The position numbers and the translations under genes were made by a program. The notes below the pieces were generated by a model. That model saw only the letters and a program-made list of their open reading frames with translations. It was not told the origin of the DNA and did not search any database. From Caulobacter sp. (lineage in GTDB: Bacteria > Pseudomonadota > Alphaproteobacteria > Caulobacterales > Caulobacteraceae): a stretch of 64,000 nucleotides of DNA. Shown in pieces: positions 1 to 64,000 of this stretch (positions are counted from its first letter, which is position 1; every line of letters starts with the position of its first letter). The DNA is taken from contig JAQGIP010000034.1 of the NCBI GenBank assembly GCA_028291055.1, positions 1-64,000 of the forward strand, read 5' to 3'.

Positions 1-5
1 TATAA

Positions 6-20
6 ATGCTAGCATGCTAG
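6..20. promoter_or_regulatory. Overlapping palindromes upstream of the oxygenase operon
   Basis: Two overlapping perfect palindromes, ATGCTAGCAT at 6-15 and CTAGCATGCTAG at 9-20, lie about 50 bases before the oxygenase start codon in the only AT-rich stretch of this leader. That is a position where an operator could sit. No regulator can be assigned, and the window edge cuts the region. Confidence 0.3.
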
Positions 21-71
21 TAACAGAGCAACAAGGCGGGCCCGGTCCCGCTGGGCGCGAGGGACGGCGAC

Positions 72-1427
72 ATGGCGGCGATCACGGCGGCGGAACTTGG
101 CGGCATGATTGACGAACGCCCCGACGAAGGGGTGTTCCGGGTCCACCGGCGCATGTTCACCGATGAGCAGATTTTCGAGCTGGAGATAAAGCACATCTTC
201 GAAGGCAGCTGGGTCTATGTCGCCCACGAAAGCCAGCTTCCCAAGCCCAACGACTTCCTGACCACCTATATCGGCCGCCAGCCGATCATCCTGACGCGGA
301 CCGGCGAGGGCCTGAAGGCACTGCTCAACACCTGCGCCCACCGGGGCGCGACGGTGGAGCTGTCCAAGGGCGGCAACAAGAAGCTGTTCGTCTGCCCCTT
401 CCACGGCTGGAGCTTCCAGAACACCGGCAAGGTGATCAGCTGCGGCGAGAACGAGACCTCTGGCTATGGCGAAGGCTTCGAGAAGGCCGACCACGACCTG
501 ACCGTGGTCCCGAAACTGACCAGCTATCGTGGCTTCATCTTCGCCAGCCTGAACGCCGATGTCCCCGACCTGGAGGACTATCTGGGCGCGGCCAAGACCT
601 TCATCGACCTGATCGTCGACCAGGACCCCAACGGCGAGATCGAGGTCCTGCCGGGCTCCCACAGCTACACCTACGACGGCAACTGGAAGCTCCAGGCCGA
701 GAACGGCGTCGACGGCTACCACGTCAACATGATCCACGGGAACTATGTGACCACGACGGCCAACCGCGCGCGCATCGCCAACGGCCGCGAGGTCGTGGAG
801 GCGGTGGATGTCGGCAGCTTCAGCCAGTACGCGGGCGGCTACTACGCCTTCGAAAACGGCCATGTGGTGTTGTGGAACGAGTCGCCCAACCCGCAGGTCC
901 GGCCGGCCCATCAGTCGCGCCCCGCCTATGTCGAGAAGTTCGGCGAGGACCGCGCCAAGTGGATGACCGACTGCTGGCGCAACCTCTTCCTCTATCCCAA
1001 CCTGTTCCTGATGGATCAGATGAGCTCCCAGATCCGGATGTTCCGGCCGCTGGCCGTCGACAAGACCCTGGTCACCGCCGTCTGCTTCGCGCCCAAGAGC
1101 GATACGCCGGAACGGCGCGCCACGCGGCTGCGCCAGTATGAGGACTTCTTCAACGCCACGGGCATGGCCACGCCCGACGACCTGGCGGCCTTCAACGCCA
1201 CCCAGCAGGGCTACAAGGCCCGCAAGGCGGAGTGGAGCGACGTGTCGCGCGGCTCCAAGAACCTGATCAAGGGCGAGGACGAGCGGGCAAAGAAGCTGGG
1301 CTTCACGCCCCAATACGGCGGTACGGGGCTACAGGACGAGGGCCTCTACCTGAACCAGCACCACAAGTGGCTGAGCCTGCTGTCCGACGCCCTGGCCAAG
1401 TCCGCGGCCCAACCGGTGGGGCGCTAG
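72..1427 (+). CDS. Aromatic-ring-hydroxylating dioxygenase, large (alpha) subunit, Rieske type
   Basis: This is the catalytic subunit of a two-component non-heme iron oxygenase that would add O2 across an aromatic ring. The Rieske [2Fe-2S] ligands are C88, H90, C108 and H111 (C-x-H-x17-C-x2-H). The mononuclear iron site is shown by DGYHVNMIH with H217 and H222, plus a later Asp in LFLMDQMSS. The length of 451 aa is normal for the benzoate/anthranilate/salicylate oxygenase branch, which it resembles more than the naphthalene branch. The beta subunit follows after 4 bases and an SDR after that, giving a benA-benB-benD-like order. No reductase or ferredoxin gene follows, so electrons must come from a partner encoded outside the window or elsewhere. 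The substrate is unknown. Confidence 0.9.
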   Translation: MAAITAAELGGMIDERPDEGVFRVHRRMFTDEQIFELEIKHIFEGSWVYVAHESQLPKPNDFLTTYIGRQPIILTRTGEGLKALLNTCAHRGATVELSKGGNKKLFVCPFHGWSFQNTGKVISCGENETSGYGEGFEKADHDLTVVPKLTSYRGFIFASLNADVPDLEDYLGAAKTFIDLIVDQDPNGEIEVLPGSHSYTYDGNWKLQAENGVDGYHVNMIHGNYVTTTANRARIANGREVVEAVDVGSFSQYAGGYYAFENGHVVLWNESPNPQVRPAHQSRPAYVEKFGEDRAKWMTDCWRNLFLYPNLFLMDQMSSQIRMFRPLAVDKTLVTAVCFAPKSDTPERRATRLRQYEDFFNATGMATPDDLAAFNATQQGYKARKAEWSDVSRGSKNLIKGEDERAKKLGFTPQYGGTGLQDEGLYLNQHHKWLSLLSDALAKSAAQPVGR

Positions 1428-1431
1428 CACC

Positions 1432-1947
1432 ATGTCCACGACCACCCTGCTCGCCTCCCAGAAATCGCTCGAGGAGCGCGCCCGCGACCTCGTCATGCTG
1501 GAGGGCTATCTGCTCGACCACCGCGAATGGGACGCCTGGCTCGACCTCTACTGGGATCAGGCCAGCTACTGGGTCCCCGCCTGGAAGGACGAGTACAGCG
1601 TCACCAACGATCCGCAGGGCGAACTGTCGCTGATCTACTACCCCAACCGCTCGGGCCTGGAGGACCGGATTTTCCGCATCCGGACCAACAAGTCGCTGGC
1701 CTGCATGCCGTTGCCGCGCACCACCCACATGACCAGCATCACGCGCGTCACCGACCTGCCCGGCGGCGAGATCCAGGTCGACGCCAACTGGGTCGTCCAC
1801 GTCTATCGGCTGGACAAGGCCCACGCCTTCTTCGGCCAGCAGACCCATGTGCTGCGCCGCTTCGGCGACGCCCTGAAGATCGTCTCGCGCCGGACCGTTC
1901 TGAATAACGACACCGTCCCCGACGTCCTCGACATCTACAGCATCTGA
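1432..1947 (+). CDS. Aromatic-ring-hydroxylating dioxygenase, small (beta) subunit
   Basis: This 171-aa protein has the length and pattern of the NTF2/SnoaL-fold beta subunits of ring-hydroxylating oxygenases. Examples are the early LLDHREWDAWLDLY helix and a C-terminal strand region with RRTVLNNDTVPDVLDIYSI. It has no catalytic metal site of its own and normally stabilises the alpha3-beta3 hexamer. It starts 4 bases after the alpha-subunit stop, so the two genes are co-transcribed and probably translationally coupled. The SDR gene starts 14 bases downstream. Confidence 0.88.
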   Translation: MSTTTLLASQKSLEERARDLVMLEGYLLDHREWDAWLDLYWDQASYWVPAWKDEYSVTNDPQGELSLIYYPNRSGLEDRIFRIRTNKSLACMPLPRTTHMTSITRVTDLPGGEIQVDANWVVHVYRLDKAHAFFGQQTHVLRRFGDALKIVSRRTVLNNDTVPDVLDIYSI

Positions 1948-1961
1948 CGGACGCGGCGCCC

Positions 1962-2750
1962 GTGAACAGCCTGTTCGATGTGCGCGACAAGGTCGTGCTG
2001 GTCACCGGCGGCAGCCGGGGCATCGGCGAGATGATCGCGCGCGCCTTCGTGGACGCCGGCGCCGTGGTGCTGATCTCCTCGCGCCGGGCCGACGTCTGCC
2101 AGGCGCTTGCCGATGAGCTGTCCGTCCATGGCCGGTGCGAGGCCCTGCCCTTCGACCTGGCCACCGCCGAGGGCATCGCGGGGCTGGTCGCGGCCATCGA
2201 TCAGCGGGGTGGCGGCCTCGACGTGCTGGTCAACAATGCCGGCGCGACCTGGGGCGCGCCGCTGGAGAGCTTCCCCGAAAGCGGTTGGGACAAGACCCTC
2301 GACCTCAATCTGAAGACGCCCTTCTTCCTGACCCAGAAGCTGCTGCCCGCCCTGCGAAGGGCCGCCAGCGCCGAGCAGCCCGCGCGGGTCATCAACATCG
2401 CCTCCATCGACGGGCTCGCGCCGCCGGAGTTCGACTCCTTCGCCTACGCCGCCTCCAAGGCCGGCCTGCTGATGCTCACCCGCCACATGGCCAAGACCCT
2501 GGCCACCGAGAACATCCTGGTCAACGCGATCGCCCCGGGCTTCTTCCCCAGCCGGATGACCGGCGCGATCCTGGAGGACATCGGCGAGGACGTGCTGCGA
2601 ATGACGCCGCTCGGCCGGCTTGGCCGTCCCGACGACATCGGCGGCGTGGCCATCTTCCTGGCCGCCCGCGCATCGGCCTTCCTGACCGGCGCGACCATCC
2701 CCTACGACGGCGGCCTGTCGACCGCCGGGCGATCCGGCAAGGCGGCCTGA
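1962..2750 (+). CDS. Short-chain dehydrogenase/reductase, probable cis-diol dehydrogenase
   Basis: This is a classical SDR of 262 aa. The cofactor loop TGGSRGIG is at 15-22, NNAG at 91-94, and the catalytic YAASK has Y162 and K166. It starts with GTG 14 bases after the oxygenase beta subunit. That position is the one taken by benD-type cis-dihydrodiol dehydrogenases in benzoate-type operons, which suggests it rearomatises the oxygenase product. The family alone does not prove the substrate. The run IPYDGGLSTAG at the C-terminus is typical of FabG-like SDRs, so a 3-oxoacyl or 3-hydroxyacyl role remains possible. Confidence 0.8.
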   Translation: MNSLFDVRDKVVLVTGGSRGIGEMIARAFVDAGAVVLISSRRADVCQALADELSVHGRCEALPFDLATAEGIAGLVAAIDQRGGGLDVLVNNAGATWGAPLESFPESGWDKTLDLNLKTPFFLTQKLLPALRRAASAEQPARVINIASIDGLAPPEFDSFAYAASKAGLLMLTRHMAKTLATENILVNAIAPGFFPSRMTGAILEDIGEDVLRMTPLGRLGRPDDIGGVAIFLAARASAFLTGATIPYDGGLSTAGRSGKAA

Positions 2751-2856
2751 ATTTCGTTTGGCAAGCCTACGAAAATAGAACACGATACAGAATTAGAAGA
2801 CGATTGCCGGTGGGTTTTGAAGCCCCAGGCCCAACGACCATCCTGGGAGGGATACA

Positions 2857-3693
2857 GTGTTCGAGACCGTGCTTTATGAAACCCCCGCGCCGCGCGTCGC
2901 CCGCATCGTCCTCAACCGTCCGGCCTCCCGCAACGCCCAGGACACCAAGCTGCTCTATGAACTGAACGCCGCCTTCGACATGGCGGCCAAGGACGACGAG
3001 ATCTCCGTCGTCATCCTGTCGGCCAACGGCCCCCACTTCTCCTCCGGCCACGACCTGCGCGAAGCCGATCCCATCGGCGCGCTGGCCGACCACGATACCG
3101 TGGGCACCTGGTGCGGATTTACCTGCGCCGGCGCGGAAGGCTGGATGGCGCGCGAGAAGGAACTCTATCAGGGCCTGTCGGAACGCTGGCGCAACCTGCC
3201 CAAGCCGACCATCGCCCAGGTGCACGGCAAGTGCATCGCCGGCGGCCTGATGCTGATCTGGCCCTGCGACCTGATCGTGGCCAGCGAGGACGCCACCTTC
3301 GCCGACAACACCGTCTCCATGGGCATGACCGGCGTGGAATATTTCGGCCACCCCTGGGAGCTGGGTCCGCGCAAGGCCAAGGAGATGCTGTTCACCTCCG
3401 ACTTCATGTCGGCGCAGGAGGCCCACCGCCTGCACATGATCAACCATGTGGTCAGCGCCGAGACGCTGGAATCCTTCACCCTCGCCCTGGCCAGCCGCAT
3501 CGCCGAAAAGCCGCTGTTCGCGCTGAAGCTGGCCAAGGAATCGGTCAACGCCGCCGAGGATGCCCAAGGCCGGATCTCGGCCATGCAGACGGCCTTCGCC
3601 TATCACCAGCTCGGCCACAGCCACAACATGCAGGTCCACGGCATGCCCATCGATCCGCGCGGGACCGGCGGCCTGGTGGCGGCAAAGGCTTAG
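2857..3693 (+). CDS. Enoyl-CoA hydratase/isomerase (crotonase) family protein lacking the hydratase Glu pair
   Basis: This 278-aa crotonase-fold protein binds an acyl-CoA thioester. The oxyanion-hole segments are HFSSGHDL and HGKCIAGGLMLIWPCD. Hydratases have Glu at two positions (GGxxEL and the PEI strand); here these read GGLMLIW and FADNTVSMG, so both are missing. It is therefore unlikely to be a simple syn-hydratase and may be an isomerase, ring hydrolase or C-C lyase of the superfamily. The start is a GTG behind GGGAGG. A spaced 106-base gap from the SDR contains GATACAGAATTAG (2784-2796), similar to the element at 28895-28910, so it may have its own promoter. The crotonase at 50834-51625 has the same unusual active-site pattern. 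Confidence 0.78.
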   Translation: MFETVLYETPAPRVARIVLNRPASRNAQDTKLLYELNAAFDMAAKDDEISVVILSANGPHFSSGHDLREADPIGALADHDTVGTWCGFTCAGAEGWMAREKELYQGLSERWRNLPKPTIAQVHGKCIAGGLMLIWPCDLIVASEDATFADNTVSMGMTGVEYFGHPWELGPRKAKEMLFTSDFMSAQEAHRLHMINHVVSAETLESFTLALASRIAEKPLFALKLAKESVNAAEDAQGRISAMQTAFAYHQLGHSHNMQVHGMPIDPRGTGGLVAAKA

Positions 3694-3708
3694 AGAGACC
3701 CTAAATCC

Positions 3709-3848
3709 TCCGCTCATCCCGGCGAAAGCCGGGACCCATACTGCCTCTCTGGAAGGGTCGGACCCCATGGGCGTTCGCGGTCGCCTTCGGCCCGAAGGGC
3801 CAGCGTTGACAGGCCCTATGGATCCCGACCTTCGTCGGGATGAGCGGA
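3709..3848. repeat. Pair of inverted REP-like palindromes
   Basis: Two similar hairpin units face each other. The left unit (3709-3738) contains CCCGGC-GAAA-GCCGGG at 3718-3733. The right unit (3819-3848) contains CCCGAC-CTTC-GTCGGG at 3824-3839 and reads as the reverse complement of the left unit with a few changes, including shared outer TCCGCTCATCCC/GGGATGAGCGGA ends. They fill the space between two convergent genes (crotonase and TetR). Such repeated extragenic palindromes are common in Caulobacterales and can end or protect transcripts from both sides. Confidence 0.75.
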
Positions 3849-3864
3849 GTAAAAAGGGGAAGGC

Positions 3865-4602
3865 CTACGCCGGTTGCGGCGGCGCCTCGGGCGCCTTGTC
3901 GGCATGGATCTGGATTTCGGCCAGCAGCCGGCGGCGGCCAAGCAGATCGGTCAGATAGAGGTCGATCTCCCGGCGCCCCGCGCCGCGGGTGACGCCGCTG
4001 GCATAGCCCAGCAGGGCCTCCAGCTTCTTGTAGATGAACTCTTCGTTGGAGATGTCGCCCCGGCACCAGTCGAGCGACACGGTGAACAGCAGCCCGACCA
4101 CCGCATGCACGAAGGGCTCGATGCCCATGCCGACCCGCAGATGACCGCGCTCGCGCAGTTCGACCGCCCACGGCAGCAGGGTGCCCAGGATGTTGGTGCG
4201 GGCCGCGACCTGAAGGTCCTTGTCCGCCGTCTGGGAGAAGTAGATCGCCACGATCGCCATCACGAACTTGCGCGAGTCGTGCATGTGGTTGTCGCTGACG
4301 ATCAGCCGCTCGATGGCGCCCTGGAGCGTCGCCTTGTCGTAGTAGAAATGCCGTGCCTCGACGAAGCTGCTGAAGTGGTGGCGGATCGACAGGGAGACCA
4401 GCCGCTCCTTGCTCTCGAACGCCTTGTAGATGGTCTGCGGGGCAACCTTGGCCTGGCTGCAGAGTTCGCGGATGCTGAAGCCGTCATAGCCATGCTGCGC
4501 GATCAAGTCGCGCGTCGTGCTCAAGATACGCCGGCGCCGTTCGAAGATCTTGGGGCTCGAATAGATCAGGTTCTCGTTCAGGATCGAGTCGGCCAGTTGC
4601 AT
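3865..4602 (-). CDS. TetR/AcrR family transcriptional regulator
   Basis: This 245-aa regulator has an N-terminal helix-turn-helix (FSIRELCSQAKVAPQTIYKAFESKERL, given here as its span near residues 40-65) and a long C-terminal ligand domain. I place the start at the ATG at 4602 because GAGGTAGAGGG lies just before it. An in-frame extension to 4707 would add 35 Arg/Ala-rich residues and lacks a ribosome site. It is the last gene after the DUF35 and thiolase-like genes on the same strand, 94 bases behind them. It therefore probably feeds back on that operon, whose leader holds two AT-rich dyads (6374-6459). The ligand is probably an acyl-CoA or an aromatic acid, which is inference. Confidence 0.85.
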   Translation of the reverse strand: MQLADSILNENLIYSSPKIFERRRRILSTTRDLIAQHGYDGFSIRELCSQAKVAPQTIYKAFESKERLVSLSIRHHFSSFVEARHFYYDKATLQGAIERLIVSDNHMHDSRKFVMAIVAIYFSQTADKDLQVAARTNILGTLLPWAVELRERGHLRVGMGIEPFVHAVVGLLFTVSLDWCRGDISNEEFIYKKLEALLGYASGVTRGAGRREIDLYLTDLLGRRRLLAEIQIHADKAPEAPPQPA

Positions 4603-4696
4603 CCCTCTACCTCTAGCCGCTCCCAACATTGGCGGGGCCGCCCGCCGACGCGTCCGCCGCGCAACATCTTCGGTGTCGACAATTCGCGCGGGCTCG

Positions 4697-5881
4697 TCAA
4701 CCGGCACGCAGGATCATGCCCGCGTTGACTGGATTGTTGCCGTTGGTGACCAGCACCCTGGCGGCGCCGGCCACCTGACGCGATCCAGCGTCCCCGCGCA
4801 GCTGACGCACGGCCTCCATCACATGGCCGAAGCCCTGGACCCGTCCTTCGCCGAGATTGCCGCCGTGGGTGCACATGGGAATGCGGCCGTTGAACAGCAG
4901 CCGCCCGGTCTTGGCGTCCCAGGAGTCTTCCAGCAGCCGCCCCGCCTCGCCGCGAACGTCGAAGGCGGCCTCGATCCATTCGAGGGCCAGGGAGGAGAAG
5001 CCGTCGTAGATGTTGACCAGGTCCATGTCGTCGATGCCGTAGCCGGTCTTGTCCCACAGCCGCTGGATCAGCAGCCGGTAGGAATCGTAGGTGTCGAAGG
5101 CCTGGAAGAAGAAGTCGCTCTTGCCGGCGATGGCGTTGGCGGAGGCCTCCACCAGTACGCGCTTGCCGGGCAGGTCGGCCGCGCGCTCGGCGCTGGTGAT
5201 GACCACGGCCATGGCGCCGTCGATCGGCATGTCCATGTCGAACGCCGACAGCGGCGGCGCGATCAGGGGCGCGGCCATGTAGTCGTCCATGGTCAGCGGC
5301 GCATCATGACAGACCGCCTGGTCGTTCTGCAGGGCCCAGTTGCGGTTGTTGACGACAATCCTGCCCAGGTGGTCGCGCCGGGTGCCGTAGAGGTGCATGT
5401 GGCGCTGGAAGGCCGCGAACATGCCGTTGGGCACGCCCACGGATTCCACCAGGGGGATGGAAAGGGCCGGGTCGAACGCGCCCTTGGGCGCCCGGCGCAT
5501 CGGGTCCTTGCGCGCGGCGGCCGACACCGTGTCCCAGCGGAACTTGGCGTGGTAGCAGACCGCGTAGTCGCAGGCGCCGGCGGCCACGGCCAGGATGCCT
5601 TCCGAGACCGTGTTGGCGGACGGCGGCGTGGCGCAGTTGGACCAGACGATGTTGGAAAGCCCCAGGCTCTCGGCCACATAGCCCGGCCAGACGGTCGGCT
5701 GGTCGGTGCTGTAGATGCCCGACAGCCCGTCGATGGCCTCGCGCGGCACGCCGGAGTCGCGGATGGCGGCGCGCACGGCGTCGCAGGCCAGGGCCCCGAT
5801 CGAGCGGCCGCCGTCACGCGACAGCTTCGACGCGCCGATGCCGACGATGGCGACCTTGTCGCGGATGGGATCAGCGCTCAC
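4697..5881 (-). CDS. Thiolase-like (SCP2/lipid-transfer-type) protein, partner of a DUF35 protein
   Basis: This 394-aa thiolase-superfamily protein keeps the SCP2-type nucleophile region SNCATPPSANT, with C83. The usual C-terminal GHP motif is replaced by GGNLGEGRVQG, so the thiolase His is missing. It begins at the GTG of a GTGA overlap with the upstream DUF35 gene. Such coupling is typical of thiolase/DUF35 complexes, where DUF35 is required for activity. Family members act as thiolases or, in steroid side-chain loss (Ltp2 with a DUF35 partner), as aldolases. The retained Cys with a lost His leaves the reaction open. Longer in-frame upstream sequence overlaps the DUF35 gene and is not protein-like. 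Confidence 0.85.
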   Translation of the reverse strand: MSADPIRDKVAIVGIGASKLSRDGGRSIGALACDAVRAAIRDSGVPREAIDGLSGIYSTDQPTVWPGYVAESLGLSNIVWSNCATPPSANTVSEGILAVAAGACDYAVCYHAKFRWDTVSAAARKDPMRRAPKGAFDPALSIPLVESVGVPNGMFAAFQRHMHLYGTRRDHLGRIVVNNRNWALQNDQAVCHDAPLTMDDYMAAPLIAPPLSAFDMDMPIDGAMAVVITSAERAADLPGKRVLVEASANAIAGKSDFFFQAFDTYDSYRLLIQRLWDKTGYGIDDMDLVNIYDGFSSLALEWIEAAFDVRGEAGRLLEDSWDAKTGRLLFNGRIPMCTHGGNLGEGRVQGFGHVMEAVRQLRGDAGSRQVAGAARVLVTNGNNPVNAGMILRAG

Positions 5882-6276
5882 GACTGCGCCTCCTGGCGGA
5901 ACACGGGTTGGAAGTAGGGACCGTCGCCGGTCCATTCGAGCGTCAGCTTGGCGCCGATGCGCACGGTTTCCGCCGTGGCGTCGAGGATCGGGGCGACGAC
6001 GATCAGGCGCGGCTGTTCGGCCAGTTCGGCCCATCCGACCACGGTCGGTGCGCCGCCGGGCGCGATGGGCTGGACGAGATAGCTGAACAGGGTCGCCTCG
6101 CCGGACGGCTGCTCGTGGCCGATATTGTCGGACCAGCAGGCGGGGCAGCAACCCTTGGGGGGGTGGATCCACTGGCGGCAGTCGCCGCAGCGGGCCAGGG
6201 TCAGCTTGCGTTCAGCCAGCCCTTCCCAATAGGTCCGGGTATCGTGATCCATCCGCGATGGCTCGAAGTTCGACAC
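5878..6276 (-). CDS. DUF35 / OB-fold acyl-CoA-binding protein with zinc ribbon
   Basis: This 132-aa protein has the N-terminal helix and rubredoxin-like zinc ribbon C30-x2-C33...C44-x2-C47, followed by an OB-fold domain that includes FSYLVQPIAPGG. DUF35 proteins bind acyl-CoA and form a complex with thiolase-like partners. The partner gene follows with a GTGA overlap. It starts with GTG behind AAAGGGAG, and it is the first gene of the operon that runs through the thiolase-like and TetR genes. A related pair is encoded at 17801-19419. Confidence 0.85.
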   Translation of the reverse strand: MSNFEPSRMDHDTRTYWEGLAERKLTLARCGDCRQWIHPPKGCCPACWSDNIGHEQPSGEATLFSYLVQPIAPGGAPTVVGWAELAEQPRLIVVAPILDATAETVRIGAKLTLEWTGDGPYFQPVFRQEAQS

Positions 6277-6373
6277 GCGCTGCTCCCTTTTTCAGACCGT
6301 CCGGCCATAGGCGCTTCTGGGGGCGCCCCTTCGTTAGAGGCATTGTGAACGGCCGTTCGACAAGCGCAATACC

Positions 6374-6459
6374 ATATCGTGATATATTTTTTGGAGCCGG
6401 ATTTCACAGCCAAAGCATCGCCCGGCCGAGCCTGAAATCGAGACATATATTCTGATATT
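6374..6459. promoter_or_regulatory. AT-rich dyads in the DUF35/thiolase promoter region
   Basis: The 294-base gap 6277-6570 has no gene. It holds ATATC-GT-GATAT at 6374-6385 (perfect 5-base arms) and ATATTCTGATATT at 6447-6459. Both contain the TGATAT core found in the two 15-base elements at 21940-21954 and 22052-22066. They lie about 100 and 170 bases before the DUF35 start, in otherwise GC-rich DNA, so they are likely operator or promoter elements. Confidence 0.45.
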
Positions 6460-6570
6460 TCCGTACTTTATGGTCAGTCACTGGAAGTGATCTTCGACAC
6501 GTCCGGTCGAATTTTTCGCACCAGATTCTATATCGCGTGCTGATCTCGACGACGCTTTCCGGCCCATCGC

Positions 6571-8289
6571 CTACTCGTTTTGATAGTAGGGCATGGTGAT
6601 CTTGCCCTTGGCCGGATCGGCTCCGGCCATGCCGAAGGTGATCGGATGCATGACGTCCGGATCGGTGGCGATGTTGATGCAGGTCGGCCGCCCCGACGCC
6701 AATGCGCGGCCGATGGCCGGGCCGATCTCGCTGAGGACCGTGACGTGCTCGCCGTCGCATCCGAGCGCGATCGCCACCTGGTCGTAGCGGGTGTCGGACA
6801 GCATCACCGCCGTGCGCCGCTCGGCCCCGAACACGATGTCCTGGGCGTTCTTCGACATGGCCCAGCAGGCGTTGTTCATGACGATGGTGATCACCGGCAG
6901 CCCGTGCCGGGCCATGGTGTCGAATTCCTGCAGATTGAAGCCCAGCGCCCCGTCGCCGGACAGCAGGAAGACCGGCCGGTCGGGACAGGCGACGGCGGCC
7001 GCCATGGCGAACCCCTGCCCTATCCCCAGCGCGCCCAGATAGCCGGCGGTCAGATAGTGGCCGGGCCTCGACGCCCGGTTCAGCGGCTCGCACCAGGCGG
7101 TCATCTCGCCGCCATCGACCGCACAGATGGCGTCCGGCCCCATGGCCTCGAACACCGCTCGCGCCGCATGGTGTGGATGGATACGTCCGTTCGGCCCCTC
7201 GGTCGGAAACGCCGCCTCGGCCACCACCCCGCGCAAGGCCCGCAGGCTTTCGGTCCAGCCGGCCAGAGACGGCCAGTCGCGCGCCTCGGCCGCCTCCGTC
7301 AGCACCTCCAGCACGGCGGCGCAGTCGCCCACCACCCCCAGTTCCACGCCGGTCAGGCGGCCGGGTTCAGCCCCGTCGATATCGATCTGCAAGATGCGGC
7401 AGTCGCGCGGGATCACCGCGCCCGACCGCCCGCCCAGCAGCAGCCCCGCCCTGGCCCCCAGCAACACCACCAGATCGGGCCGGGGCGCGCCGGCCGCCTT
7501 CAATCCCGCCAGCAGGCCGGCGGGACCGACAGAGTTGGGATGGTCGGACGCCAGCAGGCCGTGGGCCTTGCTGTTGGTGGCCACCGGCAGTCCCGTCACC
7601 CGCACGAACCGGTCCAGCGCGCCGGACGCGCCCGACAGCACCGCGCCGGAACCGCCGATGATCAACGGCCGCTCCGCCGTCGCCAGCGCGTCGAGCACGC
7701 GTTCCGCATCCGCCCTGGACAGCGTGGGCCTTGAGCGATCGGGACGGCCCGCCTTGACCGGGAAGAAGATCCTGGCGGCGCGGCCGAACATCACATTGAT
7801 CGGGATCTCCAGGAACACCGGTCCCGGCCGCCCCGCCAGCGCCAGGCGCATGGCCTTCTCCACCTGGTCGGGCAGCCGCTCGATCACCGAGACGCGATGG
7901 GCCCATTTGGCCACCGGCATGGCCATGGCCACCTGGTTGATGCCGCCCTGCAGTTCGTTGGTGGCCTCTTCTGCCATCGGCGGCCCGCCGGCGATGAACA
8001 GGGTGGGAACCGCATTGGCATAGGCGCTGGCCATGGCCGTCAGGATGTTGGTGAAGCCCGGCCCGGCGGTGGCCACGCAGACCCCAACCTCGCCCGACCG
8101 CAGCATGGCATAGGCCTCCGCCGCATGCCCCGCCGAGGCCTCATGGCGCACGTCCACCAGCCGGATTCCGACGCCCGGCGCCGCCACCAGGAAGGGGTCG
8201 AGATGCCCGCCATGCAAGGTGAAGACGTCGCGCACGCCCAGCGCGAACAGGGTTTCGGCCAGGAGGGCGCCGCCCATGGGCTCGGTCAT
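6571..8289 (-). CDS. ThDP-dependent lyase/carboligase, benzaldehyde-lyase-like
   Basis: This 572-aa thiamine-diphosphate enzyme has the three-domain layout of acetolactate synthase relatives. Glu50 in VRHEASAGHAAEAYA activates ThDP. The cofactor motif is GDGALGFNLQEFDTMA...MNN. From memory of Pseudomonas benzaldehyde lyase, the matching features are HGGH with H26 and H29, ELQGGINQVAMA with Q114, the downstream KWAHRV, and HYLTAGYLGALGIG. It fits that enzyme better than acetolactate synthase or 2-hydroxyacyl-CoA lyase. It would cleave or form an acyloin (alpha-hydroxyketone) without a decarboxylation step. It lies 40 bases downstream of an acyl-CoA dehydrogenase on the same strand and probably shares its transcript. 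No regulatory small subunit is present. Confidence 0.8.
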   Translation of the reverse strand: MTEPMGGALLAETLFALGVRDVFTLHGGHLDPFLVAAPGVGIRLVDVRHEASAGHAAEAYAMLRSGEVGVCVATAGPGFTNILTAMASAYANAVPTLFIAGGPPMAEEATNELQGGINQVAMAMPVAKWAHRVSVIERLPDQVEKAMRLALAGRPGPVFLEIPINVMFGRAARIFFPVKAGRPDRSRPTLSRADAERVLDALATAERPLIIGGSGAVLSGASGALDRFVRVTGLPVATNSKAHGLLASDHPNSVGPAGLLAGLKAAGAPRPDLVVLLGARAGLLLGGRSGAVIPRDCRILQIDIDGAEPGRLTGVELGVVGDCAAVLEVLTEAAEARDWPSLAGWTESLRALRGVVAEAAFPTEGPNGRIHPHHAARAVFEAMGPDAICAVDGGEMTAWCEPLNRASRPGHYLTAGYLGALGIGQGFAMAAAVACPDRPVFLLSGDGALGFNLQEFDTMARHGLPVITIVMNNACWAMSKNAQDIVFGAERRTAVMLSDTRYDQVAIALGCDGEHVTVLSEIGPAIGRALASGRPTCINIATDPDVMHPITFGMAGADPAKGKITMPYYQNE

Positions 8290-8329
8290 CTGTGATCCTT
8301 GCAGGTCAGGAATGAAGCGGAGTGGCCCG

Positions 8330-9472
8330 CTAGAGGGAGCGGCCGATGACTTCCATCATGATCTCGGACGTGCCGCCGAAGATCCGCGTGATGCGCGCGT
8401 CACGCCACATCCGCGCGATCGGATACTCGTTCATGTATCCGGCCCCGCCATGCAGCTGCAGGGCCTTGTCGCAAACCTCCCACTGCAGCTCGGTATGGAA
8501 CAGCTTGGCGGCGGAGGCTTCCACCGCCGTCAGCTTGCCGGCCCGGTGGCGCAGCAGCGCCCAGTCGATATGGGCCCAGCCGGCCTGCAGCCGCGCGGCC
8601 AGGTCGGCCAGCACGAAGCGGGTGTTCTGGAAGTCGAAGATGGTCTGGCCGAAGGCCTTGCGGTCCTTCACGAAGGCCACCGCCTCATCGAACGCGCGCT
8701 GGGCCGCGGCCTGGGCGGCGATGGCGATGGCCAGCCGTTCTTGCGGCAGCTGGTTCATCATGCAGACGAAACCGCGCCCCTCCTCACCCAGGCAGTTGGT
8801 GATCGGCACGCGCACATTGTCGAAGAACAGCTCCGACGTATCCGCCGAATGCTGGCCGATCTTGTCCAGGTTGCGCCCCCGCGCGAACCCCTCGCGCGTC
8901 GCTTCGACCAACACCAGGGAGATGCCCTTGGCGCCCAGTTCCGGATTGGTCTTCACCGCCACGATGATCAGGTCGGCGTTCTGGCCGTTGGTGATGTAGG
9001 TCTTGGAGCCGTTGATCACATAGTGGTTGCCGTCGCGCCGGGCCGTCGTCTTGATGCCCTGCAGGTCGGAGCCCGCGCTGGGCTCGGTCATGGCGATGGC
9101 GGTGATCGCCTCGCCGCTGATCATCTTCGGCAGCCAGTACTGCTTCTGCTCCTCGGAGCCGTAGTTGAGGATGTAGTCGGCGACGATATCCGACTGCAGG
9201 GTGATGCCGGCCGCCGACCCCGAATAGGCCAACTCCTCGTCGATCACCGCGTTGTAGCCAAAGTCGAGGCCCAGCCCGCCATAAGCCTCCGGCAGCGTCG
9301 GGCACAGCAGCCCGGCCTCGCCGCAGGCCAGCCAGAACTGGCGGTCGACGATGCCTTCGCTTTCCCAGCGTTCCAGGTTGGGCGTCAGGGCCTTGTCGAA
9401 GAACTTGCGCACCTGATCTCGAAACACGTGGTGATTTTCGTCGAAGCCGACGCGGCTCGCGGTCTGCAGCAT
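8330..9472 (-). CDS. Acyl-CoA dehydrogenase (long-chain/isovaleryl-type)
   Basis: This FAD enzyme of 380 aa would introduce an alpha,beta double bond into an acyl-CoA. Visible signatures are MTEPSAGSDLQGIKTTA (flavin/substrate loop), a helix LPQERLAIA that carries the catalytic Glu in LCAD/IVD-type enzymes, and LHGGAGYMNEYPIARMWRDARITRIFGGTSEI split across the C-terminal domain. Gly replaces the Glu used by MCAD-type enzymes, as is usual for this branch. The start at 9472 follows GGAGGAAACA. It is transcribed with the downstream ThDP lyase and divergently from the crotonase at 9676. The electron acceptor (ETF) is not encoded nearby. Confidence 0.9.
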   Translation of the reverse strand: MLQTASRVGFDENHHVFRDQVRKFFDKALTPNLERWESEGIVDRQFWLACGEAGLLCPTLPEAYGGLGLDFGYNAVIDEELAYSGSAAGITLQSDIVADYILNYGSEEQKQYWLPKMISGEAITAIAMTEPSAGSDLQGIKTTARRDGNHYVINGSKTYITNGQNADLIIVAVKTNPELGAKGISLVLVEATREGFARGRNLDKIGQHSADTSELFFDNVRVPITNCLGEEGRGFVCMMNQLPQERLAIAIAAQAAAQRAFDEAVAFVKDRKAFGQTIFDFQNTRFVLADLAARLQAGWAHIDWALLRHRAGKLTAVEASAAKLFHTELQWEVCDKALQLHGGAGYMNEYPIARMWRDARITRIFGGTSEIMMEVIGRSL

Positions 9473-9675
9473 TGTTTCCTCCGAGGCCGAGCCCCTGGCT
9501 CTTGTTTTGATTATCGTCCTGTCGACGTCGCGCTTCGGTCGAGGGAAACGCGCTGCACGCCCGGGCCTCAAACTACAGAGGCTCAAGATAATAGTATATG
9601 GTTCAGTTTTTGATCCAAGCCCCTGACGCAACGCAGGCGATGACCAACGGGCCTCCCGCGTGCCAAGGTGTAGCG
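9473..9675. promoter_or_regulatory. Divergent promoter region
   Basis: This 203-base gap separates the divergent acyl-CoA dehydrogenase and crotonase genes and holds no plausible gene. Its only AT-rich part, AGATAATAGTATATGG near 9586-9601, shares AATAGT with the elements at 21940 and 22052 but not their full sequence. It is the likely site of the two promoters. Confidence 0.35.
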
Positions 9676-10674
9676 ATGAGCCCTCCGGCCACCCCCATTC
9701 CCTGGCTCGACAAAGCCGCCATCGCGGCCGCCCGCTACGCGCCGGAAGACTTCGGCCCGGCCACGGCGCGCCCCTGGGTGGCGATCGATCTGCGCGAAGC
9801 CGGAGCCCGCGAACAGCTGGGGGATGCGCCCTGGCTGTCCACCCTGCCCTGCCCCGTCATCGCCCTTTGTGAGGATGACGGCGATCCGCCCCCGGCCTGC
9901 GACGCCGCCGTCGAGCGTCCGGAAGCCCTGGCCGCCATCGCCGCGACGGTGGAGGCCGCGCCCCTGGCCGCCATGACCCTGGTGCAGCTCCTGCGCCTGA
10001 TCGAATCCCTCTCCGCCGACCAGGCGCTCACCGCCGAGTCCCTGGCCTACGCGGTGCTGCAGAGCGGCCCTGAGTTCAAGCGCTGGCTGGCAACCGCCCC
10101 CACCCCGGCCTCACCCGCCGCCGAGCCCGGCCCGGCGGTGCTTGTGGACCGCAAGGATGACCGCCTGCGCCTCACCCTCAACCGCCCCGGCCGCCACAAC
10201 GCCCTGTCGATGGAGATGCGTGACGCCTTGGTCGAGGCCCTGGACCTCGCCGCCCTGGATGACGCGATCACCGAAATCACCCTGGAGGGCGCCGGCAAAT
10301 GCTTCTCCATCGGCGGCGACCTGGCCGAGTTCGGTCGCGCCCCCGACCCCGCCAGCGCCCACTGGGTGCGCAGCATCCGCTCCCCCGCCCGCTCGGCCCA
10401 GCGTTGCGGCCCCAAACTCCACGCGCGGGTGCACGGCGCCTGCATCGGCGCGGGGGTCGAACTGCCGGCCTTCGCCCATCGCGTCACGGCCGCCGCCAAC
10501 AGCCATTTCCAACTGCCGGAACTGAAGATGGGCCTGCTGCCCGGCGCCGGCGGCTGCGTCAGCCTCAGCCGCCGCATCGGCCGCCACCGCACCGCGCTCC
10601 TCTGCCTGACCGGCCGGCGCATTAATGCCGCGACCGCGCTGGCCTGGGGCTTGGTGGACGACATCGCCGGCTGA
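9676..10674 (+). CDS. Enoyl-CoA hydratase with an N-terminal extension
   Basis: This is a 332-aa crotonase-family protein in which the crotonase domain begins only near residue 155 (VLVDRKDDRLRLTLNRPGR). Both catalytic glutamates of true hydratases are present: GAGVEL and FQLPELKMG. The oxyanion-hole residues lie in CFSIGGDLAEF. The first ~150 residues match no motif I recognise and may be an interaction domain. I choose ATG 9676 because AAGGTG precedes it and the 26 residues before it look unlike protein. It is divergent from the acyl-CoA dehydrogenase and converges on the amidohydrolase gene. Confidence 0.8.
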   Translation: MSPPATPIPWLDKAAIAAARYAPEDFGPATARPWVAIDLREAGAREQLGDAPWLSTLPCPVIALCEDDGDPPPACDAAVERPEALAAIAATVEAAPLAAMTLVQLLRLIESLSADQALTAESLAYAVLQSGPEFKRWLATAPTPASPAAEPGPAVLVDRKDDRLRLTLNRPGRHNALSMEMRDALVEALDLAALDDAITEITLEGAGKCFSIGGDLAEFGRAPDPASAHWVRSIRSPARSAQRCGPKLHARVHGACIGAGVELPAFAHRVTAAANSHFQLPELKMGLLPGAGGCVSLSRRIGRHRTALLCLTGRRINAATALAWGLVDDIAG

Positions 10675-10681
10675 GCGTGCG

Positions 10682-12121
10682 CTAGACGTCCGTACGGGTT
10701 GGCTCGACAAGCTGGCGATCGAGCGACGGACCCGCCCAGACGGGGTCACCCGCCTTCAGGGTCAGCCGCACGTCCACATCCCCCAAGGCCTCACGGGCTC
10801 GCGCCCACGGCCGGTCGAGCAACGCCACATCCGCCGGCCCGCCCACGGCCAGCCGCCGCGACGGGCCGCCGGGCAGGTCCGCCGCGCCCGTGTAGAGGCC
10901 CAGAGCCGCCTCGGGCGACAGGCGTTCGTCATCGCCAAGCACGACGCCCTCGCCGGTGCGGCGATCGACCGCCGCCTGCATGGAGGCCCAGGGGTCGGGC
11001 CGGCCATAGGGCGCATCGCTGCCGCCGGCCACCGGTATGCCCGCCTCGATCAGGCTCCCGGCGCGATAGAGCCAGGGAACGTCTTCCGCCTCCAGGTCCG
11101 CCCGGTAGCTGTCGCCGCGCTCGGCGATGAAATGGGGCTGGGTGACCACGGTGACGCCGAGTTCGGCCATCCAGCCGATCAGGTCCGGGGGCACGAGCGA
11201 GGCATGCTCGATCCGGTCGCCGGCCCGCGCCCCCGCCTCGGCCAGGCAGGTCAGCGTCACCACGAGATCGGGGACGGTGACGCAGTGGACCGCGATCGAT
11301 CGGCCCGAGTCATGGGCCCGCGCGATATCGCCCCGGAAAACCTCCAGGTCGGGCAGGTCGCCGTCGTGCAGATGGAACTTCACCGCCCCCGGCCGGATCC
11401 CGGCCTCGCCCACCACCGCGTCCAGCGACTGGCGACCGAACACCAGCAGGTCCTGGGTGAGTTCTCCTCGCCGCCTGGCATCGCGCAAGGCCGCGAACGT
11501 CGCCGCATCGTTGGCGTGGCCAGTATCGGTGACCCCGGTGACGCCCCGACGTGCGAGCAAGGCGCCGACCCCGCTAAGGTCGGGCCGTTCGGACCGCAGA
11601 TGCGCCGCCAGCCAGTCGTCGCCGTCGTACAGCCGCCCGGTCAGCGCGCCGCCGCGCCGCTCAAGGGGATTGTCGTCCAAGCCTCCCGACGGCAACCGCT
11701 CCAAAGCGGCCGAATTCAGGATCCACAGCCGCCCGCTCCTGTGCTGCACCCGAACCGGAACATCGCCGGCGCAGGCGTCGAGGAAGCCTCGGTCGATGTC
11801 GCCCGCCACCGCCTCATGATAGCCCACGCCCCGGATCCATCCGCCCGGGACCGACGCCACCGCGCTGCGGATACGCAGGGCCATGCCTTCGGCGTCCAGC
11901 GGCGGACCGCAATCGACCGACCGGAGGCTGGCGGCCAGGGCGAACAGGTGGATGTGGTGGTCGTGCAGGCCTGGCACCAAGGCGCCGCCGCCGCCGTCGA
12001 TGACGCGCTCGCCGGGTTCCGCGCGCAGTCCCGGCGCGATCGCCTCGATCCTGCCGTCCCGCACCCGCAGGCCGCTCAGCCGTCCCTCGATCTCGGCGTT
12101 GCGGATCAGCACGGCGCGCAC
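10682..12121 (-). CDS. Amidohydrolase (YtcJ-like, amidohydrolase family 3)
   Basis: This 479-aa metal-dependent hydrolase has the N-terminal beta sandwich, the metal-binding HHIHL motif in VPGLHDHHIHLFALA, and later metal or catalytic His/Asp residues in VHCVTVPD, IEHASLV and GGSDAPYG. The family acts on cyclic or linear amides, carbamates and related bonds. The role here is unknown, but in a ring-degradation island it may open a ring or remove an acyl group. It starts with GTG inside the last 16 bases of the upstream CoA-transferase gene, so both are on one transcript. Confidence 0.8.
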   Translation of the reverse strand: MRAVLIRNAEIEGRLSGLRVRDGRIEAIAPGLRAEPGERVIDGGGGALVPGLHDHHIHLFALAASLRSVDCGPPLDAEGMALRIRSAVASVPGGWIRGVGYHEAVAGDIDRGFLDACAGDVPVRVQHRSGRLWILNSAALERLPSGGLDDNPLERRGGALTGRLYDGDDWLAAHLRSERPDLSGVGALLARRGVTGVTDTGHANDAATFAALRDARRRGELTQDLLVFGRQSLDAVVGEAGIRPGAVKFHLHDGDLPDLEVFRGDIARAHDSGRSIAVHCVTVPDLVVTLTCLAEAGARAGDRIEHASLVPPDLIGWMAELGVTVVTQPHFIAERGDSYRADLEAEDVPWLYRAGSLIEAGIPVAGGSDAPYGRPDPWASMQAAVDRRTGEGVVLGDDERLSPEAALGLYTGAADLPGGPSRRLAVGGPADVALLDRPWARAREALGDVDVRLTLKAGDPVWAGPSLDRQLVEPTRTDV

Positions 12122-13497
12122 TCGCTGAGAATGGCCCGGGTGCTGGCGCCCGCCGCCTCGGTCGCGCCTCGAGGCCGGGGAAGGTCGTAGAGGGGGCCGG
12201 CTTCGGCCTGGGCGAGCGCCGCCCAGCGTCGCGTGCGTTCGCGCCGCACCGGCATCGTCAGATCACCGTCGGCAGCCAGGGCCGAGGCCGCCACGCCGCT
12301 CAGCGAAATGGCTTCCAGCACCCCGCCGCCCCTCTGCCAGGACGCCCAGGCGAGCAGGGCCGCGTGCAGGCCGGTCAGCGGGTCGGCGATGGCGTCGCCG
12401 CAGAACAGCCACTCGCCATGCACGCCGTGCATGCAGCGTGATAATCCCGCCGCCACGCCGGCGTCGTCTCCATAGCCGATCCAGCCCGCTTCCGGCTCGC
12501 CCCGGCCATGTCCGGAGATGGCGATCCAGGTGAGCCCCGGGCGGCGCGCGACGATCGCCTCGGCGTGGATGCCCAACTGGCCCAGGCCACGGGGCCTGGC
12601 GCTTTCGATCACGATATCCGCAGCCTCGATGAGCGCCGCGAGAGCGGCCCGGTCCTGCCCATCGCCGAAATCCAGCACGACGCTCGCCTTGCCGCCGTTC
12701 AGGGCGGCGTAGAAATCCTCCGACCCCGCGCGCGCGCCGTCCGGCCGCGACCGGCTCTCGACCTTGATCACCCGCGCGCCCATCCGCCCCAGCAGGTCGG
12801 CGCAGAGGGGCCCCGCCCAAAGGGCCGAGAGGTCCACGACCAGAGGTGCTGAGCGCCGGCCGGTGGTCAGCGCCGCGCCCCGCGCGACCGTTCGATGCCA
12901 GACAGGTGAGGCGCCGGCGTCGGGTTCGCCGACGGCGTCAGCCACCGCCAGCCCGAGCAGACGTCCGCGCTCCAGGGCCTGAGCCGTGGTCCAGGCGCCA
13001 AGGATGCGCCGAACGTCGTCCCAGCCGCCGACCTCGTCCTCCAGCCAGGCCGGCGCGAAGTCCCAGTCCGTGGGGCGCACGAGGCTCACGGCCATGACGC
13101 CGTCCGCCGTGCCCAGAAGCCGGCATCCGCCGCCGGGCGAGATCGCGCCCTGCCGCGTGAGCCCCGCCAGACGGCCGCGCTGGCCCAGCAAGGCCGCGCC
13201 CCGCAGTCCGCCGAACGCTGACCCTGGCGCCAGGGCGGCGAGCGCCAACAACGCCCCATCCGCGATGGCGGAAAGGCCGACGGGCGCCATCAGCGGGGGG
13301 CCGTCCCGACGACCCGTGACCTCGGCCATCCCCGAGCGGACCCAGGAGACGGCGGGGTGGTCCGGCGCATCGGCGGATTGGAAGCCCAACCCCAGGCCAG
13401 CAAGGAGGTGTTCGGCGTGGCGCGAAGCCTGGCGCTCATCGGGGTCGGCGTCCGCCGCGCCCTCGGCGCCGTCCGGGGAGCGCCATAACTTCGTCAT
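12106..13497 (-). CDS. CaiB/BaiF-type (family III) CoA-transferase with rearranged halves
   Basis: This 463-aa protein belongs to the family that transfers CoA between carboxylic acids. The segment that normally opens the family, VVDLSALWAGPLCADLLG followed by GARVIKVE, begins only near residue 230. The first ~210 residues instead resemble the middle and end of a family member (SGMAEVTGRRDGPPLMAPVG, then a DG-x-MAVSL segment). A second Asp-containing segment, GDAIADPLTGLHAALLAW, matches the catalytic-Asp region. The protein therefore looks like a truncated tandem or a circular permutation. The start at 13497 follows AGGAGGGC. It is the first gene of a two-gene unit with the amidohydrolase. 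Confidence 0.75.
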   Translation of the reverse strand: MTKLWRSPDGAEGAADADPDERQASRHAEHLLAGLGLGFQSADAPDHPAVSWVRSGMAEVTGRRDGPPLMAPVGLSAIADGALLALAALAPGSAFGGLRGAALLGQRGRLAGLTRQGAISPGGGCRLLGTADGVMAVSLVRPTDWDFAPAWLEDEVGGWDDVRRILGAWTTAQALERGRLLGLAVADAVGEPDAGASPVWHRTVARGAALTTGRRSAPLVVDLSALWAGPLCADLLGRMGARVIKVESRSRPDGARAGSEDFYAALNGGKASVVLDFGDGQDRAALAALIEAADIVIESARPRGLGQLGIHAEAIVARRPGLTWIAISGHGRGEPEAGWIGYGDDAGVAAGLSRCMHGVHGEWLFCGDAIADPLTGLHAALLAWASWQRGGGVLEAISLSGVAASALAADGDLTMPVRRERTRRWAALAQAEAGPLYDLPRPRGATEAAGASTRAILSECAPC

Positions 13498-13552
13498 CGC
13501 GCCCTCCTGTCCGGCCGCTCGTCCGCCACGAACAGTGGGGCGCATTACCTGG

Positions 13553-13574
13553 TACAATATTATAACACGTTGTA
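13553..13574. promoter_or_regulatory. Inverted repeat upstream of the CoA-transferase
   Basis: TACAA at 13553-13557 and TTGTA at 13570-13574 flank an AT-rich 12-base centre, about 60 bases before the CoA-transferase start. The gap 13498-13701 holds no gene. This is the only AT-rich patch in it and probably contains the promoter and an operator. Confidence 0.35.
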
Positions 13575-13701
13575 GTTTGTAGCGCGCATCGACCAGAGGC
13601 TCCGCCGCCAGGGGTCCGGCGTCAATGCCGACAAGCCAACAGCCGCAAGGCCTGATGTTCAGGCCGACGCCTCGGCGGCGAGATGCGCAAAGGGGGATCG
13701 G

Positions 13702-14538
13702 CTAGCCTTCAACGGTGGCCGAACGGCTGAGCGCTTCCCAGCGGCGATCCGACCTCTGCCGGGCGTCGCCCGCCGCGAGGCCCATTTCGAACGAATCCGC
13801 GCCGGCCAGAACGCGCGAGGGCGCGTCCGTCAACGCGGCCACCCTCAGGATCATCGATGCGACGTCATCGGGATCGCGCAGGATCGCCGTGTATGCGGGC
13901 GAGGTCATCATGGCGACCGTTGCGCCGACGGTTTCGTCGTAGGCGGGATCGAAGGTTGAGACCTGCAGCGATCCTGCTTCCGCAAAGCGCGTGCGCATCG
14001 CGCCGGGCTCGATCGCCGTCACGCTGATACCGAGAGGCGCGACCTCCAAGGCCAGGGTTTCGGCCAGCGCCGAGACCGCGGCCTTGGAGGCGTAGTAGAC
14101 GCCGGCGCCGGCGGTCGCGATCCGCGCGCCGATCGACGAGACCAGCAGGATCCGGCCGCGGCCCTGGGCTCGCATCGTGGGCAGAACCGCCCTGCTCAGG
14201 TTCACCGCGCCCATGAAATTTGTAGAGAGCTGCGCTTCGATCAATGTGAGCGGCATGTTCTCGATCGAGCCGACCCCGGAAAAGCCGGCATTGTTGATCA
14301 GGACGTCCAGCCGGCCGAACCGCTCGACGGCCTGGGCGACAACATCGCGCGCGCCTTCCCCGTCGGTCACGTCGAGCTTCAGCACCAGCAGCCGGTCCGC
14401 GGCCTGCGCGATCAGATCGGCGAGCGCGGCGGGATTGCGGGCGGTGGCGACGACGTTGTGACCCGCTGCAAGCGCCGCTTCAACGATCGAGCGGCCAAGC
14501 CCAACGGAACTGCCGGTTATGAGGAGGGTCTCTGTCAT
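13702..14538 (-). CDS. Short-chain dehydrogenase/reductase
   Basis: This is a classical SDR of 278 aa with TGSSVGLG near the N-terminus, NNAGFSGVG, and the catalytic YYASK. The stretch after it (VSALAETLALEVAPLGISV) is typical of the broad 'SDR5/retinol-dehydrogenase-like' oxidoreductases whose substrates cannot be guessed. The ATG at 14538 is chosen because the longer frame adds 23 non-conserved residues. It lies 87 bases downstream of the alpha/beta hydrolase, and both are divergent from the LysR gene. The three form a small unit that differs from the surrounding acyl-CoA genes. Confidence 0.82.
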   Translation of the reverse strand: MTETLLITGSSVGLGRSIVEAALAAGHNVVATARNPAALADLIAQAADRLLVLKLDVTDGEGARDVVAQAVERFGRLDVLINNAGFSGVGSIENMPLTLIEAQLSTNFMGAVNLSRAVLPTMRAQGRGRILLVSSIGARIATAGAGVYYASKAAVSALAETLALEVAPLGISVTAIEPGAMRTRFAEAGSLQVSTFDPAYDETVGATVAMMTSPAYTAILRDPDDVASMILRVAALTDAPSRVLAGADSFEMGLAAGDARQRSDRRWEALSRSATVEG

Positions 14539-14625
14539 GATGGGTCCTGTGCTGGCTGAGAGGCGGCCAGGGCGCGTGGTGGTGAAGGCGTCGTCCGTGT
14601 CGTCCACCAGCGCCGCCTGGCGGCC

Positions 14626-15657
14626 TTAGAGATGGTCGACATCGAAGATCGCCTGGGCGAAGGCGACAGGCGCCTCCTGGGGGAGATTGTGGCCCACGCC
14701 CCCGGTGATGAGCCGGTGGGCGTAGGGGCCCGTGTACTTCCCGGCATAGGCGGCCGGGTCGGGATGGGGCGCCCCGTTGGCGTCCCCTTCGAGGGTGATG
14801 GTCGGGACGCCGATCGGGGGACCCTTGGCCAGGCGCGCCTCGAGTTCGTCATACTGGCGCTCGCCGTCCGCCAGACCCAACCGCCAGCGGTAGTTGTGGA
14901 TCGTGATGTCCACATGGTCTGGATTGGCGAGCGCCGCCGCCGTGCGCTCAAACGTGGCGTCGTCGAAGGCCCATCGCGGAGAGGCCAGACGCCAGATGAG
15001 CTTGGCGAAGTCGTGGGTATTGGCGGCGTATCCCGCCCGGCCGCGCTCGGTCGCGAAGTAGAACTGGTACCACCACTCGAACTCGGCCTTCGGAGGCAAT
15101 GGCGCCCGGTTGGCGTCCCGGTTGCCGATCAGATAGCCGCTGACGGACACCAGGGCCTTGCAACGCGCCGGCCAGGCGGCGGCCAGGATGTCGGCGGTCC
15201 GCGCGCCCCAGTCGCAGCCGCCGACGATCACGCGATCCAGCCCGAGCGCGTCCAGCAGAGCGACGGCGTCGGTCGCGAAGACCGCCTGCTGCCCGTTGCG
15301 CAGCGTCGTTGCTGACAGAAATCGGGTGGTCCCGTAGCCGCGAAGGTAGGGGACGATGACCCGGTACCCCCGCGCCGCCAGCAGCGGGGCGACCCCGGAG
15401 TAGGTCTGGATGTCATAGGGCCAGCCGTGCAGCAGCAGGACAGCAGGGGCGTCTGGAGGCCCCAGATCGGCATAGCCGACGCTCAACGACCCGGCGCTGA
15501 TCTGCTTCAACGAGGACGCAAACCCAGGCGCGGCGCGCGCCGTGGCCGTGCCGCCGAGGCCGATGACGGACGCCGCGGCGGTCAGCGTCGCGGCGCCGAT
15601 GATCCCGCGGCGAATAGGATCGACAGAGTTGGGATGGGCTTCGGTCATGGTCATCAT
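14626..15657 (-). CDS. Alpha/beta hydrolase, epoxide-hydrolase-like, probably exported by Tat
   Basis: This is a 343-aa hydrolase. The N-terminus has twin Arg followed by a hydrophobic segment (RRGIIGAATLTAAASVIG, then ATARAAP), which looks like a Tat signal, so a periplasmic location is likely. The fold motifs are LLHGWP (oxyanion hole), GGCDWGA with Asp as nucleophile, and GVGHNLPQE with the catalytic His. An Asp nucleophile marks epoxide hydrolases and haloalkane dehalogenases. It is divergent from the LysR gene with a 75-base shared promoter and co-directional with the SDR. Either of two adjacent ATG codons (15657 or 15654) may be used. Confidence 0.8.
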   Translation of the reverse strand: MMTMTEAHPNSVDPIRRGIIGAATLTAAASVIGLGGTATARAAPGFASSLKQISAGSLSVGYADLGPPDAPAVLLLHGWPYDIQTYSGVAPLLAARGYRVIVPYLRGYGTTRFLSATTLRNGQQAVFATDAVALLDALGLDRVIVGGCDWGARTADILAAAWPARCKALVSVSGYLIGNRDANRAPLPPKAEFEWWYQFYFATERGRAGYAANTHDFAKLIWRLASPRWAFDDATFERTAAALANPDHVDITIHNYRWRLGLADGERQYDELEARLAKGPPIGVPTITLEGDANGAPHPDPAAYAGKYTGPYAHRLITGGVGHNLPQEAPVAFAQAIFDVDHL

Positions 15658-15669
15658 CCGAAACAGATA

Positions 15670-15687
15670 GGCCTTTGGAATTAGGCC
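15670..15687. promoter_or_regulatory. Candidate LysR-binding dyad
   Basis: GGCCT at 15670-15674 and AGGCC at 15683-15687 form an inverted repeat with an 8-base AT-rich centre. It sits in the 75-base gap between the divergent hydrolase and LysR genes, where LysR-type regulators usually bind. Confidence 0.45.
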
Positions 15688-15732
15688 GATTAGAGGAACA
15701 ATTCGGCACGACGTATTGCTGGAAACAAAACA

Positions 15733-16716
15733 ATGCGGACAACCGGACTAACCGAGTACGAGGCGCTTGACGCCGTCGCGCGCCTGAAGAACTTTCGCGC
15801 TGCAGCTCGTGAGCTTCGCATCTCGCCCTCGGCGCTCAGCAATGCGATCCGGAGCCTCGAAGCGAGGTTGGGCGTGCGGTTGTTCAACCGGACCACGCGC
15901 AGCGTAGCGCTCACGGAGGCCGGCGAGCAATTCGTGACCCGGCTTTCACCGGCGCTCGCCGAGATCGAAGCCGCGGTCGAGGCGGTCAATGGCCAGCGGG
16001 CCACGCCGAGCGGCACGCTGCGGATCAATACCCACTCGCTGGCGGGGCGGGAGATCATCGCACCCGTCGTGGCGGAGTATCTGCGTCGCTACCCGCAGAT
16101 GAAGCTGGAGATCGCGACAACCAGCGCCTTCGTCGACATTGTCGCCGGCGGGTTCGACGCCGGCATCAGACTGGCCGATACCCTGCCCAAGGACATGATC
16201 GGCGTCTCCATTGCGGCGGCCGAGAGCCGGGTCGTGGTCGGAACACCCGGCTATTTCGAGCACAATCCGATCCCTCGAAACCCGAAGGATCTGCTCGGAC
16301 ATCGCTGCATCCTGACCCGCGTGGGCGGCGGCGCCATCTGGCCATGGCCCTTTCAGCTAGGTGACAAGCGGCTAGGCCTCGACGTCCAGGGCCCATTGAT
16401 CGTCGACGAGCCCAACGTCGGCCGCGAAGCTGTGCTGGCGGGTATCGGGCTGTATTATATCAATGAATTCCTGGTTGCGGACGACATCGCCACGGGACGG
16501 CTGATCCGAGTGCTCGAAGACTGGACGCCGTCCTACGCCGGCATGAGCCTCTACTACCCAGGTCGCCGACATGTGCCCGCCGGCCTGCGGGCGTTCATCG
16601 ATGTCATCCGAGATGTGAACCGACGGGGCCAGGATGCGCCTGCTGAACGTGAGCTGAGCGCGGAGTTTCCAAACGCCGGCCAAGCGCCAGGAGCAGATAC
16701 AGGCTTGCCCGCATAA
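15733..16716 (+). CDS. LysR-family transcriptional regulator
   Basis: This 327-aa regulator has the N-terminal winged helix-turn-helix (FRAAARELRISPSALSNAI, then LEARLGVRLFNRTTRSVAL) and a C-terminal periplasmic-binding-like effector domain. Its sequence resembles the CrgA/DmlR-type group. It is divergent from the hydrolase-SDR unit and probably controls that unit and itself through the dyad at 15670-15687. The last ~25 residues are a charged, low-complexity tail. The gap 16717-16962 after it, before the convergent GntR gene, shows only a 10-base palindrome, ATGACGTCAT at 16778. Confidence 0.87.
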   Translation: MRTTGLTEYEALDAVARLKNFRAAARELRISPSALSNAIRSLEARLGVRLFNRTTRSVALTEAGEQFVTRLSPALAEIEAAVEAVNGQRATPSGTLRINTHSLAGREIIAPVVAEYLRRYPQMKLEIATTSAFVDIVAGGFDAGIRLADTLPKDMIGVSIAAAESRVVVGTPGYFEHNPIPRNPKDLLGHRCILTRVGGGAIWPWPFQLGDKRLGLDVQGPLIVDEPNVGREAVLAGIGLYYINEFLVADDIATGRLIRVLEDWTPSYAGMSLYYPGRRHVPAGLRAFIDVIRDVNRRGQDAPAERELSAEFPNAGQAPGADTGLPA

Positions 16717-16962
16717 GTGGACATTCGTTGAGCTGATTCTGCCGCCAGCGCTTTGCCGCGCCGCCTAGATCGGAGAGATGACGTCATGGCGTTTCCCCTC
16801 AGCCTTAGGAGTGTTTTTGTTGCCTGAACCGTGCCGTTTGCCGGGGACCAGCGTCTAGTTAGGGTTGGCTCGCATCTATTCCCGATATCGATGAATTTGC
16901 CGCAGGGCGCGCAGCGATCGATATCCCGGCGGCCAGGTCGCGATGCTTCAATCGATCCGGTG

Positions 16963-17745
16963 TCAGCCTTGCGCCCAGGCGGACGGCCCGGATGCATCGG
17001 CGAGCGCCGGCTGATCCCCGGCGCCTTCAAGCCAAGACAGCATCATCGCGTGCGAGCGCTCACTGAGGACTGCGGCGAACTCAGGCTCGCCTTCGAGAAT
17101 CGTCTGCGCCAGGCGTGCGCGAACATCGGCCCAGGCCTTTTTGCGGTCATCCCGACCGGAAAAGACACGCTCGCGGGTGTCTTCCAGGCCGACCTGGTAG
17201 AGGACGGTGATGTAGAGAGCCAGCGCCGGATTTCCGGCCAAATCCGCGATCAGCCCCGCGAGCTCGGCCTCGCGGGTGAGGAATTCGGCCAGGCCCATTG
17301 CGCTCGGCGGCTTGACCACAGCGGCGTCCAGGTAACGCCGCAAGGCTTCGCGCCCGGCTTCGTCACGCGAGGTGGCGGCCAAACGAACCATGGCGATGGA
17401 CGCGGCGTGGGCGGCGTCGATGAGGTGGCGCAGGGTGGTATCGCGGGTGCGCAGGAAGTTTGCGGCGGAACGGGCCACCGAGCCGATGTTGGGCCGCCGC
17501 GCGTAGTAGCCGCCGTTCGGTCCTCGCCGGACGGTCATCAGCTGTTCGTGCTCGAGGATCCGCGACGTCTGCTGGAGTGTCGGCCGGCTGATGCCATAGC
17601 GGGCAAGCAGATCTTCTTCGCGGCCCAGGTAGGCGCCGTCTTCCTTGGCGAGTATCTCTTCACGCAGCAGCCGCACGATCTTCGGCGCGACCAGCCCCTT
17701 CTTGGCGACCGTCGGCTTTCGCGTGCGTTTCGGCGTCTCGTCCAT
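16963..17745 (-). CDS. GntR-family transcriptional regulator (FCD type)
   Basis: This 260-aa protein has an N-terminal winged helix (LLARYGISRPTLQQTSRILEHEQL spans recognition helix and wing, near residues 45-70), then an all-helical FCD-like ligand domain. A basic N-terminal arm (KRTRKPTVAKKG) precedes the DNA-binding domain. The start at 17745 follows AAGGGG. It lies 55 bases downstream of the second DUF35 gene on the same strand and may regulate that unit. The GntR at 51699-52514 shares its layout, so each module has one. Confidence 0.83.
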   Translation of the reverse strand: MDETPKRTRKPTVAKKGLVAPKIVRLLREEILAKEDGAYLGREEDLLARYGISRPTLQQTSRILEHEQLMTVRRGPNGGYYARRPNIGSVARSAANFLRTRDTTLRHLIDAAHAASIAMVRLAATSRDEAGREALRRYLDAAVVKPPSAMGLAEFLTREAELAGLIADLAGNPALALYITVLYQVGLEDTRERVFSGRDDRKKAWADVRARLAQTILEGEPEFAAVLSERSHAMMLSWLEGAGDQPALADASGPSAWAQG

Positions 17746-17800
17746 AAGGCCCCTTACCCCAACCCGCCCGCCTTGCGCCACCGGCAAGGCCATTGCGCGG

Positions 17801-18232
17801 TCAGTCGCCGTGGTCGGGCTCGAAGATTGGAACCTTCCATCCGTCCGTGATCGGGTTCCAGGCCACCTTCACCTTCATGCCGACATGCACGTCCGCGATG
17901 TCGCCTCCGACGACATTGCTGATCAGCCGAACACCGTCCGCATCGGGCAGGCTGACGACCACGGGGACGAAGGGGAAAACCTCGCCGGGGAACGGCGGCT
18001 TTAGACAGACCGTATAGCTGAACACCTCTCCCTTTCCGGACAGCTCCACCCAGTCGATGGCCTTGGACTGGCAGTGGGGGCAGAAGGGCGTGGGCGGCAT
18101 GCGGAAGCGAGCGCAGTCGCCGCACCGCGGGGCGACCAGGCGCTCCTCCTTGGCGGCTTCCCAGAAGGGCGCCGTCTGTTCGTTGACGGCGATGTGGATA
18201 TGTTCGCCCGGCAGGGCGCGCGCCGTCGTCAT
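17801..18232 (-). CDS. DUF35 / OB-fold acyl-CoA-binding protein with zinc ribbon
   Basis: This 143-aa protein has the zinc ribbon C37-x2-C40...C51-x2-C54, followed by an OB-fold domain with VFSYTVCLKPPFPGE and a VGMKVKVAW strand. It is the partner of the thiolase-like protein encoded just upstream, whose stop overlaps this gene's ATG (ATGA, 18229-18232). The order is the reverse of the first pair (here thiolase-like first, DUF35 second). An in-frame extension by 19 residues lies inside the thiolase-like gene and is not likely. Confidence 0.85.
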   Translation of the reverse strand: MTTARALPGEHIHIAVNEQTAPFWEAAKEERLVAPRCGDCARFRMPPTPFCPHCQSKAIDWVELSGKGEVFSYTVCLKPPFPGEVFPFVPVVVSLPDADGVRLISNVVGGDIADVHVGMKVKVAWNPITDGWKVPIFEPDHGD

Positions 18233-19419
18233 AGGGTGTTCCTCAGGATCGCGCCGCTGACGGGAATGGGCGCCGGCCCGCCGGTGCACAGGGCCACTTC
18301 GGCGCCGGCGATCTGGTTGATGGCCGTGCCGCGCAGTTGCTCGACCGCCTCGCGGATGTGGGTCATGCCGATGATGTAGGCTTCCGACAGCTGGCCGCCA
18401 TGGGGGTTGAGCGGCAGGGCGCCGTCGATGCGGATGGCGCCGCTTTCCACGAAGGGCCCGCCCTCCCCCTTGGCGCAGAAGCCGTAGTCCTCGAGCTGCA
18501 TCAGGACCATGGGGGTGAAGTGGTCGTAGATCAGGGCCACGTCGATGTCGGAGGGGCCCAGGCCGGCCTTGGCGTAGAGCCGCTTGGCGACCGAGGCGTG
18601 GCCGGAAGAGGCGAAGATCTCGTCGGGCATGTTGTACCAGGCGAACGCGCGGCCCCAGTCGCGCGATCCGCCATGCGCGGCCGCCGTCACATAGACCGGC
18701 TTGTGGCGCAGGTCCTTGGCCCGGTCCGCCAGGCAGCTGATCACCGCCACCGCGCCATCCGTCTCCAGGCAGAAGTCATAGACGCACAGGGGATCGGCGA
18801 TCAGGTCGGCCTTGAAATACTCCTCCAGCGTCAGCGGCGTGCGCTTCAGCGCCGTGGGCCGGTTCAGGGCGTTGTTGCGCGAGGAGATGGCGATCTCGGC
18901 GAAGGCCTCGCGGCGGGTGCCGTACTTGTGCATGTGACGCCGCGCCAGCAGCGCCATCAGGTGGCCGGGGCCGGCCAGGCCGGCGGGCTGCAGGAAGGCG
19001 TTCTCGGGCTTGGGCGCGGAGGCCGCGAACACGGTGCCCAGACGCTGCTTGGCCTGCTGCAAGGCCATCACGGTGACCACATAGGTGGCGTCTCCGTGGG
19101 TGAGCGCGGCCGCGGCCAGGCCCAGCGCCCCCGCCGATCCGCCACCACCGCCGGTCAAGGTGGCGGTGAAGGTGATCTCGGGGATGCCGAGGGTCTCGAT
19201 GATCGAGGCCGTCTCCATGGACTCGCCGTAGCCGGCGTTGGCGCTGGAATAGTAGGCGAAGCCGTCGATCTCCTTGACCGAGATCCCCGCGTCCTCGCAG
19301 GCGGCCAGGATGGCGTCCCCCACCATCTCGGTGATGGTCCTGGGCCAGCTTTCTCCGCGACGCCAATAGGGCGTGGCCCCGACCCCCACGATGGCCGTCT
19401 TGTCGCGAAGGTCGGTCAC
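18229..19419 (-). CDS. Thiolase-like protein without the nucleophilic Cys, Ltp2-aldolase-like
   Basis: This 396-aa thiolase-fold protein has lost the hallmarks of thiolases. The nucleophile region reads TATLTGGGGGSAGALG (about residues 85-100), with no Cys. The GHP region reads PHGGQLSEAYIIGMTHI, with Tyr where His is expected. A second Tyr lies in IYDHFTPMVL. Ltp2-type aldolases of steroid side-chain degradation have lost Cys and use two Tyr residues, and they need a DUF35 partner; such a gene overlaps this one. A retro-aldol cleavage of a beta-hydroxyacyl-CoA is thus the best guess. It is downstream of a TonB receptor gene with a 116-base gap. Confidence 0.83.
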   Translation of the reverse strand: MTDLRDKTAIVGVGATPYWRRGESWPRTITEMVGDAILAACEDAGISVKEIDGFAYYSSANAGYGESMETASIIETLGIPEITFTATLTGGGGGSAGALGLAAAALTHGDATYVVTVMALQQAKQRLGTVFAASAPKPENAFLQPAGLAGPGHLMALLARRHMHKYGTRREAFAEIAISSRNNALNRPTALKRTPLTLEEYFKADLIADPLCVYDFCLETDGAVAVISCLADRAKDLRHKPVYVTAAAHGGSRDWGRAFAWYNMPDEIFASSGHASVAKRLYAKAGLGPSDIDVALIYDHFTPMVLMQLEDYGFCAKGEGGPFVESGAIRIDGALPLNPHGGQLSEAYIIGMTHIREAVEQLRGTAINQIAGAEVALCTGGPAPIPVSGAILRNTL

Positions 19420-19485
19420 TCGGAACTCCTGAAATCAAATCCGGATGAGGGGCCGCCCCCGGGAGAAGGAACGGCCCCGTCCGGC

Positions 19486-19539
19486 CTAGAGCCCTCCGCT
19501 TCAGTGGATGGAGACGAAGCGGAAGAGAGAAGGCTCTAG
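19486..19539. terminator. Nested hairpin at the 3' end of the TonB receptor gene
   Basis: CTAGAGCC (19486-19493) pairs with GGCTCTAG (19532-19539), and inside it CCGCTTC (19496-19502) pairs with GAAGCGG (19516-19522). On the minus strand it begins at the receptor stop codon and is followed by a second GC stem (GGGGCCG/CGGCCCC). There is no U-run, so it is an RNA-end structure or weak terminator rather than a classic intrinsic terminator. Confidence 0.5.
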
Positions 19540-21839
19540 AAGCGCTTGCTGACCTGCAGCCCGAACATCCGGGGCTGGCCCACCTGGGTACGGTTGAAGG
19601 TATCGCTGACCAAGGTGGTCGGGTTGGACTGGCTGTTGACGCCGGCCTGGATCAGCGGGGTCTCGTAGTATTCCTCGTCGGTCAGGTTGGTGCCGAATGC
19701 GGCGACGTCGAGATCCCAGGCGTCCAGGTGCAGGCCGATGCGGGCATCCACCAAGCCGCGCGCATTCACCGTCGCGGCCGGGATGTTGTCCACCACCACC
19801 TTGAATTGATGGCCGGTGTATTGGTCCTGATAGCTGTAGCCGGCATGGAAGGACCATGTGCCGTAGGTCGCCGGCACATCGAAGGTCCCGCTGATGCCGA
19901 ACTTATACTTCGGCACATATTGGGCGATGAACAGGCTGTTGGCGTATTTCACGTCCGTCCAGCTGCCCAGGGCGTCGATGCGGAAGTGCGGCGTGACGAT
20001 CAGGCGGCCCTGGGCCTCGATGCCGTCGATATCGGCCTTGCCCTGGTTGACGATGGCGGTGGTCAGCCCCACCGGCGTGCTGATCAGCTGCGAGGTCTGA
20101 ACGTCCTTGTAGAAGGAGTGGTAGTAGTCGGCGTTGAACCGGAAACGGCGGTCGAACAGCTCCGATTTCACGCCCAGTTCGACATCGGTCACCTCTTCCG
20201 GGTTGAACGGCAACTGGGTCACCGGGGTGAAGCCCCGCAGGTTCTGGCCGCCGGCGCGATAGCCGTTGCTCGACTTGGCGTAGAACATGACGCTCTCGCT
20301 GGCCTGCCAGTCGAGCCCGGCGGTCCAGGAGACGTGGTCGAAGGTGTTGCTGCCGACGAAGGTGCAGTTGCTGCGCGTCGGAGCCGGCACGGTCACGCCG
20401 GTGTAGAGGCAGGCGCCGCCGGCCTGTTGGAAAAAGGCGCTGCTGGAGATGGCCTTGTCGTCCTGGGTGTATCGCGCGCCGACGGTGAGATGCACGTCGG
20501 AGGTCAGGTTGTAGGTGCCCTGGCCATAGACCGACTTGCTCTTGTTCTCGACGAAGGCGCCCAGGAAGCGGGGCTGGAAGCCGGTGCCCAGGCCGCCGCT
20601 GACGGAGGTGTCCTCGCCCTTCTCACGGAAGACGAACGCGCCCAGCGTATAGTTGAACTGGTCGCCGAAGCCCTTGCCGTTGAACTGCAGTTCGAGGCTG
20701 TCCTGGCTTTCGCGCACATGCAGCTCGGCGGTCGACAGCGGGATGGAGCTGCCGTCGATGTCGGCCCCGTAGTCGCTGGCCACGCGGCGATGGCCGTAGA
20801 TCAGCTTCAGCGAGCCGAAGCCCAGGTCATAGTCGCTGGTCAGCGCGATGCCGGAAGCCTCCAGCGCGGAATGCGGCGCCTGGTCGAGGCAGGCCGTGTA
20901 GAAGTCGGTGCTGCATTTCGTATAGTTGCCGAAGGGCTTGAAGGGCAGGAAGATCCCGGCCGACAGCAGATCGCCGCCGCGGTCGTAACCGATCGTGCCG
21001 TTGGTATCCGATTTGGACCAGTCGGCGACCAGGGTCAGGGTCCACTGGTCCGTCGGCATGGCCAGCACCGTCAGGCGCACGGCCTGGGTATCGACGTCGT
21101 CGGCCTTGATCGTGCGCACCGTGTTGAACGGCGTGGAACCGTCCAGCGGGTTGGTGTGAGAGCCGAAGCGGACGGTGCTGTAGCCGTCGCGCTGGTTGTT
21201 GAGGCCGGCAACGCGGACGGCGACCTTGTCGCCCAGCGGCAGGTTCAGGGCGCCTTCCAGCCGGCGCATGTTGAAGTTGCCCACCTGGCCCGAGACATAG
21301 CCGTGCACGCCGCTGACGGTGGCCGGCTCGGTGACCACCTTCACCGCGCCGCCGGTGGTATTGCGCCCATAGAGGGTGCCTTGCGGGCCGGCCAGGATTT
21401 CAACGCGGGTGACGTCGAACAGATCGAGGTTCGCGCCGGCGCTACGGGCCATATAGACGTCGTTCAGATAGACACCCACGGACGGATCCAGGGTCATCAG
21501 CGTGTCGGTCTGCACCTGGCCGCGCATGGAGAAGGTCTTGGTGTTCTGATCGCCGGCCCGGGACTGGATATTCAGGCTGGGCGTATCGCGGGCGACGGAT
21601 TCGACGTCGCGGATGCTCTTGGTCTGGAGTTCGGTCGCCGAGACGGCGGTCACCGCCACGGGCACGTTCTGCAGGTTCTCCTCGCGGCGACGCGCGGTGA
21701 CCACGACCTCCTCGATGGTGGTCTGACCCGCGGCGGCGTTGTCGGCCTCCGCCGCCAGGGCCGCCTGGCTCACTCCCGCCATCAGGATAAGCGCCAGACT
21801 TCCAGCCATGCGCGCATGAAGGTGCGTTCGAACCTGCAT
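19536..21839 (-). CDS. TonB-dependent outer-membrane receptor
   Basis: This 767-aa receptor has a signal peptide (MQVRTHLHARMAGSLALILM, ending near AALA), a TonB-box-like start of the mature protein (TTIEEVVVTARRREENLQ), a plug domain with LYGRNTTGGAVKVVT, and a beta barrel ending in Phe (QVSKRF), as needed for outer-membrane insertion. The start at 21839 follows GGGAGG. In alphaproteobacteria such receptors bring in siderophores but also sterol- or aromatic-type substrates. The neighbours here, amidohydrolase/ligase genes on the divergent side and a thiolase-like/DUF35 pair downstream, suggest uptake of the catabolic substrate rather than iron. Confidence 0.92.
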   Translation of the reverse strand: MQVRTHLHARMAGSLALILMAGVSQAALAAEADNAAAGQTTIEEVVVTARRREENLQNVPVAVTAVSATELQTKSIRDVESVARDTPSLNIQSRAGDQNTKTFSMRGQVQTDTLMTLDPSVGVYLNDVYMARSAGANLDLFDVTRVEILAGPQGTLYGRNTTGGAVKVVTEPATVSGVHGYVSGQVGNFNMRRLEGALNLPLGDKVAVRVAGLNNQRDGYSTVRFGSHTNPLDGSTPFNTVRTIKADDVDTQAVRLTVLAMPTDQWTLTLVADWSKSDTNGTIGYDRGGDLLSAGIFLPFKPFGNYTKCSTDFYTACLDQAPHSALEASGIALTSDYDLGFGSLKLIYGHRRVASDYGADIDGSSIPLSTAELHVRESQDSLELQFNGKGFGDQFNYTLGAFVFREKGEDTSVSGGLGTGFQPRFLGAFVENKSKSVYGQGTYNLTSDVHLTVGARYTQDDKAISSSAFFQQAGGACLYTGVTVPAPTRSNCTFVGSNTFDHVSWTAGLDWQASESVMFYAKSSNGYRAGGQNLRGFTPVTQLPFNPEEVTDVELGVKSELFDRRFRFNADYYHSFYKDVQTSQLISTPVGLTTAIVNQGKADIDGIEAQGRLIVTPHFRIDALGSWTDVKYANSLFIAQYVPKYKFGISGTFDVPATYGTWSFHAGYSYQDQYTGHQFKVVVDNIPAATVNARGLVDARIGLHLDAWDLDVAAFGTNLTDEEYYETPLIQAGVNSQSNPTTLVSDTFNRTQVGQPRMFGLQVSKRF

Positions 21840-21939
21840 TGAAACCTCCCCAATTTCTCTTCGCCTGAGCCGCTTTGCGCGGCGTCGCGATCCGCTTGTT
21901 GCGGTGTGCAGGATGGTACGCACAGGTTTTTGGAAGACG

Positions 21940-21954
21940 CAATAGTGATATTAG
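21940..21954 (+). promoter_or_regulatory. Operator candidate A, copy 1 (CAATAGTGATATTAG)
   Basis: This 15-base element lies 101 bases upstream of the TonB receptor start. An exact inverted copy is at 22052-22066. Inside it AATA-GTGA-TATT is a short dyad. It lies in the 333-base divergent gap 21840-22172, which holds no gene. Confidence 0.6.
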
Positions 21955-22051
21955 TTTTTAGCTTGACCATACGCTGAGCCCCCGCACGGCCTGCGTCGTT
22001 GGAGAATATTCCATTGATTATATTGGCAATTCCCGTCCGCCCCCGATAATT

Positions 22052-22066
22052 CTAATATCACTATTG
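22052..22066 (-). promoter_or_regulatory. Operator candidate A, copy 2 (inverted)
   Basis: CTAATATCACTATTG is the exact reverse complement of the element at 21940-21954, 97 bases away, and lies about 106 bases before the amidohydrolase start. Each of the divergent genes thus has one copy at almost the same distance from its start, which fits coordinated control by one regulator. Confidence 0.6.
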
Positions 22067-22172
22067 CCGGATCGGCTTGCGGGCGACTGGGTTAAGCGAT
22101 ATCAGAATGGCAACCGCATGGGCCGCTTCGGCGTTGCCGGGCAAACCGCCAGAGAGCGCGGAGAGGAACGAC

Positions 22173-23273
22173 ATGGGCCAGTTCATTTTCAGCGCCGACT
22201 CACACATTCGCGAGCCCAACGACCTGTTCACGGGCGGCCTGCCCAAGAGCCTGCAATACGGCGCGCTGCAGGGTACGCGGAAGGACGGCTACATCTACAC
22301 CATGGCCGGGGAGAAGGTGCTCCACCGCCTGCGCCTGGGCGACGCCGCGGCCGACATCGGCCGCTCGGCCAGGCTCGGCGCATCCGATCTGACGCTGCGC
22401 CGCCAGGACATGGAAGCCGATGGCATCGATGGGGAGATCTGTTTCCCCAGCCTGGGGCTGATGCTCTATTTCCTGAAGGAGCCCGAGCTCGAACTGGCCA
22501 GCGCCCAGCTCTACAACGATTGGAACAACCGCTTCTTCTCCCCGCACCTCGACACCTTCGTGCGCTGCGGCGTACTGCCGGTCCGGCGCCAGGAAGATAC
22601 CCTGGCGGAACTGAAGCGCATCGCGGGCCTGGGCTTCACGGCCGCCATGCTGCCGGTGGCGATCCCGGGTGACGTGGCCACCTACAACAGCGAGAGCTGG
22701 GACCCGGTGTTCGCCCTGGCCGCCGAACTCAAGGTGGTCCTGGTCTTCCATACGGGCACCGGCCTGGAGACCTTCGTCGCCGAACGCGGCCCCGGCGCGG
22801 CGGTGATCAACTATTCGCGCCAGATGAACGACGGCATCAACACCGTCATGACGCTGGTCGCCGGCGGCGTGCTCGACCGCAACCCGGGCGCCCAGATCTG
22901 CGTCATTGAGTCCGGGGCCAGCTGGCTGGCGGCGCTGGCCGAGCGGATGGACGAGGTCTATCACGCCCACAACTACTACGTTCAGCCCAAGCTCAGCCTG
23001 CTGCCCAGCGAAATCATCCGCCGCCAGGTGAAGGTCTCTTTCCAGCATGACCGGGCGTGCATCATGGCGCGGGCCGTGACCGGGACCCAGGCGCTGATGT
23101 TCGCTTCCGATTATCCGCATATGGAAGGCACCTTCCCCCATACGCGCGCCGTGGTGAGCAAGCTGTTCGACGGCATCGACATCTCCGAGCAGGAGAAGGC
23201 CGATATTCTCGGCGGCAATGCCGCCCGTCTGTTTCGCCTGGCGCGACCGGAATTCGCCGCCGCGGCGGCCTGA
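22173..23273 (+). CDS. Amidohydrolase (amidohydrolase family 2, TIM barrel)
   Basis: This 366-aa metal-dependent TIM-barrel protein belongs to the ACMSD-like branch. Features are the N-terminal FSADSHIREPNDLF (in place of the stricter HxH), YNDWNNRFFSPHLDTF, FHTGTG, and the metal/catalytic segment FASDYPHMEGTFP near the C-terminus. Members hydrolyse or decarboxylate aromatic and alicyclic acids. Start 22173 is chosen for the GAGAGGAACGAC leader. It is the first gene of the operon with the PaaK-like ligase and two more adenylation-type genes. Confidence 0.8.
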   Translation: MGQFIFSADSHIREPNDLFTGGLPKSLQYGALQGTRKDGYIYTMAGEKVLHRLRLGDAAADIGRSARLGASDLTLRRQDMEADGIDGEICFPSLGLMLYFLKEPELELASAQLYNDWNNRFFSPHLDTFVRCGVLPVRRQEDTLAELKRIAGLGFTAAMLPVAIPGDVATYNSESWDPVFALAAELKVVLVFHTGTGLETFVAERGPGAAVINYSRQMNDGINTVMTLVAGGVLDRNPGAQICVIESGASWLAALAERMDEVYHAHNYYVQPKLSLLPSEIIRRQVKVSFQHDRACIMARAVTGTQALMFASDYPHMEGTFPHTRAVVSKLFDGIDISEQEKADILGGNAARLFRLARPEFAAAAA

Positions 23274-23371
23274 ACGACCAAACCGACAAGGCCCGGCGCG
23301 ATGGCGGCCGGGAAATGCTAGCGAACCCCCGGCGGGCAGCCAAGACCCGCGGGGAAACTGGGAGGGACAAG

Positions 23372-24736
23372 TTGGACGCACCCGCCGCCGATCTCCGCGA
23401 ACGCCCCGCGCCCCTGTCGCGAGAGCCCGCGCCGATCTATTCCGACTATCTGCACGAGCGCATCGAGACGATGCCGCGCGCGGAACTGGAGCAGCATCAG
23501 GAAGCCCAGCTGAAGGCCATGCTAGCCCATGCCTATGAGCGCTCGGGTCTCGTGCGCCAGGTCTGGGACGCCGCCGGCGTGACCCCGAAGGACATCCGCT
23601 CCCTCGACGACTTCCGCGCCAAAGCGCCCTTCATCAGCAAAGACGCGGTGCGCGACTTCCGCGACGCCAACAACGATCCCTGCGGCGGCCTCAACTGCGC
23701 GGGTCCCGGCGAACTGAAGGGGGTGGGCTCCACCTCCGGCACCACGGGCGATCCGACCCCGGTGCCTCAGGGCGTGCGCCAGCCGCCGTCGATCGGCTAC
23801 GCCCGCGACCTCTGGCACATCGGCGCCCGGCCCGGCGACTATGTCTCCAACATCATGTTCACCTTCCGGGGCGGCCACCGCGGCCGGGTGATGCAGGAGG
23901 TCGGCTTCACCCCGATCCTTTTCACCCTCTCGCCCTTGGAGATGCCGCGTCTGTGCGAGGCCTCCAAGCGCTTCCGGCCTACGGCCCTGACCCTGATGGC
24001 CAACCCGCTGTTGATCGCCCTGGAGCAGCTGTTCGAGAAGACCGGCGAGGACCCCACCGACGTCTTCAAGTCCTACAAGGGCGCCATTTTCGGCGGCGAA
24101 CCCCTGGGCGCGCGCCTGAAGGGCCTGGCCAAGTCGTGGGGCCTGGAGATCTTCGAGACCACCAGCCTGGGCGACATCGCCGGGGCCACCGAATGCCGCG
24201 TCCACGATGGCCACCATGCCTGGGAGGACATCGCCCTGGTGGAATGCCTGCACCCGGTGACGGAGGAGCCCGTGGCCGATGGCGAGATCGGCGAGATGGT
24301 CGTCACGGCGCTGACCGACCGGTTCATGCCGCTGATCCGCTACAAGACCGACGACCTGATCACCGCCGACCGCAGCCCCTGCGCCTGCGGGCGGACCCAC
24401 ATGCGGTTCAAGCCGGTGGGCCGCAAGGGCGACCAGATCATCATCGACGGCCTCTCCATCATGCCGCGCGATGTGCTGGAGGTGGTGGAGAACCATACCG
24501 AGACCCGCGCCGGCCTCTTCCAGGTCATCCGCCCGTCGCGCGAGATGGACGAACTGCGCGTGCGCATCGGCTTCGACGCCACCCGGCTCGAAGGCGCCCA
24601 GGAAGCCCTGGCCTCGCGCCTCGTCGAGCATCTGCAGGCCAAGATCGGCGTCACGGTCGTCGTGGAGCTCACCCTCAACGAGGAGCTGCTGAAGCTGGGC
24701 CCGCCCCACAAGATCCCCAGGGTGACAAAGCAATGA
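23372..24736 (+). CDS. Phenylacetate-CoA-ligase-like AMP-forming acyl-CoA ligase
   Basis: This 454-aa enzyme of the PaaK branch has the ATP loop STSGTTGDPTPVPQ, IFGGEPLG, YKTDDLITADRSPCACGRTH (zinc-type Cys pair) and the hinge GRKGDQIIIDGLSIMP. It would activate an aryl or cyclic carboxylate to its CoA ester with ATP. I place the start at TTG 23372 because GGGAGGGACAA precedes it. An in-frame ATG at 23315 would add 19 residues. The next gene overlaps by ATGA. Of the three adenylation-type proteins in this operon, this is the only one with intact motifs. Confidence 0.82.
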   Translation: MDAPAADLRERPAPLSREPAPIYSDYLHERIETMPRAELEQHQEAQLKAMLAHAYERSGLVRQVWDAAGVTPKDIRSLDDFRAKAPFISKDAVRDFRDANNDPCGGLNCAGPGELKGVGSTSGTTGDPTPVPQGVRQPPSIGYARDLWHIGARPGDYVSNIMFTFRGGHRGRVMQEVGFTPILFTLSPLEMPRLCEASKRFRPTALTLMANPLLIALEQLFEKTGEDPTDVFKSYKGAIFGGEPLGARLKGLAKSWGLEIFETTSLGDIAGATECRVHDGHHAWEDIALVECLHPVTEEPVADGEIGEMVVTALTDRFMPLIRYKTDDLITADRSPCACGRTHMRFKPVGRKGDQIIIDGLSIMPRDVLEVVENHTETRAGLFQVIRPSREMDELRVRIGFDATRLEGAQEALASRLVEHLQAKIGVTVVVELTLNEELLKLGPPHKIPRVTKQ

Positions 24737-25413
24737 GCATCCAGACCGAAGTCCGCGCCGATCTGGTCGGCCGCTACGTCGACGGCGGCCAGTCGCGGTT
24801 CCTGCCCGCCTCGCGCGCCGAGCTGGACAGGGCGGCGGAGTCCCTCGCGGCCGTCATCGCCACCTTCGGCTTCACGCGCGGCCAGTTCGTGCTCGTCATC
24901 TCCATGTTGGAGGAAGCGGTGCAGGTCGGGCCCATCGAACAGGCCTGCATGGACCTGGGTCTTGTCCCCACCAACGCCGACAACAGCCCCTTCGACGCCG
25001 CCCGCGTTGAGGCGATCCTGCGCCGCTTCGATGTGCCGGCCGTATGCGGCGTGGGCATGAGCGTGCTGGAGGGCCTGAAGATGTTCGGCCATGACCCGGC
25101 CGCGATTTTCGCGGGCCGTGTCGTCTGGGTTCGGCCGGATGCCTACGAGGCGGTGGCCGCCATGCCGGGGGTCACCGCCCGCCGCTGGACGGAACTCGGC
25201 CCTGCCCTCGCCCTGGAGTGCGCCGAGGGTGGCGGGGCTCACGTCGATGCGCGCGAATGGACCGCCACCGACACCGGCGGCGACCTGCGTCTGTCGTCCC
25301 GCCTGTTGCGGTCGCTCCCCTTCCGCGACGCCTCCACCGGTCTCAAAGGGCGCGTCGATCACGCCGCCTGCGCCTGCGGCTGCCCCGATCCCAGGGTCAC
25401 CGTCGAAGCCTGA
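24733..25413 (+). CDS. Stand-alone partial PaaK-like protein, probably without ligase activity
   Basis: This 226-aa protein is not a full enzyme of any family I recognise. Its middle (FTRGQFVLVISMLEEAVQVG, then ILRRFDVPAVCGVGMSVLEGL) and its end (GRVDHAACACGCPDPRV) follow the order of segments in phenylacetate-CoA ligases, including the CxCG Cys group. It lacks the SGTTG ATP loop, the N-terminal helices and the mobile C-terminal domain. It overlaps the intact ligase by ATGA and is in turn followed by another adenylation-type gene 34 bases later. It may be an accessory or regulatory subunit of the ligase. The start is the overlap ATG. Confidence 0.7.
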   Translation: MSIQTEVRADLVGRYVDGGQSRFLPASRAELDRAAESLAAVIATFGFTRGQFVLVISMLEEAVQVGPIEQACMDLGLVPTNADNSPFDAARVEAILRRFDVPAVCGVGMSVLEGLKMFGHDPAAIFAGRVVWVRPDAYEAVAAMPGVTARRWTELGPALALECAEGGGAHVDAREWTATDTGGDLRLSSRLLRSLPFRDASTGLKGRVDHAACACGCPDPRVTVEA

Positions 25414-25447
25414 TACCTCCGTCCGCCGCCAGTCAGAGACGCCGTCC

Positions 25448-27007
25448 ATGCACAACGCCTACGCCGACATCCGCCGCCACACCTTCGCGGATGTTCTTCG
25501 CGAGCATCGGCGGTCCCGACCCGGCCTGCTGGCGGCCATCGACGGCGGCCTGCGCCTGACCTGGGCCGAACTGGACGCCCGTGTGAACCGGCTGGCGGGC
25601 AGCCTGATGGCGCGCGGCGTGGTCTCCGGCGACCGCGTCCTGTGGCTGGGCCAGAACTCGGTGAAGCTGTTCGAGCTGGTGCTGGCGGCGGCCAAGATCG
25701 GCGCGCTGGTCTGCCCCGCCAACTGGCGGATGACCGCCGACGAGATCCGCTGGGCGGTCGAGGACTTCGATCCCAAGGTCGTCTTCTGGCAGGAGGCCGA
25801 GATCGGCGCTCCCCACCGGGGCGGCGACACCGCCTGGTCGGCCGACCGCATCTGGTGCCAGCACGATGGCGACCAGCACGCCGAAGGGGGCCACGACTGC
25901 TTCGACGCCTGGATCGAGGCGTCCGCCGACATCGATCCCCAGATCATGGTCGATCCGCAAAGCCCGCTGCTGGCCATCTACACCGCCGCCTTCGACGGCA
26001 AGCCCGGCGCGGCGTTACTGTCCCACGACGCGATCCTGCTGCAGTCGGTGATCTCCGCCCAGGGCCAGGCCATCAATGAGGCTTCCCGCTATCTGGTCTC
26101 AGGGCCCATGTTCCACCTCGGCGTCCTGATGGGCGCCTTCGCCACCTATGTGGTGGGCGGGGCCTTGGCCTTTGTCGCCCGCGTCGATGCGGCCGAAATA
26201 CTAGGCCTGGTGGACGCCGAGCGCGTCACGCACGGCTTCCTGCCCCAGCCCACCGTCCTGCAGATGAAGGACCTCAACCCCGACGGCCGCTACGACATCG
26301 CCTGCCTGTTCAAGGACGGCGACGTGGCCAACTGGCGCTCGCCCCTGGTCATGCCGGCGCATGCGCCGATGACCCTGAAGCCCGGCGGCTACGGCCAGAC
26401 CGAGATCATGGGCCTGTCCATCCTGGCCTGGTTCGGCGGTTCCGGCGCGGGCCGGCCCAACCCCTTCACCCAGGTGATGATCCTCGACGACGCGGGCGCG
26501 GAGGCCGCCACGGGCGCCGCCGGCGAGATCGCCGTGCGCGGGGCCATGGTGATGAGCGGCTACTGGAACCGGCCCGACGAGAACATCGCCCGGACCGCCG
26601 ACGGCTGGCACCGCACCCGCGACCTGGGCAGGCGCAACGAGGACGGCTCCATCGTCTTCATCGGCCCCAAGGTCTCGATGATCAAATCCGGCGTAGAGAA
26701 CATCTATCCTGCCGAGGTCGAGGCCTGCCTGATGGGCCATCCGGCCGTGGGCGGCGTCTGCGTGATCGGCGTGCCGGACCCCAAGTGGGACCAGAACGTC
26801 AAGGCCGTGGTCATGCTGAAACCTGGCCAGGCGGCGACGCCCGACGATCTGATCGAGCACTGCCGCTCGCGCATGGCCTCCTACAAGAAGCCCAAGGTCG
26901 TGGAGTTCGTCGACGCCCTGCCCCGCCTGCCCATCGGCGCCGTCGACCGAGCCGCCGTGGACGCGGCCCATGGCGGCGGCGGCTATCCCAGCGCCGGGGT
27001 GCGCTAG
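25448..27007 (+). CDS. AMP-binding (acyl-CoA synthetase-like) protein with altered catalytic motifs
   Basis: This 519-aa protein has the complete ANL fold outline: N-terminal LTWAELDARVNRLA, then GYGQTEIMG, RDLGRRNEDGSIVFIG and SMIKSGVENIYPAEVEA. However, the ATP loop, usually YTSGTTGxPKG, reads YTAAFDGKPGAALL (about residues 178-191). The catalytic Lys of the C-terminal motif (GK in LPxxxxGKVDR) is Ala498 in LPRLPIGAVDR. It is thus unlikely to catalyse normal adenylation and may bind acyl-CoA or AMP esters. It is the last gene of the amidohydrolase operon and converges on the P450 with 1 base between stops. Confidence 0.85.
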   Translation: MHNAYADIRRHTFADVLREHRRSRPGLLAAIDGGLRLTWAELDARVNRLAGSLMARGVVSGDRVLWLGQNSVKLFELVLAAAKIGALVCPANWRMTADEIRWAVEDFDPKVVFWQEAEIGAPHRGGDTAWSADRIWCQHDGDQHAEGGHDCFDAWIEASADIDPQIMVDPQSPLLAIYTAAFDGKPGAALLSHDAILLQSVISAQGQAINEASRYLVSGPMFHLGVLMGAFATYVVGGALAFVARVDAAEILGLVDAERVTHGFLPQPTVLQMKDLNPDGRYDIACLFKDGDVANWRSPLVMPAHAPMTLKPGGYGQTEIMGLSILAWFGGSGAGRPNPFTQVMILDDAGAEAATGAAGEIAVRGAMVMSGYWNRPDENIARTADGWHRTRDLGRRNEDGSIVFIGPKVSMIKSGVENIYPAEVEACLMGHPAVGGVCVIGVPDPKWDQNVKAVVMLKPGQAATPDDLIEHCRSRMASYKKPKVVEFVDALPRLPIGAVDRAAVDAAHGGGGYPSAGVR

Positions 27008-27008
27008 T

Positions 27009-28136
27009 CTAGCTAAGCACCAGGTCGAGCCGCTTCAGGCCCATGACATTGCCGCCGTGCATGGCGAAGGTCTGGTCCGGCGCCAGCGCCACCGACCCGA
27101 TCGTGTCCAGCCAGGTCTCGTAGAGCGCCTTCAGCTCGAGGCGCGCGAGATGCATTCCGAGACAGGTGTGGGGTCCGAATCCGAAGGCCATGTGGCGCGC
27201 GCCCTCCTGGGCCACGCTGCCGGTCCAAAGGACGCACATCAGCGCGTCTCCAGCCTTGACCGGCGTTCCCGCCAGCTCCGTATCGCCCGTCGCGACTCTC
27301 ACGGTGTTGACGAAGGTGTAGAGCTTCAGCAGCCGCTCCACCATGGCCGGAATCTGGCTGCGATCCGCGCGGATCCTGGCCTGCAGGTCCGGATCGCCGG
27401 CCAGGTGGCGCATGCCGAAGGCCATGGCATTGGTCACCGTGTCCAGCCCCGCCAGGAACAGCAGGAAACAGATCGACATCAGCTCATGGTCGGCCAGCGG
27501 CCGGCCGTCGATCTCGTCGAAGACCAGGGCGCTGATCAGGTCGTCCTTCGGCGACGCCCGGCGTTCGCCGATCAGCTGGGCCAGGGCCATGACGATCTGC
27601 TGGTGGGCGGCGCCGCGCGCGGCATCATCGCCGCTGCTGATGGCGGTGAGGGCATAGCCGCGGAACTCGTCCCGCCTTTCCAGCGGCAGGCCCATCATGT
27701 CCATGAAGACGGACACCGGCAGCGGCGCGGCCACGTCGCCGATGAACTCGCACGACGTCCGGCTCGCCAGCGGCGCGATCAGCCGCTCGGCCCAGGCGCG
27801 CACGAAAGGCTCCAGCTTGCGCACCTCCTTCGGCCCCAGGTGGCTGAGCAGCAGGTTGCGGTAGGGGGCGTGGGCCGGCGGGTCCAGCGACAGCGGGATC
27901 ATCGGAACGCTTGGCGCGTCCGGGCTCACGCTGAGGCGGCTGGAGGAGAAGCGGTCGGTGTCGGTCAGCACAGTCTCCAGCGCCTCCCGGTCAAAGACCA
28001 CCCAGTGGCCGCCATTCCGGGGCGTCCAGACCACGGGCGGCGAGGCCTCTCGCAGCTCGGCCAGACGGGCGTGGGCGTCGGCGTGCAGGCCTTCATCGCG
28101 GAAGACATCGAAGTCGATGATGGCGGGCTGAATCAT
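27009..28136 (-). CDS. Cytochrome P450 with degenerate helix-K and meander regions
   Basis: This 375-aa P450 has the heme-Cys segment FGFGPHTCLG (C325) and the oxygen-activation helix FLAGLDTVTN. The near-invariant ExxR of helix K is replaced: the expected EELLR reads ERLLK (267-271). The meander region between the strand DALMCVLW and the heme loop is about 15 residues shorter than usual, with no NRDP-type segment. The reading frame is intact. It starts at ATG 28136, 7 bases after the upstream SDR, so both are co-transcribed. No ferredoxin or reductase is nearby. It may still hydroxylate a terpenoid or aromatic substrate, or have lost activity. Confidence 0.82.
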   Translation of the reverse strand: MIQPAIIDFDVFRDEGLHADAHARLAELREASPPVVWTPRNGGHWVVFDREALETVLTDTDRFSSSRLSVSPDAPSVPMIPLSLDPPAHAPYRNLLLSHLGPKEVRKLEPFVRAWAERLIAPLASRTSCEFIGDVAAPLPVSVFMDMMGLPLERRDEFRGYALTAISSGDDAARGAAHQQIVMALAQLIGERRASPKDDLISALVFDEIDGRPLADHELMSICFLLFLAGLDTVTNAMAFGMRHLAGDPDLQARIRADRSQIPAMVERLLKLYTFVNTVRVATGDTELAGTPVKAGDALMCVLWTGSVAQEGARHMAFGFGPHTCLGMHLARLELKALYETWLDTIGSVALAPDQTFAMHGGNVMGLKRLDLVLS

Positions 28137-28143
28137 GGCCGCC

Positions 28144-28914
28144 TCAGATCCGATAGAGCGTGGCTTGGTCGACGGCGACGACCTGGCCGCTGATGAAGCG
28201 CGCGTCGTCCGACAGCAGGAAGACGCCGACCTTGGCGATGTCTTCCGGGCCGGCCACCTCGTCGGTGGGCTTGCCGCTGGCCAGCGCATAGGCCTTCAGC
28301 TGCTCCAGGCTCATGATCCCGCGCAGGCCCTCGGTATCGACCGGACCGGGGGCCACGGCGTTGACCCGGATGTTCATGGGCAACAGTTCCTTCGCCAGGA
28401 TGCCGGTCAGCCCGTTCACGCCCAGCTTGGTCAGCGAATAGACTCCCTGCGGCTGCCAGGCCCCGATGGAAGAGGTGTTGACGATGGCGCCGCCACCCCG
28501 CGACGACATCGAGGGCACGCACGCCTGGGTCATATAGAGCGCCCCATGGGTCATCACCGCCGTGATCTTCAGGTATCGCTCGATGTCGATCTTGTGCAGC
28601 GGCGGCTCCATCGCCGCCGTCAGCAGGCCCGCGTTGTTGACCAGCAGATCGATGCCGCCGAACGCCTTGATCGCCGCCTCGGCGCAGGCCTGGCAGTCGG
28701 CGGGGGAAGAGACGTCGGTGCGTGTGGCGATGGCCTTGCCGCCGGCCTCGATGATCGCGGCGGCCACCGCTTGCGCCTTTTCGAGCTGGATATCGCTGAC
28801 CACGACCGCCGCCCCGGCGGCCGCCAGTAGCCGGGCGTAGGCCGCGCCCATGCCCTGGGCCGCGCCGGTGATGACGGCGACCTTGTTGGCAAAAGTAATA
28901 TCAGAATTAGCCAC
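28144..28914 (-). CDS. Short-chain dehydrogenase/reductase
   Basis: This classical 256-aa SDR has TGAAQGMGAAYA, LLVNNAGLL and the catalytic YSLTK. I choose the GTG at 28914 because GGAAGGAAG precedes it at normal spacing; ATG 28932 would place the start over that site. A much longer open frame continues to 30555 across the divergent aldehyde dehydrogenase gene and is not real. It is first in a two-gene unit with the P450, suggesting that it oxidises or reduces the P450 product, and it is divergent from the aldehyde dehydrogenase. Confidence 0.82.
   Translation of the reverse strand: MANSDITFANKVAVITGAAQGMGAAYARLLAAAGAAVVVSDIQLEKAQAVAAAIIEAGGKAIATRTDVSSPADCQACAEAAIKAFGGIDLLVNNAGLLTAAMEPPLHKIDIERYLKITAVMTHGALYMTQACVPSMSSRGGGAIVNTSSIGAWQPQGVYSLTKLGVNGLTGILAKELLPMNIRVNAVAPGPVDTEGLRGIMSLEQLKAYALASGKPTDEVAGPEDIAKVGVFLLSDDARFISGQVVAVDQATLYRI
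28895..28910. promoter_or_regulatory. Look-alike of operator candidate A at the SDR start
   Basis: GTAATATCAGAATTAG carries the TGATATTA core of candidate A on the other strand and covers codons 2-6 of the SDR. It is 89 bases from the aldehyde dehydrogenase start. The divergent gap 28915-28998 is only 84 bases, so an operator inside the first codons is plausible but not certain. Confidence 0.35.
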
Positions 28915-28998
28915 GAAACGCTTCCTTCCCATTCCATGGCTCCGGCCATGTGTTATAAGTGCTACCAGTTTAGCCACAAGAAGCGACGCGAGGAAACC

Positions 28999-30468
28999 AT
29001 GGACGGAGAAATTGGCGCGGCGCCCCTGAGCGCCAGCCTGTGGATCGGCGGCGAGCAGCGCGCATCGGGCTCCGGCGGAGTCTATCCCCACATCAATCCA
29101 GCCACCGGCCAGGTGCAGGCCGAAATCCCCCTGGCCGGGGCGGCCGAGGTCGGCGAGGCGGTCGAGGCCGCCGCCACCGCCTTCGAAACCTGGCGCTGGT
29201 GGAAGCCCGCCGACCGCCGCGACGTTCTGATGCGTCTGGCCGCGCTGCTGCGCGAGAACATGGCCGAATTCGCCCGTCTCGGGGCCCTGGATAACGGCAC
29301 CCCGATCAGCGTCGGTATGGGCGGCGTCGACACCGCCGCCAACTGGACCGCCTACTACGCCGGCTGGGCCGACAAGCTGGATGGCGCGGTCACCGCGACC
29401 TACGGCACGGGCTCCGACTTCACCTACACGCTGAACGAGCCCTGGGGCGTCATCGGCATCATCATCACCTGGAACGGCCCGCTGATCTCGCTGGGCATGA
29501 AGGTCGGGCCCGCCCTGGCCGCCGGCAACACCGTGGTGGTCAAGCCCTCCGAGATGACCCCCTTCGCGCCGGACCTGTTCATGCGCCTGGTCCGCCAGGC
29601 CGGCATTCCCGATGGGGTGGTCAACATGCTGCCGGGCACGGTCGCGGCCGGCGAGGCGCTGGTGCGGCATCCCAGGATCGAGAAGATCTCCTTCACCGGC
29701 GGCCCGGTGGCGGCGCGCAGGATTCTTGCCGCCTGCGCCGAGCAGATGAAGCCGGCGGTGCTGGAACTGGGCGGCAAGTCCGCCAACCTCTTCTTCCCCG
29801 ACGCCGACCTCGAAGTGGCCAGCCAGTACAGCTGCGCCTTCCCCCTGGGTGTCCTCTCCGGCCAGGGTTGCGCCCTGCCGACCCGCCTGCTTGTCCACAA
29901 GGACGTCTACGATGAGGTCGTGCGGCGGGTGGTGGCCATGGCCCCTCACCTGCCCGTCGGCGATCCCTTCGACGCGGCGATGATGTCCGGCCCCGTGATC
30001 AACAAGGCCGCCTACGACCGCATCCTCGGCCTGATCGAACGCGCGCAGGCTCAGGGCATGGGCAGGCTGATGGTCGGTGGAAAGCGCAAGGAAGGCCTCG
30101 GCGACGGCTGGTTCATCGAGCCCACCGTCTTCATCGACGTCGATCCGAAGAGCGAGCTGGCGCAGGAGGAGGTGTTCGGCCCCGTCCTCTCCATCATTCC
30201 CTTCGCCGACGAAGACGAGGCCGTCCGCATCGCCAACGACACCGCCTATGGCCTGGCCGCCTTCATCCAGACCAAGGACGTACGGCGGGTCCACCGGTTG
30301 GCCGAACGGCTGAAGGCCGGCGCGGTCTATGTGAACGGCGCGCGGCCCATCCCGGCCAATGCGCCCTTCGGCGGCGTCGGTCTTTCCGGCTTCGGCCGTG
30401 AGGGCGGACGGCCGGGGCTGGACGAGTTCCTGCGGCCCAAGACCGTCGCCATCGGCCCAAACCCTTAA
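28999..30468 (+). CDS. NAD(P)-dependent aldehyde dehydrogenase
   Basis: This 489-aa enzyme oxidises an aldehyde to an acid. The catalytic Cys lies in SGQGCALPTR, the general base Glu in LELGGKSANLF, the cofactor loop in FTGGPVAARR, and the substrate tunnel Asn in TWNGPLISLG. The length is standard. The start at 28999 follows GAGGAAACC. It heads the plus-strand operon with a hydrolase-flavin reductase fusion, an alpha/beta hydrolase and a DUF2889 protein. Confidence 0.9.
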   Translation: MDGEIGAAPLSASLWIGGEQRASGSGGVYPHINPATGQVQAEIPLAGAAEVGEAVEAAATAFETWRWWKPADRRDVLMRLAALLRENMAEFARLGALDNGTPISVGMGGVDTAANWTAYYAGWADKLDGAVTATYGTGSDFTYTLNEPWGVIGIIITWNGPLISLGMKVGPALAAGNTVVVKPSEMTPFAPDLFMRLVRQAGIPDGVVNMLPGTVAAGEALVRHPRIEKISFTGGPVAARRILAACAEQMKPAVLELGGKSANLFFPDADLEVASQYSCAFPLGVLSGQGCALPTRLLVHKDVYDEVVRRVVAMAPHLPVGDPFDAAMMSGPVINKAAYDRILGLIERAQAQGMGRLMVGGKRKEGLGDGWFIEPTVFIDVDPKSELAQEEVFGPVLSIIPFADEDEAVRIANDTAYGLAAFIQTKDVRRVHRLAERLKAGAVYVNGARPIPANAPFGGVGLSGFGREGGRPGLDEFLRPKTVAIGPNP

Positions 30469-30472
30469 GCCA

Positions 30473-31804
30473 ATGGCGGCGGCCGCCCTCACCTTCGAAG
30501 GCTTTGGCGGCGTGGCCCTGGCGGCGGATGCCTGGGGCTCGCCCGACGATCCCACCGTCCTGCTGCTGCACGGCGGCGGCCAGACCCGGCGCTCGTGGCG
30601 TCAGGCCGGCCAGGCCCTGGCGGCGGCGGGGCGCTATGCGGTGGCCGTCGACCTGCGCGGTCATGGCGACAGCGATTGGCCCGCCGACGGGCGCTATGAC
30701 CTGACCGCCTTCGCCAAGGACCTTCGCGCCGTCCTGGCCCAGTTGCCGACGCGGCCCGCCGTGGTGGGGGCCTCGATTGGGGGCCTGGCCGCGCTCGCGG
30801 CCCTGACCGACGGCGGCGAGTCCCTCGCCTCCGCCCTCGTTCTGATCGACGCCGCGCCCTGGGTGGATACGGCAGGAAGCCAGCGGCTGGCCGGTCTCAT
30901 GCGCCGCCACGCGGAGGGCTTCGCCAGCCTGGACGAGGCGGCGGCCGCCGCGAGCGAGCTTTCCCCTCGCCGCCGCCCGGCCGATCCGCAGACCCTCCGC
31001 GCCCAGATGCGCTGCGAAGGCGGACGCTACTACTGGCGCTGGGACCCCCGCTTCCTGACCGGCTTCGACATGGCCTCCGTGGCGGACCTTGAGGCCAGCG
31101 TCGGCGCCCTGAAGCTGCCCACCCTGGTGATGCATGGCCAGGCAAGCACCGTCGTCACGGAGACGGAGATGGCTCGCTTCCACACCCTGATGCCCACCGC
31201 CGAGTTCGCCGAGGTGGAAGGCGCGGGCCACCTGGTCGCCGCCGAGCAGGCCGACGCCTTCAACGCCCTGCTGCTGGAATTCCTGGAGCGCCGCGCGCCG
31301 CGCGCGCCGCTGGTGTTCGACGAGGGCAGCGATCCGCGCACCCTGCGTGACGCCCTCGGCAGCTTCGCCACCGGGGTGGTGGTGATCACCGCCCGCGACG
31401 CCGCCGGCGCCCCCGTCGGCCTGACCGCCAACTCCTTCACCTCCGTCTCCCTCGATCCGCCGCTGATCCTCTTTTGCGTGGCCAAGACGGCCGGAAGCCT
31501 GGCCGCCCTTGAGCAGAGCCGGGCCTTCGCCGTCAACGTGCTGCACATCGGCCAGCAGCCGGCCTCGGCCCTGTTCTCCAAGCCGGGCGCCGACCGCTTC
31601 TCGGCCACGCCCTGGGAGGCCTGGGACAGCGGCACGCCCATCCTGACCAACTCCCTGGCCAGCATCGACTGCGACGCCCACGCCCGGCACGACGGCGGCG
31701 ACCACGTCATCTTCATCGGCCGCGTGCGCCACGCCCGCTTCGAGCCCCGGCGCGACCCGCTGCTCTATTTCCGCGGTCGCTACCGCCGCCTGCACTTCGC
31801 CTGA
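30473..31804 (+). CDS. Fusion of an alpha/beta hydrolase and an HpaC-type flavin reductase
   Basis: This 443-aa protein joins two complete domains. Residues 1-275 are an alpha/beta hydrolase with LLHGGG, nucleophile S101 in GASIGG, and catalytic H253 in GAGHLV. A short RRAPRAP linker leads to residues 288-443, a flavin reductase with FATGVVVIT, GLTANSFTSVSLDPPLILF, HVIFIGRV and LYFRGRYRRL. The reductase half normally supplies FADH2 or FMNH2 to a two-component monooxygenase; the hydrolase half would cleave an ester or a ring product. No stop or shift separates them. It starts 4 bases after the aldehyde dehydrogenase. Confidence 0.85.
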   Translation: MAAAALTFEGFGGVALAADAWGSPDDPTVLLLHGGGQTRRSWRQAGQALAAAGRYAVAVDLRGHGDSDWPADGRYDLTAFAKDLRAVLAQLPTRPAVVGASIGGLAALAALTDGGESLASALVLIDAAPWVDTAGSQRLAGLMRRHAEGFASLDEAAAAASELSPRRRPADPQTLRAQMRCEGGRYYWRWDPRFLTGFDMASVADLEASVGALKLPTLVMHGQASTVVTETEMARFHTLMPTAEFAEVEGAGHLVAAEQADAFNALLLEFLERRAPRAPLVFDEGSDPRTLRDALGSFATGVVVITARDAAGAPVGLTANSFTSVSLDPPLILFCVAKTAGSLAALEQSRAFAVNVLHIGQQPASALFSKPGADRFSATPWEAWDSGTPILTNSLASIDCDAHARHDGGDHVIFIGRVRHARFEPRRDPLLYFRGRYRRLHFA

Positions 31805-31814
31805 TGGAGATCCC

Positions 31815-32738
31815 ATGCCGCCGGAGCGCCTGAGTTTCGATGTCACCGCCGGGGTCGATCCGGCCATCGCCGGCGGCCCCTTGCGGATCACCGCGCGCCT
31901 TTTCGCGCCGGAGCTGCCCAACGGCTCGGTCATCGTCTGCCTCAACGGCGGCACCTACGACTGGCGCTACTGGCACGCCGAAATCCCCGGCCACCCCGGC
32001 TATTCCATGGCCGAGCACCTCGCCGCCCTCGGCCATGTCGTCCTGCTGTTCGACCATCTCGGCATCGGCGACTCCAGCCGCCCGGCCGACGCCTGGCGAA
32101 CGACCCGGCAGGTGGCGGCAGCCGCCGCACATGCCGCAGCGACACAGGCCTTCGCCGCCCTGGAGGGTGGGAGCCTGTCGCCCAGCCTGGCCCCGATGAC
32201 CGGCTTCACCCGCACCGGCGCCGGCCACTCCATGGGCGCCATGCAGACCATCACCCAGCAGGCCATGTTCGGAAGCTACGACCGTATCGCCGTGCTGGGC
32301 TACACGGCCATCGGCGTCCATCTCCACGTCGCCGGCCAGGTGACCGCCGCCCACCGTGAACTCGATCCCGCCGCGCCCGCCTACTGGCTGGCCGACCGCG
32401 CCATGCTCCGCAAAAGCTTCCACTGGGACGACGTGCCCGAGCCCGTGCTGGCGGCAGACGACGCGCTGCTGGTGGAAGTGCCCTACGTCCTCTCCACACA
32501 GTCCATCCAGGCCGGCATCGTGGCGGAGGACGCTGCGAAGATCACCTGCCCGGTCTACATCTGCCTGGGCGAGCGGGACGTCTCGCCCGATCCTCATGCC
32601 GAGCCCGCCCTCTATGCCGCCAGCCCGGATGTCACCCTCCACATCCTGCCCCACTCCGGCCACTGCCAGAATTTCGCCTTCACCCGCCAGATCATGTGGG
32701 ACCGGATCGATCGCTGGGTCCAAAGTAGCGGCGTGTGA
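31815..32738 (+). CDS. Alpha/beta hydrolase
   Basis: This 307-aa serine hydrolase has an intact GHSMGAMQ nucleophile elbow, HILPHSGHCQNFA with the catalytic His, and LGERDVSPDP with the probable Asp. The N-terminal half has LNGGTYDWRYWH, and FDHLGIGDSS corresponds to the usual oxyanion/loop region. It starts 10 bases after the fusion gene, so it is part of the same operon. The substrate is unknown; esters or lactones of the catabolic intermediate are likely. Confidence 0.82.
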   Translation: MPPERLSFDVTAGVDPAIAGGPLRITARLFAPELPNGSVIVCLNGGTYDWRYWHAEIPGHPGYSMAEHLAALGHVVLLFDHLGIGDSSRPADAWRTTRQVAAAAAHAAATQAFAALEGGSLSPSLAPMTGFTRTGAGHSMGAMQTITQQAMFGSYDRIAVLGYTAIGVHLHVAGQVTAAHRELDPAAPAYWLADRAMLRKSFHWDDVPEPVLAADDALLVEVPYVLSTQSIQAGIVAEDAAKITCPVYICLGERDVSPDPHAEPALYAASPDVTLHILPHSGHCQNFAFTRQIMWDRIDRWVQSSGV

Positions 32739-32754
32739 CTTTGAGCGGACCCCA

Positions 32755-33759
32755 GTGACGATCGTACCTCAAGCCAAAGGCCCCCTCGGTCACGCCCCAG
32801 CGCGCCGTCCATGCTCGGTGCGCCGCACCGCCGCCGTCGACATGACCTGGCCGGAAGGCCGCGGAGGACCGCTGCTGCTGTCAGGCACGGCGCGCGATCT
32901 GCTGACGCCGGAAGCGGGCGAGGCGCGGGTCCTGGCGACGGCGTCGATGAGCGTGCTGCTGGCGCCGGATCGTACGGTCCAGGCCATCGAGACCGATCCG
33001 CCCCTGGCGCGCATCGGCGAGCTGGTCGGCGCACGCGGCGGCGGCGGTTTTCGCAAAGCGCTCCAGGCGGTGGCCGGCGAGATCAAGGCCAGCGGCCATC
33101 CCCTCTACCTGCTGCTCGACGACGTGGCCGGCTCCAGCCTGATCGCCGGCTGGGCCTGGTCGCGCTGGGCCGACGATTGGATTTCGCAGGAGCCGGCGGG
33201 CGGGCCGAAACCGCAAGGCCAACGCTCCATGTCTGGAGGCCGTGATATGACCGATGTCTGCACGGGCTTCGCGGCGGGGTCCTCCGCCCTGATGGCCGAC
33301 GGCGGCGCCGCGCCCAACCAGAACGCCCGTTCCGTGCCGCCCCTCGCCCACCCGGACGACCCATTGAGCTGGCAGCCACTAACCTTCCACAACGGCCCTT
33401 CTATGCGCCGCGCCCGGCGCATCGACGTCTGGCGCGACGCCGACCTGCTGCACATCGACGCCACCTTCCAGGACAGCGCCAGCGAGGTCACCGGCGCTCG
33501 TACGGCAGTCCACGAATACGCCCTGAGCGCCACGGCCAGGGACGGGGTGCTGCTGGCGGTCGAAGCCGAACCCCGCGTCCTGCCCTATCGCGAGTGTCCG
33601 GGCGCTGCCCTGAACATGGTGCGTGTCATCGGCATGAGCCTGGAAGATGCCCGCTCGGCCGTGCTGGCGAGTCTGCCCGGGCCTCTCGGATGCACGCACT
33701 TGAACGATGCCCTGCGCGCCCTGGCGGATGTACCGTTGCTGGCCGCCGCCCTGGTCTAG
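32755..33759 (+). CDS. DUF2889-type protein of unknown function
   Basis: This 334-aa protein has no recognised catalytic motif. The C-terminal segment GCTHLNDALRALADVPLL and the central RRARRIDVWRDADLLHIDA look like the conserved parts of DUF2889 proteins, from memory. The start is a GTG at 32755 with only a weak GAGCGG before it. It lies 16 bases downstream of the alpha/beta hydrolase, at the end of the operon. Its proximity to CoA-activated catabolism suggests an accessory role, which is inference. The gene converges with the ligase at 33772. Confidence 0.6.
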   Translation: MTIVPQAKGPLGHAPARRPCSVRRTAAVDMTWPEGRGGPLLLSGTARDLLTPEAGEARVLATASMSVLLAPDRTVQAIETDPPLARIGELVGARGGGGFRKALQAVAGEIKASGHPLYLLLDDVAGSSLIAGWAWSRWADDWISQEPAGGPKPQGQRSMSGGRDMTDVCTGFAAGSSALMADGGAAPNQNARSVPPLAHPDDPLSWQPLTFHNGPSMRRARRIDVWRDADLLHIDATFQDSASEVTGARTAVHEYALSATARDGVLLAVEAEPRVLPYRECPGAALNMVRVIGMSLEDARSAVLASLPGPLGCTHLNDALRALADVPLLAAALV

Positions 33760-33771
33760 CCGCCCCTCATA

Positions 33772-35655
33772 TCAAGCGACGATGACGCCTTCGCCGGGCT
33801 GGTCGGCATAAAGCGCCTTCACCAGTTCGGCCCGGCGAGCCAGCGTCGCCCGCTGGTTGATGTAACCCTTATCGGCGATCTCTTCGCCGACGGGCGGCTC
33901 CTCCAGCAGCACGAGACGGGCGACCCGCCGCGACAGCCCACCGGCGATGGCATTGTGGGCCGCCATTGCCGCCTCCAGATGTCGGCGCACGGCTGGCGAG
34001 GCGATCATTTCAGAGAGGCTGGTCCCGACCGGCAGGCCGGCCACAGCCGCCGCTTCAGTCGGACGCGGCCACGCCAGCACGGCCACATAGTCCTTGTCAT
34101 GACCGGCGATCACGCAGTCGGAGATCAGCGGAGCCAAAGCCTCGATCAGGTCGAGCCGAAGATTGCCCACGCTCACCCAGGTGCCTGAGGATAGCTTGAA
34201 GTTCTCGGTGACGCGGCCGTCGAACACCAGGCCCTTGCTGACGTCTTCCGGGTCATAGAGCCGCGCGGCGTCGCCGGTGCAATAGAAGCCCTCGTCGTCA
34301 AAGGCCTTGTTGGTGGCCTCGGCATTGTGGAGGTAGCCGGGCGTCACGGTGTCGCCCTTGGCGCGGATCTCCAGCTTGTCGCCGACAGGCGCCAGCTTCA
34401 GGGTGATGCCCGGGAACGGTAGGCCGATCGGGCCAATGACCTCCAGGGGCCAGGAGACGATGGTCGCGCCTTGAGTCTCCGTGGAGCCGTATTTGGTGAT
34501 GATCGGGATGCGCTTGCCCGTCGAGGCGACGGCCAAGGCCTGCAGGCGGTCGAAAACGTCCTGCGAGAGGCCCGCCGTGGAATAGGACAGGTAGCGAAGG
34601 CGCGAGAAGAAATGGTCGCGCAAGGCCGGGTCGGCCTCCATGGCGGCGGCCAGGTGGGCGAAGAAGATTGGGCTGGATCCGAACTCGCGGGGGCTGATCT
34701 CGCGCAGGTTCCTCAGGCTCTCCGCGAACTGGCCAGGCAGCGGCTTGCCCTCGTCGATGTAGAGCGTAGAGGCGTCGTTGATCACATCTGCGAAGACGAC
34801 ATTAGATGAGCCCACATGGCTCCAGGGCATCCAGTTGAGATAGGCGTCGGCCTGACCGTCGCTGTCGTCCTTGGTGTAGAGGGCGTCGTGTTGGGCAACC
34901 ACGGCCACCATCATCCGCTGAGTCTGGATCACCCCCTTGGGGGCGCCGGTGGAGCCGGAGGTGAAGATGGTCTTGGCATGGGTGTCTAGCTGGATGGCAT
35001 CCTTTGAGACGTCCACGGCTGAGGTGACAAGGGTGGCCAACAACTCGTCGAGAGGCGTCGTCATCAAGCCGGGCGCAGGGGTCAGGGTGATCACTTCTAC
35101 ACCCTCCAGCGGCAGGGACTTCAGGGCGGCCTCGAAGGCCGCGCCGTCCTCCGCATAGATCAGCTTCGGGCGGCAGAGGTCGAAGACGTGCCGTAGCTTG
35201 GCGAAGTCCTTGGCGACCAAGGAATAGGCGGTGGAGATGGGCGCATAGGGCGCGCGGGCGTATTGGGCCGCCAGCATGACAAGGGCGTGTTCGATGGAGG
35301 AGCCGGACAGCACCATCACCGAGGCATCCGGCCCAAGTCCCCGGTCGATGAAGGCCTGGGCCAAGGCGCGGATCTTCGGGACCGCGTCGCCGAAGGTGAT
35401 GCGCCGCCAATCGCCGAAGCCGCCTTCGGCCAGGCGAACGCGCTTGGCGACAAAATCGCGCTCGGGAAACTGCGCGGCCCGGGCTTCGAAGAGGTGAGGA
35501 ATGGAGGCCCAGAGGGGCGGCATGTCGTAGGATTGTTCGATGGTGACCGAACCGTCCTCGCGCCGCTCCACCCGCGCCTTGGGCCGGCGGATCGGCAGTG
35601 GCCGGTACTCGTGGGTGGGGGCGGCGGCGGTCATGGGAGTGGCTGTCGCGATCAT
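33772..35655 (-). CDS. Feruloyl-CoA-synthase-family AMP-forming ligase
   Basis: This 627-aa adenylate-forming ligase belongs to the long-form feruloyl-CoA synthase type. It has an N-terminal extension (RPLPIRRPKARVERREDGS), an intact ATP loop IFTSGSTGAPKGV, YGSTETQG, YCTGDAARLYD and a C-terminal Lys region (GEEIADKGYINQRATL). Members activate hydroxycinnamates or related aryl and long acids; the substrate cannot be assigned. It lies 65 bases downstream of a TonB receptor on the same strand. No clear ribosome site precedes ATG 35655, so the internal ATG at 35634 is a possible alternative. Confidence 0.82.
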   Translation of the reverse strand: MIATATPMTAAAPTHEYRPLPIRRPKARVERREDGSVTIEQSYDMPPLWASIPHLFEARAAQFPERDFVAKRVRLAEGGFGDWRRITFGDAVPKIRALAQAFIDRGLGPDASVMVLSGSSIEHALVMLAAQYARAPYAPISTAYSLVAKDFAKLRHVFDLCRPKLIYAEDGAAFEAALKSLPLEGVEVITLTPAPGLMTTPLDELLATLVTSAVDVSKDAIQLDTHAKTIFTSGSTGAPKGVIQTQRMMVAVVAQHDALYTKDDSDGQADAYLNWMPWSHVGSSNVVFADVINDASTLYIDEGKPLPGQFAESLRNLREISPREFGSSPIFFAHLAAAMEADPALRDHFFSRLRYLSYSTAGLSQDVFDRLQALAVASTGKRIPIITKYGSTETQGATIVSWPLEVIGPIGLPFPGITLKLAPVGDKLEIRAKGDTVTPGYLHNAEATNKAFDDEGFYCTGDAARLYDPEDVSKGLVFDGRVTENFKLSSGTWVSVGNLRLDLIEALAPLISDCVIAGHDKDYVAVLAWPRPTEAAAVAGLPVGTSLSEMIASPAVRRHLEAAMAAHNAIAGGLSRRVARLVLLEEPPVGEEIADKGYINQRATLARRAELVKALYADQPGEGVIVA

Positions 35656-35720
35656 TCAAACTGGGTCAGGAAAGAGTGGCCGCGACAAGGGTCCTGCCGC
35701 GGCCAGTCGGAGGAAACGGC

Positions 35721-37958
35721 TTACCAGCGGTATTTGACTTCGAGCCCGTAGGTCCGGGGCCGCGCCAGCACTTGGCTGTCGGCGGTCGGCGAGGTCAGGA
35801 GGGTCAGGCTGTATTCGGTGTCGAGGAGGTTATCGCCCCACAGGGCCACGCTGAACTGATCGCCCGGCAGACGCCATTCCACCTGGGCATTGACCAGGGT
35901 GTGAGCCTTCTCCTCCAGGCGGTTGGCCACGTCCCAGTAGGACTTGCCCTGGTAGTAGATGTTCCCGCTGAAGATGAAGTCGCCCTGCTCGGTGGGGACG
36001 GTGTAGTCGCCGCCCAGGTTGGCGGTCAGGAAAGGCGTACGCACGATCTTCTTGCCGTTGGCGTTGCAGAAGGCGGCGCGGTTGCCACCGGGTTGCACGC
36101 CAGCGTAGGTCTGGCAGGCCTGCTCGGGCGTGGCCGGATTGAAGACAGGGTCGCCGAGGCTGATCGGGTAGTAGACCTGCGCGGCGGGGAAGTTGTTGTA
36201 GGTCCCCTTCAGGCCGGCCAAGCCGAAGCGCAGGTTCATGCGATCGATGGGCCGGTAGTAGACCTCCAGCTCGAAGCCCGAGATTTTCGCGCCGCCGGCG
36301 TTCTGTAGGCCCGACGACAGTGTGATCGGATCGCGGGTGTTGCTCTGCAGATCCTTGTAGTCGGTATAGTAGGCCGAGACGTTCAGCCGGACCTGTGAAC
36401 TTAAGTCGGACTTCATGCCCAGCTCGTACTGGGTGACGGTCTCGGGGTTGACCGGGGCGGTGGCCGCGACGGTGGTGGCGCTGGCGTTGAAGATGCCGCT
36501 TTTGAACGCCTGTCCGCCCTTGAAATAGAAGTTGTAGTTGTGGCTGGGCTGATACTGGATGACCAGGTTCGGCGTGAACTGGCTGAAGGTGGCGCTTCGC
36601 GCCGGCAGGGCAACCGGAACGACGCCGACCTCGGTGTTAAAATCCTTGCTTTCGGTCGTATAGCGCCCGCCCACCGTAGCAGACCACTGGTCGTTGAACC
36701 GGTAGGTCCCCTGGGCGTACGCCGCGTAGCTGTTGGTAACGATACGCGGATGCGTGCGGGTCTCGACCTGGGCGCCGACCACGCCGCCTAGGGAAACCGA
36801 GCGGGAGAAGGTTTGGCTGTAGGGCTCCATGCCGGAGACATCGTGGTAGTAGACCGCGCCGATGACCCAGCTGAACTGGCCGTCGCCCTTCGAGACGGCG
36901 TAAATCTCGTTGTACTGGTTCCGGGAGACCTGCCGGTAAGTCAGGGTGGCGATCTCTTGCGGTGTGCCGTCACTGTCAGCCTTGATACGCAGGGCATTGT
37001 CTTGCAGCCCCGACAACATGGTCAGGTCCATGTTGTCCAGGTGGAAGACGACTGTTCCCGACAGCGTGTACTGAGCCAGCTTGTTGTAGGGATGGTAGCT
37101 CAGGGCAGAGGTGTAGGCCGTCGTTGCAATGGTGTTTCCGGGTACGCGGCGCCCGGTGGTGTCGCCATTGTAGGGGCGGTAGGCCTCGCCGGTGGAATCG
37201 ACGTTGTTGGTGTAGCCGGCGGCCAGCTTCACATCGATGTTCTCACCCGGATGGAAGACCAGCTTGGCCCGGATCGAGACGTCGTTCATGGCGCCGTAGG
37301 TGTCGCCCCGCACATTGTCGCGGATGTAGCCATCGTCACGGCGGGCGACGATGGCGATGTCGCCGGCGAGCTTATCCGTGCCGCCCGAGACATAGCCCTT
37401 GCCGATCCATTCGTTATAGCGACCGTAGCTGAGCGAGAAGGCGCCGTGCGGGTCGGCGGTCGGTTCCTTGGTGATGATGTTGATGGCGCCGCCAGTTGCG
37501 TTGCGGCCGAACAGGGCGCCTTGCGGACCCTTCAGGACTTCGATGCGCTCGATGTTGTTGAACTGCAGATCGGCGCCGGCGATGAATGACTGGTAGGCGC
37601 CGTCGACGTAGATCGGCACCACGCTCTCATCGCCCGCGCCGACGCCGCGCACGCCGATGCCGCGAATGGTGGGCTGGGGGGAGAACACCGACTGGGTGAA
37701 GTTGAGGCCGGGGGTCACCTGCGACAGTTGCTTGGAGCCGTCGATGCCCATGCGTTCGAGCTGGTCGGCCTTGAAGGCGGAGACGGCGGCGGGAACGTCC
37801 TGCAGGCGCTCCTCGCGCTTCTGGGCGGTGACAATGACTTCCTCGACGGCCGTGCCTTGATCGTCGGCCGGGGCGTCAGCCGCGAAGGCCAAACCCGGCG
37901 CGCCCAGTAGGGCGGCGGCGGAAACGAGCAGAATGGTGCGGTAAGCCCGGTGGGCCAT
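35721..37958 (-). CDS. TonB-dependent outer-membrane receptor
   Basis: This 745-aa receptor has a signal peptide (MAHRAYRTILLVSAAALLG, ending at AFA), a TonB box region (VEEVIVTAQKREERLQ), a plug with LFGRNATGGAINI, and a barrel ending in the aromatic residue Trp (KYRW). The start at 37958 follows GGGGAGGAC. It is followed by the feruloyl-CoA-synthase-like ligase, and a divergent LysR gene starts 168 bases away. It probably imports the acid that the ligase activates. Confidence 0.92.
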   Translation of the reverse strand: MAHRAYRTILLVSAAALLGAPGLAFAADAPADDQGTAVEEVIVTAQKREERLQDVPAAVSAFKADQLERMGIDGSKQLSQVTPGLNFTQSVFSPQPTIRGIGVRGVGAGDESVVPIYVDGAYQSFIAGADLQFNNIERIEVLKGPQGALFGRNATGGAINIITKEPTADPHGAFSLSYGRYNEWIGKGYVSGGTDKLAGDIAIVARRDDGYIRDNVRGDTYGAMNDVSIRAKLVFHPGENIDVKLAAGYTNNVDSTGEAYRPYNGDTTGRRVPGNTIATTAYTSALSYHPYNKLAQYTLSGTVVFHLDNMDLTMLSGLQDNALRIKADSDGTPQEIATLTYRQVSRNQYNEIYAVSKGDGQFSWVIGAVYYHDVSGMEPYSQTFSRSVSLGGVVGAQVETRTHPRIVTNSYAAYAQGTYRFNDQWSATVGGRYTTESKDFNTEVGVVPVALPARSATFSQFTPNLVIQYQPSHNYNFYFKGGQAFKSGIFNASATTVAATAPVNPETVTQYELGMKSDLSSQVRLNVSAYYTDYKDLQSNTRDPITLSSGLQNAGGAKISGFELEVYYRPIDRMNLRFGLAGLKGTYNNFPAAQVYYPISLGDPVFNPATPEQACQTYAGVQPGGNRAAFCNANGKKIVRTPFLTANLGGDYTVPTEQGDFIFSGNIYYQGKSYWDVANRLEEKAHTLVNAQVEWRLPGDQFSVALWGDNLLDTEYSLTLLTSPTADSQVLARPRTYGLEVKYRW

Positions 37959-38085
37959 TTGGTAGTCCTCCCCAGTTCGCCGGCGGGCTCTTATGGCCCC
38001 CGTTGTGCGCCGGGGATGTCTCCCAGACGATGGGTGACGGTCCCTTACCTTGCTGGCCCAGGCCAATTCGTATACCCATGGGAAC

Positions 38086-38127
38086 TATCGGATATACCGA
38101 TAGATGGATGCTGGTAGGAATTTCCTA
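38086..38127. promoter_or_regulatory. Two palindromes in the TonB/LysR divergent promoter
   Basis: TATCGG-ATATA-CCGATA at 38086-38102 is a 17-base dyad with 6-base arms. TAGGAA-T-TTCCTA at 38115-38127 is a 13-base dyad that ends at the A of the LysR start codon. They are the likely operator and autoregulation sites of the LysR protein in the 168-base divergent gap. Confidence 0.5.
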
Positions 38128-39068
38128 TGGCCACCCACACTTTCGACGTGCGCCTGGCGCTCTGCTTCGCGGCGGTAGCGCAGGAGCGTTCGTTCACGGG
38201 CGCCGCCAGGCGGCTGGGCGTCGCGCAGCCGTGGGTTTCAGAACAGCTGCGCAAGCTGGAGGACCAACTGGGTTACCGGCTCTTGGATCGCACCTCCCGC
38301 AAGGTCGAACTCACCCCCGAGGGCGCCGCCTTCCTGCCATATGCGCTGGGGATCGAGCGGGCCAACGACACCGCGCAGCTGTTCGCCGCCGAGACCCGCA
38401 AGCGCGCCGATCAGGTGTTGAAGATCGGCGCGGTCGACTTCTCCGCCGGGCTGAACGAGCGGCTGACGGTGGTGGAGAGCTTCGTCGCCCGCCATCCCGA
38501 GGTGGACGCCCAGATCCATGGCGGCGTGGCCACCGATGTCCTGGCGCGGCTGAAACGCGGTGACGTGGATGTCGCCTTCCTGCACCGGCGGGGGGCCGGC
38601 GCCCCGGCGGAGGGTCTGGAGTCCGTCTCCATCAGCCACCGCTACGCCCACATCCTGGCTCCGCCCGACGACCCTCTGGCTGCGTATGAGGTGGCGCCCC
38701 TTTCAGCCCTCAGAGGGCGAACCATCGCCGTATCACCCGGCCGCTCGGACCCCGTCGCCCTGGCCCTGACTTTCGCTCCGCTGGAGGGTCTGGACGTCAC
38801 CTTCGTCGCCGCACCGGAGCCCGACCGGAACGCCATCGAACGCTTCGCCAAGGTGCGGCGGCTGGTCTGCTTCCACTGGGAGCCCAACCTGCTGAGCCGC
38901 CGTGAGATGGACGGCTTCATCTGCGTGCCCATCGAGGACGCGCCCCTGGTCACGGAGTTGACCGTGGTGCGCCGCGCCCAGCGCGAGCGCGGCGTAATCG
39001 AGTGGTTTTGGGCGGTGGCCCAGGAGCAGGGCGCGCGACTTGGCGAGCGGCTGACCGAACCCGCTTAG
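38127..39068 (+). CDS. LysR-family transcriptional regulator
   Basis: This 313-aa regulator has the winged helix-turn-helix FTGAARRLGVAQPWVSEQL, LEDQLGYRLLDRTSRKVEL, and a substrate-binding-like C-terminal domain. It is divergent from the TonB receptor/ligase pair and likely controls them. The stop codon overlaps the stop of the convergent MFS gene (39065-39068). A 13-base palindrome touches its start codon, which would allow direct repression of its own translation or transcription. Confidence 0.88.
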   Translation: MATHTFDVRLALCFAAVAQERSFTGAARRLGVAQPWVSEQLRKLEDQLGYRLLDRTSRKVELTPEGAAFLPYALGIERANDTAQLFAAETRKRADQVLKIGAVDFSAGLNERLTVVESFVARHPEVDAQIHGGVATDVLARLKRGDVDVAFLHRRGAGAPAEGLESVSISHRYAHILAPPDDPLAAYEVAPLSALRGRTIAVSPGRSDPVALALTFAPLEGLDVTFVAAPEPDRNAIERFAKVRRLVCFHWEPNLLSRREMDGFICVPIEDAPLVTELTVVRRAQRERGVIEWFWAVAQEQGARLGERLTEPA

Positions 39069-40402
39069 TCGGCGGCTTTGCGCATCTCGCGGGCGATAAA
39101 CCAGTGGGCGATCAGAGCCACCGGGGCGGCGCAGGCGGCGACCGTGGCCATGGCCATGTTGAGGTGTTCCTTGCCGAACACATGGTCGCTCAGCCAGCCG
39201 GCTCCGGTAGGCCCGACAAGGGCGCCGATAACGGTGATCACAGCCAGGAACAGCCCTGACACCAGCCCCCGCTCACGCCCGCTCGCGAAGATTTGCAGGG
39301 CTGCGGCGGCGTACCCGACGAAGGGGTAGGTGAAGAGATAGAACACGGCGGTGAGCCCCAGGAAGACCCAGGAGTTGCCGCTGATCAGCGCGACGATGAC
39401 CGCTGGCGCCGAGATGGCCAAGCCCACCATGTGATACTTGATGTGAGCGTCCTTGACGCCCCGGGCATAGAGCCAGTCGACCACCGAGGCGCCGAACAAC
39501 TGGCCGATGCCGCCGGCCAAGAAGATGACCAGGCCGAACTTGAGACCGACCTCCGCCTTGTTCATGTGGAAGAGGCGGACCATCATTTCCGGGGTCCAGA
39601 CGGTCATCATCGTGCAGATGATATTGGTCAGGCCGAAGGCGACCGGCAGGCCGAAGGCTAGAGCCGGACGGCTGCGGAAGAAGGAGATGGCCGGGACCTC
39701 GGCGACGGTTTCCGCTGTCTTCGGCGCCAGGTGGGCGCGAGCCTTTTCGCGGACCGTGAAGACCAGGGGCGCCAGCAGCACGGACGGCAAGCCGACCACC
39801 AGGAACACTACCTGCCAGGGCTTCATCAGGCCTAGGACCGGCAGGTCGATGGGCGGGCCCTTGGTGACCAGATGGACCACCGCGCCGCCAACCGCCAGGG
39901 CAATGCCGGCGCCCAGAACGGCGCCCATGGTGAAGACCGAAATGGCCATGGCCAAGCGCTGCTTCGGGAAGTTCTCGCTGATCATGGAATGGGCCGCAGG
40001 GGTCAGCACCGACTCTCCGACGCCAACGCCCATGCGCCCGAAAAAGAGAGCCGGGAAGCTGCCGGCAAGACCGCAGGCGCAGGTCGCCAGGCCCCAGACC
40101 ACCAGACCGCCCGCCGTCAGCCAGCGGCGCGAGAAGCGATCGACCAGGGCGCCCATGGGCAGGCCGCAGAAGGCGTAGAAAAGGGCGAAGACCGGGCCCA
40201 GCAGCAGGCCCATTTTGAAGTCGTCGATCTTCAGATCGGCCTTGATCGGGCCGACCATCATGCTGATCACGGTGCGGTCGATGTGAGAAAAGATATAGAA
40301 CAGCAGGTAGACGGCGACCGTGTACCAGCCGGCGCGCAAAGCCCGCGCGGCCCCGGTCGGCGGCAGGCCTTCAACAGCTTCGTCGAGCGTCACGGTCTGC
40401 AT
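39065..40402 (-). CDS. MFS transporter (sugar-phosphate/anion cation symporter-like)
   Basis: This 445-aa inner-membrane carrier has about 12 predicted hydrophobic segments. The family signature is visible in DRTVISMMVGPIKADL and the loop 2-3 motif GALVDRFSRRWL. Related carriers move aromatic acids, hexuronates and other organic anions. Its leader carries one copy of the CTAG-centred element (40485-40499), about 83 bases before the start, which places it in the module-2 regulon. A second, similar MFS gene is at 42149-43498. Confidence 0.88.
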   Translation of the reverse strand: MQTVTLDEAVEGLPPTGAARALRAGWYTVAVYLLFYIFSHIDRTVISMMVGPIKADLKIDDFKMGLLLGPVFALFYAFCGLPMGALVDRFSRRWLTAGGLVVWGLATCACGLAGSFPALFFGRMGVGVGESVLTPAAHSMISENFPKQRLAMAISVFTMGAVLGAGIALAVGGAVVHLVTKGPPIDLPVLGLMKPWQVVFLVVGLPSVLLAPLVFTVREKARAHLAPKTAETVAEVPAISFFRSRPALAFGLPVAFGLTNIICTMMTVWTPEMMVRLFHMNKAEVGLKFGLVIFLAGGIGQLFGASVVDWLYARGVKDAHIKYHMVGLAISAPAVIVALISGNSWVFLGLTAVFYLFTYPFVGYAAAALQIFASGRERGLVSGLFLAVITVIGALVGPTGAGWLSDHVFGKEHLNMAMATVAACAAPVALIAHWFIAREMRKAAD

Positions 40403-40484
40403 GCTGTTCTCCCTGATCGCGGCGGTGTGGGCCCGCCTGCGATGGCGCGCAAGATCGGCGCGTCAACGGCCAATTGTCAATCTC

Positions 40485-40499
40485 TTGTCTACCTAGGTG
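40485..40499 (+). promoter_or_regulatory. CTAG element copy 1 (TTGTCTACCTAGGTG)
   Basis: This copy matches 12 of 15 bases of TTATATAACTAGGTG. The centre ACCTAGGT is a perfect palindrome. It lies just upstream of the MFS gene (start 40402) and directly after the stop of the next gene. Confidence 0.6.
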
Positions 40500-40505
40500 A
40501 GACTT

Positions 40506-41360
40506 CTAGTCGCCAGTGAAGGCAGGCGGTCGCTTGCCCTTGAAGGCGTTGAGGCCTTCGATGAAGTCGTCACTGGCGAGGGCCTGAAGCACCTCGGCGC
40601 GGGCGGCGTCGACGCTTTCGCGGAAGCTTTGCGAGCGGGCGAGGCGCAACTGGCGCTTGATGATGCGAGCCGAGCGGGGTGAGACTTCCTCGGCCAGTTC
40701 ACGTGCGTAGGCCAGGGCGTGCTCGAGGAGCAGTTCCGGCTCCAGGATGGCGTTGACGAGACCGATGCGGCCGGCTTCCTCCGCACCGACCTTGCGGCCG
40801 GAGAGCAGAATGTCGGCGGCCGCCCCCTCTCCCACCAGGCGGGGGAGGGTGTAGGCAAGGCCCGTCTCGGCCACCAAGCCACGGCGGGAGAAGCTGGCCG
40901 CGAAGAGGGCCGTGCTTGCGGCGAAGCGGATATCGCAGGCGGTGGCGAGCACGAGGCCCAGGCCGGCGCAGGCGCCGTTGACGGCGGCGATCACCGGTTG
41001 CGGACAGGCCATGGGCGACAGGTAGCGGGCGCGGATCTCCACGGGAGCATCGGTGAAGACGTCATAGATCGGGTCCGACTGTCCGGGCAGCGGTGCATTG
41101 AGGGCCGCGCCCTTGGTCTCGGCCAGTTCGTCGAGGCGCTCCAGGTCGGCGCCGGCGCAGAAGGCGCGACCCGCACCGGTGAGCACGATGGCGCGCACGG
41201 CCGGATCAGGCCCCACCCGCGTGATGATCGCGTCATACTGCGCGCCCATCTCCCGGCCGATGGCGTTCAGGCGATCCGGGCGGTTCAGGGTGATGACCGC
41301 GACGCCCTGGCACACCTCGAAGGAAACGAATTCAGCCAAAACGTCCTCAAGAATTGTCAC
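40506..41360 (-). CDS. Enoyl-CoA hydratase/isomerase family protein (isomerase-like)
   Basis: This 284-aa crotonase-fold protein has FCAGADLERL and GACAGLGLVLATACD as oxyanion segments. The hydratase Glu positions are changed to Val and Ser (GLVLA, FAASFSRRG). Instead, an acidic residue occurs in SRRGLVAETGLAYTLPRLVG, where delta3-delta2 isomerases carry their acid, so isomerase activity is more likely than hydration. The start is a GTG. It is divergent from the TetR gene with a CTAG-type element between them. Confidence 0.8.
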   Translation of the reverse strand: MTILEDVLAEFVSFEVCQGVAVITLNRPDRLNAIGREMGAQYDAIITRVGPDPAVRAIVLTGAGRAFCAGADLERLDELAETKGAALNAPLPGQSDPIYDVFTDAPVEIRARYLSPMACPQPVIAAVNGACAGLGLVLATACDIRFAASTALFAASFSRRGLVAETGLAYTLPRLVGEGAAADILLSGRKVGAEEAGRIGLVNAILEPELLLEHALAYARELAEEVSPRSARIIKRQLRLARSQSFRESVDAARAEVLQALASDDFIEGLNAFKGKRPPAFTGD

Positions 41361-41366
41361 AGCAAC

Positions 41367-41381
41367 ATCTACAACTTGGTT
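41367..41381 (+). promoter_or_regulatory. CTAG element copy 2, most divergent copy
   Basis: ATCTACAACTTGGTT matches 10 of 15 positions of the best form and is followed by AGAT, making ATCTA...TAGAT arms over 41367-41385. It lies between the divergent crotonase and TetR genes, where an autoregulatory site would be expected. Confidence 0.5.
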
Positions 41382-41498
41382 AGATATCTGATCTTTGTCA
41401 AAAGTGGCCGGCGGGCGCAGATGCCGGCTTCCGAAATCCGCCCGGCGGGCCTAGGCTAACCTCATGACGGCGCTCGCGATTTCCACGGCCGACAACTG

Positions 41499-42152
41499 AT
41501 GGACGGAGCCGCCCTGCCCGCCCATCGCGAGACCCTGCGCGACGTGCAGAAGCGGCGCACCCGGCGCAAGCTGTTGGCCGCCGGCAAGAGCCATTTCGCC
41601 CATGGCGGCTACATGACCTGCAAGGTGGAAGAGATCGCCGCCGCGGCCGGCGTGAGCCGCGCGGCCTTCTATCTGCACTACAAGAGCAAGGCCGCCCTGC
41701 TGGCCGATCTTCTGATCGACGAGCTGAAATGGCAGCGGCGGCGCTATCGGGCCTTGAAAGCCGAAACGCGGCCGACAGAAGCCCAGCTGATCGCCTGGAT
41801 CGAGAGCTTCGCCCAGGCCTTCGAGGTGGGTCGTGATTCCCTGAGCCTCTTCCTGTTCGCCGCCTCCATCGACCACGAGCTGCAAGCAATCACCTACAGA
41901 AACCGCCAGCAGTTCGTGCTGCTGCTGAGCCGCCAGGTGCCGGCCTTCAGCGTGCTGAACCGCGACGGCAGTATCGACGAGGCGCGCAACGCGGCCCTGC
42001 ACATGCTGCTGTTCGAGCTGGAGCAGGTCTGCCAGCAGGTGGCTCTTGGCTTCTGGCGCACCGATCCGCAGATCGCCTTCCGCACCCTGGCCGGACGTTT
42101 CCTGGCCTTCTGCAAGCCGGTGCGGAAATCGCGCCGAAAGGGTGTGGCCTAG
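41499..42152 (+). CDS. TetR-family regulator, candidate master regulator of module 2
   Basis: This 217-aa regulator has an N-terminal helix-turn-helix with EIAAAAGVSRAAFYLHYKSK near residues 47-66 and an alpha-helical ligand domain. It is divergent from the crotonase at 41360. Its promoter holds one copy of a CTAG-centred element that recurs at five other promoter regions in module 2, so this protein is the simplest candidate to bind them. An acyl-CoA intermediate would be a likely effector. Its stop overlaps that of the convergent MFS gene. Confidence 0.87.
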   Translation: MDGAALPAHRETLRDVQKRRTRRKLLAAGKSHFAHGGYMTCKVEEIAAAAGVSRAAFYLHYKSKAALLADLLIDELKWQRRRYRALKAETRPTEAQLIAWIESFAQAFEVGRDSLSLFLFAASIDHELQAITYRNRQQFVLLLSRQVPAFSVLNRDGSIDEARNAALHMLLFELEQVCQQVALGFWRTDPQIAFRTLAGRFLAFCKPVRKSRRKGVA

Positions 42153-43498
42153 GCCCCTTCCCCCGCCAGCTCGACGGCCCGGCGCATGGGTTTGAGGCCC
42201 AGCCAGAAGGCGATCAGTGCGATGGGGGAGAAGGTCAGGAAGGTCAGGCTCAGGGCCAGGCCGATGCGCTTTTCGTCGTGCAGCACATAGTCTGTGATGA
42301 AGCCGACCGTGGAGGGGCCGAGGGTCATGGCCAACAGGCCCGCGATCATCAGATAGAGGGCGGAGACCCGGCCGCGCAGGGGCGCGGGGGTGACCAGCTG
42401 AATGGCGGAAGCGCCAATGGCGGCCATGTTCATGGCTACCGCACCGATGGCGATGAGGGCGAAGAACAGCAGCGGAGACGGGGCGACAAAGGCTAAGCCG
42501 GCGGAGACGGCGAGGGCCGCGGTCGCCCACAGGTAGAAGCGGAAATGGGCGTCGGTGACGCCACGCCGCTGCAGCATGTCGACCATGCGGCCGCTGAACA
42601 GGAAGCTGATCGAGCCGGTGACGACGCTGAACCCGGCCAGGATCAGGCCGACCTTGGGAATGGGCCAGCCGAAGGTGCGGTTGAGGAAGGTCGGGGTCCA
42701 GGCGAGGTTGGCATAGGCCATGGCCATGACGCTGGCGAAACCGATGACGTGACAGGCGAAATAGCCCCGGCGAGTGGCGATGAAGGCGAAGAGGTCGCGC
42801 CAGCTTCCGCCGTCGCCGGCCTTGCCCGCGCCCCGCGCCGGTTCGGGAATGATGAAGACGAGGAAGGCGATCGGAATACCGGGAAGACCGGTGGCCAGGA
42901 AGGCGGCCTGCCAGACGCTCAAATGGCCGAGCAGTGGCACGGTTACCCCGTGCGCCGCCCATAGCACGACCAGGGCGCCCATGCCGAGGGAGGCGCCGGA
43001 GCCGATCAGGGCGCCGATGGAATAGACGGAGAGGGCGAAGGTGAGCCGCTTCCTGGGGAAGAGGTCGCTGAGTATGGAATAGGCGGCCGGCGCGAGGGCC
43101 GCCTCGCCCATGCCGACCAGGAAGCGGGCGGCGAGGAGTTGGGGGAAGGTCTGGGCGAGGCCGCAGGCGCTGGCCGCCAGGGCCCAAATGATGACGCCAC
43201 CGAATATCACCCAGCGACGTGGAAGGCGGTCGGCGGCGAAGCCCAGAGGCAGGCCGCAGATCGAATAGAGGAGGGCGAAGGAGAAGCCCTGCAGCAGGCT
43301 GATCTGGAAGTCGTTGATGCCGAGGTCATGCTTGATCGGCTTGACCAGCAGGGCAATCACCTGCCGATCGATGAAGGCCAGCCCATAGAGAATGAGCAGC
43401 ACTCCGACCGCCGCCCAGGCGGGCCCAGGACCAGGCCGGCCCGCCCACTCATCGGCGGCGGGCGCCGTGCCCGCCCATTCACTGCCTCGCCGAGCCAT
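42149..43498 (-). CDS. MFS transporter
   Basis: This 449-aa inner-membrane carrier is a paralogue of the MFS protein at 39065-40402. It shares DRQVIALLVKPIKHDL and GFAADRLPRRW with it and has about 12 hydrophobic segments. The first ~25 residues are a Gly/Ala/Pro-rich cytoplasmic tail. It lies 58 bases downstream of a TonB receptor on the same strand, so the two probably act together in outer- and inner-membrane transport. It overlaps the end of the TetR gene by 4 bases. Confidence 0.87.
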   Translation of the reverse strand: MARRGSEWAGTAPAADEWAGRPGPGPAWAAVGVLLILYGLAFIDRQVIALLVKPIKHDLGINDFQISLLQGFSFALLYSICGLPLGFAADRLPRRWVIFGGVIIWALAASACGLAQTFPQLLAARFLVGMGEAALAPAAYSILSDLFPRKRLTFALSVYSIGALIGSGASLGMGALVVLWAAHGVTVPLLGHLSVWQAAFLATGLPGIPIAFLVFIIPEPARGAGKAGDGGSWRDLFAFIATRRGYFACHVIGFASVMAMAYANLAWTPTFLNRTFGWPIPKVGLILAGFSVVTGSISFLFSGRMVDMLQRRGVTDAHFRFYLWATAALAVSAGLAFVAPSPLLFFALIAIGAVAMNMAAIGASAIQLVTPAPLRGRVSALYLMIAGLLAMTLGPSTVGFITDYVLHDEKRIGLALSLTFLTFSPIALIAFWLGLKPMRRAVELAGEGA

Positions 43499-43556
43499 TT
43501 TGGAAACTCCGTCGGGCGCGGCAGTAAGGCCGCGCCCGCACTTGTCAGAAGACAGA

Positions 43557-45773
43557 CTAGAACTTCACCCCGACGCGCAGCCCGTAGGTGCGCGGCGCGG
43601 CGTAACGCTCGAAGCGAGCGGCCGTGCCGTAGAGGATCACGCCTGTGCCCGGGCTGCGCAGTGGCGAAGAGTTGATGATCTGGGTCACGGCCAGTTCATC
43701 GGTGAGGTTCTGACCATAGGCCTCCACGAACCAGCCGTTGTCACCTTCGTAACGGACTGTCGCGTTGGCGATCCAGAACGGATCGGAGGCGTAGATCGGG
43801 TTTTCGAACACCGTGAAGTAGGTGCGCGAGCGATAGGCGGCGTCGGCGTGCACGGTGAGCTTGCCCGGCAAAGAGACCGGCACCGTGTAATCGCCATAGA
43901 TGTTGGCGGTCAGTTCCGGCGCCCGCGGCAGGCGGTTGCCCTCGACATTGAACATCGGCCGGTCGGCAGGATTGGTGGCCGTACAGGACCCTTGCAGCGG
44001 ATCGCAGAAGATGGCCGAGCCGAACTCGGTATGCTCCCAGGAGGCTCCCATTCCGACCTTCAGGTGGTCGGTCACCGCCAGGTCGCCATCGAAGTCGAGG
44101 CCCCATAGCTTGGCCGTGCCGCCGTTGGTGACGATCGGGCTGATCAGGCCGCCAATGGTCAGGTACTGCAGCACCTGGATGTTCTTGTAGTCGTAATAGA
44201 AGCCCGCCAGGCTGACGCGGGCGCGGCCATCGAACAGCTTGGCCTTCACGCCCGCCTCGTAGGACCAGATCTTCTCCGGCGAGAAGCTGTTGGTGACCAC
44301 GTCGGTGTTGAAGCCGCCGCTCTTGAAGCCGCTGGTGGCGGTCGCATAGACGAGCAAGCCCGCCTGCGGACGCCATTCCAGGCCGATCCTAGGCGAGGTG
44401 GAGCTGTATTCCGCGCCGTTAAGGCCGCTGGCGATCGGGCCTGCGATCTGCACGATCTGGTAGCGCTTCTTCTCCTGCGAATAGCGCACGCCGCCGACCA
44501 GCTTTAGCTGATCGGTGATGCTCCAGCCGAAGTCGCCGTAGACGGACCAGGCGTCGGTGCGCCCGAAGCGGTCGGAATAGAGCAGGTGGTTGGCGAGGTT
44601 GGGGCCCAGCTGGCGCTTGTTCTCGGTGGCGTCCTCTCGAAAGAAGTTGACGCCGATGATGGCGCTGAACGGCTTGGAGGCGTCCGTCGCCAGGTAGGTC
44701 TCGTGATAGTAGGAGGCGGACTCCACCAGGCTGCCGATCGCGCCGACACCGTTGGGGAAGTAGGTCCCCGGGACCGGCACTTGGTCGCTGTCCAGAACGA
44801 TGGGACCGACGTTAAACTTTCGGAAGCTGGTGACCGAGGTCAGCTTGCCGATGCCCAAATTGGCATGGACGGTGAGCGACGCACCCCGGTCCTTCATCGG
44901 CTCGGCGTTGTTGAGGTCGTAGTACACGGCCCGCGGATCGGCGGTGTAATAGCCTGGGTTACCCGCGTAGTAGACCGAGGTCGATGGGCGCAACTTCAGG
45001 ATGTCGCTGGTGTGCTGGGAGGTGTAGTCGGCGCGCAGCACGAGATCGACGTTGTCGGTGGGGAAGAACTTCAGCGCCCCGCGCACCGCCACCATCTGGT
45101 TGCCGTCCAGCTTGGTGCCGAGGAACAGGTTGTCGGTATAGCCCTCGTGGCCCTGGGCCTGGAATGATATCCGCCCGGCCACCTTGTCACCGACCAGGGG
45201 CCCGGTGACGCCGACGCGCACACTGTAGGCCTTGTAGTTGCCCACCGAAGCGTCCGCCTTGCCGGAGAAGTTGAGGCTGGGATCGGCCGAGACCACGCTG
45301 ATCGCGCCGCCGGTGGCGTTGCGCCCGTAGAGGGTGGCCTGCGGACCCTTGAGCACCTCGACCCGCTCAATATCGTTGAAGCCCTGAGCGGCCTGGATGA
45401 CGTTGGGGATGTAGACGCCGTCGACATAGGTGGCGACGCTGTTGGAAACGGCGATGCCCTGCAGGTTGGAGCCGACGCCGCGGATGTAGACCTGGGTCTG
45501 CAGGCCGAGGTCCTGGGAAATCAGCACGCCCGGAGTCTGGTATTGCAGGGTCATGGGGCCGTTGACGCCGGCCCGATCCAGCTTCTCGGCGCTGACAACG
45601 CTGATGGCGGCGGCGGTGTTCTGCACCGTCGATTCGCGGCGCATGCCGGTGATAACCACTTCGCCGACCGTAGCGCCGTCGTCCTTCGGAGCATCATCGG
45701 CCCATGCGGGAACCGCGCTCGCGGCCATCGCCAGGACACTGGCGGCCGCCAGCCATTTTACCTTGCTGAACAC
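43557..45773 (-). CDS. TonB-dependent outer-membrane receptor
   Basis: This 738-aa receptor has a signal peptide (MFSKVKWLAAASVLAMAASA, ending at AWA), a TonB-box-like VGEVVITGMRRESTVQ, plug motifs (LYGRNATGGAISVVS), and a barrel ending in Phe (LRVGVKF). The start codon is GTG behind GGGGAGAAG. It is divergent from an AMP-forming ligase with a CTAG-type element between the two starts, and upstream of the MFS gene. It most likely imports the acid degraded by module 2. Confidence 0.92.
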   Translation of the reverse strand: MFSKVKWLAAASVLAMAASAVPAWADDAPKDDGATVGEVVITGMRRESTVQNTAAAISVVSAEKLDRAGVNGPMTLQYQTPGVLISQDLGLQTQVYIRGVGSNLQGIAVSNSVATYVDGVYIPNVIQAAQGFNDIERVEVLKGPQATLYGRNATGGAISVVSADPSLNFSGKADASVGNYKAYSVRVGVTGPLVGDKVAGRISFQAQGHEGYTDNLFLGTKLDGNQMVAVRGALKFFPTDNVDLVLRADYTSQHTSDILKLRPSTSVYYAGNPGYYTADPRAVYYDLNNAEPMKDRGASLTVHANLGIGKLTSVTSFRKFNVGPIVLDSDQVPVPGTYFPNGVGAIGSLVESASYYHETYLATDASKPFSAIIGVNFFREDATENKRQLGPNLANHLLYSDRFGRTDAWSVYGDFGWSITDQLKLVGGVRYSQEKKRYQIVQIAGPIASGLNGAEYSSTSPRIGLEWRPQAGLLVYATATSGFKSGGFNTDVVTNSFSPEKIWSYEAGVKAKLFDGRARVSLAGFYYDYKNIQVLQYLTIGGLISPIVTNGGTAKLWGLDFDGDLAVTDHLKVGMGASWEHTEFGSAIFCDPLQGSCTATNPADRPMFNVEGNRLPRAPELTANIYGDYTVPVSLPGKLTVHADAAYRSRTYFTVFENPIYASDPFWIANATVRYEGDNGWFVEAYGQNLTDELAVTQIINSSPLRSPGTGVILYGTAARFERYAAPRTYGLRVGVKF

Positions 45774-45901
45774 GTCTTCTCCCCTTCTCGCTGCTTAGGC
45801 AGTTTTGCCGGAGAATTGGGACTCAATAGACACGGCGTCAAGTGAGATTGCCGCGCTTTGGCCTTTTCCCAACCCTCGGGATCGCCTATGTGCTGTCTGA
45901 C

Positions 45902-45916
45902 TTATATAACTAGGTG
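45902..45916 (+). promoter_or_regulatory. CTAG element copy 3 (TTATATAACTAGGTG)
   Basis: This copy is the reference form of the element. It is identical, on the opposite strand, to the copy at 55787-55801. It lies 26 bases before the ligase start and about 130 bases from the divergent TonB receptor start. Confidence 0.7.
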
Positions 45917-45941
45917 TAACTCCAAACATCGGGGAATTGCA

Positions 45942-47477
45942 ATGGCCGGAAATCAGAGGGCGGTGTCGTTCGCACCCCGGGCTGGGGATTTGATCCCAAC
46001 GGGCACGCTTTTGACTTTGCAGGCGAAACGGGGGCCGGAGCGCCCGGCGCTGACCTTCGAGGGCCGCACCTGGAGCTATGGAGAGCTGGAGGCCAACGCC
46101 AACCGCAAGGCCCGCCAGCTGGCGGAGATGGGGGTCGGCGAAGGCGACTTCGTCACCATCGGATTGCCGAATGGGCCGGAGTTCCATGAGGTCACGTTCG
46201 CGGCCTGGAAGCTGGGCGCCATCCCCGCGCCGGTGAGCCACAAGCTACCCGACATCGAACTGCGGGCCATCGTGGAGCTGGCCAATCCGAAGGTGGTGGT
46301 CGGGTTTGAACCGGACCGGGTTCCTGGCCTTGCGGCCCTATCCGCCGGATCGGCGCCCGACCCGCGCTTGTCCGGCGCGCCCCTGCCCGAGCGGCTGGCC
46401 AAATACTGGAAGGCGACGACCAGCGGTGGCTCCACCGGCCGGCCCAAGGTCATCGTCGACCACCGCCCGGCCGCCTTCGCCATCGACGCGCCGGCCCTGG
46501 GCATGACGGTCGATGACGTCATCCTCAACCCCGCGCCCCTCTATCACAACGCCCCCTTCGGCATCACCCACATGGCCCTGGGCTGGGGCAGTCATGTAGT
46601 CGAGATGAGCCGCTTTTCGTCGGCCGGCGCCCTGGCGCTGATCGAGCAGCACCGCATCAAATGGGCCTACCTGGTGCCCACCATGATGAACCGCATCTGG
46701 GCCTTGCCGGCGCAGGAGCGGGAGGCCTTCGACGTCTCCAGCCTGGAAATGATTCTGCACATGGCCGCCGCCTGTCCGGTGTGGCTGAAGGAAGCGTGGA
46801 TCGAGTGGCTGGGACCGGAGGCGGTGTGGGAACTCTATGCCGGCACCGAGGGCATGGGCGGCACAGTGATCAGCGGCCGCGAGTGGCTGGCGCACAAGGG
46901 CTCGGTCGGCCAGATTCCGCTAGGAGCCAACGTCAAGATCGTCGGTGACGACGGGACGGCCTGCCCGCCAGGCGAGGTGGGCGAAATCTACTTCCTGCCG
47001 CCCTCGGGCAAGGGCTCGACCTACCATTACCTGGGCTCGGAGGCCCGCTCCATGGACGACTGGGAGAGCTATGGCGACATGGGCTGGGTCGATGCCGACA
47101 ACTACCTCTACCTCGCCGACCGGCGCACCGACCTGATCATTTCCGGCGGCTCCAACATCTATCCCGCCGAGGTCGAGGCCGCCCTCGATGCCCACCCGAC
47201 GGTCGGGTCCAGCGTGGTGGTCGGCCTGCCCGACGACGACCTCGGCCACCGGGTCCACGCCATCATCGAGCTGCGCCCCGGAGCCGAGGCGCCGAGCGCC
47301 GGCGACCTGCTGGCCTTCGCCGCCGAACGCCTGGCGCGCTACAAGCTGCCCCACACCTGGGACGTCGTGACCGAGCCCCTCCGCGACGACGCCGGCAAGG
47401 TGCGGCGCACGGCGCTGCGGGATGAACGGGCGGAGCGGGCGAAGGCGGGCGAAGTGTTCGCGGCCTTCAGGGGGTAG
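45942..47477 (+). CDS. AMP-forming acyl-CoA ligase, bile-acid-CoA-ligase-like
   Basis: This 511-aa ligase has all core motifs: TTSGGSTGRPKVI (ATP loop), YAGTEGMGGT, YGDMGWVDADNYLYLADRR, ISGGSNIYPAEVEA, and the catalytic Lys in DDAGKVRR. The SGGSTG form of the loop is one I associate with bile-acid-CoA-ligase-type enzymes rather than long-chain FadD, but this is from memory. It starts at ATG 45942 after GGGGAATTGC. It is divergent from the TonB receptor and controlled by the same intergenic CTAG element. Confidence 0.82.
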   Translation: MAGNQRAVSFAPRAGDLIPTGTLLTLQAKRGPERPALTFEGRTWSYGELEANANRKARQLAEMGVGEGDFVTIGLPNGPEFHEVTFAAWKLGAIPAPVSHKLPDIELRAIVELANPKVVVGFEPDRVPGLAALSAGSAPDPRLSGAPLPERLAKYWKATTSGGSTGRPKVIVDHRPAAFAIDAPALGMTVDDVILNPAPLYHNAPFGITHMALGWGSHVVEMSRFSSAGALALIEQHRIKWAYLVPTMMNRIWALPAQEREAFDVSSLEMILHMAAACPVWLKEAWIEWLGPEAVWELYAGTEGMGGTVISGREWLAHKGSVGQIPLGANVKIVGDDGTACPPGEVGEIYFLPPSGKGSTYHYLGSEARSMDDWESYGDMGWVDADNYLYLADRRTDLIISGGSNIYPAEVEAALDAHPTVGSSVVVGLPDDDLGHRVHAIIELRPGAEAPSAGDLLAFAAERLARYKLPHTWDVVTEPLRDDAGKVRRTALRDERAERAKAGEVFAAFRG

Positions 47478-47495
47478 CAGCGGCCTTGCGCCCCC

Positions 47496-48353
47496 TCAGC
47501 GGAGACCGAAGAGCGTCCGCGCTCTCGCCACCTCACGCGCTCCTTGCAGCCGCCCGGCCTCCGCCGCGGGCTTGCGGGTGGCCGGGTCGAGCGCGCCCGG
47601 CGCCATGGTGCGCAGGCTGGCCTCGTCGGCGGAGATGACGACCACCTCGGCGCCCTGCACCTCCAGCCTGGCGATGTCGGGCGCTAGGGCCGCGCTGGTC
47701 AGGCGTCCCATCGGCGACAGGATCAGCACCGCCTTCGATCCAGCAGCGAGATGCGCGTTTTCGGCCGTGCGCCAGACGCCGCCGTCGATATAGCGCCGCC
47801 CGCCGATCGGCATGACCGGCCACACGCCCGGCACGGCGCAGCTCGCCGCGATCACATCCGCCAGGGGTATGCCGCTGGTGGCGGTGAAGACGCAAAGTTC
47901 CTGGCTGTCCGCATCGACGGCTGTGATCGAGAGCGGCTTTGTGGGCCAAGCCTCGTCCGGCAAGGCGAGGCGCGCGACGATGTCGGCGCGGCGTTCGGCG
48001 CTGCTGATCGTCTCGGCTTTAAGGGCCAGTTCGCAAAGCGCGCGGACCTTCTCTCGCGGGTCGCTCCAGGAGCGCTGCATAAGACCGACCATGGCGTCGG
48101 CGGCGCCCGGCGGCGGCGCTCTCTCCGGAGTCTGTTCTGCCCGGTCGGCCTGGCGCCGGAACAGCGCCTCGGTCGACAGGCTGCTCGACAGATGGCTGCT
48201 CACCACGGCCCCAGCGGATGTGCCGACGAAGGCGGTCGCTTGGCGCACGTCGAGGCCGGCGTCCGCCAGGCCCGTCACCAGGCCAGTCATCCAGGCGACG
48301 CCCCAGACGCCGCCGCCGCCACACACCAGGGTCAGATCGTGGCCAGCCGACAT
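47496..48353 (-). CDS. Patatin-like phospholipase/esterase
   Basis: This 285-aa patatin-fold serine hydrolase has the oxyanion loop CGGGGVWG, the nucleophile elbow GTSAG and the catalytic-dyad Asp in DGGVW. It would deacylate a lipid or ester. The ATG at 48353 has GAGG at better spacing than the ATG at 48356. It lies 16 bases behind the crotonase and is the last gene of the ligase-crotonase-patatin unit. It converges on the ligase gene at 45942-47477. Confidence 0.83.
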   Translation of the reverse strand: MSAGHDLTLVCGGGGVWGVAWMTGLVTGLADAGLDVRQATAFVGTSAGAVVSSHLSSSLSTEALFRRQADRAEQTPERAPPPGAADAMVGLMQRSWSDPREKVRALCELALKAETISSAERRADIVARLALPDEAWPTKPLSITAVDADSQELCVFTATSGIPLADVIAASCAVPGVWPVMPIGGRRYIDGGVWRTAENAHLAAGSKAVLILSPMGRLTSAALAPDIARLEVQGAEVVVISADEASLRTMAPGALDPATRKPAAEAGRLQGAREVARARTLFGLR

Positions 48354-48369
48354 CATCGCCTCATTCCGT

Positions 48370-49152
48370 TCATTCAGGGCTGCTCTGCAGATGGCTTAGC
48401 GCCGCCTTGCGCGCCTTGAACATGGTCACGAAGGCCTGCGTCTCACGGCGAAGGATGGCGTTGGCGTCGGCCTCGGCGGCGTTGTCGCGCAGCAGGCCCT
48501 TGGTCAGCTTCATCTGTAGGGCAGGGTAGCCGGCCATCTGAGCCGCCAGGGCGATGGCCTCGTCCAACAGGTCTTTGTCCGAGCAGACACGGGTGATGAG
48601 ACCGATGGCCAGGGCTTCAGCGGCATCGAGGGTCCGGGCCGTCAGACAGATGTCGAGGGCGCGGCCAAGGCCGACGAGCCGGGGCAGCAGGCCCGTGCAG
48701 CCGATCTCCGGCATCACACCTAGCTTCAGAAACGGGAAGGCATACGTCGAGGACGCCGAGCCCATGCGGATGTCGGCGGCCAGGATCTGAGTCGCGCCGG
48801 CCCCGATGGCGGCTCCCGCTACGGCGGCGATCACCGGCTTGGAGGCGGCCAGCAGGTGCAGCCAGCTTTCATCCTGCGCCATCGATAGGGTGGCGATGTT
48901 GACCACCTTGCCGGTCACCGGATCGCGGGGCTCCGGCGGGGCCTTGAAATCGACGCCCGAGCAGAACACCGGGCCGGCGTTGGTGATGACAATGGCGCCG
49001 ATCGCATCGTTCGCGTTGGCCTCCCCGATGGCCGCGACGATTTCGCGGTACATGGGCACGGTCCAGGCGTTGCGGCGCTCCTGGCGGTCATAAGTGATGA
49101 CGGCGACCGGCCCCCTCGTCTCGTAGCGGATCGTCTCGAACTCAGCCGGCAC
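48370..49152 (-). CDS. Enoyl-CoA hydratase/isomerase family protein
   Basis: This 260-aa crotonase-fold protein has FCSGVDFKAP and GAAIGAGATQILAADIRMG as oxyanion segments. The usual hydratase Glu positions are Thr and Phe (GATQI, YAFPFLKLG). A Glu in LGVMPEIGCTGLLPRLVG occupies the isomerase acid position. It is best called isomerase-like. It starts with GTG, 11 bases inside the end of the upstream ligase gene, so translation is coupled. Confidence 0.82.
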   Translation of the reverse strand: MPAEFETIRYETRGPVAVITYDRQERRNAWTVPMYREIVAAIGEANANDAIGAIVITNAGPVFCSGVDFKAPPEPRDPVTGKVVNIATLSMAQDESWLHLLAASKPVIAAVAGAAIGAGATQILAADIRMGSASSTYAFPFLKLGVMPEIGCTGLLPRLVGLGRALDICLTARTLDAAEALAIGLITRVCSDKDLLDEAIALAAQMAGYPALQMKLTKGLLRDNAAEADANAILRRETQAFVTMFKARKAALSHLQSSPE

Positions 49153-50728
49153 GGAGCATCTCCCGGAGCATCGGCTTCAGCACCTTGCCGGCGGCGTTGC
49201 GCGGCAGCTCCTCGATCAGCACGACCTTTTCCGGCGTCTTCTGGCGCGCGACCCCGCTGGCCTTGAAGTGGGCAGAGACCTTCTCCTGGCAGAGCCCCGC
49301 CGCCGGGTCGGCGACGATAAAGGCGCAGACCTTTTCGCCCAGGGTCGGGTGGGGCATGCCGACCACGGCGGCTTCCTTGACGCCGGGCAGGGTCATCAGG
49401 ATGTCCTCCACCTCGCGCGACGCGATGTTCTCGCCGCCGCGAATGATGATGTCTTTCTTGCGATCGGTGATGGCCAGGTAGCCCTCGGCGTCGAGGCGAC
49501 CGATATCGCCGGTGCGCAACCAGCCGCCCTCGACGAGGACGCCGTCATTCAAGGCCGGGTCGAAATAGCCCAGGAAGCGCTCCGGCCCGCGGCTGAGGAT
49601 TTCCCCTTCGCCACCTGGAGCGACATCGTGGCCCTCGTCATCGACGATGCGGACCTCCACGCCCGGGCAGAGCCGCCCGTCCGTTCCCAGGCGCTTTTCC
49701 AGGGGATCGTCGGGGCCGCCGCGCGAGACGGTGGGGTGTTCAGAGAGCCCGTAGGAGCGGTAGGTGCGCAGGCCCATGGCCTGGCAGCGGGCGATCAGGG
49801 CCGGCGGGATCATGGTGGCGCCGGCCAGGTAGTCGGTGAGGCTGGACAGGTCATTGCCGGCAGCCTCGGCTGCGTCGAGCAGGGACGTTAGGTGGAAGGG
49901 AGTGCCGGACGTGCCGCTGATCCGATGTGCTTCGATCAGGCGCGCGGCCTCGGGAGCATCCCAACGCTCCATGAGCACCGACGATCGCCCCATCAGCCAG
50001 AAGCGGCCCAGGCCCAGGACACCCGCCACATGCCCCGGGGGCCAGGGGGAGAGGGAGACCTCGTCCGGATCCCGCTCGGGCGCGGCCATCAGTTCGGCCA
50101 GCAGGGTGGCGTGACTGTGTTGTACGCCCTTGGGGTCAGACGTGGTGCCGGAGGTGTAGATCAGCAGGGCCAGATCGCCGGGCGATCCTGCGGTCAGCGT
50201 TTCCAGGGGCGGGTGGGCGGCCAACGCGTCCCAGGCGATATCGCCCGCCGGCGCGCGTCCAACGACGATGTGCTTGAGGTCGGGGAGGCCTTCGCGCAGG
50301 TCCGCCACTCGCTCGATATAGTTGGCCCCACGCCAGCAGTCCGGGGTGACGATGGCTTTGGCCCGCGACTGGCGCAGGATGTAGTCCACCTCGCTTTTGC
50401 CGTAGATGTGGACGATCGGCAGCGCCACGGCGCCGAGCAGGGCCAGGGCCGCGTGGGCGACGACGGTTTCCAGCCAGTTGGGCGTCTGGACGGCGACAAT
50501 GTCGCCGGGCCCGATCTCCTCAGCGCTCAGACCCGCGGCCACACGGCGCGCCCGCTCATGGACCTCGGCGAGCGTGGCATTGGCCGGCCGAATATCGGAG
50601 ATGATGCTGACCCGCGCACCCGGCCGCGCCGCCACGGCGTCGGCGAAGGCCTGCGCCAACGTCTTGCCGGCAAGCAGACCCTCGGCCCGCCATCGCGCCT
50701 GGACCGCCTCGGGAGCCTCGAATGCCAT
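49142..50728 (-). CDS. AMP-forming acyl-CoA ligase
   Basis: This 528-aa adenylate-forming ligase has intact motifs: LLIYTSGTTSDPKGVQHSHA (ATP loop), YRSYGLSEHPTVS, WLRTGDIGRLDAEGYL, KKDIIIRGGENIASREVE, and Lys in LPRNAAGKVLKP. The sequence layout is like cyclohexanecarboxylate- or FadD3-type ligases, but the substrate is unknown. I choose ATG 50728 because GAGGGAAC precedes it. The crotonase gene overlaps its end. It is divergent from the crotonase at 50834 with a CTAG-type element in the gap. Confidence 0.85.
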   Translation of the reverse strand: MAFEAPEAVQARWRAEGLLAGKTLAQAFADAVAARPGARVSIISDIRPANATLAEVHERARRVAAGLSAEEIGPGDIVAVQTPNWLETVVAHAALALLGAVALPIVHIYGKSEVDYILRQSRAKAIVTPDCWRGANYIERVADLREGLPDLKHIVVGRAPAGDIAWDALAAHPPLETLTAGSPGDLALLIYTSGTTSDPKGVQHSHATLLAELMAAPERDPDEVSLSPWPPGHVAGVLGLGRFWLMGRSSVLMERWDAPEAARLIEAHRISGTSGTPFHLTSLLDAAEAAGNDLSSLTDYLAGATMIPPALIARCQAMGLRTYRSYGLSEHPTVSRGGPDDPLEKRLGTDGRLCPGVEVRIVDDEGHDVAPGGEGEILSRGPERFLGYFDPALNDGVLVEGGWLRTGDIGRLDAEGYLAITDRKKDIIIRGGENIASREVEDILMTLPGVKEAAVVGMPHPTLGEKVCAFIVADPAAGLCQEKVSAHFKASGVARQKTPEKVVLIEELPRNAAGKVLKPMLREMLRAG

Positions 50729-50779
50729 GCGTTCCCTCATCCTGCGCGACCGTTCACAATGGCCGTAGCGCGCTCATAG

Positions 50780-50794
50780 TTATTACACTAGGTT
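50780..50794 (+). promoter_or_regulatory. CTAG element copy 4 (TTATTACACTAGGTT)
   Basis: This copy matches 11 of 15 positions of the reference form. It lies in the 105-base divergent gap between the ligase (start 50728) and the crotonase (start 50834), and is about equidistant from both. Confidence 0.6.
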
Positions 50795-50833
50795 ATCGAT
50801 CTCAAGCGACGTGAGGGTGCGGCGGAGGAAGAC

Positions 50834-51625
50834 ATGAGCGGCTACGAAACCCTGCTGTTCGAGGTCGGCGACGACCATGTGGCGACGGTGACCATCAACC
50901 GGCCCGAAGCGATGAACAGCTTCACCGCCCAAATGATCGACGAGTTCGCCGCCGTCTGGAAGGCCGTGGCCGCCGACGATGCTGTCCACGCCGTGGTCCT
51001 GCGCGCCGCGCCGGGCCGCGCCTTCTGCACCGGCGTCGATGTGAAGAACGCCGGCAATGTCATGGGCTCGGACAATATCTGGAGCGCCAGCGATCCGGGC
51101 GACAGGCTGGGGCCCAAGCAGAACCGTTGCTGGAAGCCGGTGGTCTGCGCCGTGCACGGGCTGGCGGCCGGCGGCGCCTTCTACTGGATCAACGAGAGCG
51201 ACATCGTCATCTGCTCCGACGACGCCCAGTTCTTCGACCCGCATGTGACCTACGGCATGACCGCGGCCCTGGAGCCCATCGGCCTGACCTATCGCCTTCC
51301 CCTGGGCGACGTGCTGCGCATGGCCCTGCTCGGCAATGACGAGCGCATCGGCGCGCAGACGGCCCTGCGCCTTGGCCTGGTCAGCGAGGTAACGGCCCGG
51401 GACGACCTGTGGACCCGCGCCCATGCCCTGGCCGCCTTGATCGCCGCCAAGCCGCCGGCCGCCACGCAAGGCACCGTGCGCGCCATCTGGGAATCCCTGG
51501 ACATGCCCCGCTCGGTGGCCCTGCAGACGGCGCTGAAATACTGCCAGCTGGGCAATCCCGTGGGCACGGCGCAGGTCGACCGGGCCAGCCTGATGGCAGG
51601 GGCCAAGTCATTCACCGTGCGATAA
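50834..51625 (+). CDS. Enoyl-CoA hydratase/isomerase family protein lacking the Glu pair
   Basis: This 263-aa crotonase-fold protein has FCTGVDVKNAG and HGLAAGGAFYWINESD as oxyanion segments. Hydratase Glu residues are absent: the positions read GAFYW and FFDPHVTYGM. The pattern resembles the module-1 crotonase at 2857-3693 (both have GMT-x2-x2-E after the strand), so the two may do the same unusual reaction in the two modules. It is divergent from the ligase and upstream of the GntR gene by 73 bases. Confidence 0.78.
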   Translation: MSGYETLLFEVGDDHVATVTINRPEAMNSFTAQMIDEFAAVWKAVAADDAVHAVVLRAAPGRAFCTGVDVKNAGNVMGSDNIWSASDPGDRLGPKQNRCWKPVVCAVHGLAAGGAFYWINESDIVICSDDAQFFDPHVTYGMTAALEPIGLTYRLPLGDVLRMALLGNDERIGAQTALRLGLVSEVTARDDLWTRAHALAALIAAKPPAATQGTVRAIWESLDMPRSVALQTALKYCQLGNPVGTAQVDRASLMAGAKSFTVR

Positions 51626-51698
51626 GCCGCCTCCGGGTGCGGCGGATGCATTGAGGCCGGGACTCGGCTAGTTGAGAGCTTAGACTTTTGGGGACGGC

Positions 51699-52514
51699 AT
51701 GAAGAAACCCACTTCCCGCGCGGCGACTTCCTCCAGGCCGGTGACCCTGACCCCCGCGCCGGAAGTTCGCATCCGCACGCCCAAGACCGCCGAGCTGGTG
51801 GCCGACCATATCCGCGGCCTGATCCTGCGCGGCGAGATCAAGGAAGGCGGCTACCTGCAGCCGGAGCTGCAGCTGATGGAGACCTTCTCCGTCTCCCGCC
51901 CCACCCTGCGCGAAGCCTTCCGCATCCTCGAGAACGAGGACTTCATCTCCGTGGTGCGCGGTTCGCGCAGCGGCGCGCGGGTGCATCTGCCCAAGTACGA
52001 CAAGGTGGCCCGCTACGCGACCTTCGTCCTGCAGGGCCAGAGGGCGGCGGTGAAGGACATCTACGACGCTCGCGAGATCATAGAGCCGGCCATGGTCGCG
52101 GCCCTGGCCCAACGCCATGACGACGGGCAGATCCTGGCCCTGCGCGAGGCCATCCAGGCCGGCTATGACGCGCTGGACACAGGCAACCGCCGGGCCGCCT
52201 CGGTGGCCGTGGCCTTCATCCACAAGGTGATCGTCGAACAGTATGGCAACAAGTCCCTGGCCCTGTTCGCCAACATGCTGCAGCACATCGTCGAGCAGCA
52301 TCAGGCCGGCGTCGGCGAGGGCGATACCGACAGCGAGCCCAACTATCGCAAGCGGGTTTCCGCCGGCATCAAGTCGATGACCAAGCTGGTCGATTTCATC
52401 GAGGCCGGCGACGCGGAAGGCGCCGCCGAGCACTGGCGCCTGCACCTGAAGAACGCCAACAGCCGCTGGCTGAGCGGTCATGACCGGACGACGCTGATCG
52501 ACCTGCTGGGCTAA
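51699..52514 (+). CDS. GntR-family regulator (FCD type)
   Basis: This 271-aa regulator has a ~30-residue basic N-terminal arm, then a winged helix with LMETFSVSRPTLREAFRILE near residues 67-86 and an FCD ligand domain (VAVAFIHKVIVEQYGNKSL, EHWRLHLKNA). It sits between a crotonase and the first acyl-CoA dehydrogenase pair. GntR-FCD proteins often respond to organic acids or acyl-CoA. It is a second candidate for control of module 2 besides the TetR protein. It has no CTAG element of its own. Confidence 0.87.
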   Translation: MKKPTSRAATSSRPVTLTPAPEVRIRTPKTAELVADHIRGLILRGEIKEGGYLQPELQLMETFSVSRPTLREAFRILENEDFISVVRGSRSGARVHLPKYDKVARYATFVLQGQRAAVKDIYDAREIIEPAMVAALAQRHDDGQILALREAIQAGYDALDTGNRRAASVAVAFIHKVIVEQYGNKSLALFANMLQHIVEQHQAGVGEGDTDSEPNYRKRVSAGIKSMTKLVDFIEAGDAEGAAEHWRLHLKNANSRWLSGHDRTTLIDLLG

Positions 52515-52521
52515 GGTTACT

Positions 52522-52536
52522 TGTCTAACTAGGTAG
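52522..52536 (+). promoter_or_regulatory. CTAG element copy 5 (TTGTCTAACTAGGTA)
   Basis: This copy matches 12 of 15 positions and extends into the near-perfect dyad GTCTAACTAGGTAGAC at 52524-52539 (14 of 16 positions symmetrical). It is 34 bases before the acyl-CoA dehydrogenase start, inside the likely core promoter, and shows the dyad symmetry best. Confidence 0.68.
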
Positions 52537-52570
52537 ACGTTGTAATGTGCTTTCAACCAAGAGGAAGCGC

Positions 52571-53677
52571 ATGGATTTCGATCTGTCCGACGAGCAGAAG
52601 ATGCTCGCCGAGGAAACTCGCAGACTCCTGAGCGACCGCGCTTCGGCAAACCGCCTGCGCGTGCTGGCCGACGCCGGCGCGGCCTGGGACGAAGGGCTGT
52701 GGAGCGACGTCGCCGCCATGGGGCTGCTGGGCGCGGCCATCCCGGAAGAGCTGGGCGGCGTGGGCCTGGGTGAGATCGACGTCTGCGTCATCGCAGGCGA
52801 GATGGGCCGTGGGCCGGCCCCCCTGCCCTTCCTGGGAACCGTGCTGGCCGCCGACGCCATCCGCCTGGCCGGCTCCGACGCCCAGAAGACGGAGTGGCTG
52901 CCCAAGCTGGCCTCCGGCGAAACCGTGGCCGCCTATGCCTGGAACGAGGGCCGGGGCGCCTTCCATCCCCGCCGCATGGCCGCCGCTGTAAAGGCTGGAC
53001 GGATCAACGGTCGCAAAGCCCCGGTCGCGGACGCCGGGCTTGCCAAGATCGCCATCGTCGCCGCCTTGGAGAACGGTGAGCCGGGCCTTTTCCTGGTCAG
53101 CCTCGGCGACGCTTCGGTGAGCCCTATGAAGGGCTTCGACCTATTGCAGAAGCAGAGCGCGGTGACCTTCGACGGCGCAGCCGCTGAGCGCCTTCCCGGC
53201 GCCTCTGAGGCCTTCATCGAGGCCATGCAGGACCGCGCCGCCATATACACCGCCTTCGCCCAGATCGGCGGGGCTGAGGCCTGCCTCTACATGGCCCGCG
53301 ACTACGCCATGGGCCGCAAGACCTTCGGCCGGCCCATCGCCGGCTACCAGGCCATCAAGCACAAGCTGGCCGAGGTGTTGGTGGAGATCGAGTTGGCCCG
53401 CTCCAACGCCTACTTCGCCGCCTGGGCCCTCGCCAACGACGCGCCGGAACTGAAGACCGCCGCCGCCACCGCGCGCCTGTCAGCCACCACGGCCTATGAC
53501 CTGGCGAGCCGCGAAAACCTGCAGGTGCATGGCGGCTTCGGCTACACCTGGGAGGCCGACTGCAACTTCCATTTCCGCCGCGCGCGGCTGCTTAGCGCCT
53601 TTCTCGGCGGGCCCGACGTCTGGAGCGCGCGCCTGATCATGGCGCTGCAAGCCGCCAACGCGCCGCTGGCCGCCTAG
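52571..53677 (+). CDS. Acyl-CoA dehydrogenase, short subunit of a probable heteromeric pair
   Basis: This 368-aa acyl-CoA dehydrogenase-fold protein begins MDFDLSDEQKMLAEETRRLL and has the C-terminal NLQVHGGFGYTWEADCNFHF. It is shorter than usual, with a reduced middle domain and no SEPxxGSD loop. That fits the smaller subunit of ChsE1-ChsE2-type alpha2-beta2 dehydrogenases. The full-size partner follows 11 bases later. The start at 52571 follows GAGGAAGCGC. A CTAG-type element lies in the promoter. Confidence 0.85.
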   Translation: MDFDLSDEQKMLAEETRRLLSDRASANRLRVLADAGAAWDEGLWSDVAAMGLLGAAIPEELGGVGLGEIDVCVIAGEMGRGPAPLPFLGTVLAADAIRLAGSDAQKTEWLPKLASGETVAAYAWNEGRGAFHPRRMAAAVKAGRINGRKAPVADAGLAKIAIVAALENGEPGLFLVSLGDASVSPMKGFDLLQKQSAVTFDGAAAERLPGASEAFIEAMQDRAAIYTAFAQIGGAEACLYMARDYAMGRKTFGRPIAGYQAIKHKLAEVLVEIELARSNAYFAAWALANDAPELKTAAATARLSATTAYDLASRENLQVHGGFGYTWEADCNFHFRRARLLSAFLGGPDVWSARLIMALQAANAPLAA

Positions 53678-53688
53678 GGGACAGACCG

Positions 53689-54888
53689 ATGCACTTTGAA
53701 GACACCCCAGAAGAAGCCGCCTTCCGCGCCGAAGCGCGCGATTGGCTGGCCAAGGCCGCTGCCGCCTACGCAAATCCGCCTACCGCGCCCTGGGAAGAGG
53801 CCGAGTTGGTCCGCCTGGGCCGCGCCTGGCAGCGCACCAAGGCCGAGGGCGGCTTCGCCGGCATTCTCTGGCCCCAGGAGATCGGCGGGCGCGGCGGCAC
53901 GCCCATGCAGGCCTCCATCTTCGATGAGGAAGAGCACGCCTACAACATCCCGACCGGCGTCTTCATCACCATCGGCATGAACATGGCCGTGCCCACCATC
54001 CGCCGCCACGGCACGCCGGAGCAGGCCGAGCGCTACACCCGCCCAACTCTGTTGGGCGAGATGACCTGGTGCCAGCTTTTCTCCGAACCCGCCGCCGGGT
54101 CGGACCTGGCCAACCTGCGCACCAAGGCCGCGCAGCGGCAGGACGGAAGCTGGCTGATCAACGGTCAGAAGGTGTGGTCCTCCTGGGCCCACCATGCCGA
54201 CTACGCCATCCTGCTGACCCGTACTGACCCGTCCGTCGCCAAGCACAAGGGCCTGACCTTCTTCGTCCTCGACATGAAGACGCCCGGCATCACCATCCGA
54301 CCGATCCGCCAGATCAGCGGCAAGAGCGACTTCAACGAGGTCTTCCTCGAAAACGTGGTCATCCCGGACGCCAACCGCATCGGCAAGGTCGGCGAGGGCT
54401 GGGCCTGCGCCATGACGACCCTGATGAGCGAGCGCGCCGGCTCACGCGGCGGCGAGAGCGACCTCGACGTTGCCACGGTCATCGAAGCGCTACGCGGGAC
54501 CGATGCCCTGGCCGACGGCGCGGCCCAGGTGAAGCTCGCCCGCTGGTGGACCGTCGAGCAGGGCATCCAGAACTTCCGCCACCGCCTGACCACCCGGATG
54601 AGCAAGGGCGAGCCCCTCGGCGCCGAGGCGGCCCTGGTCAAGCTGGCCTACGCAAGGAAGTTGCAGGATATCGCCGCCTTCGCCATGGACGTGGAGGGCT
54701 ACGAAGGCGTGGCCGGCGACAGCCCCCTGCGCGAACAGGCCGAGGCCGCCTACCAGTGGGGCGCGGTGATGCGCATCGCTGGCGGGGCCGATGAAATCCT
54801 CAAGAACCAACTCTCCGAGCGGGTGTTGGGGATGCCCGGCGAAATCCGCGCCGACAAGGACATCCCCTTCGACCAGCTGGAGGCCTGA
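53689..54888 (+). CDS. Acyl-CoA dehydrogenase, long subunit of a probable heteromeric pair
   Basis: This 399-aa protein has the SEPAAGSDLANLRTKA loop, INGQKVWSSWAHHADYAIL, TDPSVAKHKGLTFFVLDM and the C-terminal ILKNQLSERVLGMPGEIR. These are typical of the FadE28/ChsE-like group that acts on large, often steroid-type, acyl-CoA esters. It is 11 bases behind the shorter dehydrogenase gene and most likely forms a heterotetramer with its product. It converges on the SDR gene at 54895. Confidence 0.87.
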   Translation: MHFEDTPEEAAFRAEARDWLAKAAAAYANPPTAPWEEAELVRLGRAWQRTKAEGGFAGILWPQEIGGRGGTPMQASIFDEEEHAYNIPTGVFITIGMNMAVPTIRRHGTPEQAERYTRPTLLGEMTWCQLFSEPAAGSDLANLRTKAAQRQDGSWLINGQKVWSSWAHHADYAILLTRTDPSVAKHKGLTFFVLDMKTPGITIRPIRQISGKSDFNEVFLENVVIPDANRIGKVGEGWACAMTTLMSERAGSRGGESDLDVATVIEALRGTDALADGAAQVKLARWWTVEQGIQNFRHRLTTRMSKGEPLGAEAALVKLAYARKLQDIAAFAMDVEGYEGVAGDSPLREQAEAAYQWGAVMRIAGGADEILKNQLSERVLGMPGEIRADKDIPFDQLEA

Positions 54889-54894
54889 GGCTTC

Positions 54895-55677
54895 CTACCG
54901 CGCCGGCATCCGGATCGCCCCGTCCAGACGGACGTCCTCACCGTTGAAGTAGCTGTTGGTGACCATGTGCAGCGCCAGGGCGGCGAACTCCCCGGCGTGG
55001 CCCAGGCGCTTGGGAAAGGGCACGGAGGCGGAGAGGCCGGCCAGGACCTGGGGCGGCACGCCGCGCATGGGCGGGGTGTCCATGATGCCCGGCAGGATGG
55101 TGTTGATGCGGATGCCCTCGCCCATCAGGTCACGGGCGACGTTGAGGGTCATGCCGACGATACCGGCTTTAGACGAGGAATAGGCCACCTGCCCGACCTG
55201 GCCCTCCTCGGCCGCGACAGAGGCGGTGTTGACGATAGCGCCGCGCTCGCCGTCGGCCAGCGGCTCCAGGCTCATCATTCCAGCTGCGCATTTGGAGATC
55301 ATCCGGAAGGTGCCGATCAGGTTGATCTGCACGACGCGCTCGAAGTCCTCCATTGGGAATGACTTGATCTCGCCGGTGGTCTTGTCGCGGCTGGCGGTCT
55401 TGCCGCCCTTGCCGCGCCCGGCGCAATTGATCACGACCCGCTCCTGGCCGTTGGCGGCGCGGGCCTTTTCCAGCCCGGCCAGCACCTGCTCGTCGCTGGT
55501 GATGTCGACCAGGCAGAAGACGGCGCCCAACTCGGCGGCGACCGCCTCGCCCGCCTCCGGGTTCATGTCGAAAATGGCCACCTTTACGCCCTCGGCGCGC
55601 AGGGCCTCGACCGTGGCCTTGCCCAGGCCTGAGGCGCCGCCGGTGACGATCGCGGAGACGGTGCTGTCGAGTTTCAT
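54895..55677 (-). CDS. SDR, 3-hydroxyacyl-CoA dehydrogenase type II (HSD10)-like
   Basis: This 260-aa SDR has TGGASGLGKATVEALRAEG, INCAGRGKGG in place of the usual NNAG, and the catalytic YSSSK. It resembles HSD10-like 3-hydroxyacyl-CoA dehydrogenases, including NSYFNGEDVRLDGAIRM near the C-terminus. It would oxidise a 3-hydroxyacyl-CoA. The start at 55677 follows GAGAGGAAAC. It is divergent from the ligase at 55834 and has two CTAG elements in the shared gap. Confidence 0.83.
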   Translation of the reverse strand: MKLDSTVSAIVTGGASGLGKATVEALRAEGVKVAIFDMNPEAGEAVAAELGAVFCLVDITSDEQVLAGLEKARAANGQERVVINCAGRGKGGKTASRDKTTGEIKSFPMEDFERVVQINLIGTFRMISKCAAGMMSLEPLADGERGAIVNTASVAAEEGQVGQVAYSSSKAGIVGMTLNVARDLMGEGIRINTILPGIMDTPPMRGVPPQVLAGLSASVPFPKRLGHAGEFAALALHMVTNSYFNGEDVRLDGAIRMPAR

Positions 55678-55721
55678 GGCGTTTCCTCTCTCAAGGGCGC
55701 TGCGCCCTATTCTCATGTGAC

Positions 55722-55736
55722 TTATCTTACTAGGTG
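55722..55736 (+). promoter_or_regulatory. CTAG element copy 6 (TTATCTTACTAGGTG)
   Basis: This copy matches 13 of 15 positions of the reference form and lies 44 bases from the SDR start in the 156-base divergent gap. Confidence 0.65.
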
Positions 55737-55786
55737 CTCATTCTCGGGCTGGCAATCTGGACATGTTTTTCATCTTGCACTTCGTC

Positions 55787-55801
55787 CACCTAGTTATATA
55801 A
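55787..55801 (-). promoter_or_regulatory. CTAG element copy 7 (exact, inverted)
   Basis: CACCTAGTTATATAA is the exact reverse complement of the copy at 45902-45916. It lies 32 bases before the ligase start at 55834, close to the position copy 3 has before its own ligase gene. Confidence 0.7.
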
Positions 55802-55833
55802 CTCGCCCCAACAACAGGTTCGAGGAACGCCCC

Positions 55834-57354
55834 ATGCCGTCTGTCCGCGACCTCATCGCCGGCGTGCTCGCCGTCGATCCCTCGGCTCCGGCGGTTGAGG
55901 CAAAAGGCCAGTGGCGGACCTGGGGGGATATCTACTCACGCATGGCGGCGCTGACCGTCCTCTACGAACAGTTGGGCCTGGGCGACGGCAGCCGCGTCGC
56001 CCTCTTCATGCGCAACCGCTTCGAGCCCTATGCGGCGCTCTTCTCAATCGTCGCAACGGATCGCTGTCTGGTGACGGTCAATCCGTTCTATCCGGAAGCC
56101 ACCCTGGTCGCCGACATAACGGCGCTCAAGCCGCCGGTGGTCGTGGCGGAAGCGCAGGACTGGGACCGCCCGGGCATCCGCGAGGCCGTGGCCAACATCG
56201 GGGCCGCCGGTATCCTGCTGACCGGCGACGATAAGGAGCCCGCGCGGTTGATCGCCGGCCTGGAGAGCATCGTCGGCCCCGATCTGCGCCGCACGGCGCC
56301 CGACATCATCATCGAGATGCTGACCAGCGGCACGACCGGCAAGCCCAAGCGCGTGCCCCTCACCCGGGGCGCCTTCCAGTATTCCTTCGACAGCGCGCTT
56401 TCCTACGAGAAGGGCCGCGAGGCCAATGACGCGCCGCGTCTCCGCGCCGGGGTCGGCATCTTACACGCGCCCCTGTCGCATATCGGCGGCCTGTGGGGCG
56501 CCATCAACACCGTCGCCTCAGGGCGCGCCAACTGCCTGATCGAGCGCTTCAACGTTGCGGAGTGGCGCGACGCCGTGGTCCGGCACCGCCCGAAGGTCGC
56601 CGGCGCACCGCCGGCGGCCCTGCGCATGATATTCGACGCCAAGGTGCCCAAGGAAGATCTGGCGTCCCTGGCCGGCCTTATCAGTGGCACCGCGCCGGTC
56701 GATCCCAACCTGGTGCAGGCCTTCTGGGACACCTACGGCATCCCGATCATGTCGACCTATGGCGCCACGGAATTCGCCGGCGCCGTCGCCGGCTGGTCGA
56801 TCGGCGACTTCAAGGCCCACTGGGAGCGCAAGCGCGGCGCCGCCGGCCGCATACAGCGCGGCGTCCAGGCCCGTATCGTCAACGCCGACACCGGCGAGGA
56901 CCTCCCCTTCGGGCAGGAAGGCGTGCTCGAACTGAAGAGCGGCCAACTGCAGGACCCGACCAACTGGCTGCGCACCACCGACCGCGCCGTCCTCGACGAC
57001 GAAGGCTTCATCTGGATTCGGGGCCGCGCCGACAACGCCATCATCCGCGGCGGCTTCAAGGTTCACCCCGACGACGTGGTCAAGGCCATCGAGGCCCATC
57101 CGGCGGTCCGGGAAGCGGCGGTCGTTGGCATCAAGGATTTGCGCCTGGGCGAGGTGCCCGCCGCCGCCATCATCCTCAAGGCCGGGGCCGAACAACCCTC
57201 CGAGGCCGAGCTCACAGCCTTTCTGAAGGAGCGGCTGCTTCCCTACCAGGTGCCCACGCGCTGGAAGTTCGTCGATGACGTGCCGCGCACCACCTCGCTG
57301 AAGCCGGCGCTGCCGGCCCTGCGCGAACTGCTCTCGGAGGCCGAAGCGGCCTGA
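55834..57354 (+). CDS. AMP-forming acyl-CoA ligase
   Basis: This 506-aa ligase has IEMLTSGTTGKPKRVPLTRG (ATP loop), STYGATEFAGAV, LRTTDRAVLDDEGFIWIRG and AIIRGGFKVHPDDVV. The C-terminal Lys lies in RTTSLKPALPAL instead of the usual GK context. It is the first gene of a long plus-strand operon that runs to the window end with small gaps or overlaps: MaoC, crotonase, three acyl-CoA dehydrogenases, an SDR and a partial frame. Its promoter holds CTAG element copy 7. Confidence 0.85.
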   Translation: MPSVRDLIAGVLAVDPSAPAVEAKGQWRTWGDIYSRMAALTVLYEQLGLGDGSRVALFMRNRFEPYAALFSIVATDRCLVTVNPFYPEATLVADITALKPPVVVAEAQDWDRPGIREAVANIGAAGILLTGDDKEPARLIAGLESIVGPDLRRTAPDIIIEMLTSGTTGKPKRVPLTRGAFQYSFDSALSYEKGREANDAPRLRAGVGILHAPLSHIGGLWGAINTVASGRANCLIERFNVAEWRDAVVRHRPKVAGAPPAALRMIFDAKVPKEDLASLAGLISGTAPVDPNLVQAFWDTYGIPIMSTYGATEFAGAVAGWSIGDFKAHWERKRGAAGRIQRGVQARIVNADTGEDLPFGQEGVLELKSGQLQDPTNWLRTTDRAVLDDEGFIWIRGRADNAIIRGGFKVHPDDVVKAIEAHPAVREAAVVGIKDLRLGEVPAAAIILKAGAEQPSEAELTAFLKERLLPYQVPTRWKFVDDVPRTTSLKPALPALRELLSEAEAA

Positions 57355-57396
57355 CTTCGATTTCAACGAAAACAAGATTCAGCAAGGGAGGCGACA

Positions 57397-58680
57397 ATGG
57401 CCGCCACGCAAGACCAGACGCTCGAGCAGGAATGGGACAAGGCGACCAGCTACGCCATTACCGACGAGGACATTGAGCGCGCCAAGCTGCTGCTCGGCGT
57501 CGACACCGCCTCGCGGGAGGGTGAATACGTCCGCCAGGCCACCTATGACACCATCCGCAACTTCGCCCACGGCTGCGGCGACGATAACCCCCTCTACTGC
57601 AACCCGGACTACGCCAAGGGCACGCGCTGGGGCGACGTCATCGCGCCCGGCATGATGGCCGGCATCATCAACACGCCCATGAAGGGCGATCCGATGGACC
57701 CGGACCTGAAGGCCCGCACCAAGAGCATGTTCCGCGGCGTCCACGTCTTCGTCTCGGGCTCGGACTGGGAATGGTACCGCCCCATCTATCCGGGCGACAC
57801 GCTCTACAGCTTCAAGGGTGAGGAGACCCTGGACGTGAAGGCCTCGGAGTTCGCCGGCCGCTCTGTGATCCAGGTGCGCCGCGACGTGAAGGTCAACCAG
57901 CGCGGCGAGGTCGTCGCCGTCTACCGCATCCTGCGGGTGCTCACCGAGCGCAAGACCGCCGCCAAGAAGGGCAAGTACTCGGCCATCGAGCCGGCCGTCT
58001 ACACCGACGCCGACATCGCAGAGATCGACCGCATCTACGAGGAAGAAAAGGTCCAGGGGCCCGCCAAGCGTTACTGGGAAGACGTCAATGTCGGCGACAG
58101 CCTGGGCACGATGGCCAAGGGCCCGCTGACCGTCACCGACGTCATCTGCTTCCACGCCGGCGGCTACGGCTTCGTGCCCTACGCCCCCACGGTGGGCCGC
58201 ATGGCGCACAAGAATAGGAAGCGCATCGCGCCCTTCTACGTGAAGAACGAGTACGGCATTCCGGATGTGGCCCAGCGGCTGCACTGGGATCCGAAGTGGG
58301 CCCAGGCCATCGGCAACCCCATGGCCTATGACTATGGGGTGATGCGGGAGAACTACTTCCAGCACTACCTCACCGACTGGGCCGGCGACGACGCCATCGT
58401 GCTGCGGGTTCACGACGAGATCCGCAAGTTCAACTACATCGGCGACACGCAGATCATCACCGGACAGGTGGTGGGCAAGCGCGAGGAGAACGGCCAGACG
58501 GTGGTCGACATCCAGGCGCAGTTCACCAACCAGCGTGAGGAAGCCACGGTGAAGGGCACGGCCACCATCGCCCTGCCCAGCAAGAAGGGCGGCCTGGCCC
58601 TCTACCCCTCCGTTCCGGTCGAACTGCAGCAACGGGCCAGCCAGATGATGGCCCGCCACTGGGAGCTGTCGCGCAAATAG
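57397..58680 (+). CDS. MaoC-like acyl-CoA dehydratase with two hot-dog domains
   Basis: This 427-aa protein combines an N-terminal FAS1-dehydratase-like hot-dog domain (HGCGDDNPLYCNPDYA, then TRWGDVIAPGMM) and a C-terminal MaoC-like domain (KRYWEDVNVGDSLGTM, DEIRKFNYIGDTQIITGQV). Such double hot-dog proteins hydrate bulky enoyl-CoA esters, including steroid-type ones. The classical hydratase-2 His is Tyr here, as is common in this branch. It starts 42 bases after the ligase, behind GGGAGGCGAC, and precedes the crotonase by 20 bases. Confidence 0.83.
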   Translation: MAATQDQTLEQEWDKATSYAITDEDIERAKLLLGVDTASREGEYVRQATYDTIRNFAHGCGDDNPLYCNPDYAKGTRWGDVIAPGMMAGIINTPMKGDPMDPDLKARTKSMFRGVHVFVSGSDWEWYRPIYPGDTLYSFKGEETLDVKASEFAGRSVIQVRRDVKVNQRGEVVAVYRILRVLTERKTAAKKGKYSAIEPAVYTDADIAEIDRIYEEEKVQGPAKRYWEDVNVGDSLGTMAKGPLTVTDVICFHAGGYGFVPYAPTVGRMAHKNRKRIAPFYVKNEYGIPDVAQRLHWDPKWAQAIGNPMAYDYGVMRENYFQHYLTDWAGDDAIVLRVHDEIRKFNYIGDTQIITGQVVGKREENGQTVVDIQAQFTNQREEATVKGTATIALPSKKGGLALYPSVPVELQQRASQMMARHWELSRK

Positions 58681-58700
58681 GCGCGGCAAGGGGAAACGCC

Positions 58701-59483
58701 ATGAGCGACGCCGTCATAACGACGGTCGAGGAGGGGGTGGCCATCGTCACCCTCAATCGGCCCGACCGCATGAACGCGGTCAACTACGACCTGATGGCGG
58801 CGTTAACGCCCGCTATCCAGGCCGTGGCCAACGATCCGGAAGTGGGCTGCGTCGTCGTTACTGGCGCGGGCCGAGGCTTCTGTGCGGGGGGCGACCTTAA
58901 GGAGGGCGCCTCCACGCCCGCCCACTTGCAACCCAAGCGGCCCGGCGCTGAAACCCGCGGCGCGCGCCTGCGTCTCGGGGCCGAGGCATCGCGCCTCCTG
59001 CACGAGATGCCCAAGGTCACCATCGCCATGGTCAATGGCCCGGTGGCCGGAGCCGGCATCGGCATCGCCGGCGCCTGCGACCTGCGTTTCGCCGCTCCGA
59101 CCGCCAGCTTCTCCTCCGCCTACGACCGCATCGGCGGCTCGGGCGACTATGGCGCGACCTGGGCCTGGACCCGCATCCTGGGCACGGCCAAGGCCCGCGA
59201 ACTGTTCCTGCTGGGCGAGAAGTTCACAGCCGAGGAGGCTCTCGCCTTTGGCCTCTACACCCGCCTCTTCGCCGAGGACGTGCTGCGCGACGAAACCCTG
59301 AAAGTGGCCAAGCGCATCGCCGCTGGCCCTGGGGCCAGCTGGGCCTATTTCAAGGCCAACCTCAACGCCGCCGAGACCATGCCCTTCGCGCAGCACCTGG
59401 ACCTGGAGTCCCTGAACATGGGCTTGGCGACGGCCGCGGCGGCCGCAGCCTACAAGGCGCGCAAAGAAGCCGGAGCCACCTGA
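58701..59483 (+). CDS. Enoyl-CoA hydratase/isomerase family protein (isomerase-like)
   Basis: This 260-aa crotonase-fold protein has FCAGGDLKEGA and NGPVAGAGIGIAGACD as oxyanion segments. The hydratase Glu positions are changed (GIGIA, FSSAYDRIG). Instead, GGSGDYGATWAWTRILG places an Asp where isomerases have their acid. It likely shifts a double bond in the pathway. It is in the middle of the ligase-MaoC-dehydrogenase operon, 1 base before the next gene. Confidence 0.83.
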   Translation: MSDAVITTVEEGVAIVTLNRPDRMNAVNYDLMAALTPAIQAVANDPEVGCVVVTGAGRGFCAGGDLKEGASTPAHLQPKRPGAETRGARLRLGAEASRLLHEMPKVTIAMVNGPVAGAGIGIAGACDLRFAAPTASFSSAYDRIGGSGDYGATWAWTRILGTAKARELFLLGEKFTAEEALAFGLYTRLFAEDVLRDETLKVAKRIAAGPGASWAYFKANLNAAETMPFAQHLDLESLNMGLATAAAAAAYKARKEAGAT

Positions 59484-59484
59484 C

Positions 59485-60651
59485 ATGACCTCCAACCTCA
59501 ACCTGCCGCAGCCCGCCTTCATGGACGACGACGAGCTGCGCATCTTCTCCGACAGCGTCGGCAAGTTCTTCGACGAACGCGCGCCCGCCGCGCGCACCGC
59601 CAAGTGGCGGGCCGACGGCCAGGTGGAGCGCGAGTTCTGGAACGAGGCCGGTGAGGCCGGCCTGCTGGGCGTTTCTATCCCCGAGGAATACGGCGGCGCC
59701 GGCGGCGACTTCCGCCACGACCTCGTCCTCTTCGAGCAGGTGTCGCGAAAGGACGTCTCGGGCTTTGCCGCCTCCCTGCACAACGGCATCGTGGTGCCCT
59801 ACATCCTGGCCCACGGCACCGAGGAGCAGAAGCAGCGCTGGCTGCCCGGCCTGTGCAACGGAACGCTGATTTCCGCCGTGGCCATGAGCGAGCCGGCCGT
59901 GGGCTCCGACCTTCAGCAGATCCGCACCACGGCCCTGAAGGACGGCAACGGCTACAAGGTCAACGGCGCCAAGACCTTCATCTCCTCCGGCCAGCTGGCC
60001 AACCTTGTCGTCGTCGCCGCCAAGACCGACCCCTCCCTGGGCGCCAAGGGCGTCTCGCTGATGATCGTTGAGACTGAAAAGGCCGAAGGTTTCCGCCGCG
60101 GCCGCAAGCTGGAGAAGATCGGCCTGGACGCAGCCGATACCTCTGAGCTCTTCTTCGACGACGTCTGGATCCCTGCCGACAATCTGCTGGGTACGGGTGA
60201 GGGTCAGGGCTTTCGCCAGCTGATGACCGAGCTGCCTCGCGAGCGGCTGGTGATCGCCTGCCAGGCCATGATCGAGATCGAGAAGGCGCTCGTCACGACC
60301 CTGGATTACGTCAAGGAGCGCAAGGCCTTCGGCCAGCCAATTCTCGGCTTCCAGAATACCCAGTTCAAGCTCGCCGACCTGAAGACCGAGGCCTACGCCG
60401 CCAAGTGCATGGTCAACCATTGCATCGCGCTGCAGCTGGAGGGCAAGCTCGATACCCCGACCGCCTCCATGGCCAAGCTGCTGACCACCGAACTGCAGGG
60501 CAAGGTGGTCGACACCTGCCTGCAGTTCCATGGCGGCTACGGCTATATGGAAGACTATCCGATCGCCCGCATGTACCGCGACGCGCGCATCTCGCGCATC
60601 TACGGCGGCTCCAACGAAATCATGAGGATGCTGGTGGCCCGCACCCTCTAG
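59485..60651 (+). CDS. Acyl-CoA dehydrogenase (homomeric, LCAD/IVD type)
   Basis: This 388-aa enzyme is a full-size acyl-CoA dehydrogenase. Features are AMSEPAVGSDLQQIRTTA, LPRERLVIACQAM (the catalytic Glu position of LCAD/IVD), and LQFHGGYGYMEDYPIARMYR with RISRIYGGSNEIM. It is closest within this window to the module-1 dehydrogenase at 8330-9472. It follows the crotonase by 1 base and precedes the second heteromeric dehydrogenase pair by 34 bases. Confidence 0.9.
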   Translation: MTSNLNLPQPAFMDDDELRIFSDSVGKFFDERAPAARTAKWRADGQVEREFWNEAGEAGLLGVSIPEEYGGAGGDFRHDLVLFEQVSRKDVSGFAASLHNGIVVPYILAHGTEEQKQRWLPGLCNGTLISAVAMSEPAVGSDLQQIRTTALKDGNGYKVNGAKTFISSGQLANLVVVAAKTDPSLGAKGVSLMIVETEKAEGFRRGRKLEKIGLDAADTSELFFDDVWIPADNLLGTGEGQGFRQLMTELPRERLVIACQAMIEIEKALVTTLDYVKERKAFGQPILGFQNTQFKLADLKTEAYAAKCMVNHCIALQLEGKLDTPTASMAKLLTTELQGKVVDTCLQFHGGYGYMEDYPIARMYRDARISRIYGGSNEIMRMLVARTL

Positions 60652-60685
60652 GGGTGTGCGCCGCGGCCCGCAACGGACCCAACCG

Positions 60686-61897
60686 ATGGACCTTTCCTAC
60701 GGCGTCGAGAACGAGAGCTTCCGGGCGGAGGTGAAGGCCTTCCTCAAGGAGGCCTGGAAGCCCCTCGACGACCAGGGCGGGGTCCTGAAGGGCCCGGCTT
60801 TGAAGGCCTTTATCAAAGGCTTCCGCCACCAGGCAGTGGAGCGCGGCTATCTCTACCGGGGCATTCCCAAGCGCTACGGCGGCTCCGAACAGGCGGCCGA
60901 CGTGATGAAGGCCCAGATCATCCGCGAGGCCTTCGCGGCCGCCCGCGCGCCGATGGAAGTCAGCGGCAACGGCATCAACATGCTGGTGCCCACCCTGCTC
61001 GACCGGGGCGAGGAATGGCAGCGCGAGATGTTTGTTCGCCCCACGGTCGAGGGCGAGTTCAACTGGGCGCAGGGCTATTCCGAGCCCGGTTCCGGCTCGG
61101 ACCTTGCCAGCGTGCGCACCCGCGCCGAACTCATCAACGGCGAGTGGGTGATCAACGGCTCCAAGATATGGACCAGCCAGGGCGACCGCTGCCAGTACAT
61201 GTTCGCTCTCGTTCGGACGGAGCCGGAGGCGGCCAAGCACGCCGGCATCTCCTACCTGCTGATCGACCTGCGCCAGCCGGGCGTCACCATCCGGCCCCTT
61301 AGGCAGATGACCGGCGAGGCGGGCTTCTCCGAAATCTTCTTCGACAACGCCAAGACCCCCGCTGACTGGATCGTCGGCCGGCCCGGCGAAGGCTGGCAGG
61401 TCTCGCGCACCACGCTGAAGCATGAGCGCGCCTCCATCGGCAGCGCCGACCGGGGCGTCGAGCTGCTCGGCAAGCTGGTCGAGCTGGCGCGCAAGGCCCA
61501 GCGCTTCGGCAGACCCGCCATCGAGGACCGCGAAATCCGCCAGGATCTGGCCGCCTTCGAGGGCTGGGTGCTGGCCCAGAAATACACCGCCTATCGCCAA
61601 TTCTCCCTGGCGGCGGACGGCAAGGAGGCCGGCATCGTGGGCCTGCTCAACAAGCTCTACACCACCGACATCGGCCACGAGGCGGCCCGTATTGCCCAGG
61701 AGCTGATCGCCGACGAAGCCCTGCTGATGCCCGCCATCCCAGGCCCCGGTGTGCGACGCGGCGACGAGAAGTGGCTCGACCAGGTCATGGGTTCTCTCGG
61801 CGTGGCCATCGCCGGCGGCGCCTCCAACATCCAGCGCAACATCATCTCCGAGCGGGGCCTGGGCCTGCCCCGCGACCTGGCTCTGCAGGGGGAATAG
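60686..61897 (+). CDS. Acyl-CoA dehydrogenase, long subunit of a second heteromeric pair
   Basis: This 403-aa protein has YSEPGSGSDLASVRTRAEL, INGSKIWTSQGDRCQYMFAL, EAAKHAGISYLLIDL and the C-terminal NIQRNIISERGLGLPRDL, as in the FadE28/ChsE-like group. The short partner follows 4 bases later, in the reverse order to the pair at 52571-54888. I choose ATG 60686; an in-frame GTG at 60656 would add 10 Arg/Pro-rich residues. Confidence 0.87.
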   Translation: MDLSYGVENESFRAEVKAFLKEAWKPLDDQGGVLKGPALKAFIKGFRHQAVERGYLYRGIPKRYGGSEQAADVMKAQIIREAFAAARAPMEVSGNGINMLVPTLLDRGEEWQREMFVRPTVEGEFNWAQGYSEPGSGSDLASVRTRAELINGEWVINGSKIWTSQGDRCQYMFALVRTEPEAAKHAGISYLLIDLRQPGVTIRPLRQMTGEAGFSEIFFDNAKTPADWIVGRPGEGWQVSRTTLKHERASIGSADRGVELLGKLVELARKAQRFGRPAIEDREIRQDLAAFEGWVLAQKYTAYRQFSLAADGKEAGIVGLLNKLYTTDIGHEAARIAQELIADEALLMPAIPGPGVRRGDEKWLDQVMGSLGVAIAGGASNIQRNIISERGLGLPRDLALQGE

Positions 61898-61901
61898 GTC
61901 G

Positions 61902-62966
61902 ATGAAATTCCACCTCTCCGAAGAGCAGGAACTGATCCAGGACTCTATCCGCCGGACGCTGGAAGACGCCTGCCCGCCCGAGCGCCGCCGCGCAATCATC
62001 GCCACCGACGACGACTTCGATCCGGTCGTCTGGCAGGCGCTGATGGAATTGGGCGTCGGCGGCCTCTCCCTGCCCACCGAGCACGGCGGCAGCGGCCTTG
62101 GCCTGCTGGACGCGGCCTTGGCCATGGAGATCGTCGGCTACCAGGGTTCGCCCGCGCCGTTGCTCGGCCATCTGCTGGCCGGCCTCGCCCTCGCCGGTTC
62201 GGACAACGAGGCCGCCAAGGCGAAGTACCTGCCCGGTTTGGCCGACGGCTCGCTCATAGGCGCCTTCGCTGTAGGCGACGGCTGGGAGCCTGCCAGCTGG
62301 ACCCCGACCGTCAGCGGCAACATGGTCAGCGGCGTCGTCCGCTTCGTCGGCGGCGCGGCTCGTGCGGGCCTCTTCGTGGTCGGCATCCAGGGCGGCGGGC
62401 TTGTCGCGGTGGAATCCGGCGAAGGTGTGAGCATCGCCTCAGTTGCGACTTCCGATCCAACCCGTCCCCTTTCCACCGTCACCTTCGCGAACGCGCCCTG
62501 CACGCCTCTGGGCGACGCGGACCTCGGCCAGAAGGTTTTCGACGCCGGCCTCGTGCTGCTGGCCGCCGACGCCCTTGGCGGCGCGCAACGCTGTCTCGAT
62601 CTCTCCGTCGACTACGCCAAGACCCGCGAGCAGTTCGGGGTAATCATCGGCCAGTTCCAGGCCGTGAAGCACCAGTTGGCCAACATGGCCCTGGAGGTCG
62701 AGCCGGCCCGGGCCCTGGTCTGGTACGCCGCCTATGCCGCCGACGCGGGCCTCCCCGACTCGAGCCGCGTCGCCGCCCAGGCCAAGGCCCACCTGGCCGA
62801 CCGCTTCACCTCGGTGACCAGAGCCGCCGTGCAGGCCCACGGCGGCATCGGCTACACCTGGGAATACGACCTGCAGCTCTGGTTCCGCCGCGCCCTCTTC
62901 GACCGCGCCTACCTGGGCGCCCCTTCCTTGCACCGCGAACGCGCGGCGGTGATGGCCGGCTGGTGA
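61902..62966 (+). CDS. Acyl-CoA dehydrogenase, short subunit of a second heteromeric pair
   Basis: This 354-aa protein begins MKFHLSEEQELIQDSIRRTL and ends with VQAHGGIGYTWEYDLQLWFR. The middle domain is shortened and lacks the SEPxxGSD loop, as in the short subunit at 52571-53677. It starts 4 bases after its long partner. ChsE-type alpha2-beta2 enzymes bind one FAD per heterodimer at the subunit interface. It precedes the dienoyl-CoA-reductase-like SDR by 1 base. Confidence 0.86.
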   Translation: MKFHLSEEQELIQDSIRRTLEDACPPERRRAIIATDDDFDPVVWQALMELGVGGLSLPTEHGGSGLGLLDAALAMEIVGYQGSPAPLLGHLLAGLALAGSDNEAAKAKYLPGLADGSLIGAFAVGDGWEPASWTPTVSGNMVSGVVRFVGGAARAGLFVVGIQGGGLVAVESGEGVSIASVATSDPTRPLSTVTFANAPCTPLGDADLGQKVFDAGLVLLAADALGGAQRCLDLSVDYAKTREQFGVIIGQFQAVKHQLANMALEVEPARALVWYAAYAADAGLPDSSRVAAQAKAHLADRFTSVTRAAVQAHGGIGYTWEYDLQLWFRRALFDRAYLGAPSLHRERAAVMAGW

Positions 62967-62967
62967 G

Positions 62968-63822
62968 ATGAGCGCCGGGCGCTACCCAGAGCCGCCGCCG
63001 TTCGAAGCCGGCTTCCTGCCTCCCGGGACCTTGGCCGGCCAGGTGGCGCTGGTCACCGGAGGCGGCTCGGGCCTCGGGCTCGGCATGGCCATGGCCTTCG
63101 CCCAGGCGGGCGCGGATGTCGCCGTGTTGGGCCGTTCGGCGGAGAAGCTCGAGGTTGCTGTCGGCCAGTTGGAGTCCCTTGGCGTCCGGGCCTTGGCCGT
63201 TGCCGCCGACGTGCGCAATGAAGCGGGGGTCGCCCCCGCCTTCGACGCCGTGGAGGCCACCCTCGGTCCCGTCACCATCCTGGCCAATAACGCGGGCGGC
63301 AACTTCCCCGTCCTGGCCGATAAGATGAGCGCCAACGCCTGGCGCTCGGTCACCCGCATCGCCCTCGACGGCGCCGTCCTCTACGCCACCGAGTTCACCC
63401 GCCGTACAGGCCGCGGCGGCGGGGCCATCATCAACAACTCCGCCCACTACGTCTGGAGCGGCTTTCCCGCCGACGCCCACTCCGCATCGGCCAAGGCGGG
63501 CATCGTCGGCCTGACCAAGGCCCAGGCCCGCCTTTGGGCGGCCCACGGCATCCGGGTCAACTGCCTGACCGCCGGCTTCTTTCCCCACCCCGTCTCCGGG
63601 AGCGGCGATGGTCCCGAGGCCCTCGAACGCCTGGGCGCCATGATCCCCGCCGGCCGCACCGGCCGCATGCAGGAGTTCGGCTGGGCCGCCGCCTTCCTCT
63701 GCTCCCCCTTCGCCGCCGCGATCAGCGGCGTCGCCTTGACCATCGACGGCGGCGACAGTCTGCGTCGCAGCCTGATGAGCCCGGCCTTCACGCCGCCCCG
63801 CGAACGGGAGAGCCTCTGGTGA
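62968..63822 (+). CDS. SDR, 2,4-dienoyl-CoA-reductase-like
   Basis: This 284-aa SDR has TGGGSGLGLGMAMAFAQAGA and ILANNAGGNF. The active-site Lys is in HSASAKAGIVGLTKAQARLW, with no Tyr at the usual place four residues before it. Mitochondrial and peroxisomal 2,4-dienoyl-CoA reductases share this (S)ASAK form and use a differently placed Tyr, so this is likely an NADPH-dependent reductase of unsaturated acyl-CoA. It starts 1 base after the short dehydrogenase subunit and overlaps the next frame by GTGA. Confidence 0.78.
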   Translation: MSAGRYPEPPPFEAGFLPPGTLAGQVALVTGGGSGLGLGMAMAFAQAGADVAVLGRSAEKLEVAVGQLESLGVRALAVAADVRNEAGVAPAFDAVEATLGPVTILANNAGGNFPVLADKMSANAWRSVTRIALDGAVLYATEFTRRTGRGGGAIINNSAHYVWSGFPADAHSASAKAGIVGLTKAQARLWAAHGIRVNCLTAGFFPHPVSGSGDGPEALERLGAMIPAGRTGRMQEFGWAAAFLCSPFAAAISGVALTIDGGDSLRRSLMSPAFTPPRERESLW

Positions 63823-64000
63823 TAGCCCTCTTTCCGGCCCGGCCCTTCGCGGGCGGGACCGCCCTCGCGGTCGGCGCGCCCCTGGCCCTGACCGCCGACA
63901 TCGAGGCCGGCGGCTACGCCGTCACCCATGTGCCGGCCCTCGAAGACGAGAACACCGCCGGCGCGGCCCTCGACCTGACGCCAGCCGCCTCCATCCTGCT
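63819..64000 (+). CDS. Start of a further operon gene, cut by the window end
   Basis: A GTG start overlaps the stop of the SDR (GTGA, 63819-63822), and the frame stays open for 60 codons to the window end. It begins VIALFPARPFAGGTALAVGA and has GC-rich third positions like its neighbours. The family cannot be identified from this piece. The tight overlap supports it as the next gene of the operon. Confidence 0.5.
   Translation, partial: MIALFPARPFAGGTALAVGAPLALTADIEAGGYAVTHVPALEDENTAGAALDLTPAASIL

Follow-up and report, generated by a model that had tools for sequence, protein, structure and literature searches.

Seven CTAG-centered sites in the window (the whole stretch of 64,000 nucleotides of Caulobacter sp. 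DNA analyzed here) are very probably the operators of a GntR protein of the FadR subfamily, encoded at 51699 to 52514 (+; 271 aa) and carrying an FCD effector domain, as predicted from comparative sequence analysis. The initial annotation had named a nearby TetR protein as the simplest candidate and this GntR as the alternative, and it was the GntR that genome comparison picked out. The computed results are the motif with its symmetry and spacing, its restriction almost entirely to one catabolic cluster, and its co-occurrence with the GntR family. The analysis indicates a control circuit that appears real and conserved but of an ordinary kind, in which the GntR would probably act as an autoregulatory local repressor.

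Operator model and copies in the window

For de novo motif discovery, palindromes were sought upstream of GntR homologues, in the 88 regions that remained after deduplication and with the window left out. A palindromic motif was found in about two-thirds of these regions, with a likelihood ratio of 223 versus 25 to 36 in four shuffled sets. When the palindrome requirement was lifted, a GC-rich word was favored in these regions, with a likelihood ratio of 330 at width 18 in about one-third of them. In the family motif, TAGTTAACTA, GT and AC stand two bases apart, forming a palindromic GT-N2/3-AC core. When the 18-bp matrix was run over the window, subsites of six of the seven places occupied ranks 1 to 9.

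A 27-bp model was then available from 108 sites at GntR-homologue loci. Over the window, its ranks 1 to 7 were exactly the seven sites noted initially, scoring 17.9 to 27.2, while the highest score in 40 simulated windows was 13.6. With these sites and the places overlapping them set aside, the best remaining place scored 9.0 (at 6510), in agreement with the earlier claim that module 1 of the window lacks copies. According to this model, the operator is 27 bp long and consists of three 9-bp half-sites, symmetric about a CTAG-containing 9-mer. The center is a AACTAGGTT-type 9-mer with an ACATA/TATGT-type half-site on each flank at 9-bp spacing; in most window copies, the center and the left flank are better kept. 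An extra dyad at exactly 9 bp was present in 81 of 140 strong sites. An 18-bp dyad centered about four bases left of CTAG was considered as the full operator and proved to be only a subdyad, since the center of symmetry in the longer, odd-width model falls on the CTAG 9-mer; for the same reason, the idea that the initial annotation had chosen the wrong center was dropped. The symmetry about CTAG was further supported by the profile from other genomes, which at this center gave r = 0.79 when compared with its reverse complement, versus r ≤ 0.20 at the ten other offsets tested. Because the strict family consensus AACNTAGTTAACTANGTT, with at most three mismatches, had no match in the own genome, the window copies are regarded as degenerate, and their left box is indeed so (TATATAACTA and similar).

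The underlying 15-mer occurs exactly at 45902-45916 (+) and 55787-55801 (-), as first described. The weaker copies at 41367 and 50780 match it at 10 and 11 of 15 positions, respectively (counted by eye), as claimed. The other positions also held, except that the copy placed at 52522 begins one base earlier, at 52521; likewise, the 16-base dyad reported at 52524-52539 exists but lies at 52523-52538. With up to three mismatches, the 15-mer had five matches in the window, compared with a mean of 0.05 and a maximum of 1 in 100 dinucleotide shuffles.

Proposed operators and genes of the module

The seven operators occupy six promoter regions, of which four are divergent (Crot1/TetR, TBDR2/ACS1, ACS2/Crot3, and SDR1/ACS3); the remaining two regions, upstream of MFS1 and ACAD1, are flanked by tandem genes. 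The proposal of one operator common to the module promoters was supported, and therefore there is probably one regulator.

Operator 1 (40482-40508, +), before MFS1, is graded as probable only. It lies 80 to 106 bp upstream of the MFS1 start, and its 27-mer overlaps the stop codon of Crot1 (40506-41360, -; enoyl-CoA hydratase family, Pfam ECH_1). It scored 17.9 with the 27-bp model (rank 7), 7.0 with the 18-bp model (rank 24), and a weak 5.4 bits (E 3.7) by Infernal profile, and of the seven copies, this one (given as 40485) least resembles a promoter site. Operator 2 (41364-41390, -) lies in the gap between Crot1 and the TetR-family gene (41499-42152, +; Pfam TetR_N), 4 to 30 bp before the Crot1 start, and ranked first with 27.2 (genome-wide E 0.57). 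Operator 3 (45899-45925, +; score 26.6, genome-wide E 0.073) lies in the divergent gap between TBDR2 (43557-45773, -) and ACS1 (45858-47477, +), 17 to 43 bp before the likely ACS1 start at 45942. Both are open reading frames named by reading of the sequence, as TonB-dependent-receptor-like and acyl-CoA ligase-like, respectively.

Operator 4 (50777-50803, +; score 26.0, genome-wide E 0.59) is in the gap between ACS2 (49142-50740, -; NCBIfam acyl-CoA ligase families) and the divergent pair Crot3-GntR. Crot3 (50834-51625, +) is a crotonase-fold protein of the enoyl-CoA hydratase families encoded upstream of the GntR; the gap between the two is 73 bp and contains no operator, and they probably form one transcript. 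Operator 5 (52518-52544, +; score 23.8, genome-wide E 1.0) lies between the GntR and ACAD1, 27 to 53 bp before the likely ACAD1 start at 52571. The acyl-CoA dehydrogenase reading frames ACAD1 (by NCBIfam) and ACAD2 (by reading) span 52547-54888 (+). Operator 6 (55719-55745, +) is 42 to 68 bp before the likely start at 55677 of the short-chain dehydrogenase SDR1 (54895-55716, -; Pfam adh_short); it scored 21.2, with E 0.032 in the window, and was absent from the genome-wide profile matches. Operator 7 (55778-55804, -; score 27.0, genome-wide E 0.077) is 30 to 56 bp before the likely ACS3 start at 55834. The reading frames for ACS3, the HotDog dehydratase, Crot4, ACAD3, and ACAD4 (55717-61897, +; the first two named by Pfam, the last three by reading) form a probable operon. 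Family models and solved structures gave no substrate name for the cluster.

Occurrence in the genome and co-occurrence with GntR

The motif is nearly confined to the cluster in the 5-Mb genome. With up to three mismatches, the 15-mer had 11 matches genome-wide: five in the cluster, four on contig C130, and one each on C28 and C50. C130 (29% GC) is a mitochondrial contaminant, as judged from its open reading frames, and its apparent sites, with 27-bp scores up to 19.4, were set aside. The word ACTAGGT occurs 46 times, including five times in the cluster. Among the 40 fetched stretches that cover the other 41, three exceeded 9 with the 18-bp model, namely, L022 (14.1), L032 on C130 (15.3), and L039 (11.1); with the 27-bp model, L022 and L039 scored 7.7 and 13.2, respectively. 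Outside the cluster, one place on C37 (L161, 18666) reached 18.2, exceeding the weakest cluster site. A profile search of the own genome returned six matches at E ≤ 10, all in the cluster at five places. The motif is AT-rich, lies mostly 4 to 68 bp before likely start codons, and includes TATAAC-like words, as would suit a shared core-promoter element (-10-like TATAAC) or a repeat with no dedicated regulator. Such an element would be expected genome-wide, which is not the pattern of these profile matches, and a promoter would not explain why the 27-bp profile is dyad symmetric; a sigma-70 scan gave 1 match versus 1.7 expected. Since, in addition, none of the 386 genomes of the order without the GntR shows two matches at E ≤ 0.3, we consider this explanation extremely unlikely.

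Across 398 genomes of the order, at least two sites (E ≤ 0.3) were found in 9 of the 12 genomes with a GntR homologue versus 0 of 386 without (Fisher P = 3e-16, the 12 homologue-bearing genomes not being independent by descent). The first 18-bp matrix had included upstream regions from G046, from G254, and from the genomes of one genus, g13. Without the four g13 genomes, the counts were 5/8 versus 0/386 (P = 7e-10), and without g13, the own genome, and two profile-donor genomes, they were 2/5 versus 0/386 (P = 1e-4). The searches of the order and the genus used stricter filters, and in the order, no more than 19 candidates per genome were scored. Under these settings, no profile match was returned for G127, G147, and G185, three genomes of the order that carry the GntR, and five genomes with no GntR homologue had one match each. 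The four g13 genomes among the nine multisite genomes are AT-rich (loci of 37 to 42% GC), and their sites are scattered rather than beside the GntR; all four have one match 23 to 31 bp before the same biotin-carboxylase-like gene (named by reading). In G046, G080, G145, and G254, the matches listed were all on the GntR contig, spanning 36 to 43 kb. Within the genus, three of the 75 genomes had matches (E ≤ 1), and each of the three belongs to the five that carry a GntR homologue; in G433 and G439, the sole match (E ≤ 3) was about 130 to 165 bp before the aligned GntR sequence, and GntR-bearing G421 had no profile match.

The 79 GntR loci contained 152 sites scoring at least 17, compared with 1 in one simulated round, and 111 of the 152 were in called intergenic DNA, which makes up 15% of the bases. 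Conservation before orthologous operons, suggested initially as a check, was seen: sites precede homologues of ACAD3 (8/9), ACS3 (7/8), Crot4 (6/8), HotDog (5/8), and the GntR itself (22/34), compared with 204 of 923 other genes of these loci. Homologues of ACS2 (6/20 with a site) and of the aldehyde dehydrogenase w28936 (1/16) were mostly site free.

In favor of the TetR at 41499-42152 as reader of the sites, the top-scoring site of the window lies in its divergent gap with Crot1, but at 4 to 30 bp, that site is close to the Crot1 start, whereas its distance to the TetR start exceeds 100 bp. Its homologues (E ≤ 1e-20) occurred in 4 of the 398 genomes, and at least two sites were found in one of these, the own genome, versus 8 of 394 without (P = 0.09). 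In the three other TetR loci, the best site score was ≤2.9, and among the genes called in the 79 GntR loci and in seven additional stretches, there was one weak partial match to the window TetR. The TetR is therefore very unlikely to be the regulator and was rejected on co-occurrence. Because a different TetR-like protein (small, named by reading, with no NCBIfam match at 1e-25) is encoded between operators in Henriciella and G254, a second regulator may act in those clusters.

It is similarly improbable that the second GntR, encoded in module 1 of the window at 16963-17793, recognizes the sites, either by itself or jointly with the first. Three of the four genomes of the 398 with its homologues have at least two sites (P = 3e-5), and in Henriciella, a 30% relative adjoins an operator; all four, though, also carry the first GntR, a homologue (E ≤ 1e-30) is missing from six of the nine multisite genomes, and the 27-bp model found no operator-like site near this gene in the window. 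With the weaker co-occurrence, it was set aside in favor of the GntR at 51699-52514.

Related regulators and proposed mechanism

The preferred GntR combines an N-terminal GntR winged helix (Pfam E 7e-12, 45.2 bits, cutoff 27) with a C-terminal all-helical FCD domain (2e-16, 61.1 bits, cutoff 24.3), as in FCD-type members of the FadR subfamily. The predicted fold (pLDDT 85, pTM 0.70) best matched solved FCD regulators. NanR of Escherichia coli, of the same FCD-type subfamily, gave the best sequence match among solved structures (6on4, E 2e-20) and the top fold match (E 2e-9, TM 0.45 by query length). The available text on NanR describes a three-repeat operator read by several dimers and a local catabolic regulon (PMC8012715), and three-half-site operators thus have a precedent. 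The same text describes direct GGTATA repeats and binding of sialic acid with zinc (ligands Asp172, His176, His222, and His244) (PMC8012715), whereas the three half-sites of the window operator form a 27-bp palindrome. In an alignment read by eye, the window GntR keeps two His of the four zinc ligands; the other two positions are hydrophobic in it and in most homologues. It is not a NanR orthologue by the NCBIfam model (91 bits versus a cutoff of 260).

For FadR-subfamily regulators, the text available describes palindromes with TKGT/ACMA-like boxes and, in many groups, weaker extra half-sites 7 to 12 nt from the center on one or both sides (PMC4494728). The 18-bp family motif carries TAGT-TA-ACTA, which resembles these boxes; the placement of the extra dyad at exactly 9 bp in 81 of 140 strong sites is a point of difference. 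The main text of PMC4494728 does not mention Sphingo-, Caulobacter, Phenylobacterium, Novosphingobium, or Frankia, and among the papers listed from an open-access library, none was recognized as dealing with this regulon. The gammaproteobacterial FadR, which controls acyl-CoA metabolism, belongs to the same subfamily and was among the fold matches (5dv5, 1h9g, and 1hw1). However, it has an acyl-CoA-binding effector domain and a different operator, whereas Pfam reported only GntR and FCD in the window protein.

For this GntR, we infer DNA binding, repression, autoregulation, the number of dimers, and the effector. In the proposed mechanism, the effector-free protein, as one dimer or two cooperating dimers, would occupy the operators just before start codons and block transcription of the module genes for acyl-CoA ligases and dehydrogenases, crotonases, the hot-dog dehydratase, the SDR, and the TonB receptor, along with the Crot3-GntR transcript that encodes the regulator itself. 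The FCD domain may then bind an intermediate of the pathway, either a carboxylic acid or the corresponding CoA ester, and the GntR would be released.

A broader reading is put forward tentatively, being rather doubtful as a whole: the regulators may constitute an unnamed FCD-GntR family, from Caulobacterales and Sphingomonadales to bins labeled Acetobacteraceae and Rudaea, in which two cooperating dimers share the central 9-mer of the 27-bp triple-half-site palindrome. With half of the FCD metal site gone, they might sense a bulky CoA ester from the P450-linked breakdown of lipids or terpenoids instead of a metal-bound small acid, and regulator and operators might move between lineages as a unit.

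The result supplies a candidate regulator, an operator, and a target list for the catabolic cluster. The operators mark genes that belong together, and the effector would point to the substrate of the cluster.

Related clusters were found in Sphingopyxis, Novosphingobium, Parasphingopyxis, Henriciella, and others. A single set of sites spans homologues of both window modules in Henriciella and in G254.

Operator sequence and its occurrence in the genome

The motif search began from loci encoding homologues of the FadR-subfamily GntR regulator (51699-52514, forward strand) and not from the sites in the window. In total, 79 such loci were fetched, with the best 80 kept of 479 candidate stretches encoding a relative; 14 and 4 further loci came from order and genus searches, and the own genome was left out. 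A CTAG word of this type lay at most 450 bases upstream of the GntR gene in 25 of 97 loci (three being second copies from the same genome), including loci from bins or strains labelled Rudaea (L127), Parasphingopyxis (L076 and L088), Altererythrobacter (L123 and L129), and Nocardia (L147). Palindromic expectation-maximisation on 88 deduplicated upstream regions recovered a single motif, present in roughly two thirds of the regions, with a likelihood ratio of 223 versus 25 to 36 in four shuffled sets. When the palindrome constraint was lifted, a different, GC-rich word was preferred in the same regions. When the 64-kb window was scanned with the palindromic matrix, six of the seven places had sub-sites in ranks 1 to 9, and the seventh (40482) scored 7.0 (rank 24).

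A 27-bp profile, approximately nACaTATaTAACTAGGTtAnATAtgtn, was obtained from 108 deduplicated sites in homologous loci, with the window excluded. It was symmetric at its centre (r = 0.79; for ten other offsets, r did not exceed 0.20). The initial annotation had claimed seven CTAG-centred sites (40485-55801) before catabolic genes of module 2, the acyl-CoA cluster; motif and places were all present, with two coordinates shifted by one. Both the sites and the CTAG centre were correct. The seven places (starts 40482, 41364, 45899, 50777, 52518, 55719, and 55778) were ranks 1 to 7 in the window, with scores, in descending order, of 27.2, 27.0, 26.6, 26.0, 23.8, 21.2, and 17.9. The next-best match, an overlap, scored 11.6, and the maximum in 40 third-order Markov windows was 13.6. 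With an Infernal profile built from 75 operators, six places in the window had E values of at most 0.032; because the seventh (40484 here, 40482 in the 27-bp model) had an E value of 3.7, it is graded only a probable operator. An overlapping second dyad lay exactly 9 bp off in 81 of 140 strong sites and 4 bp off in 11 of 140, the window being one of 80 sources.

The annotated 15-mer, at up to three mismatches, occurred five times in the window (C59:1-64000) versus 0.05 expected. In the own genome (4.99 Mb, 154 contigs), it had 11 matches: five in the cluster, four on contig C130, and two elsewhere. By our reading, C130 (29% GC; L032, G000:C130:1-5195) is a mitochondrial, eukaryotic contaminant of the bacterial assembly, because it carries cytochrome b, cox1, and nad-like frames. 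A degenerate 16-mer, at up to three mismatches, had nine matches, six in the cluster, including all four with zero or one mismatch, and three elsewhere, each with three mismatches. Regarding equally good sites elsewhere in the genome, a check proposed earlier, all six operator-profile matches at E ≤ 10 (five places) were confined to the cluster. An intergenic place near a TonB-receptor-like gene (G000:C37, about 122666-122692; L161 18666-18692) scored 18.2 with the 27-bp model and is, from its sequence, a possible distant regulon member.

Assignment of the regulator

The order was represented by 398 genomes sampled from a larger group, of which 14 had at least one match at E ≤ 0.3. Two or more matches were found in nine genomes, each of which belongs to the 12 that carry a GntR homologue; five genomes without the homologue had a single match each, and matches were absent from homologue-bearing G127, G147, and G185. 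The genus and order searches used stricter filters, and the latter scored at most 19 candidates per genome. Two of the nine multi-site genomes, G145 and G080, contributed sites to the profile, and one of the nine is the own genome; the first, 18-bp palindromic matrix included upstream sequence from G046, G254, and the AT-rich genus g13. In counts whose rows are not independent by descent, the multi-site contrast between genomes with and without GntR was 6/9 versus 0/386 (p = 2e-11) minus G145, G080, and the own genome, 5/8 versus 0/386 (p = 7e-10) minus g13, and 2/5 versus 0/386 (p = 1e-4) minus all of these. In G046, G080, G145, and G254, all listed matches shared a contig with the GntR gene, spread over 36 to 43 kb. 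Another four of the nine (G008, G092, G102, and G217), AT-rich members of g13, had matches scattered across contigs, which AT-richness may help.

In the genus, 3 of 75 genomes had a profile match at E ≤ 1, all within the five bearing a GntR homologue; at E ≤ 3, G433 also gained one. The match lay about 130 to 165 bp upstream of the aligned GntR sequence, which starts at residue 24, in G433 and G439, and 3.9 kb past its end in G402. Homologue-bearing G421 had zero matches at E ≤ 3.

The initial annotation had preferred the TetR protein (41499-42152, forward strand) as the regulator. TetR homologues (E ≤ 1e-20) occurred in four of the 398 genomes, with sites in the own genome only, and the other three loci scored at most 2.9 with the 27-bp model; TetR was therefore rejected. 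The alternative it had named, GntR 51699, was the one favoured by the comparison; all nine multi-site genomes bear a homologue. The module-1 GntR-like regulator (16963-17793, reverse strand) had homologues in four of the 398 genomes, three with two or more sites, and had none at E ≤ 1e-30 in six of the nine multi-site genomes. All four homologue-bearing genomes also hold the first GntR. The GntR regulon and its operator are real and conserved.

Regulon members and probable mode of regulation

The 79 loci contained 152 sites scoring at least 17, versus 1 in one simulated round. Of these, 111 were in called intergenic DNA (15% of bases; genes called with a simple caller made for this analysis), and 68 loci had at least one. 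Measured from site centre to start, the median distance was 30 bp (for the 119 sites that had a start within range). We counted homologues (at least 45% identity) of window genes with a site before the gene or its operon. In this check on orthologous operons, of a kind that the initial annotation had proposed, the counts were as follows: ACAD3 (8/9), ACS3 (7/8), Crot4 (6/8), HotDog (5/8), ACAD4 (6/9), Crot3 (4/6), SDR1 (4/6), GntR (22/34), SDR2 (19/36), ACS2 (6/20), ACAD2 (1/3), ACAD1 (1/2), and MFS2 (1/1). For window genes outside the module, the counts were 5/11 (w8330), 1/16 (w28936), 0/4 (w9598), 0/2 (w62439), and 0/1 each (w17801, w18229, and w27009); for the remaining genes of the same loci, 204/923.

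In the window, six sites lay 4 to 68 bp before the nearest likely start and the weak site 80 to 106 bp before it (starts chosen by eye), which fits GntR acting as a repressor that would cover the core promoter. Autoregulation through site 50777 is likely because this site precedes Crot3-GntR. The effector would be one suggested by the pathway type. The protein has Pfam GntR and FCD domains, and its predicted model (pLDDT 85, pTM 0.70) is similar to NanR and further FCD regulators. By eye, two of the four NanR zinc ligands align with His residues invariant among homologues; at the other two positions the window protein, like most homologues, has hydrophobic residues. NanR binds three GGTATA repeats as three dimers (PMC8012715), and many GntR operators have accessory half-sites 7 to 12 nt from the site centre (PMC4494728); the operator architecture thus has precedent among GntR regulators. 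The regulon is close to known GntR biology, and its interest lies in a bench-testable regulator assignment and a pathway delimited by operators.

As annotated initially, no operator copy was found in module 1 of the window with the 27-bp model. Henriciella (G145:C102; L208-L210) and G254 (C22; L211, L168, and L212) have clusters, each spanning at least about 40 kb, with homologues of both window modules, including genes for a lipid-transfer-type thiolase (70%), a ChsH2-like protein, a P450, and an aldehyde dehydrogenase, and operators precede several operons of both-module homologues. This difference from the window suggests, at the sequence level, either rewiring or the splitting of a single regulon. 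In G217, G092, G102, and G008 (L180, L181, L187, and L198), one match lay 23 to 31 bp before the same biotin-carboxylase-like gene, far from GntR, and the regulon in these AT-rich relatives seems to cover other acyl-CoA metabolism.

Between the operators, we read a small TetR-like protein in Henriciella (L209 785-1348, reverse strand) and G254 (L211 14780-15346, reverse strand), unrelated to the window TetR by BLAST at 1e-3. The hot-dog dehydratase of the window (57397-58680, forward strand; 427 aa) had marginal solved relatives and weak NCBIfam matches far under the cut-off, and it showed 66 to 73% identity across those clusters in which it was observed.
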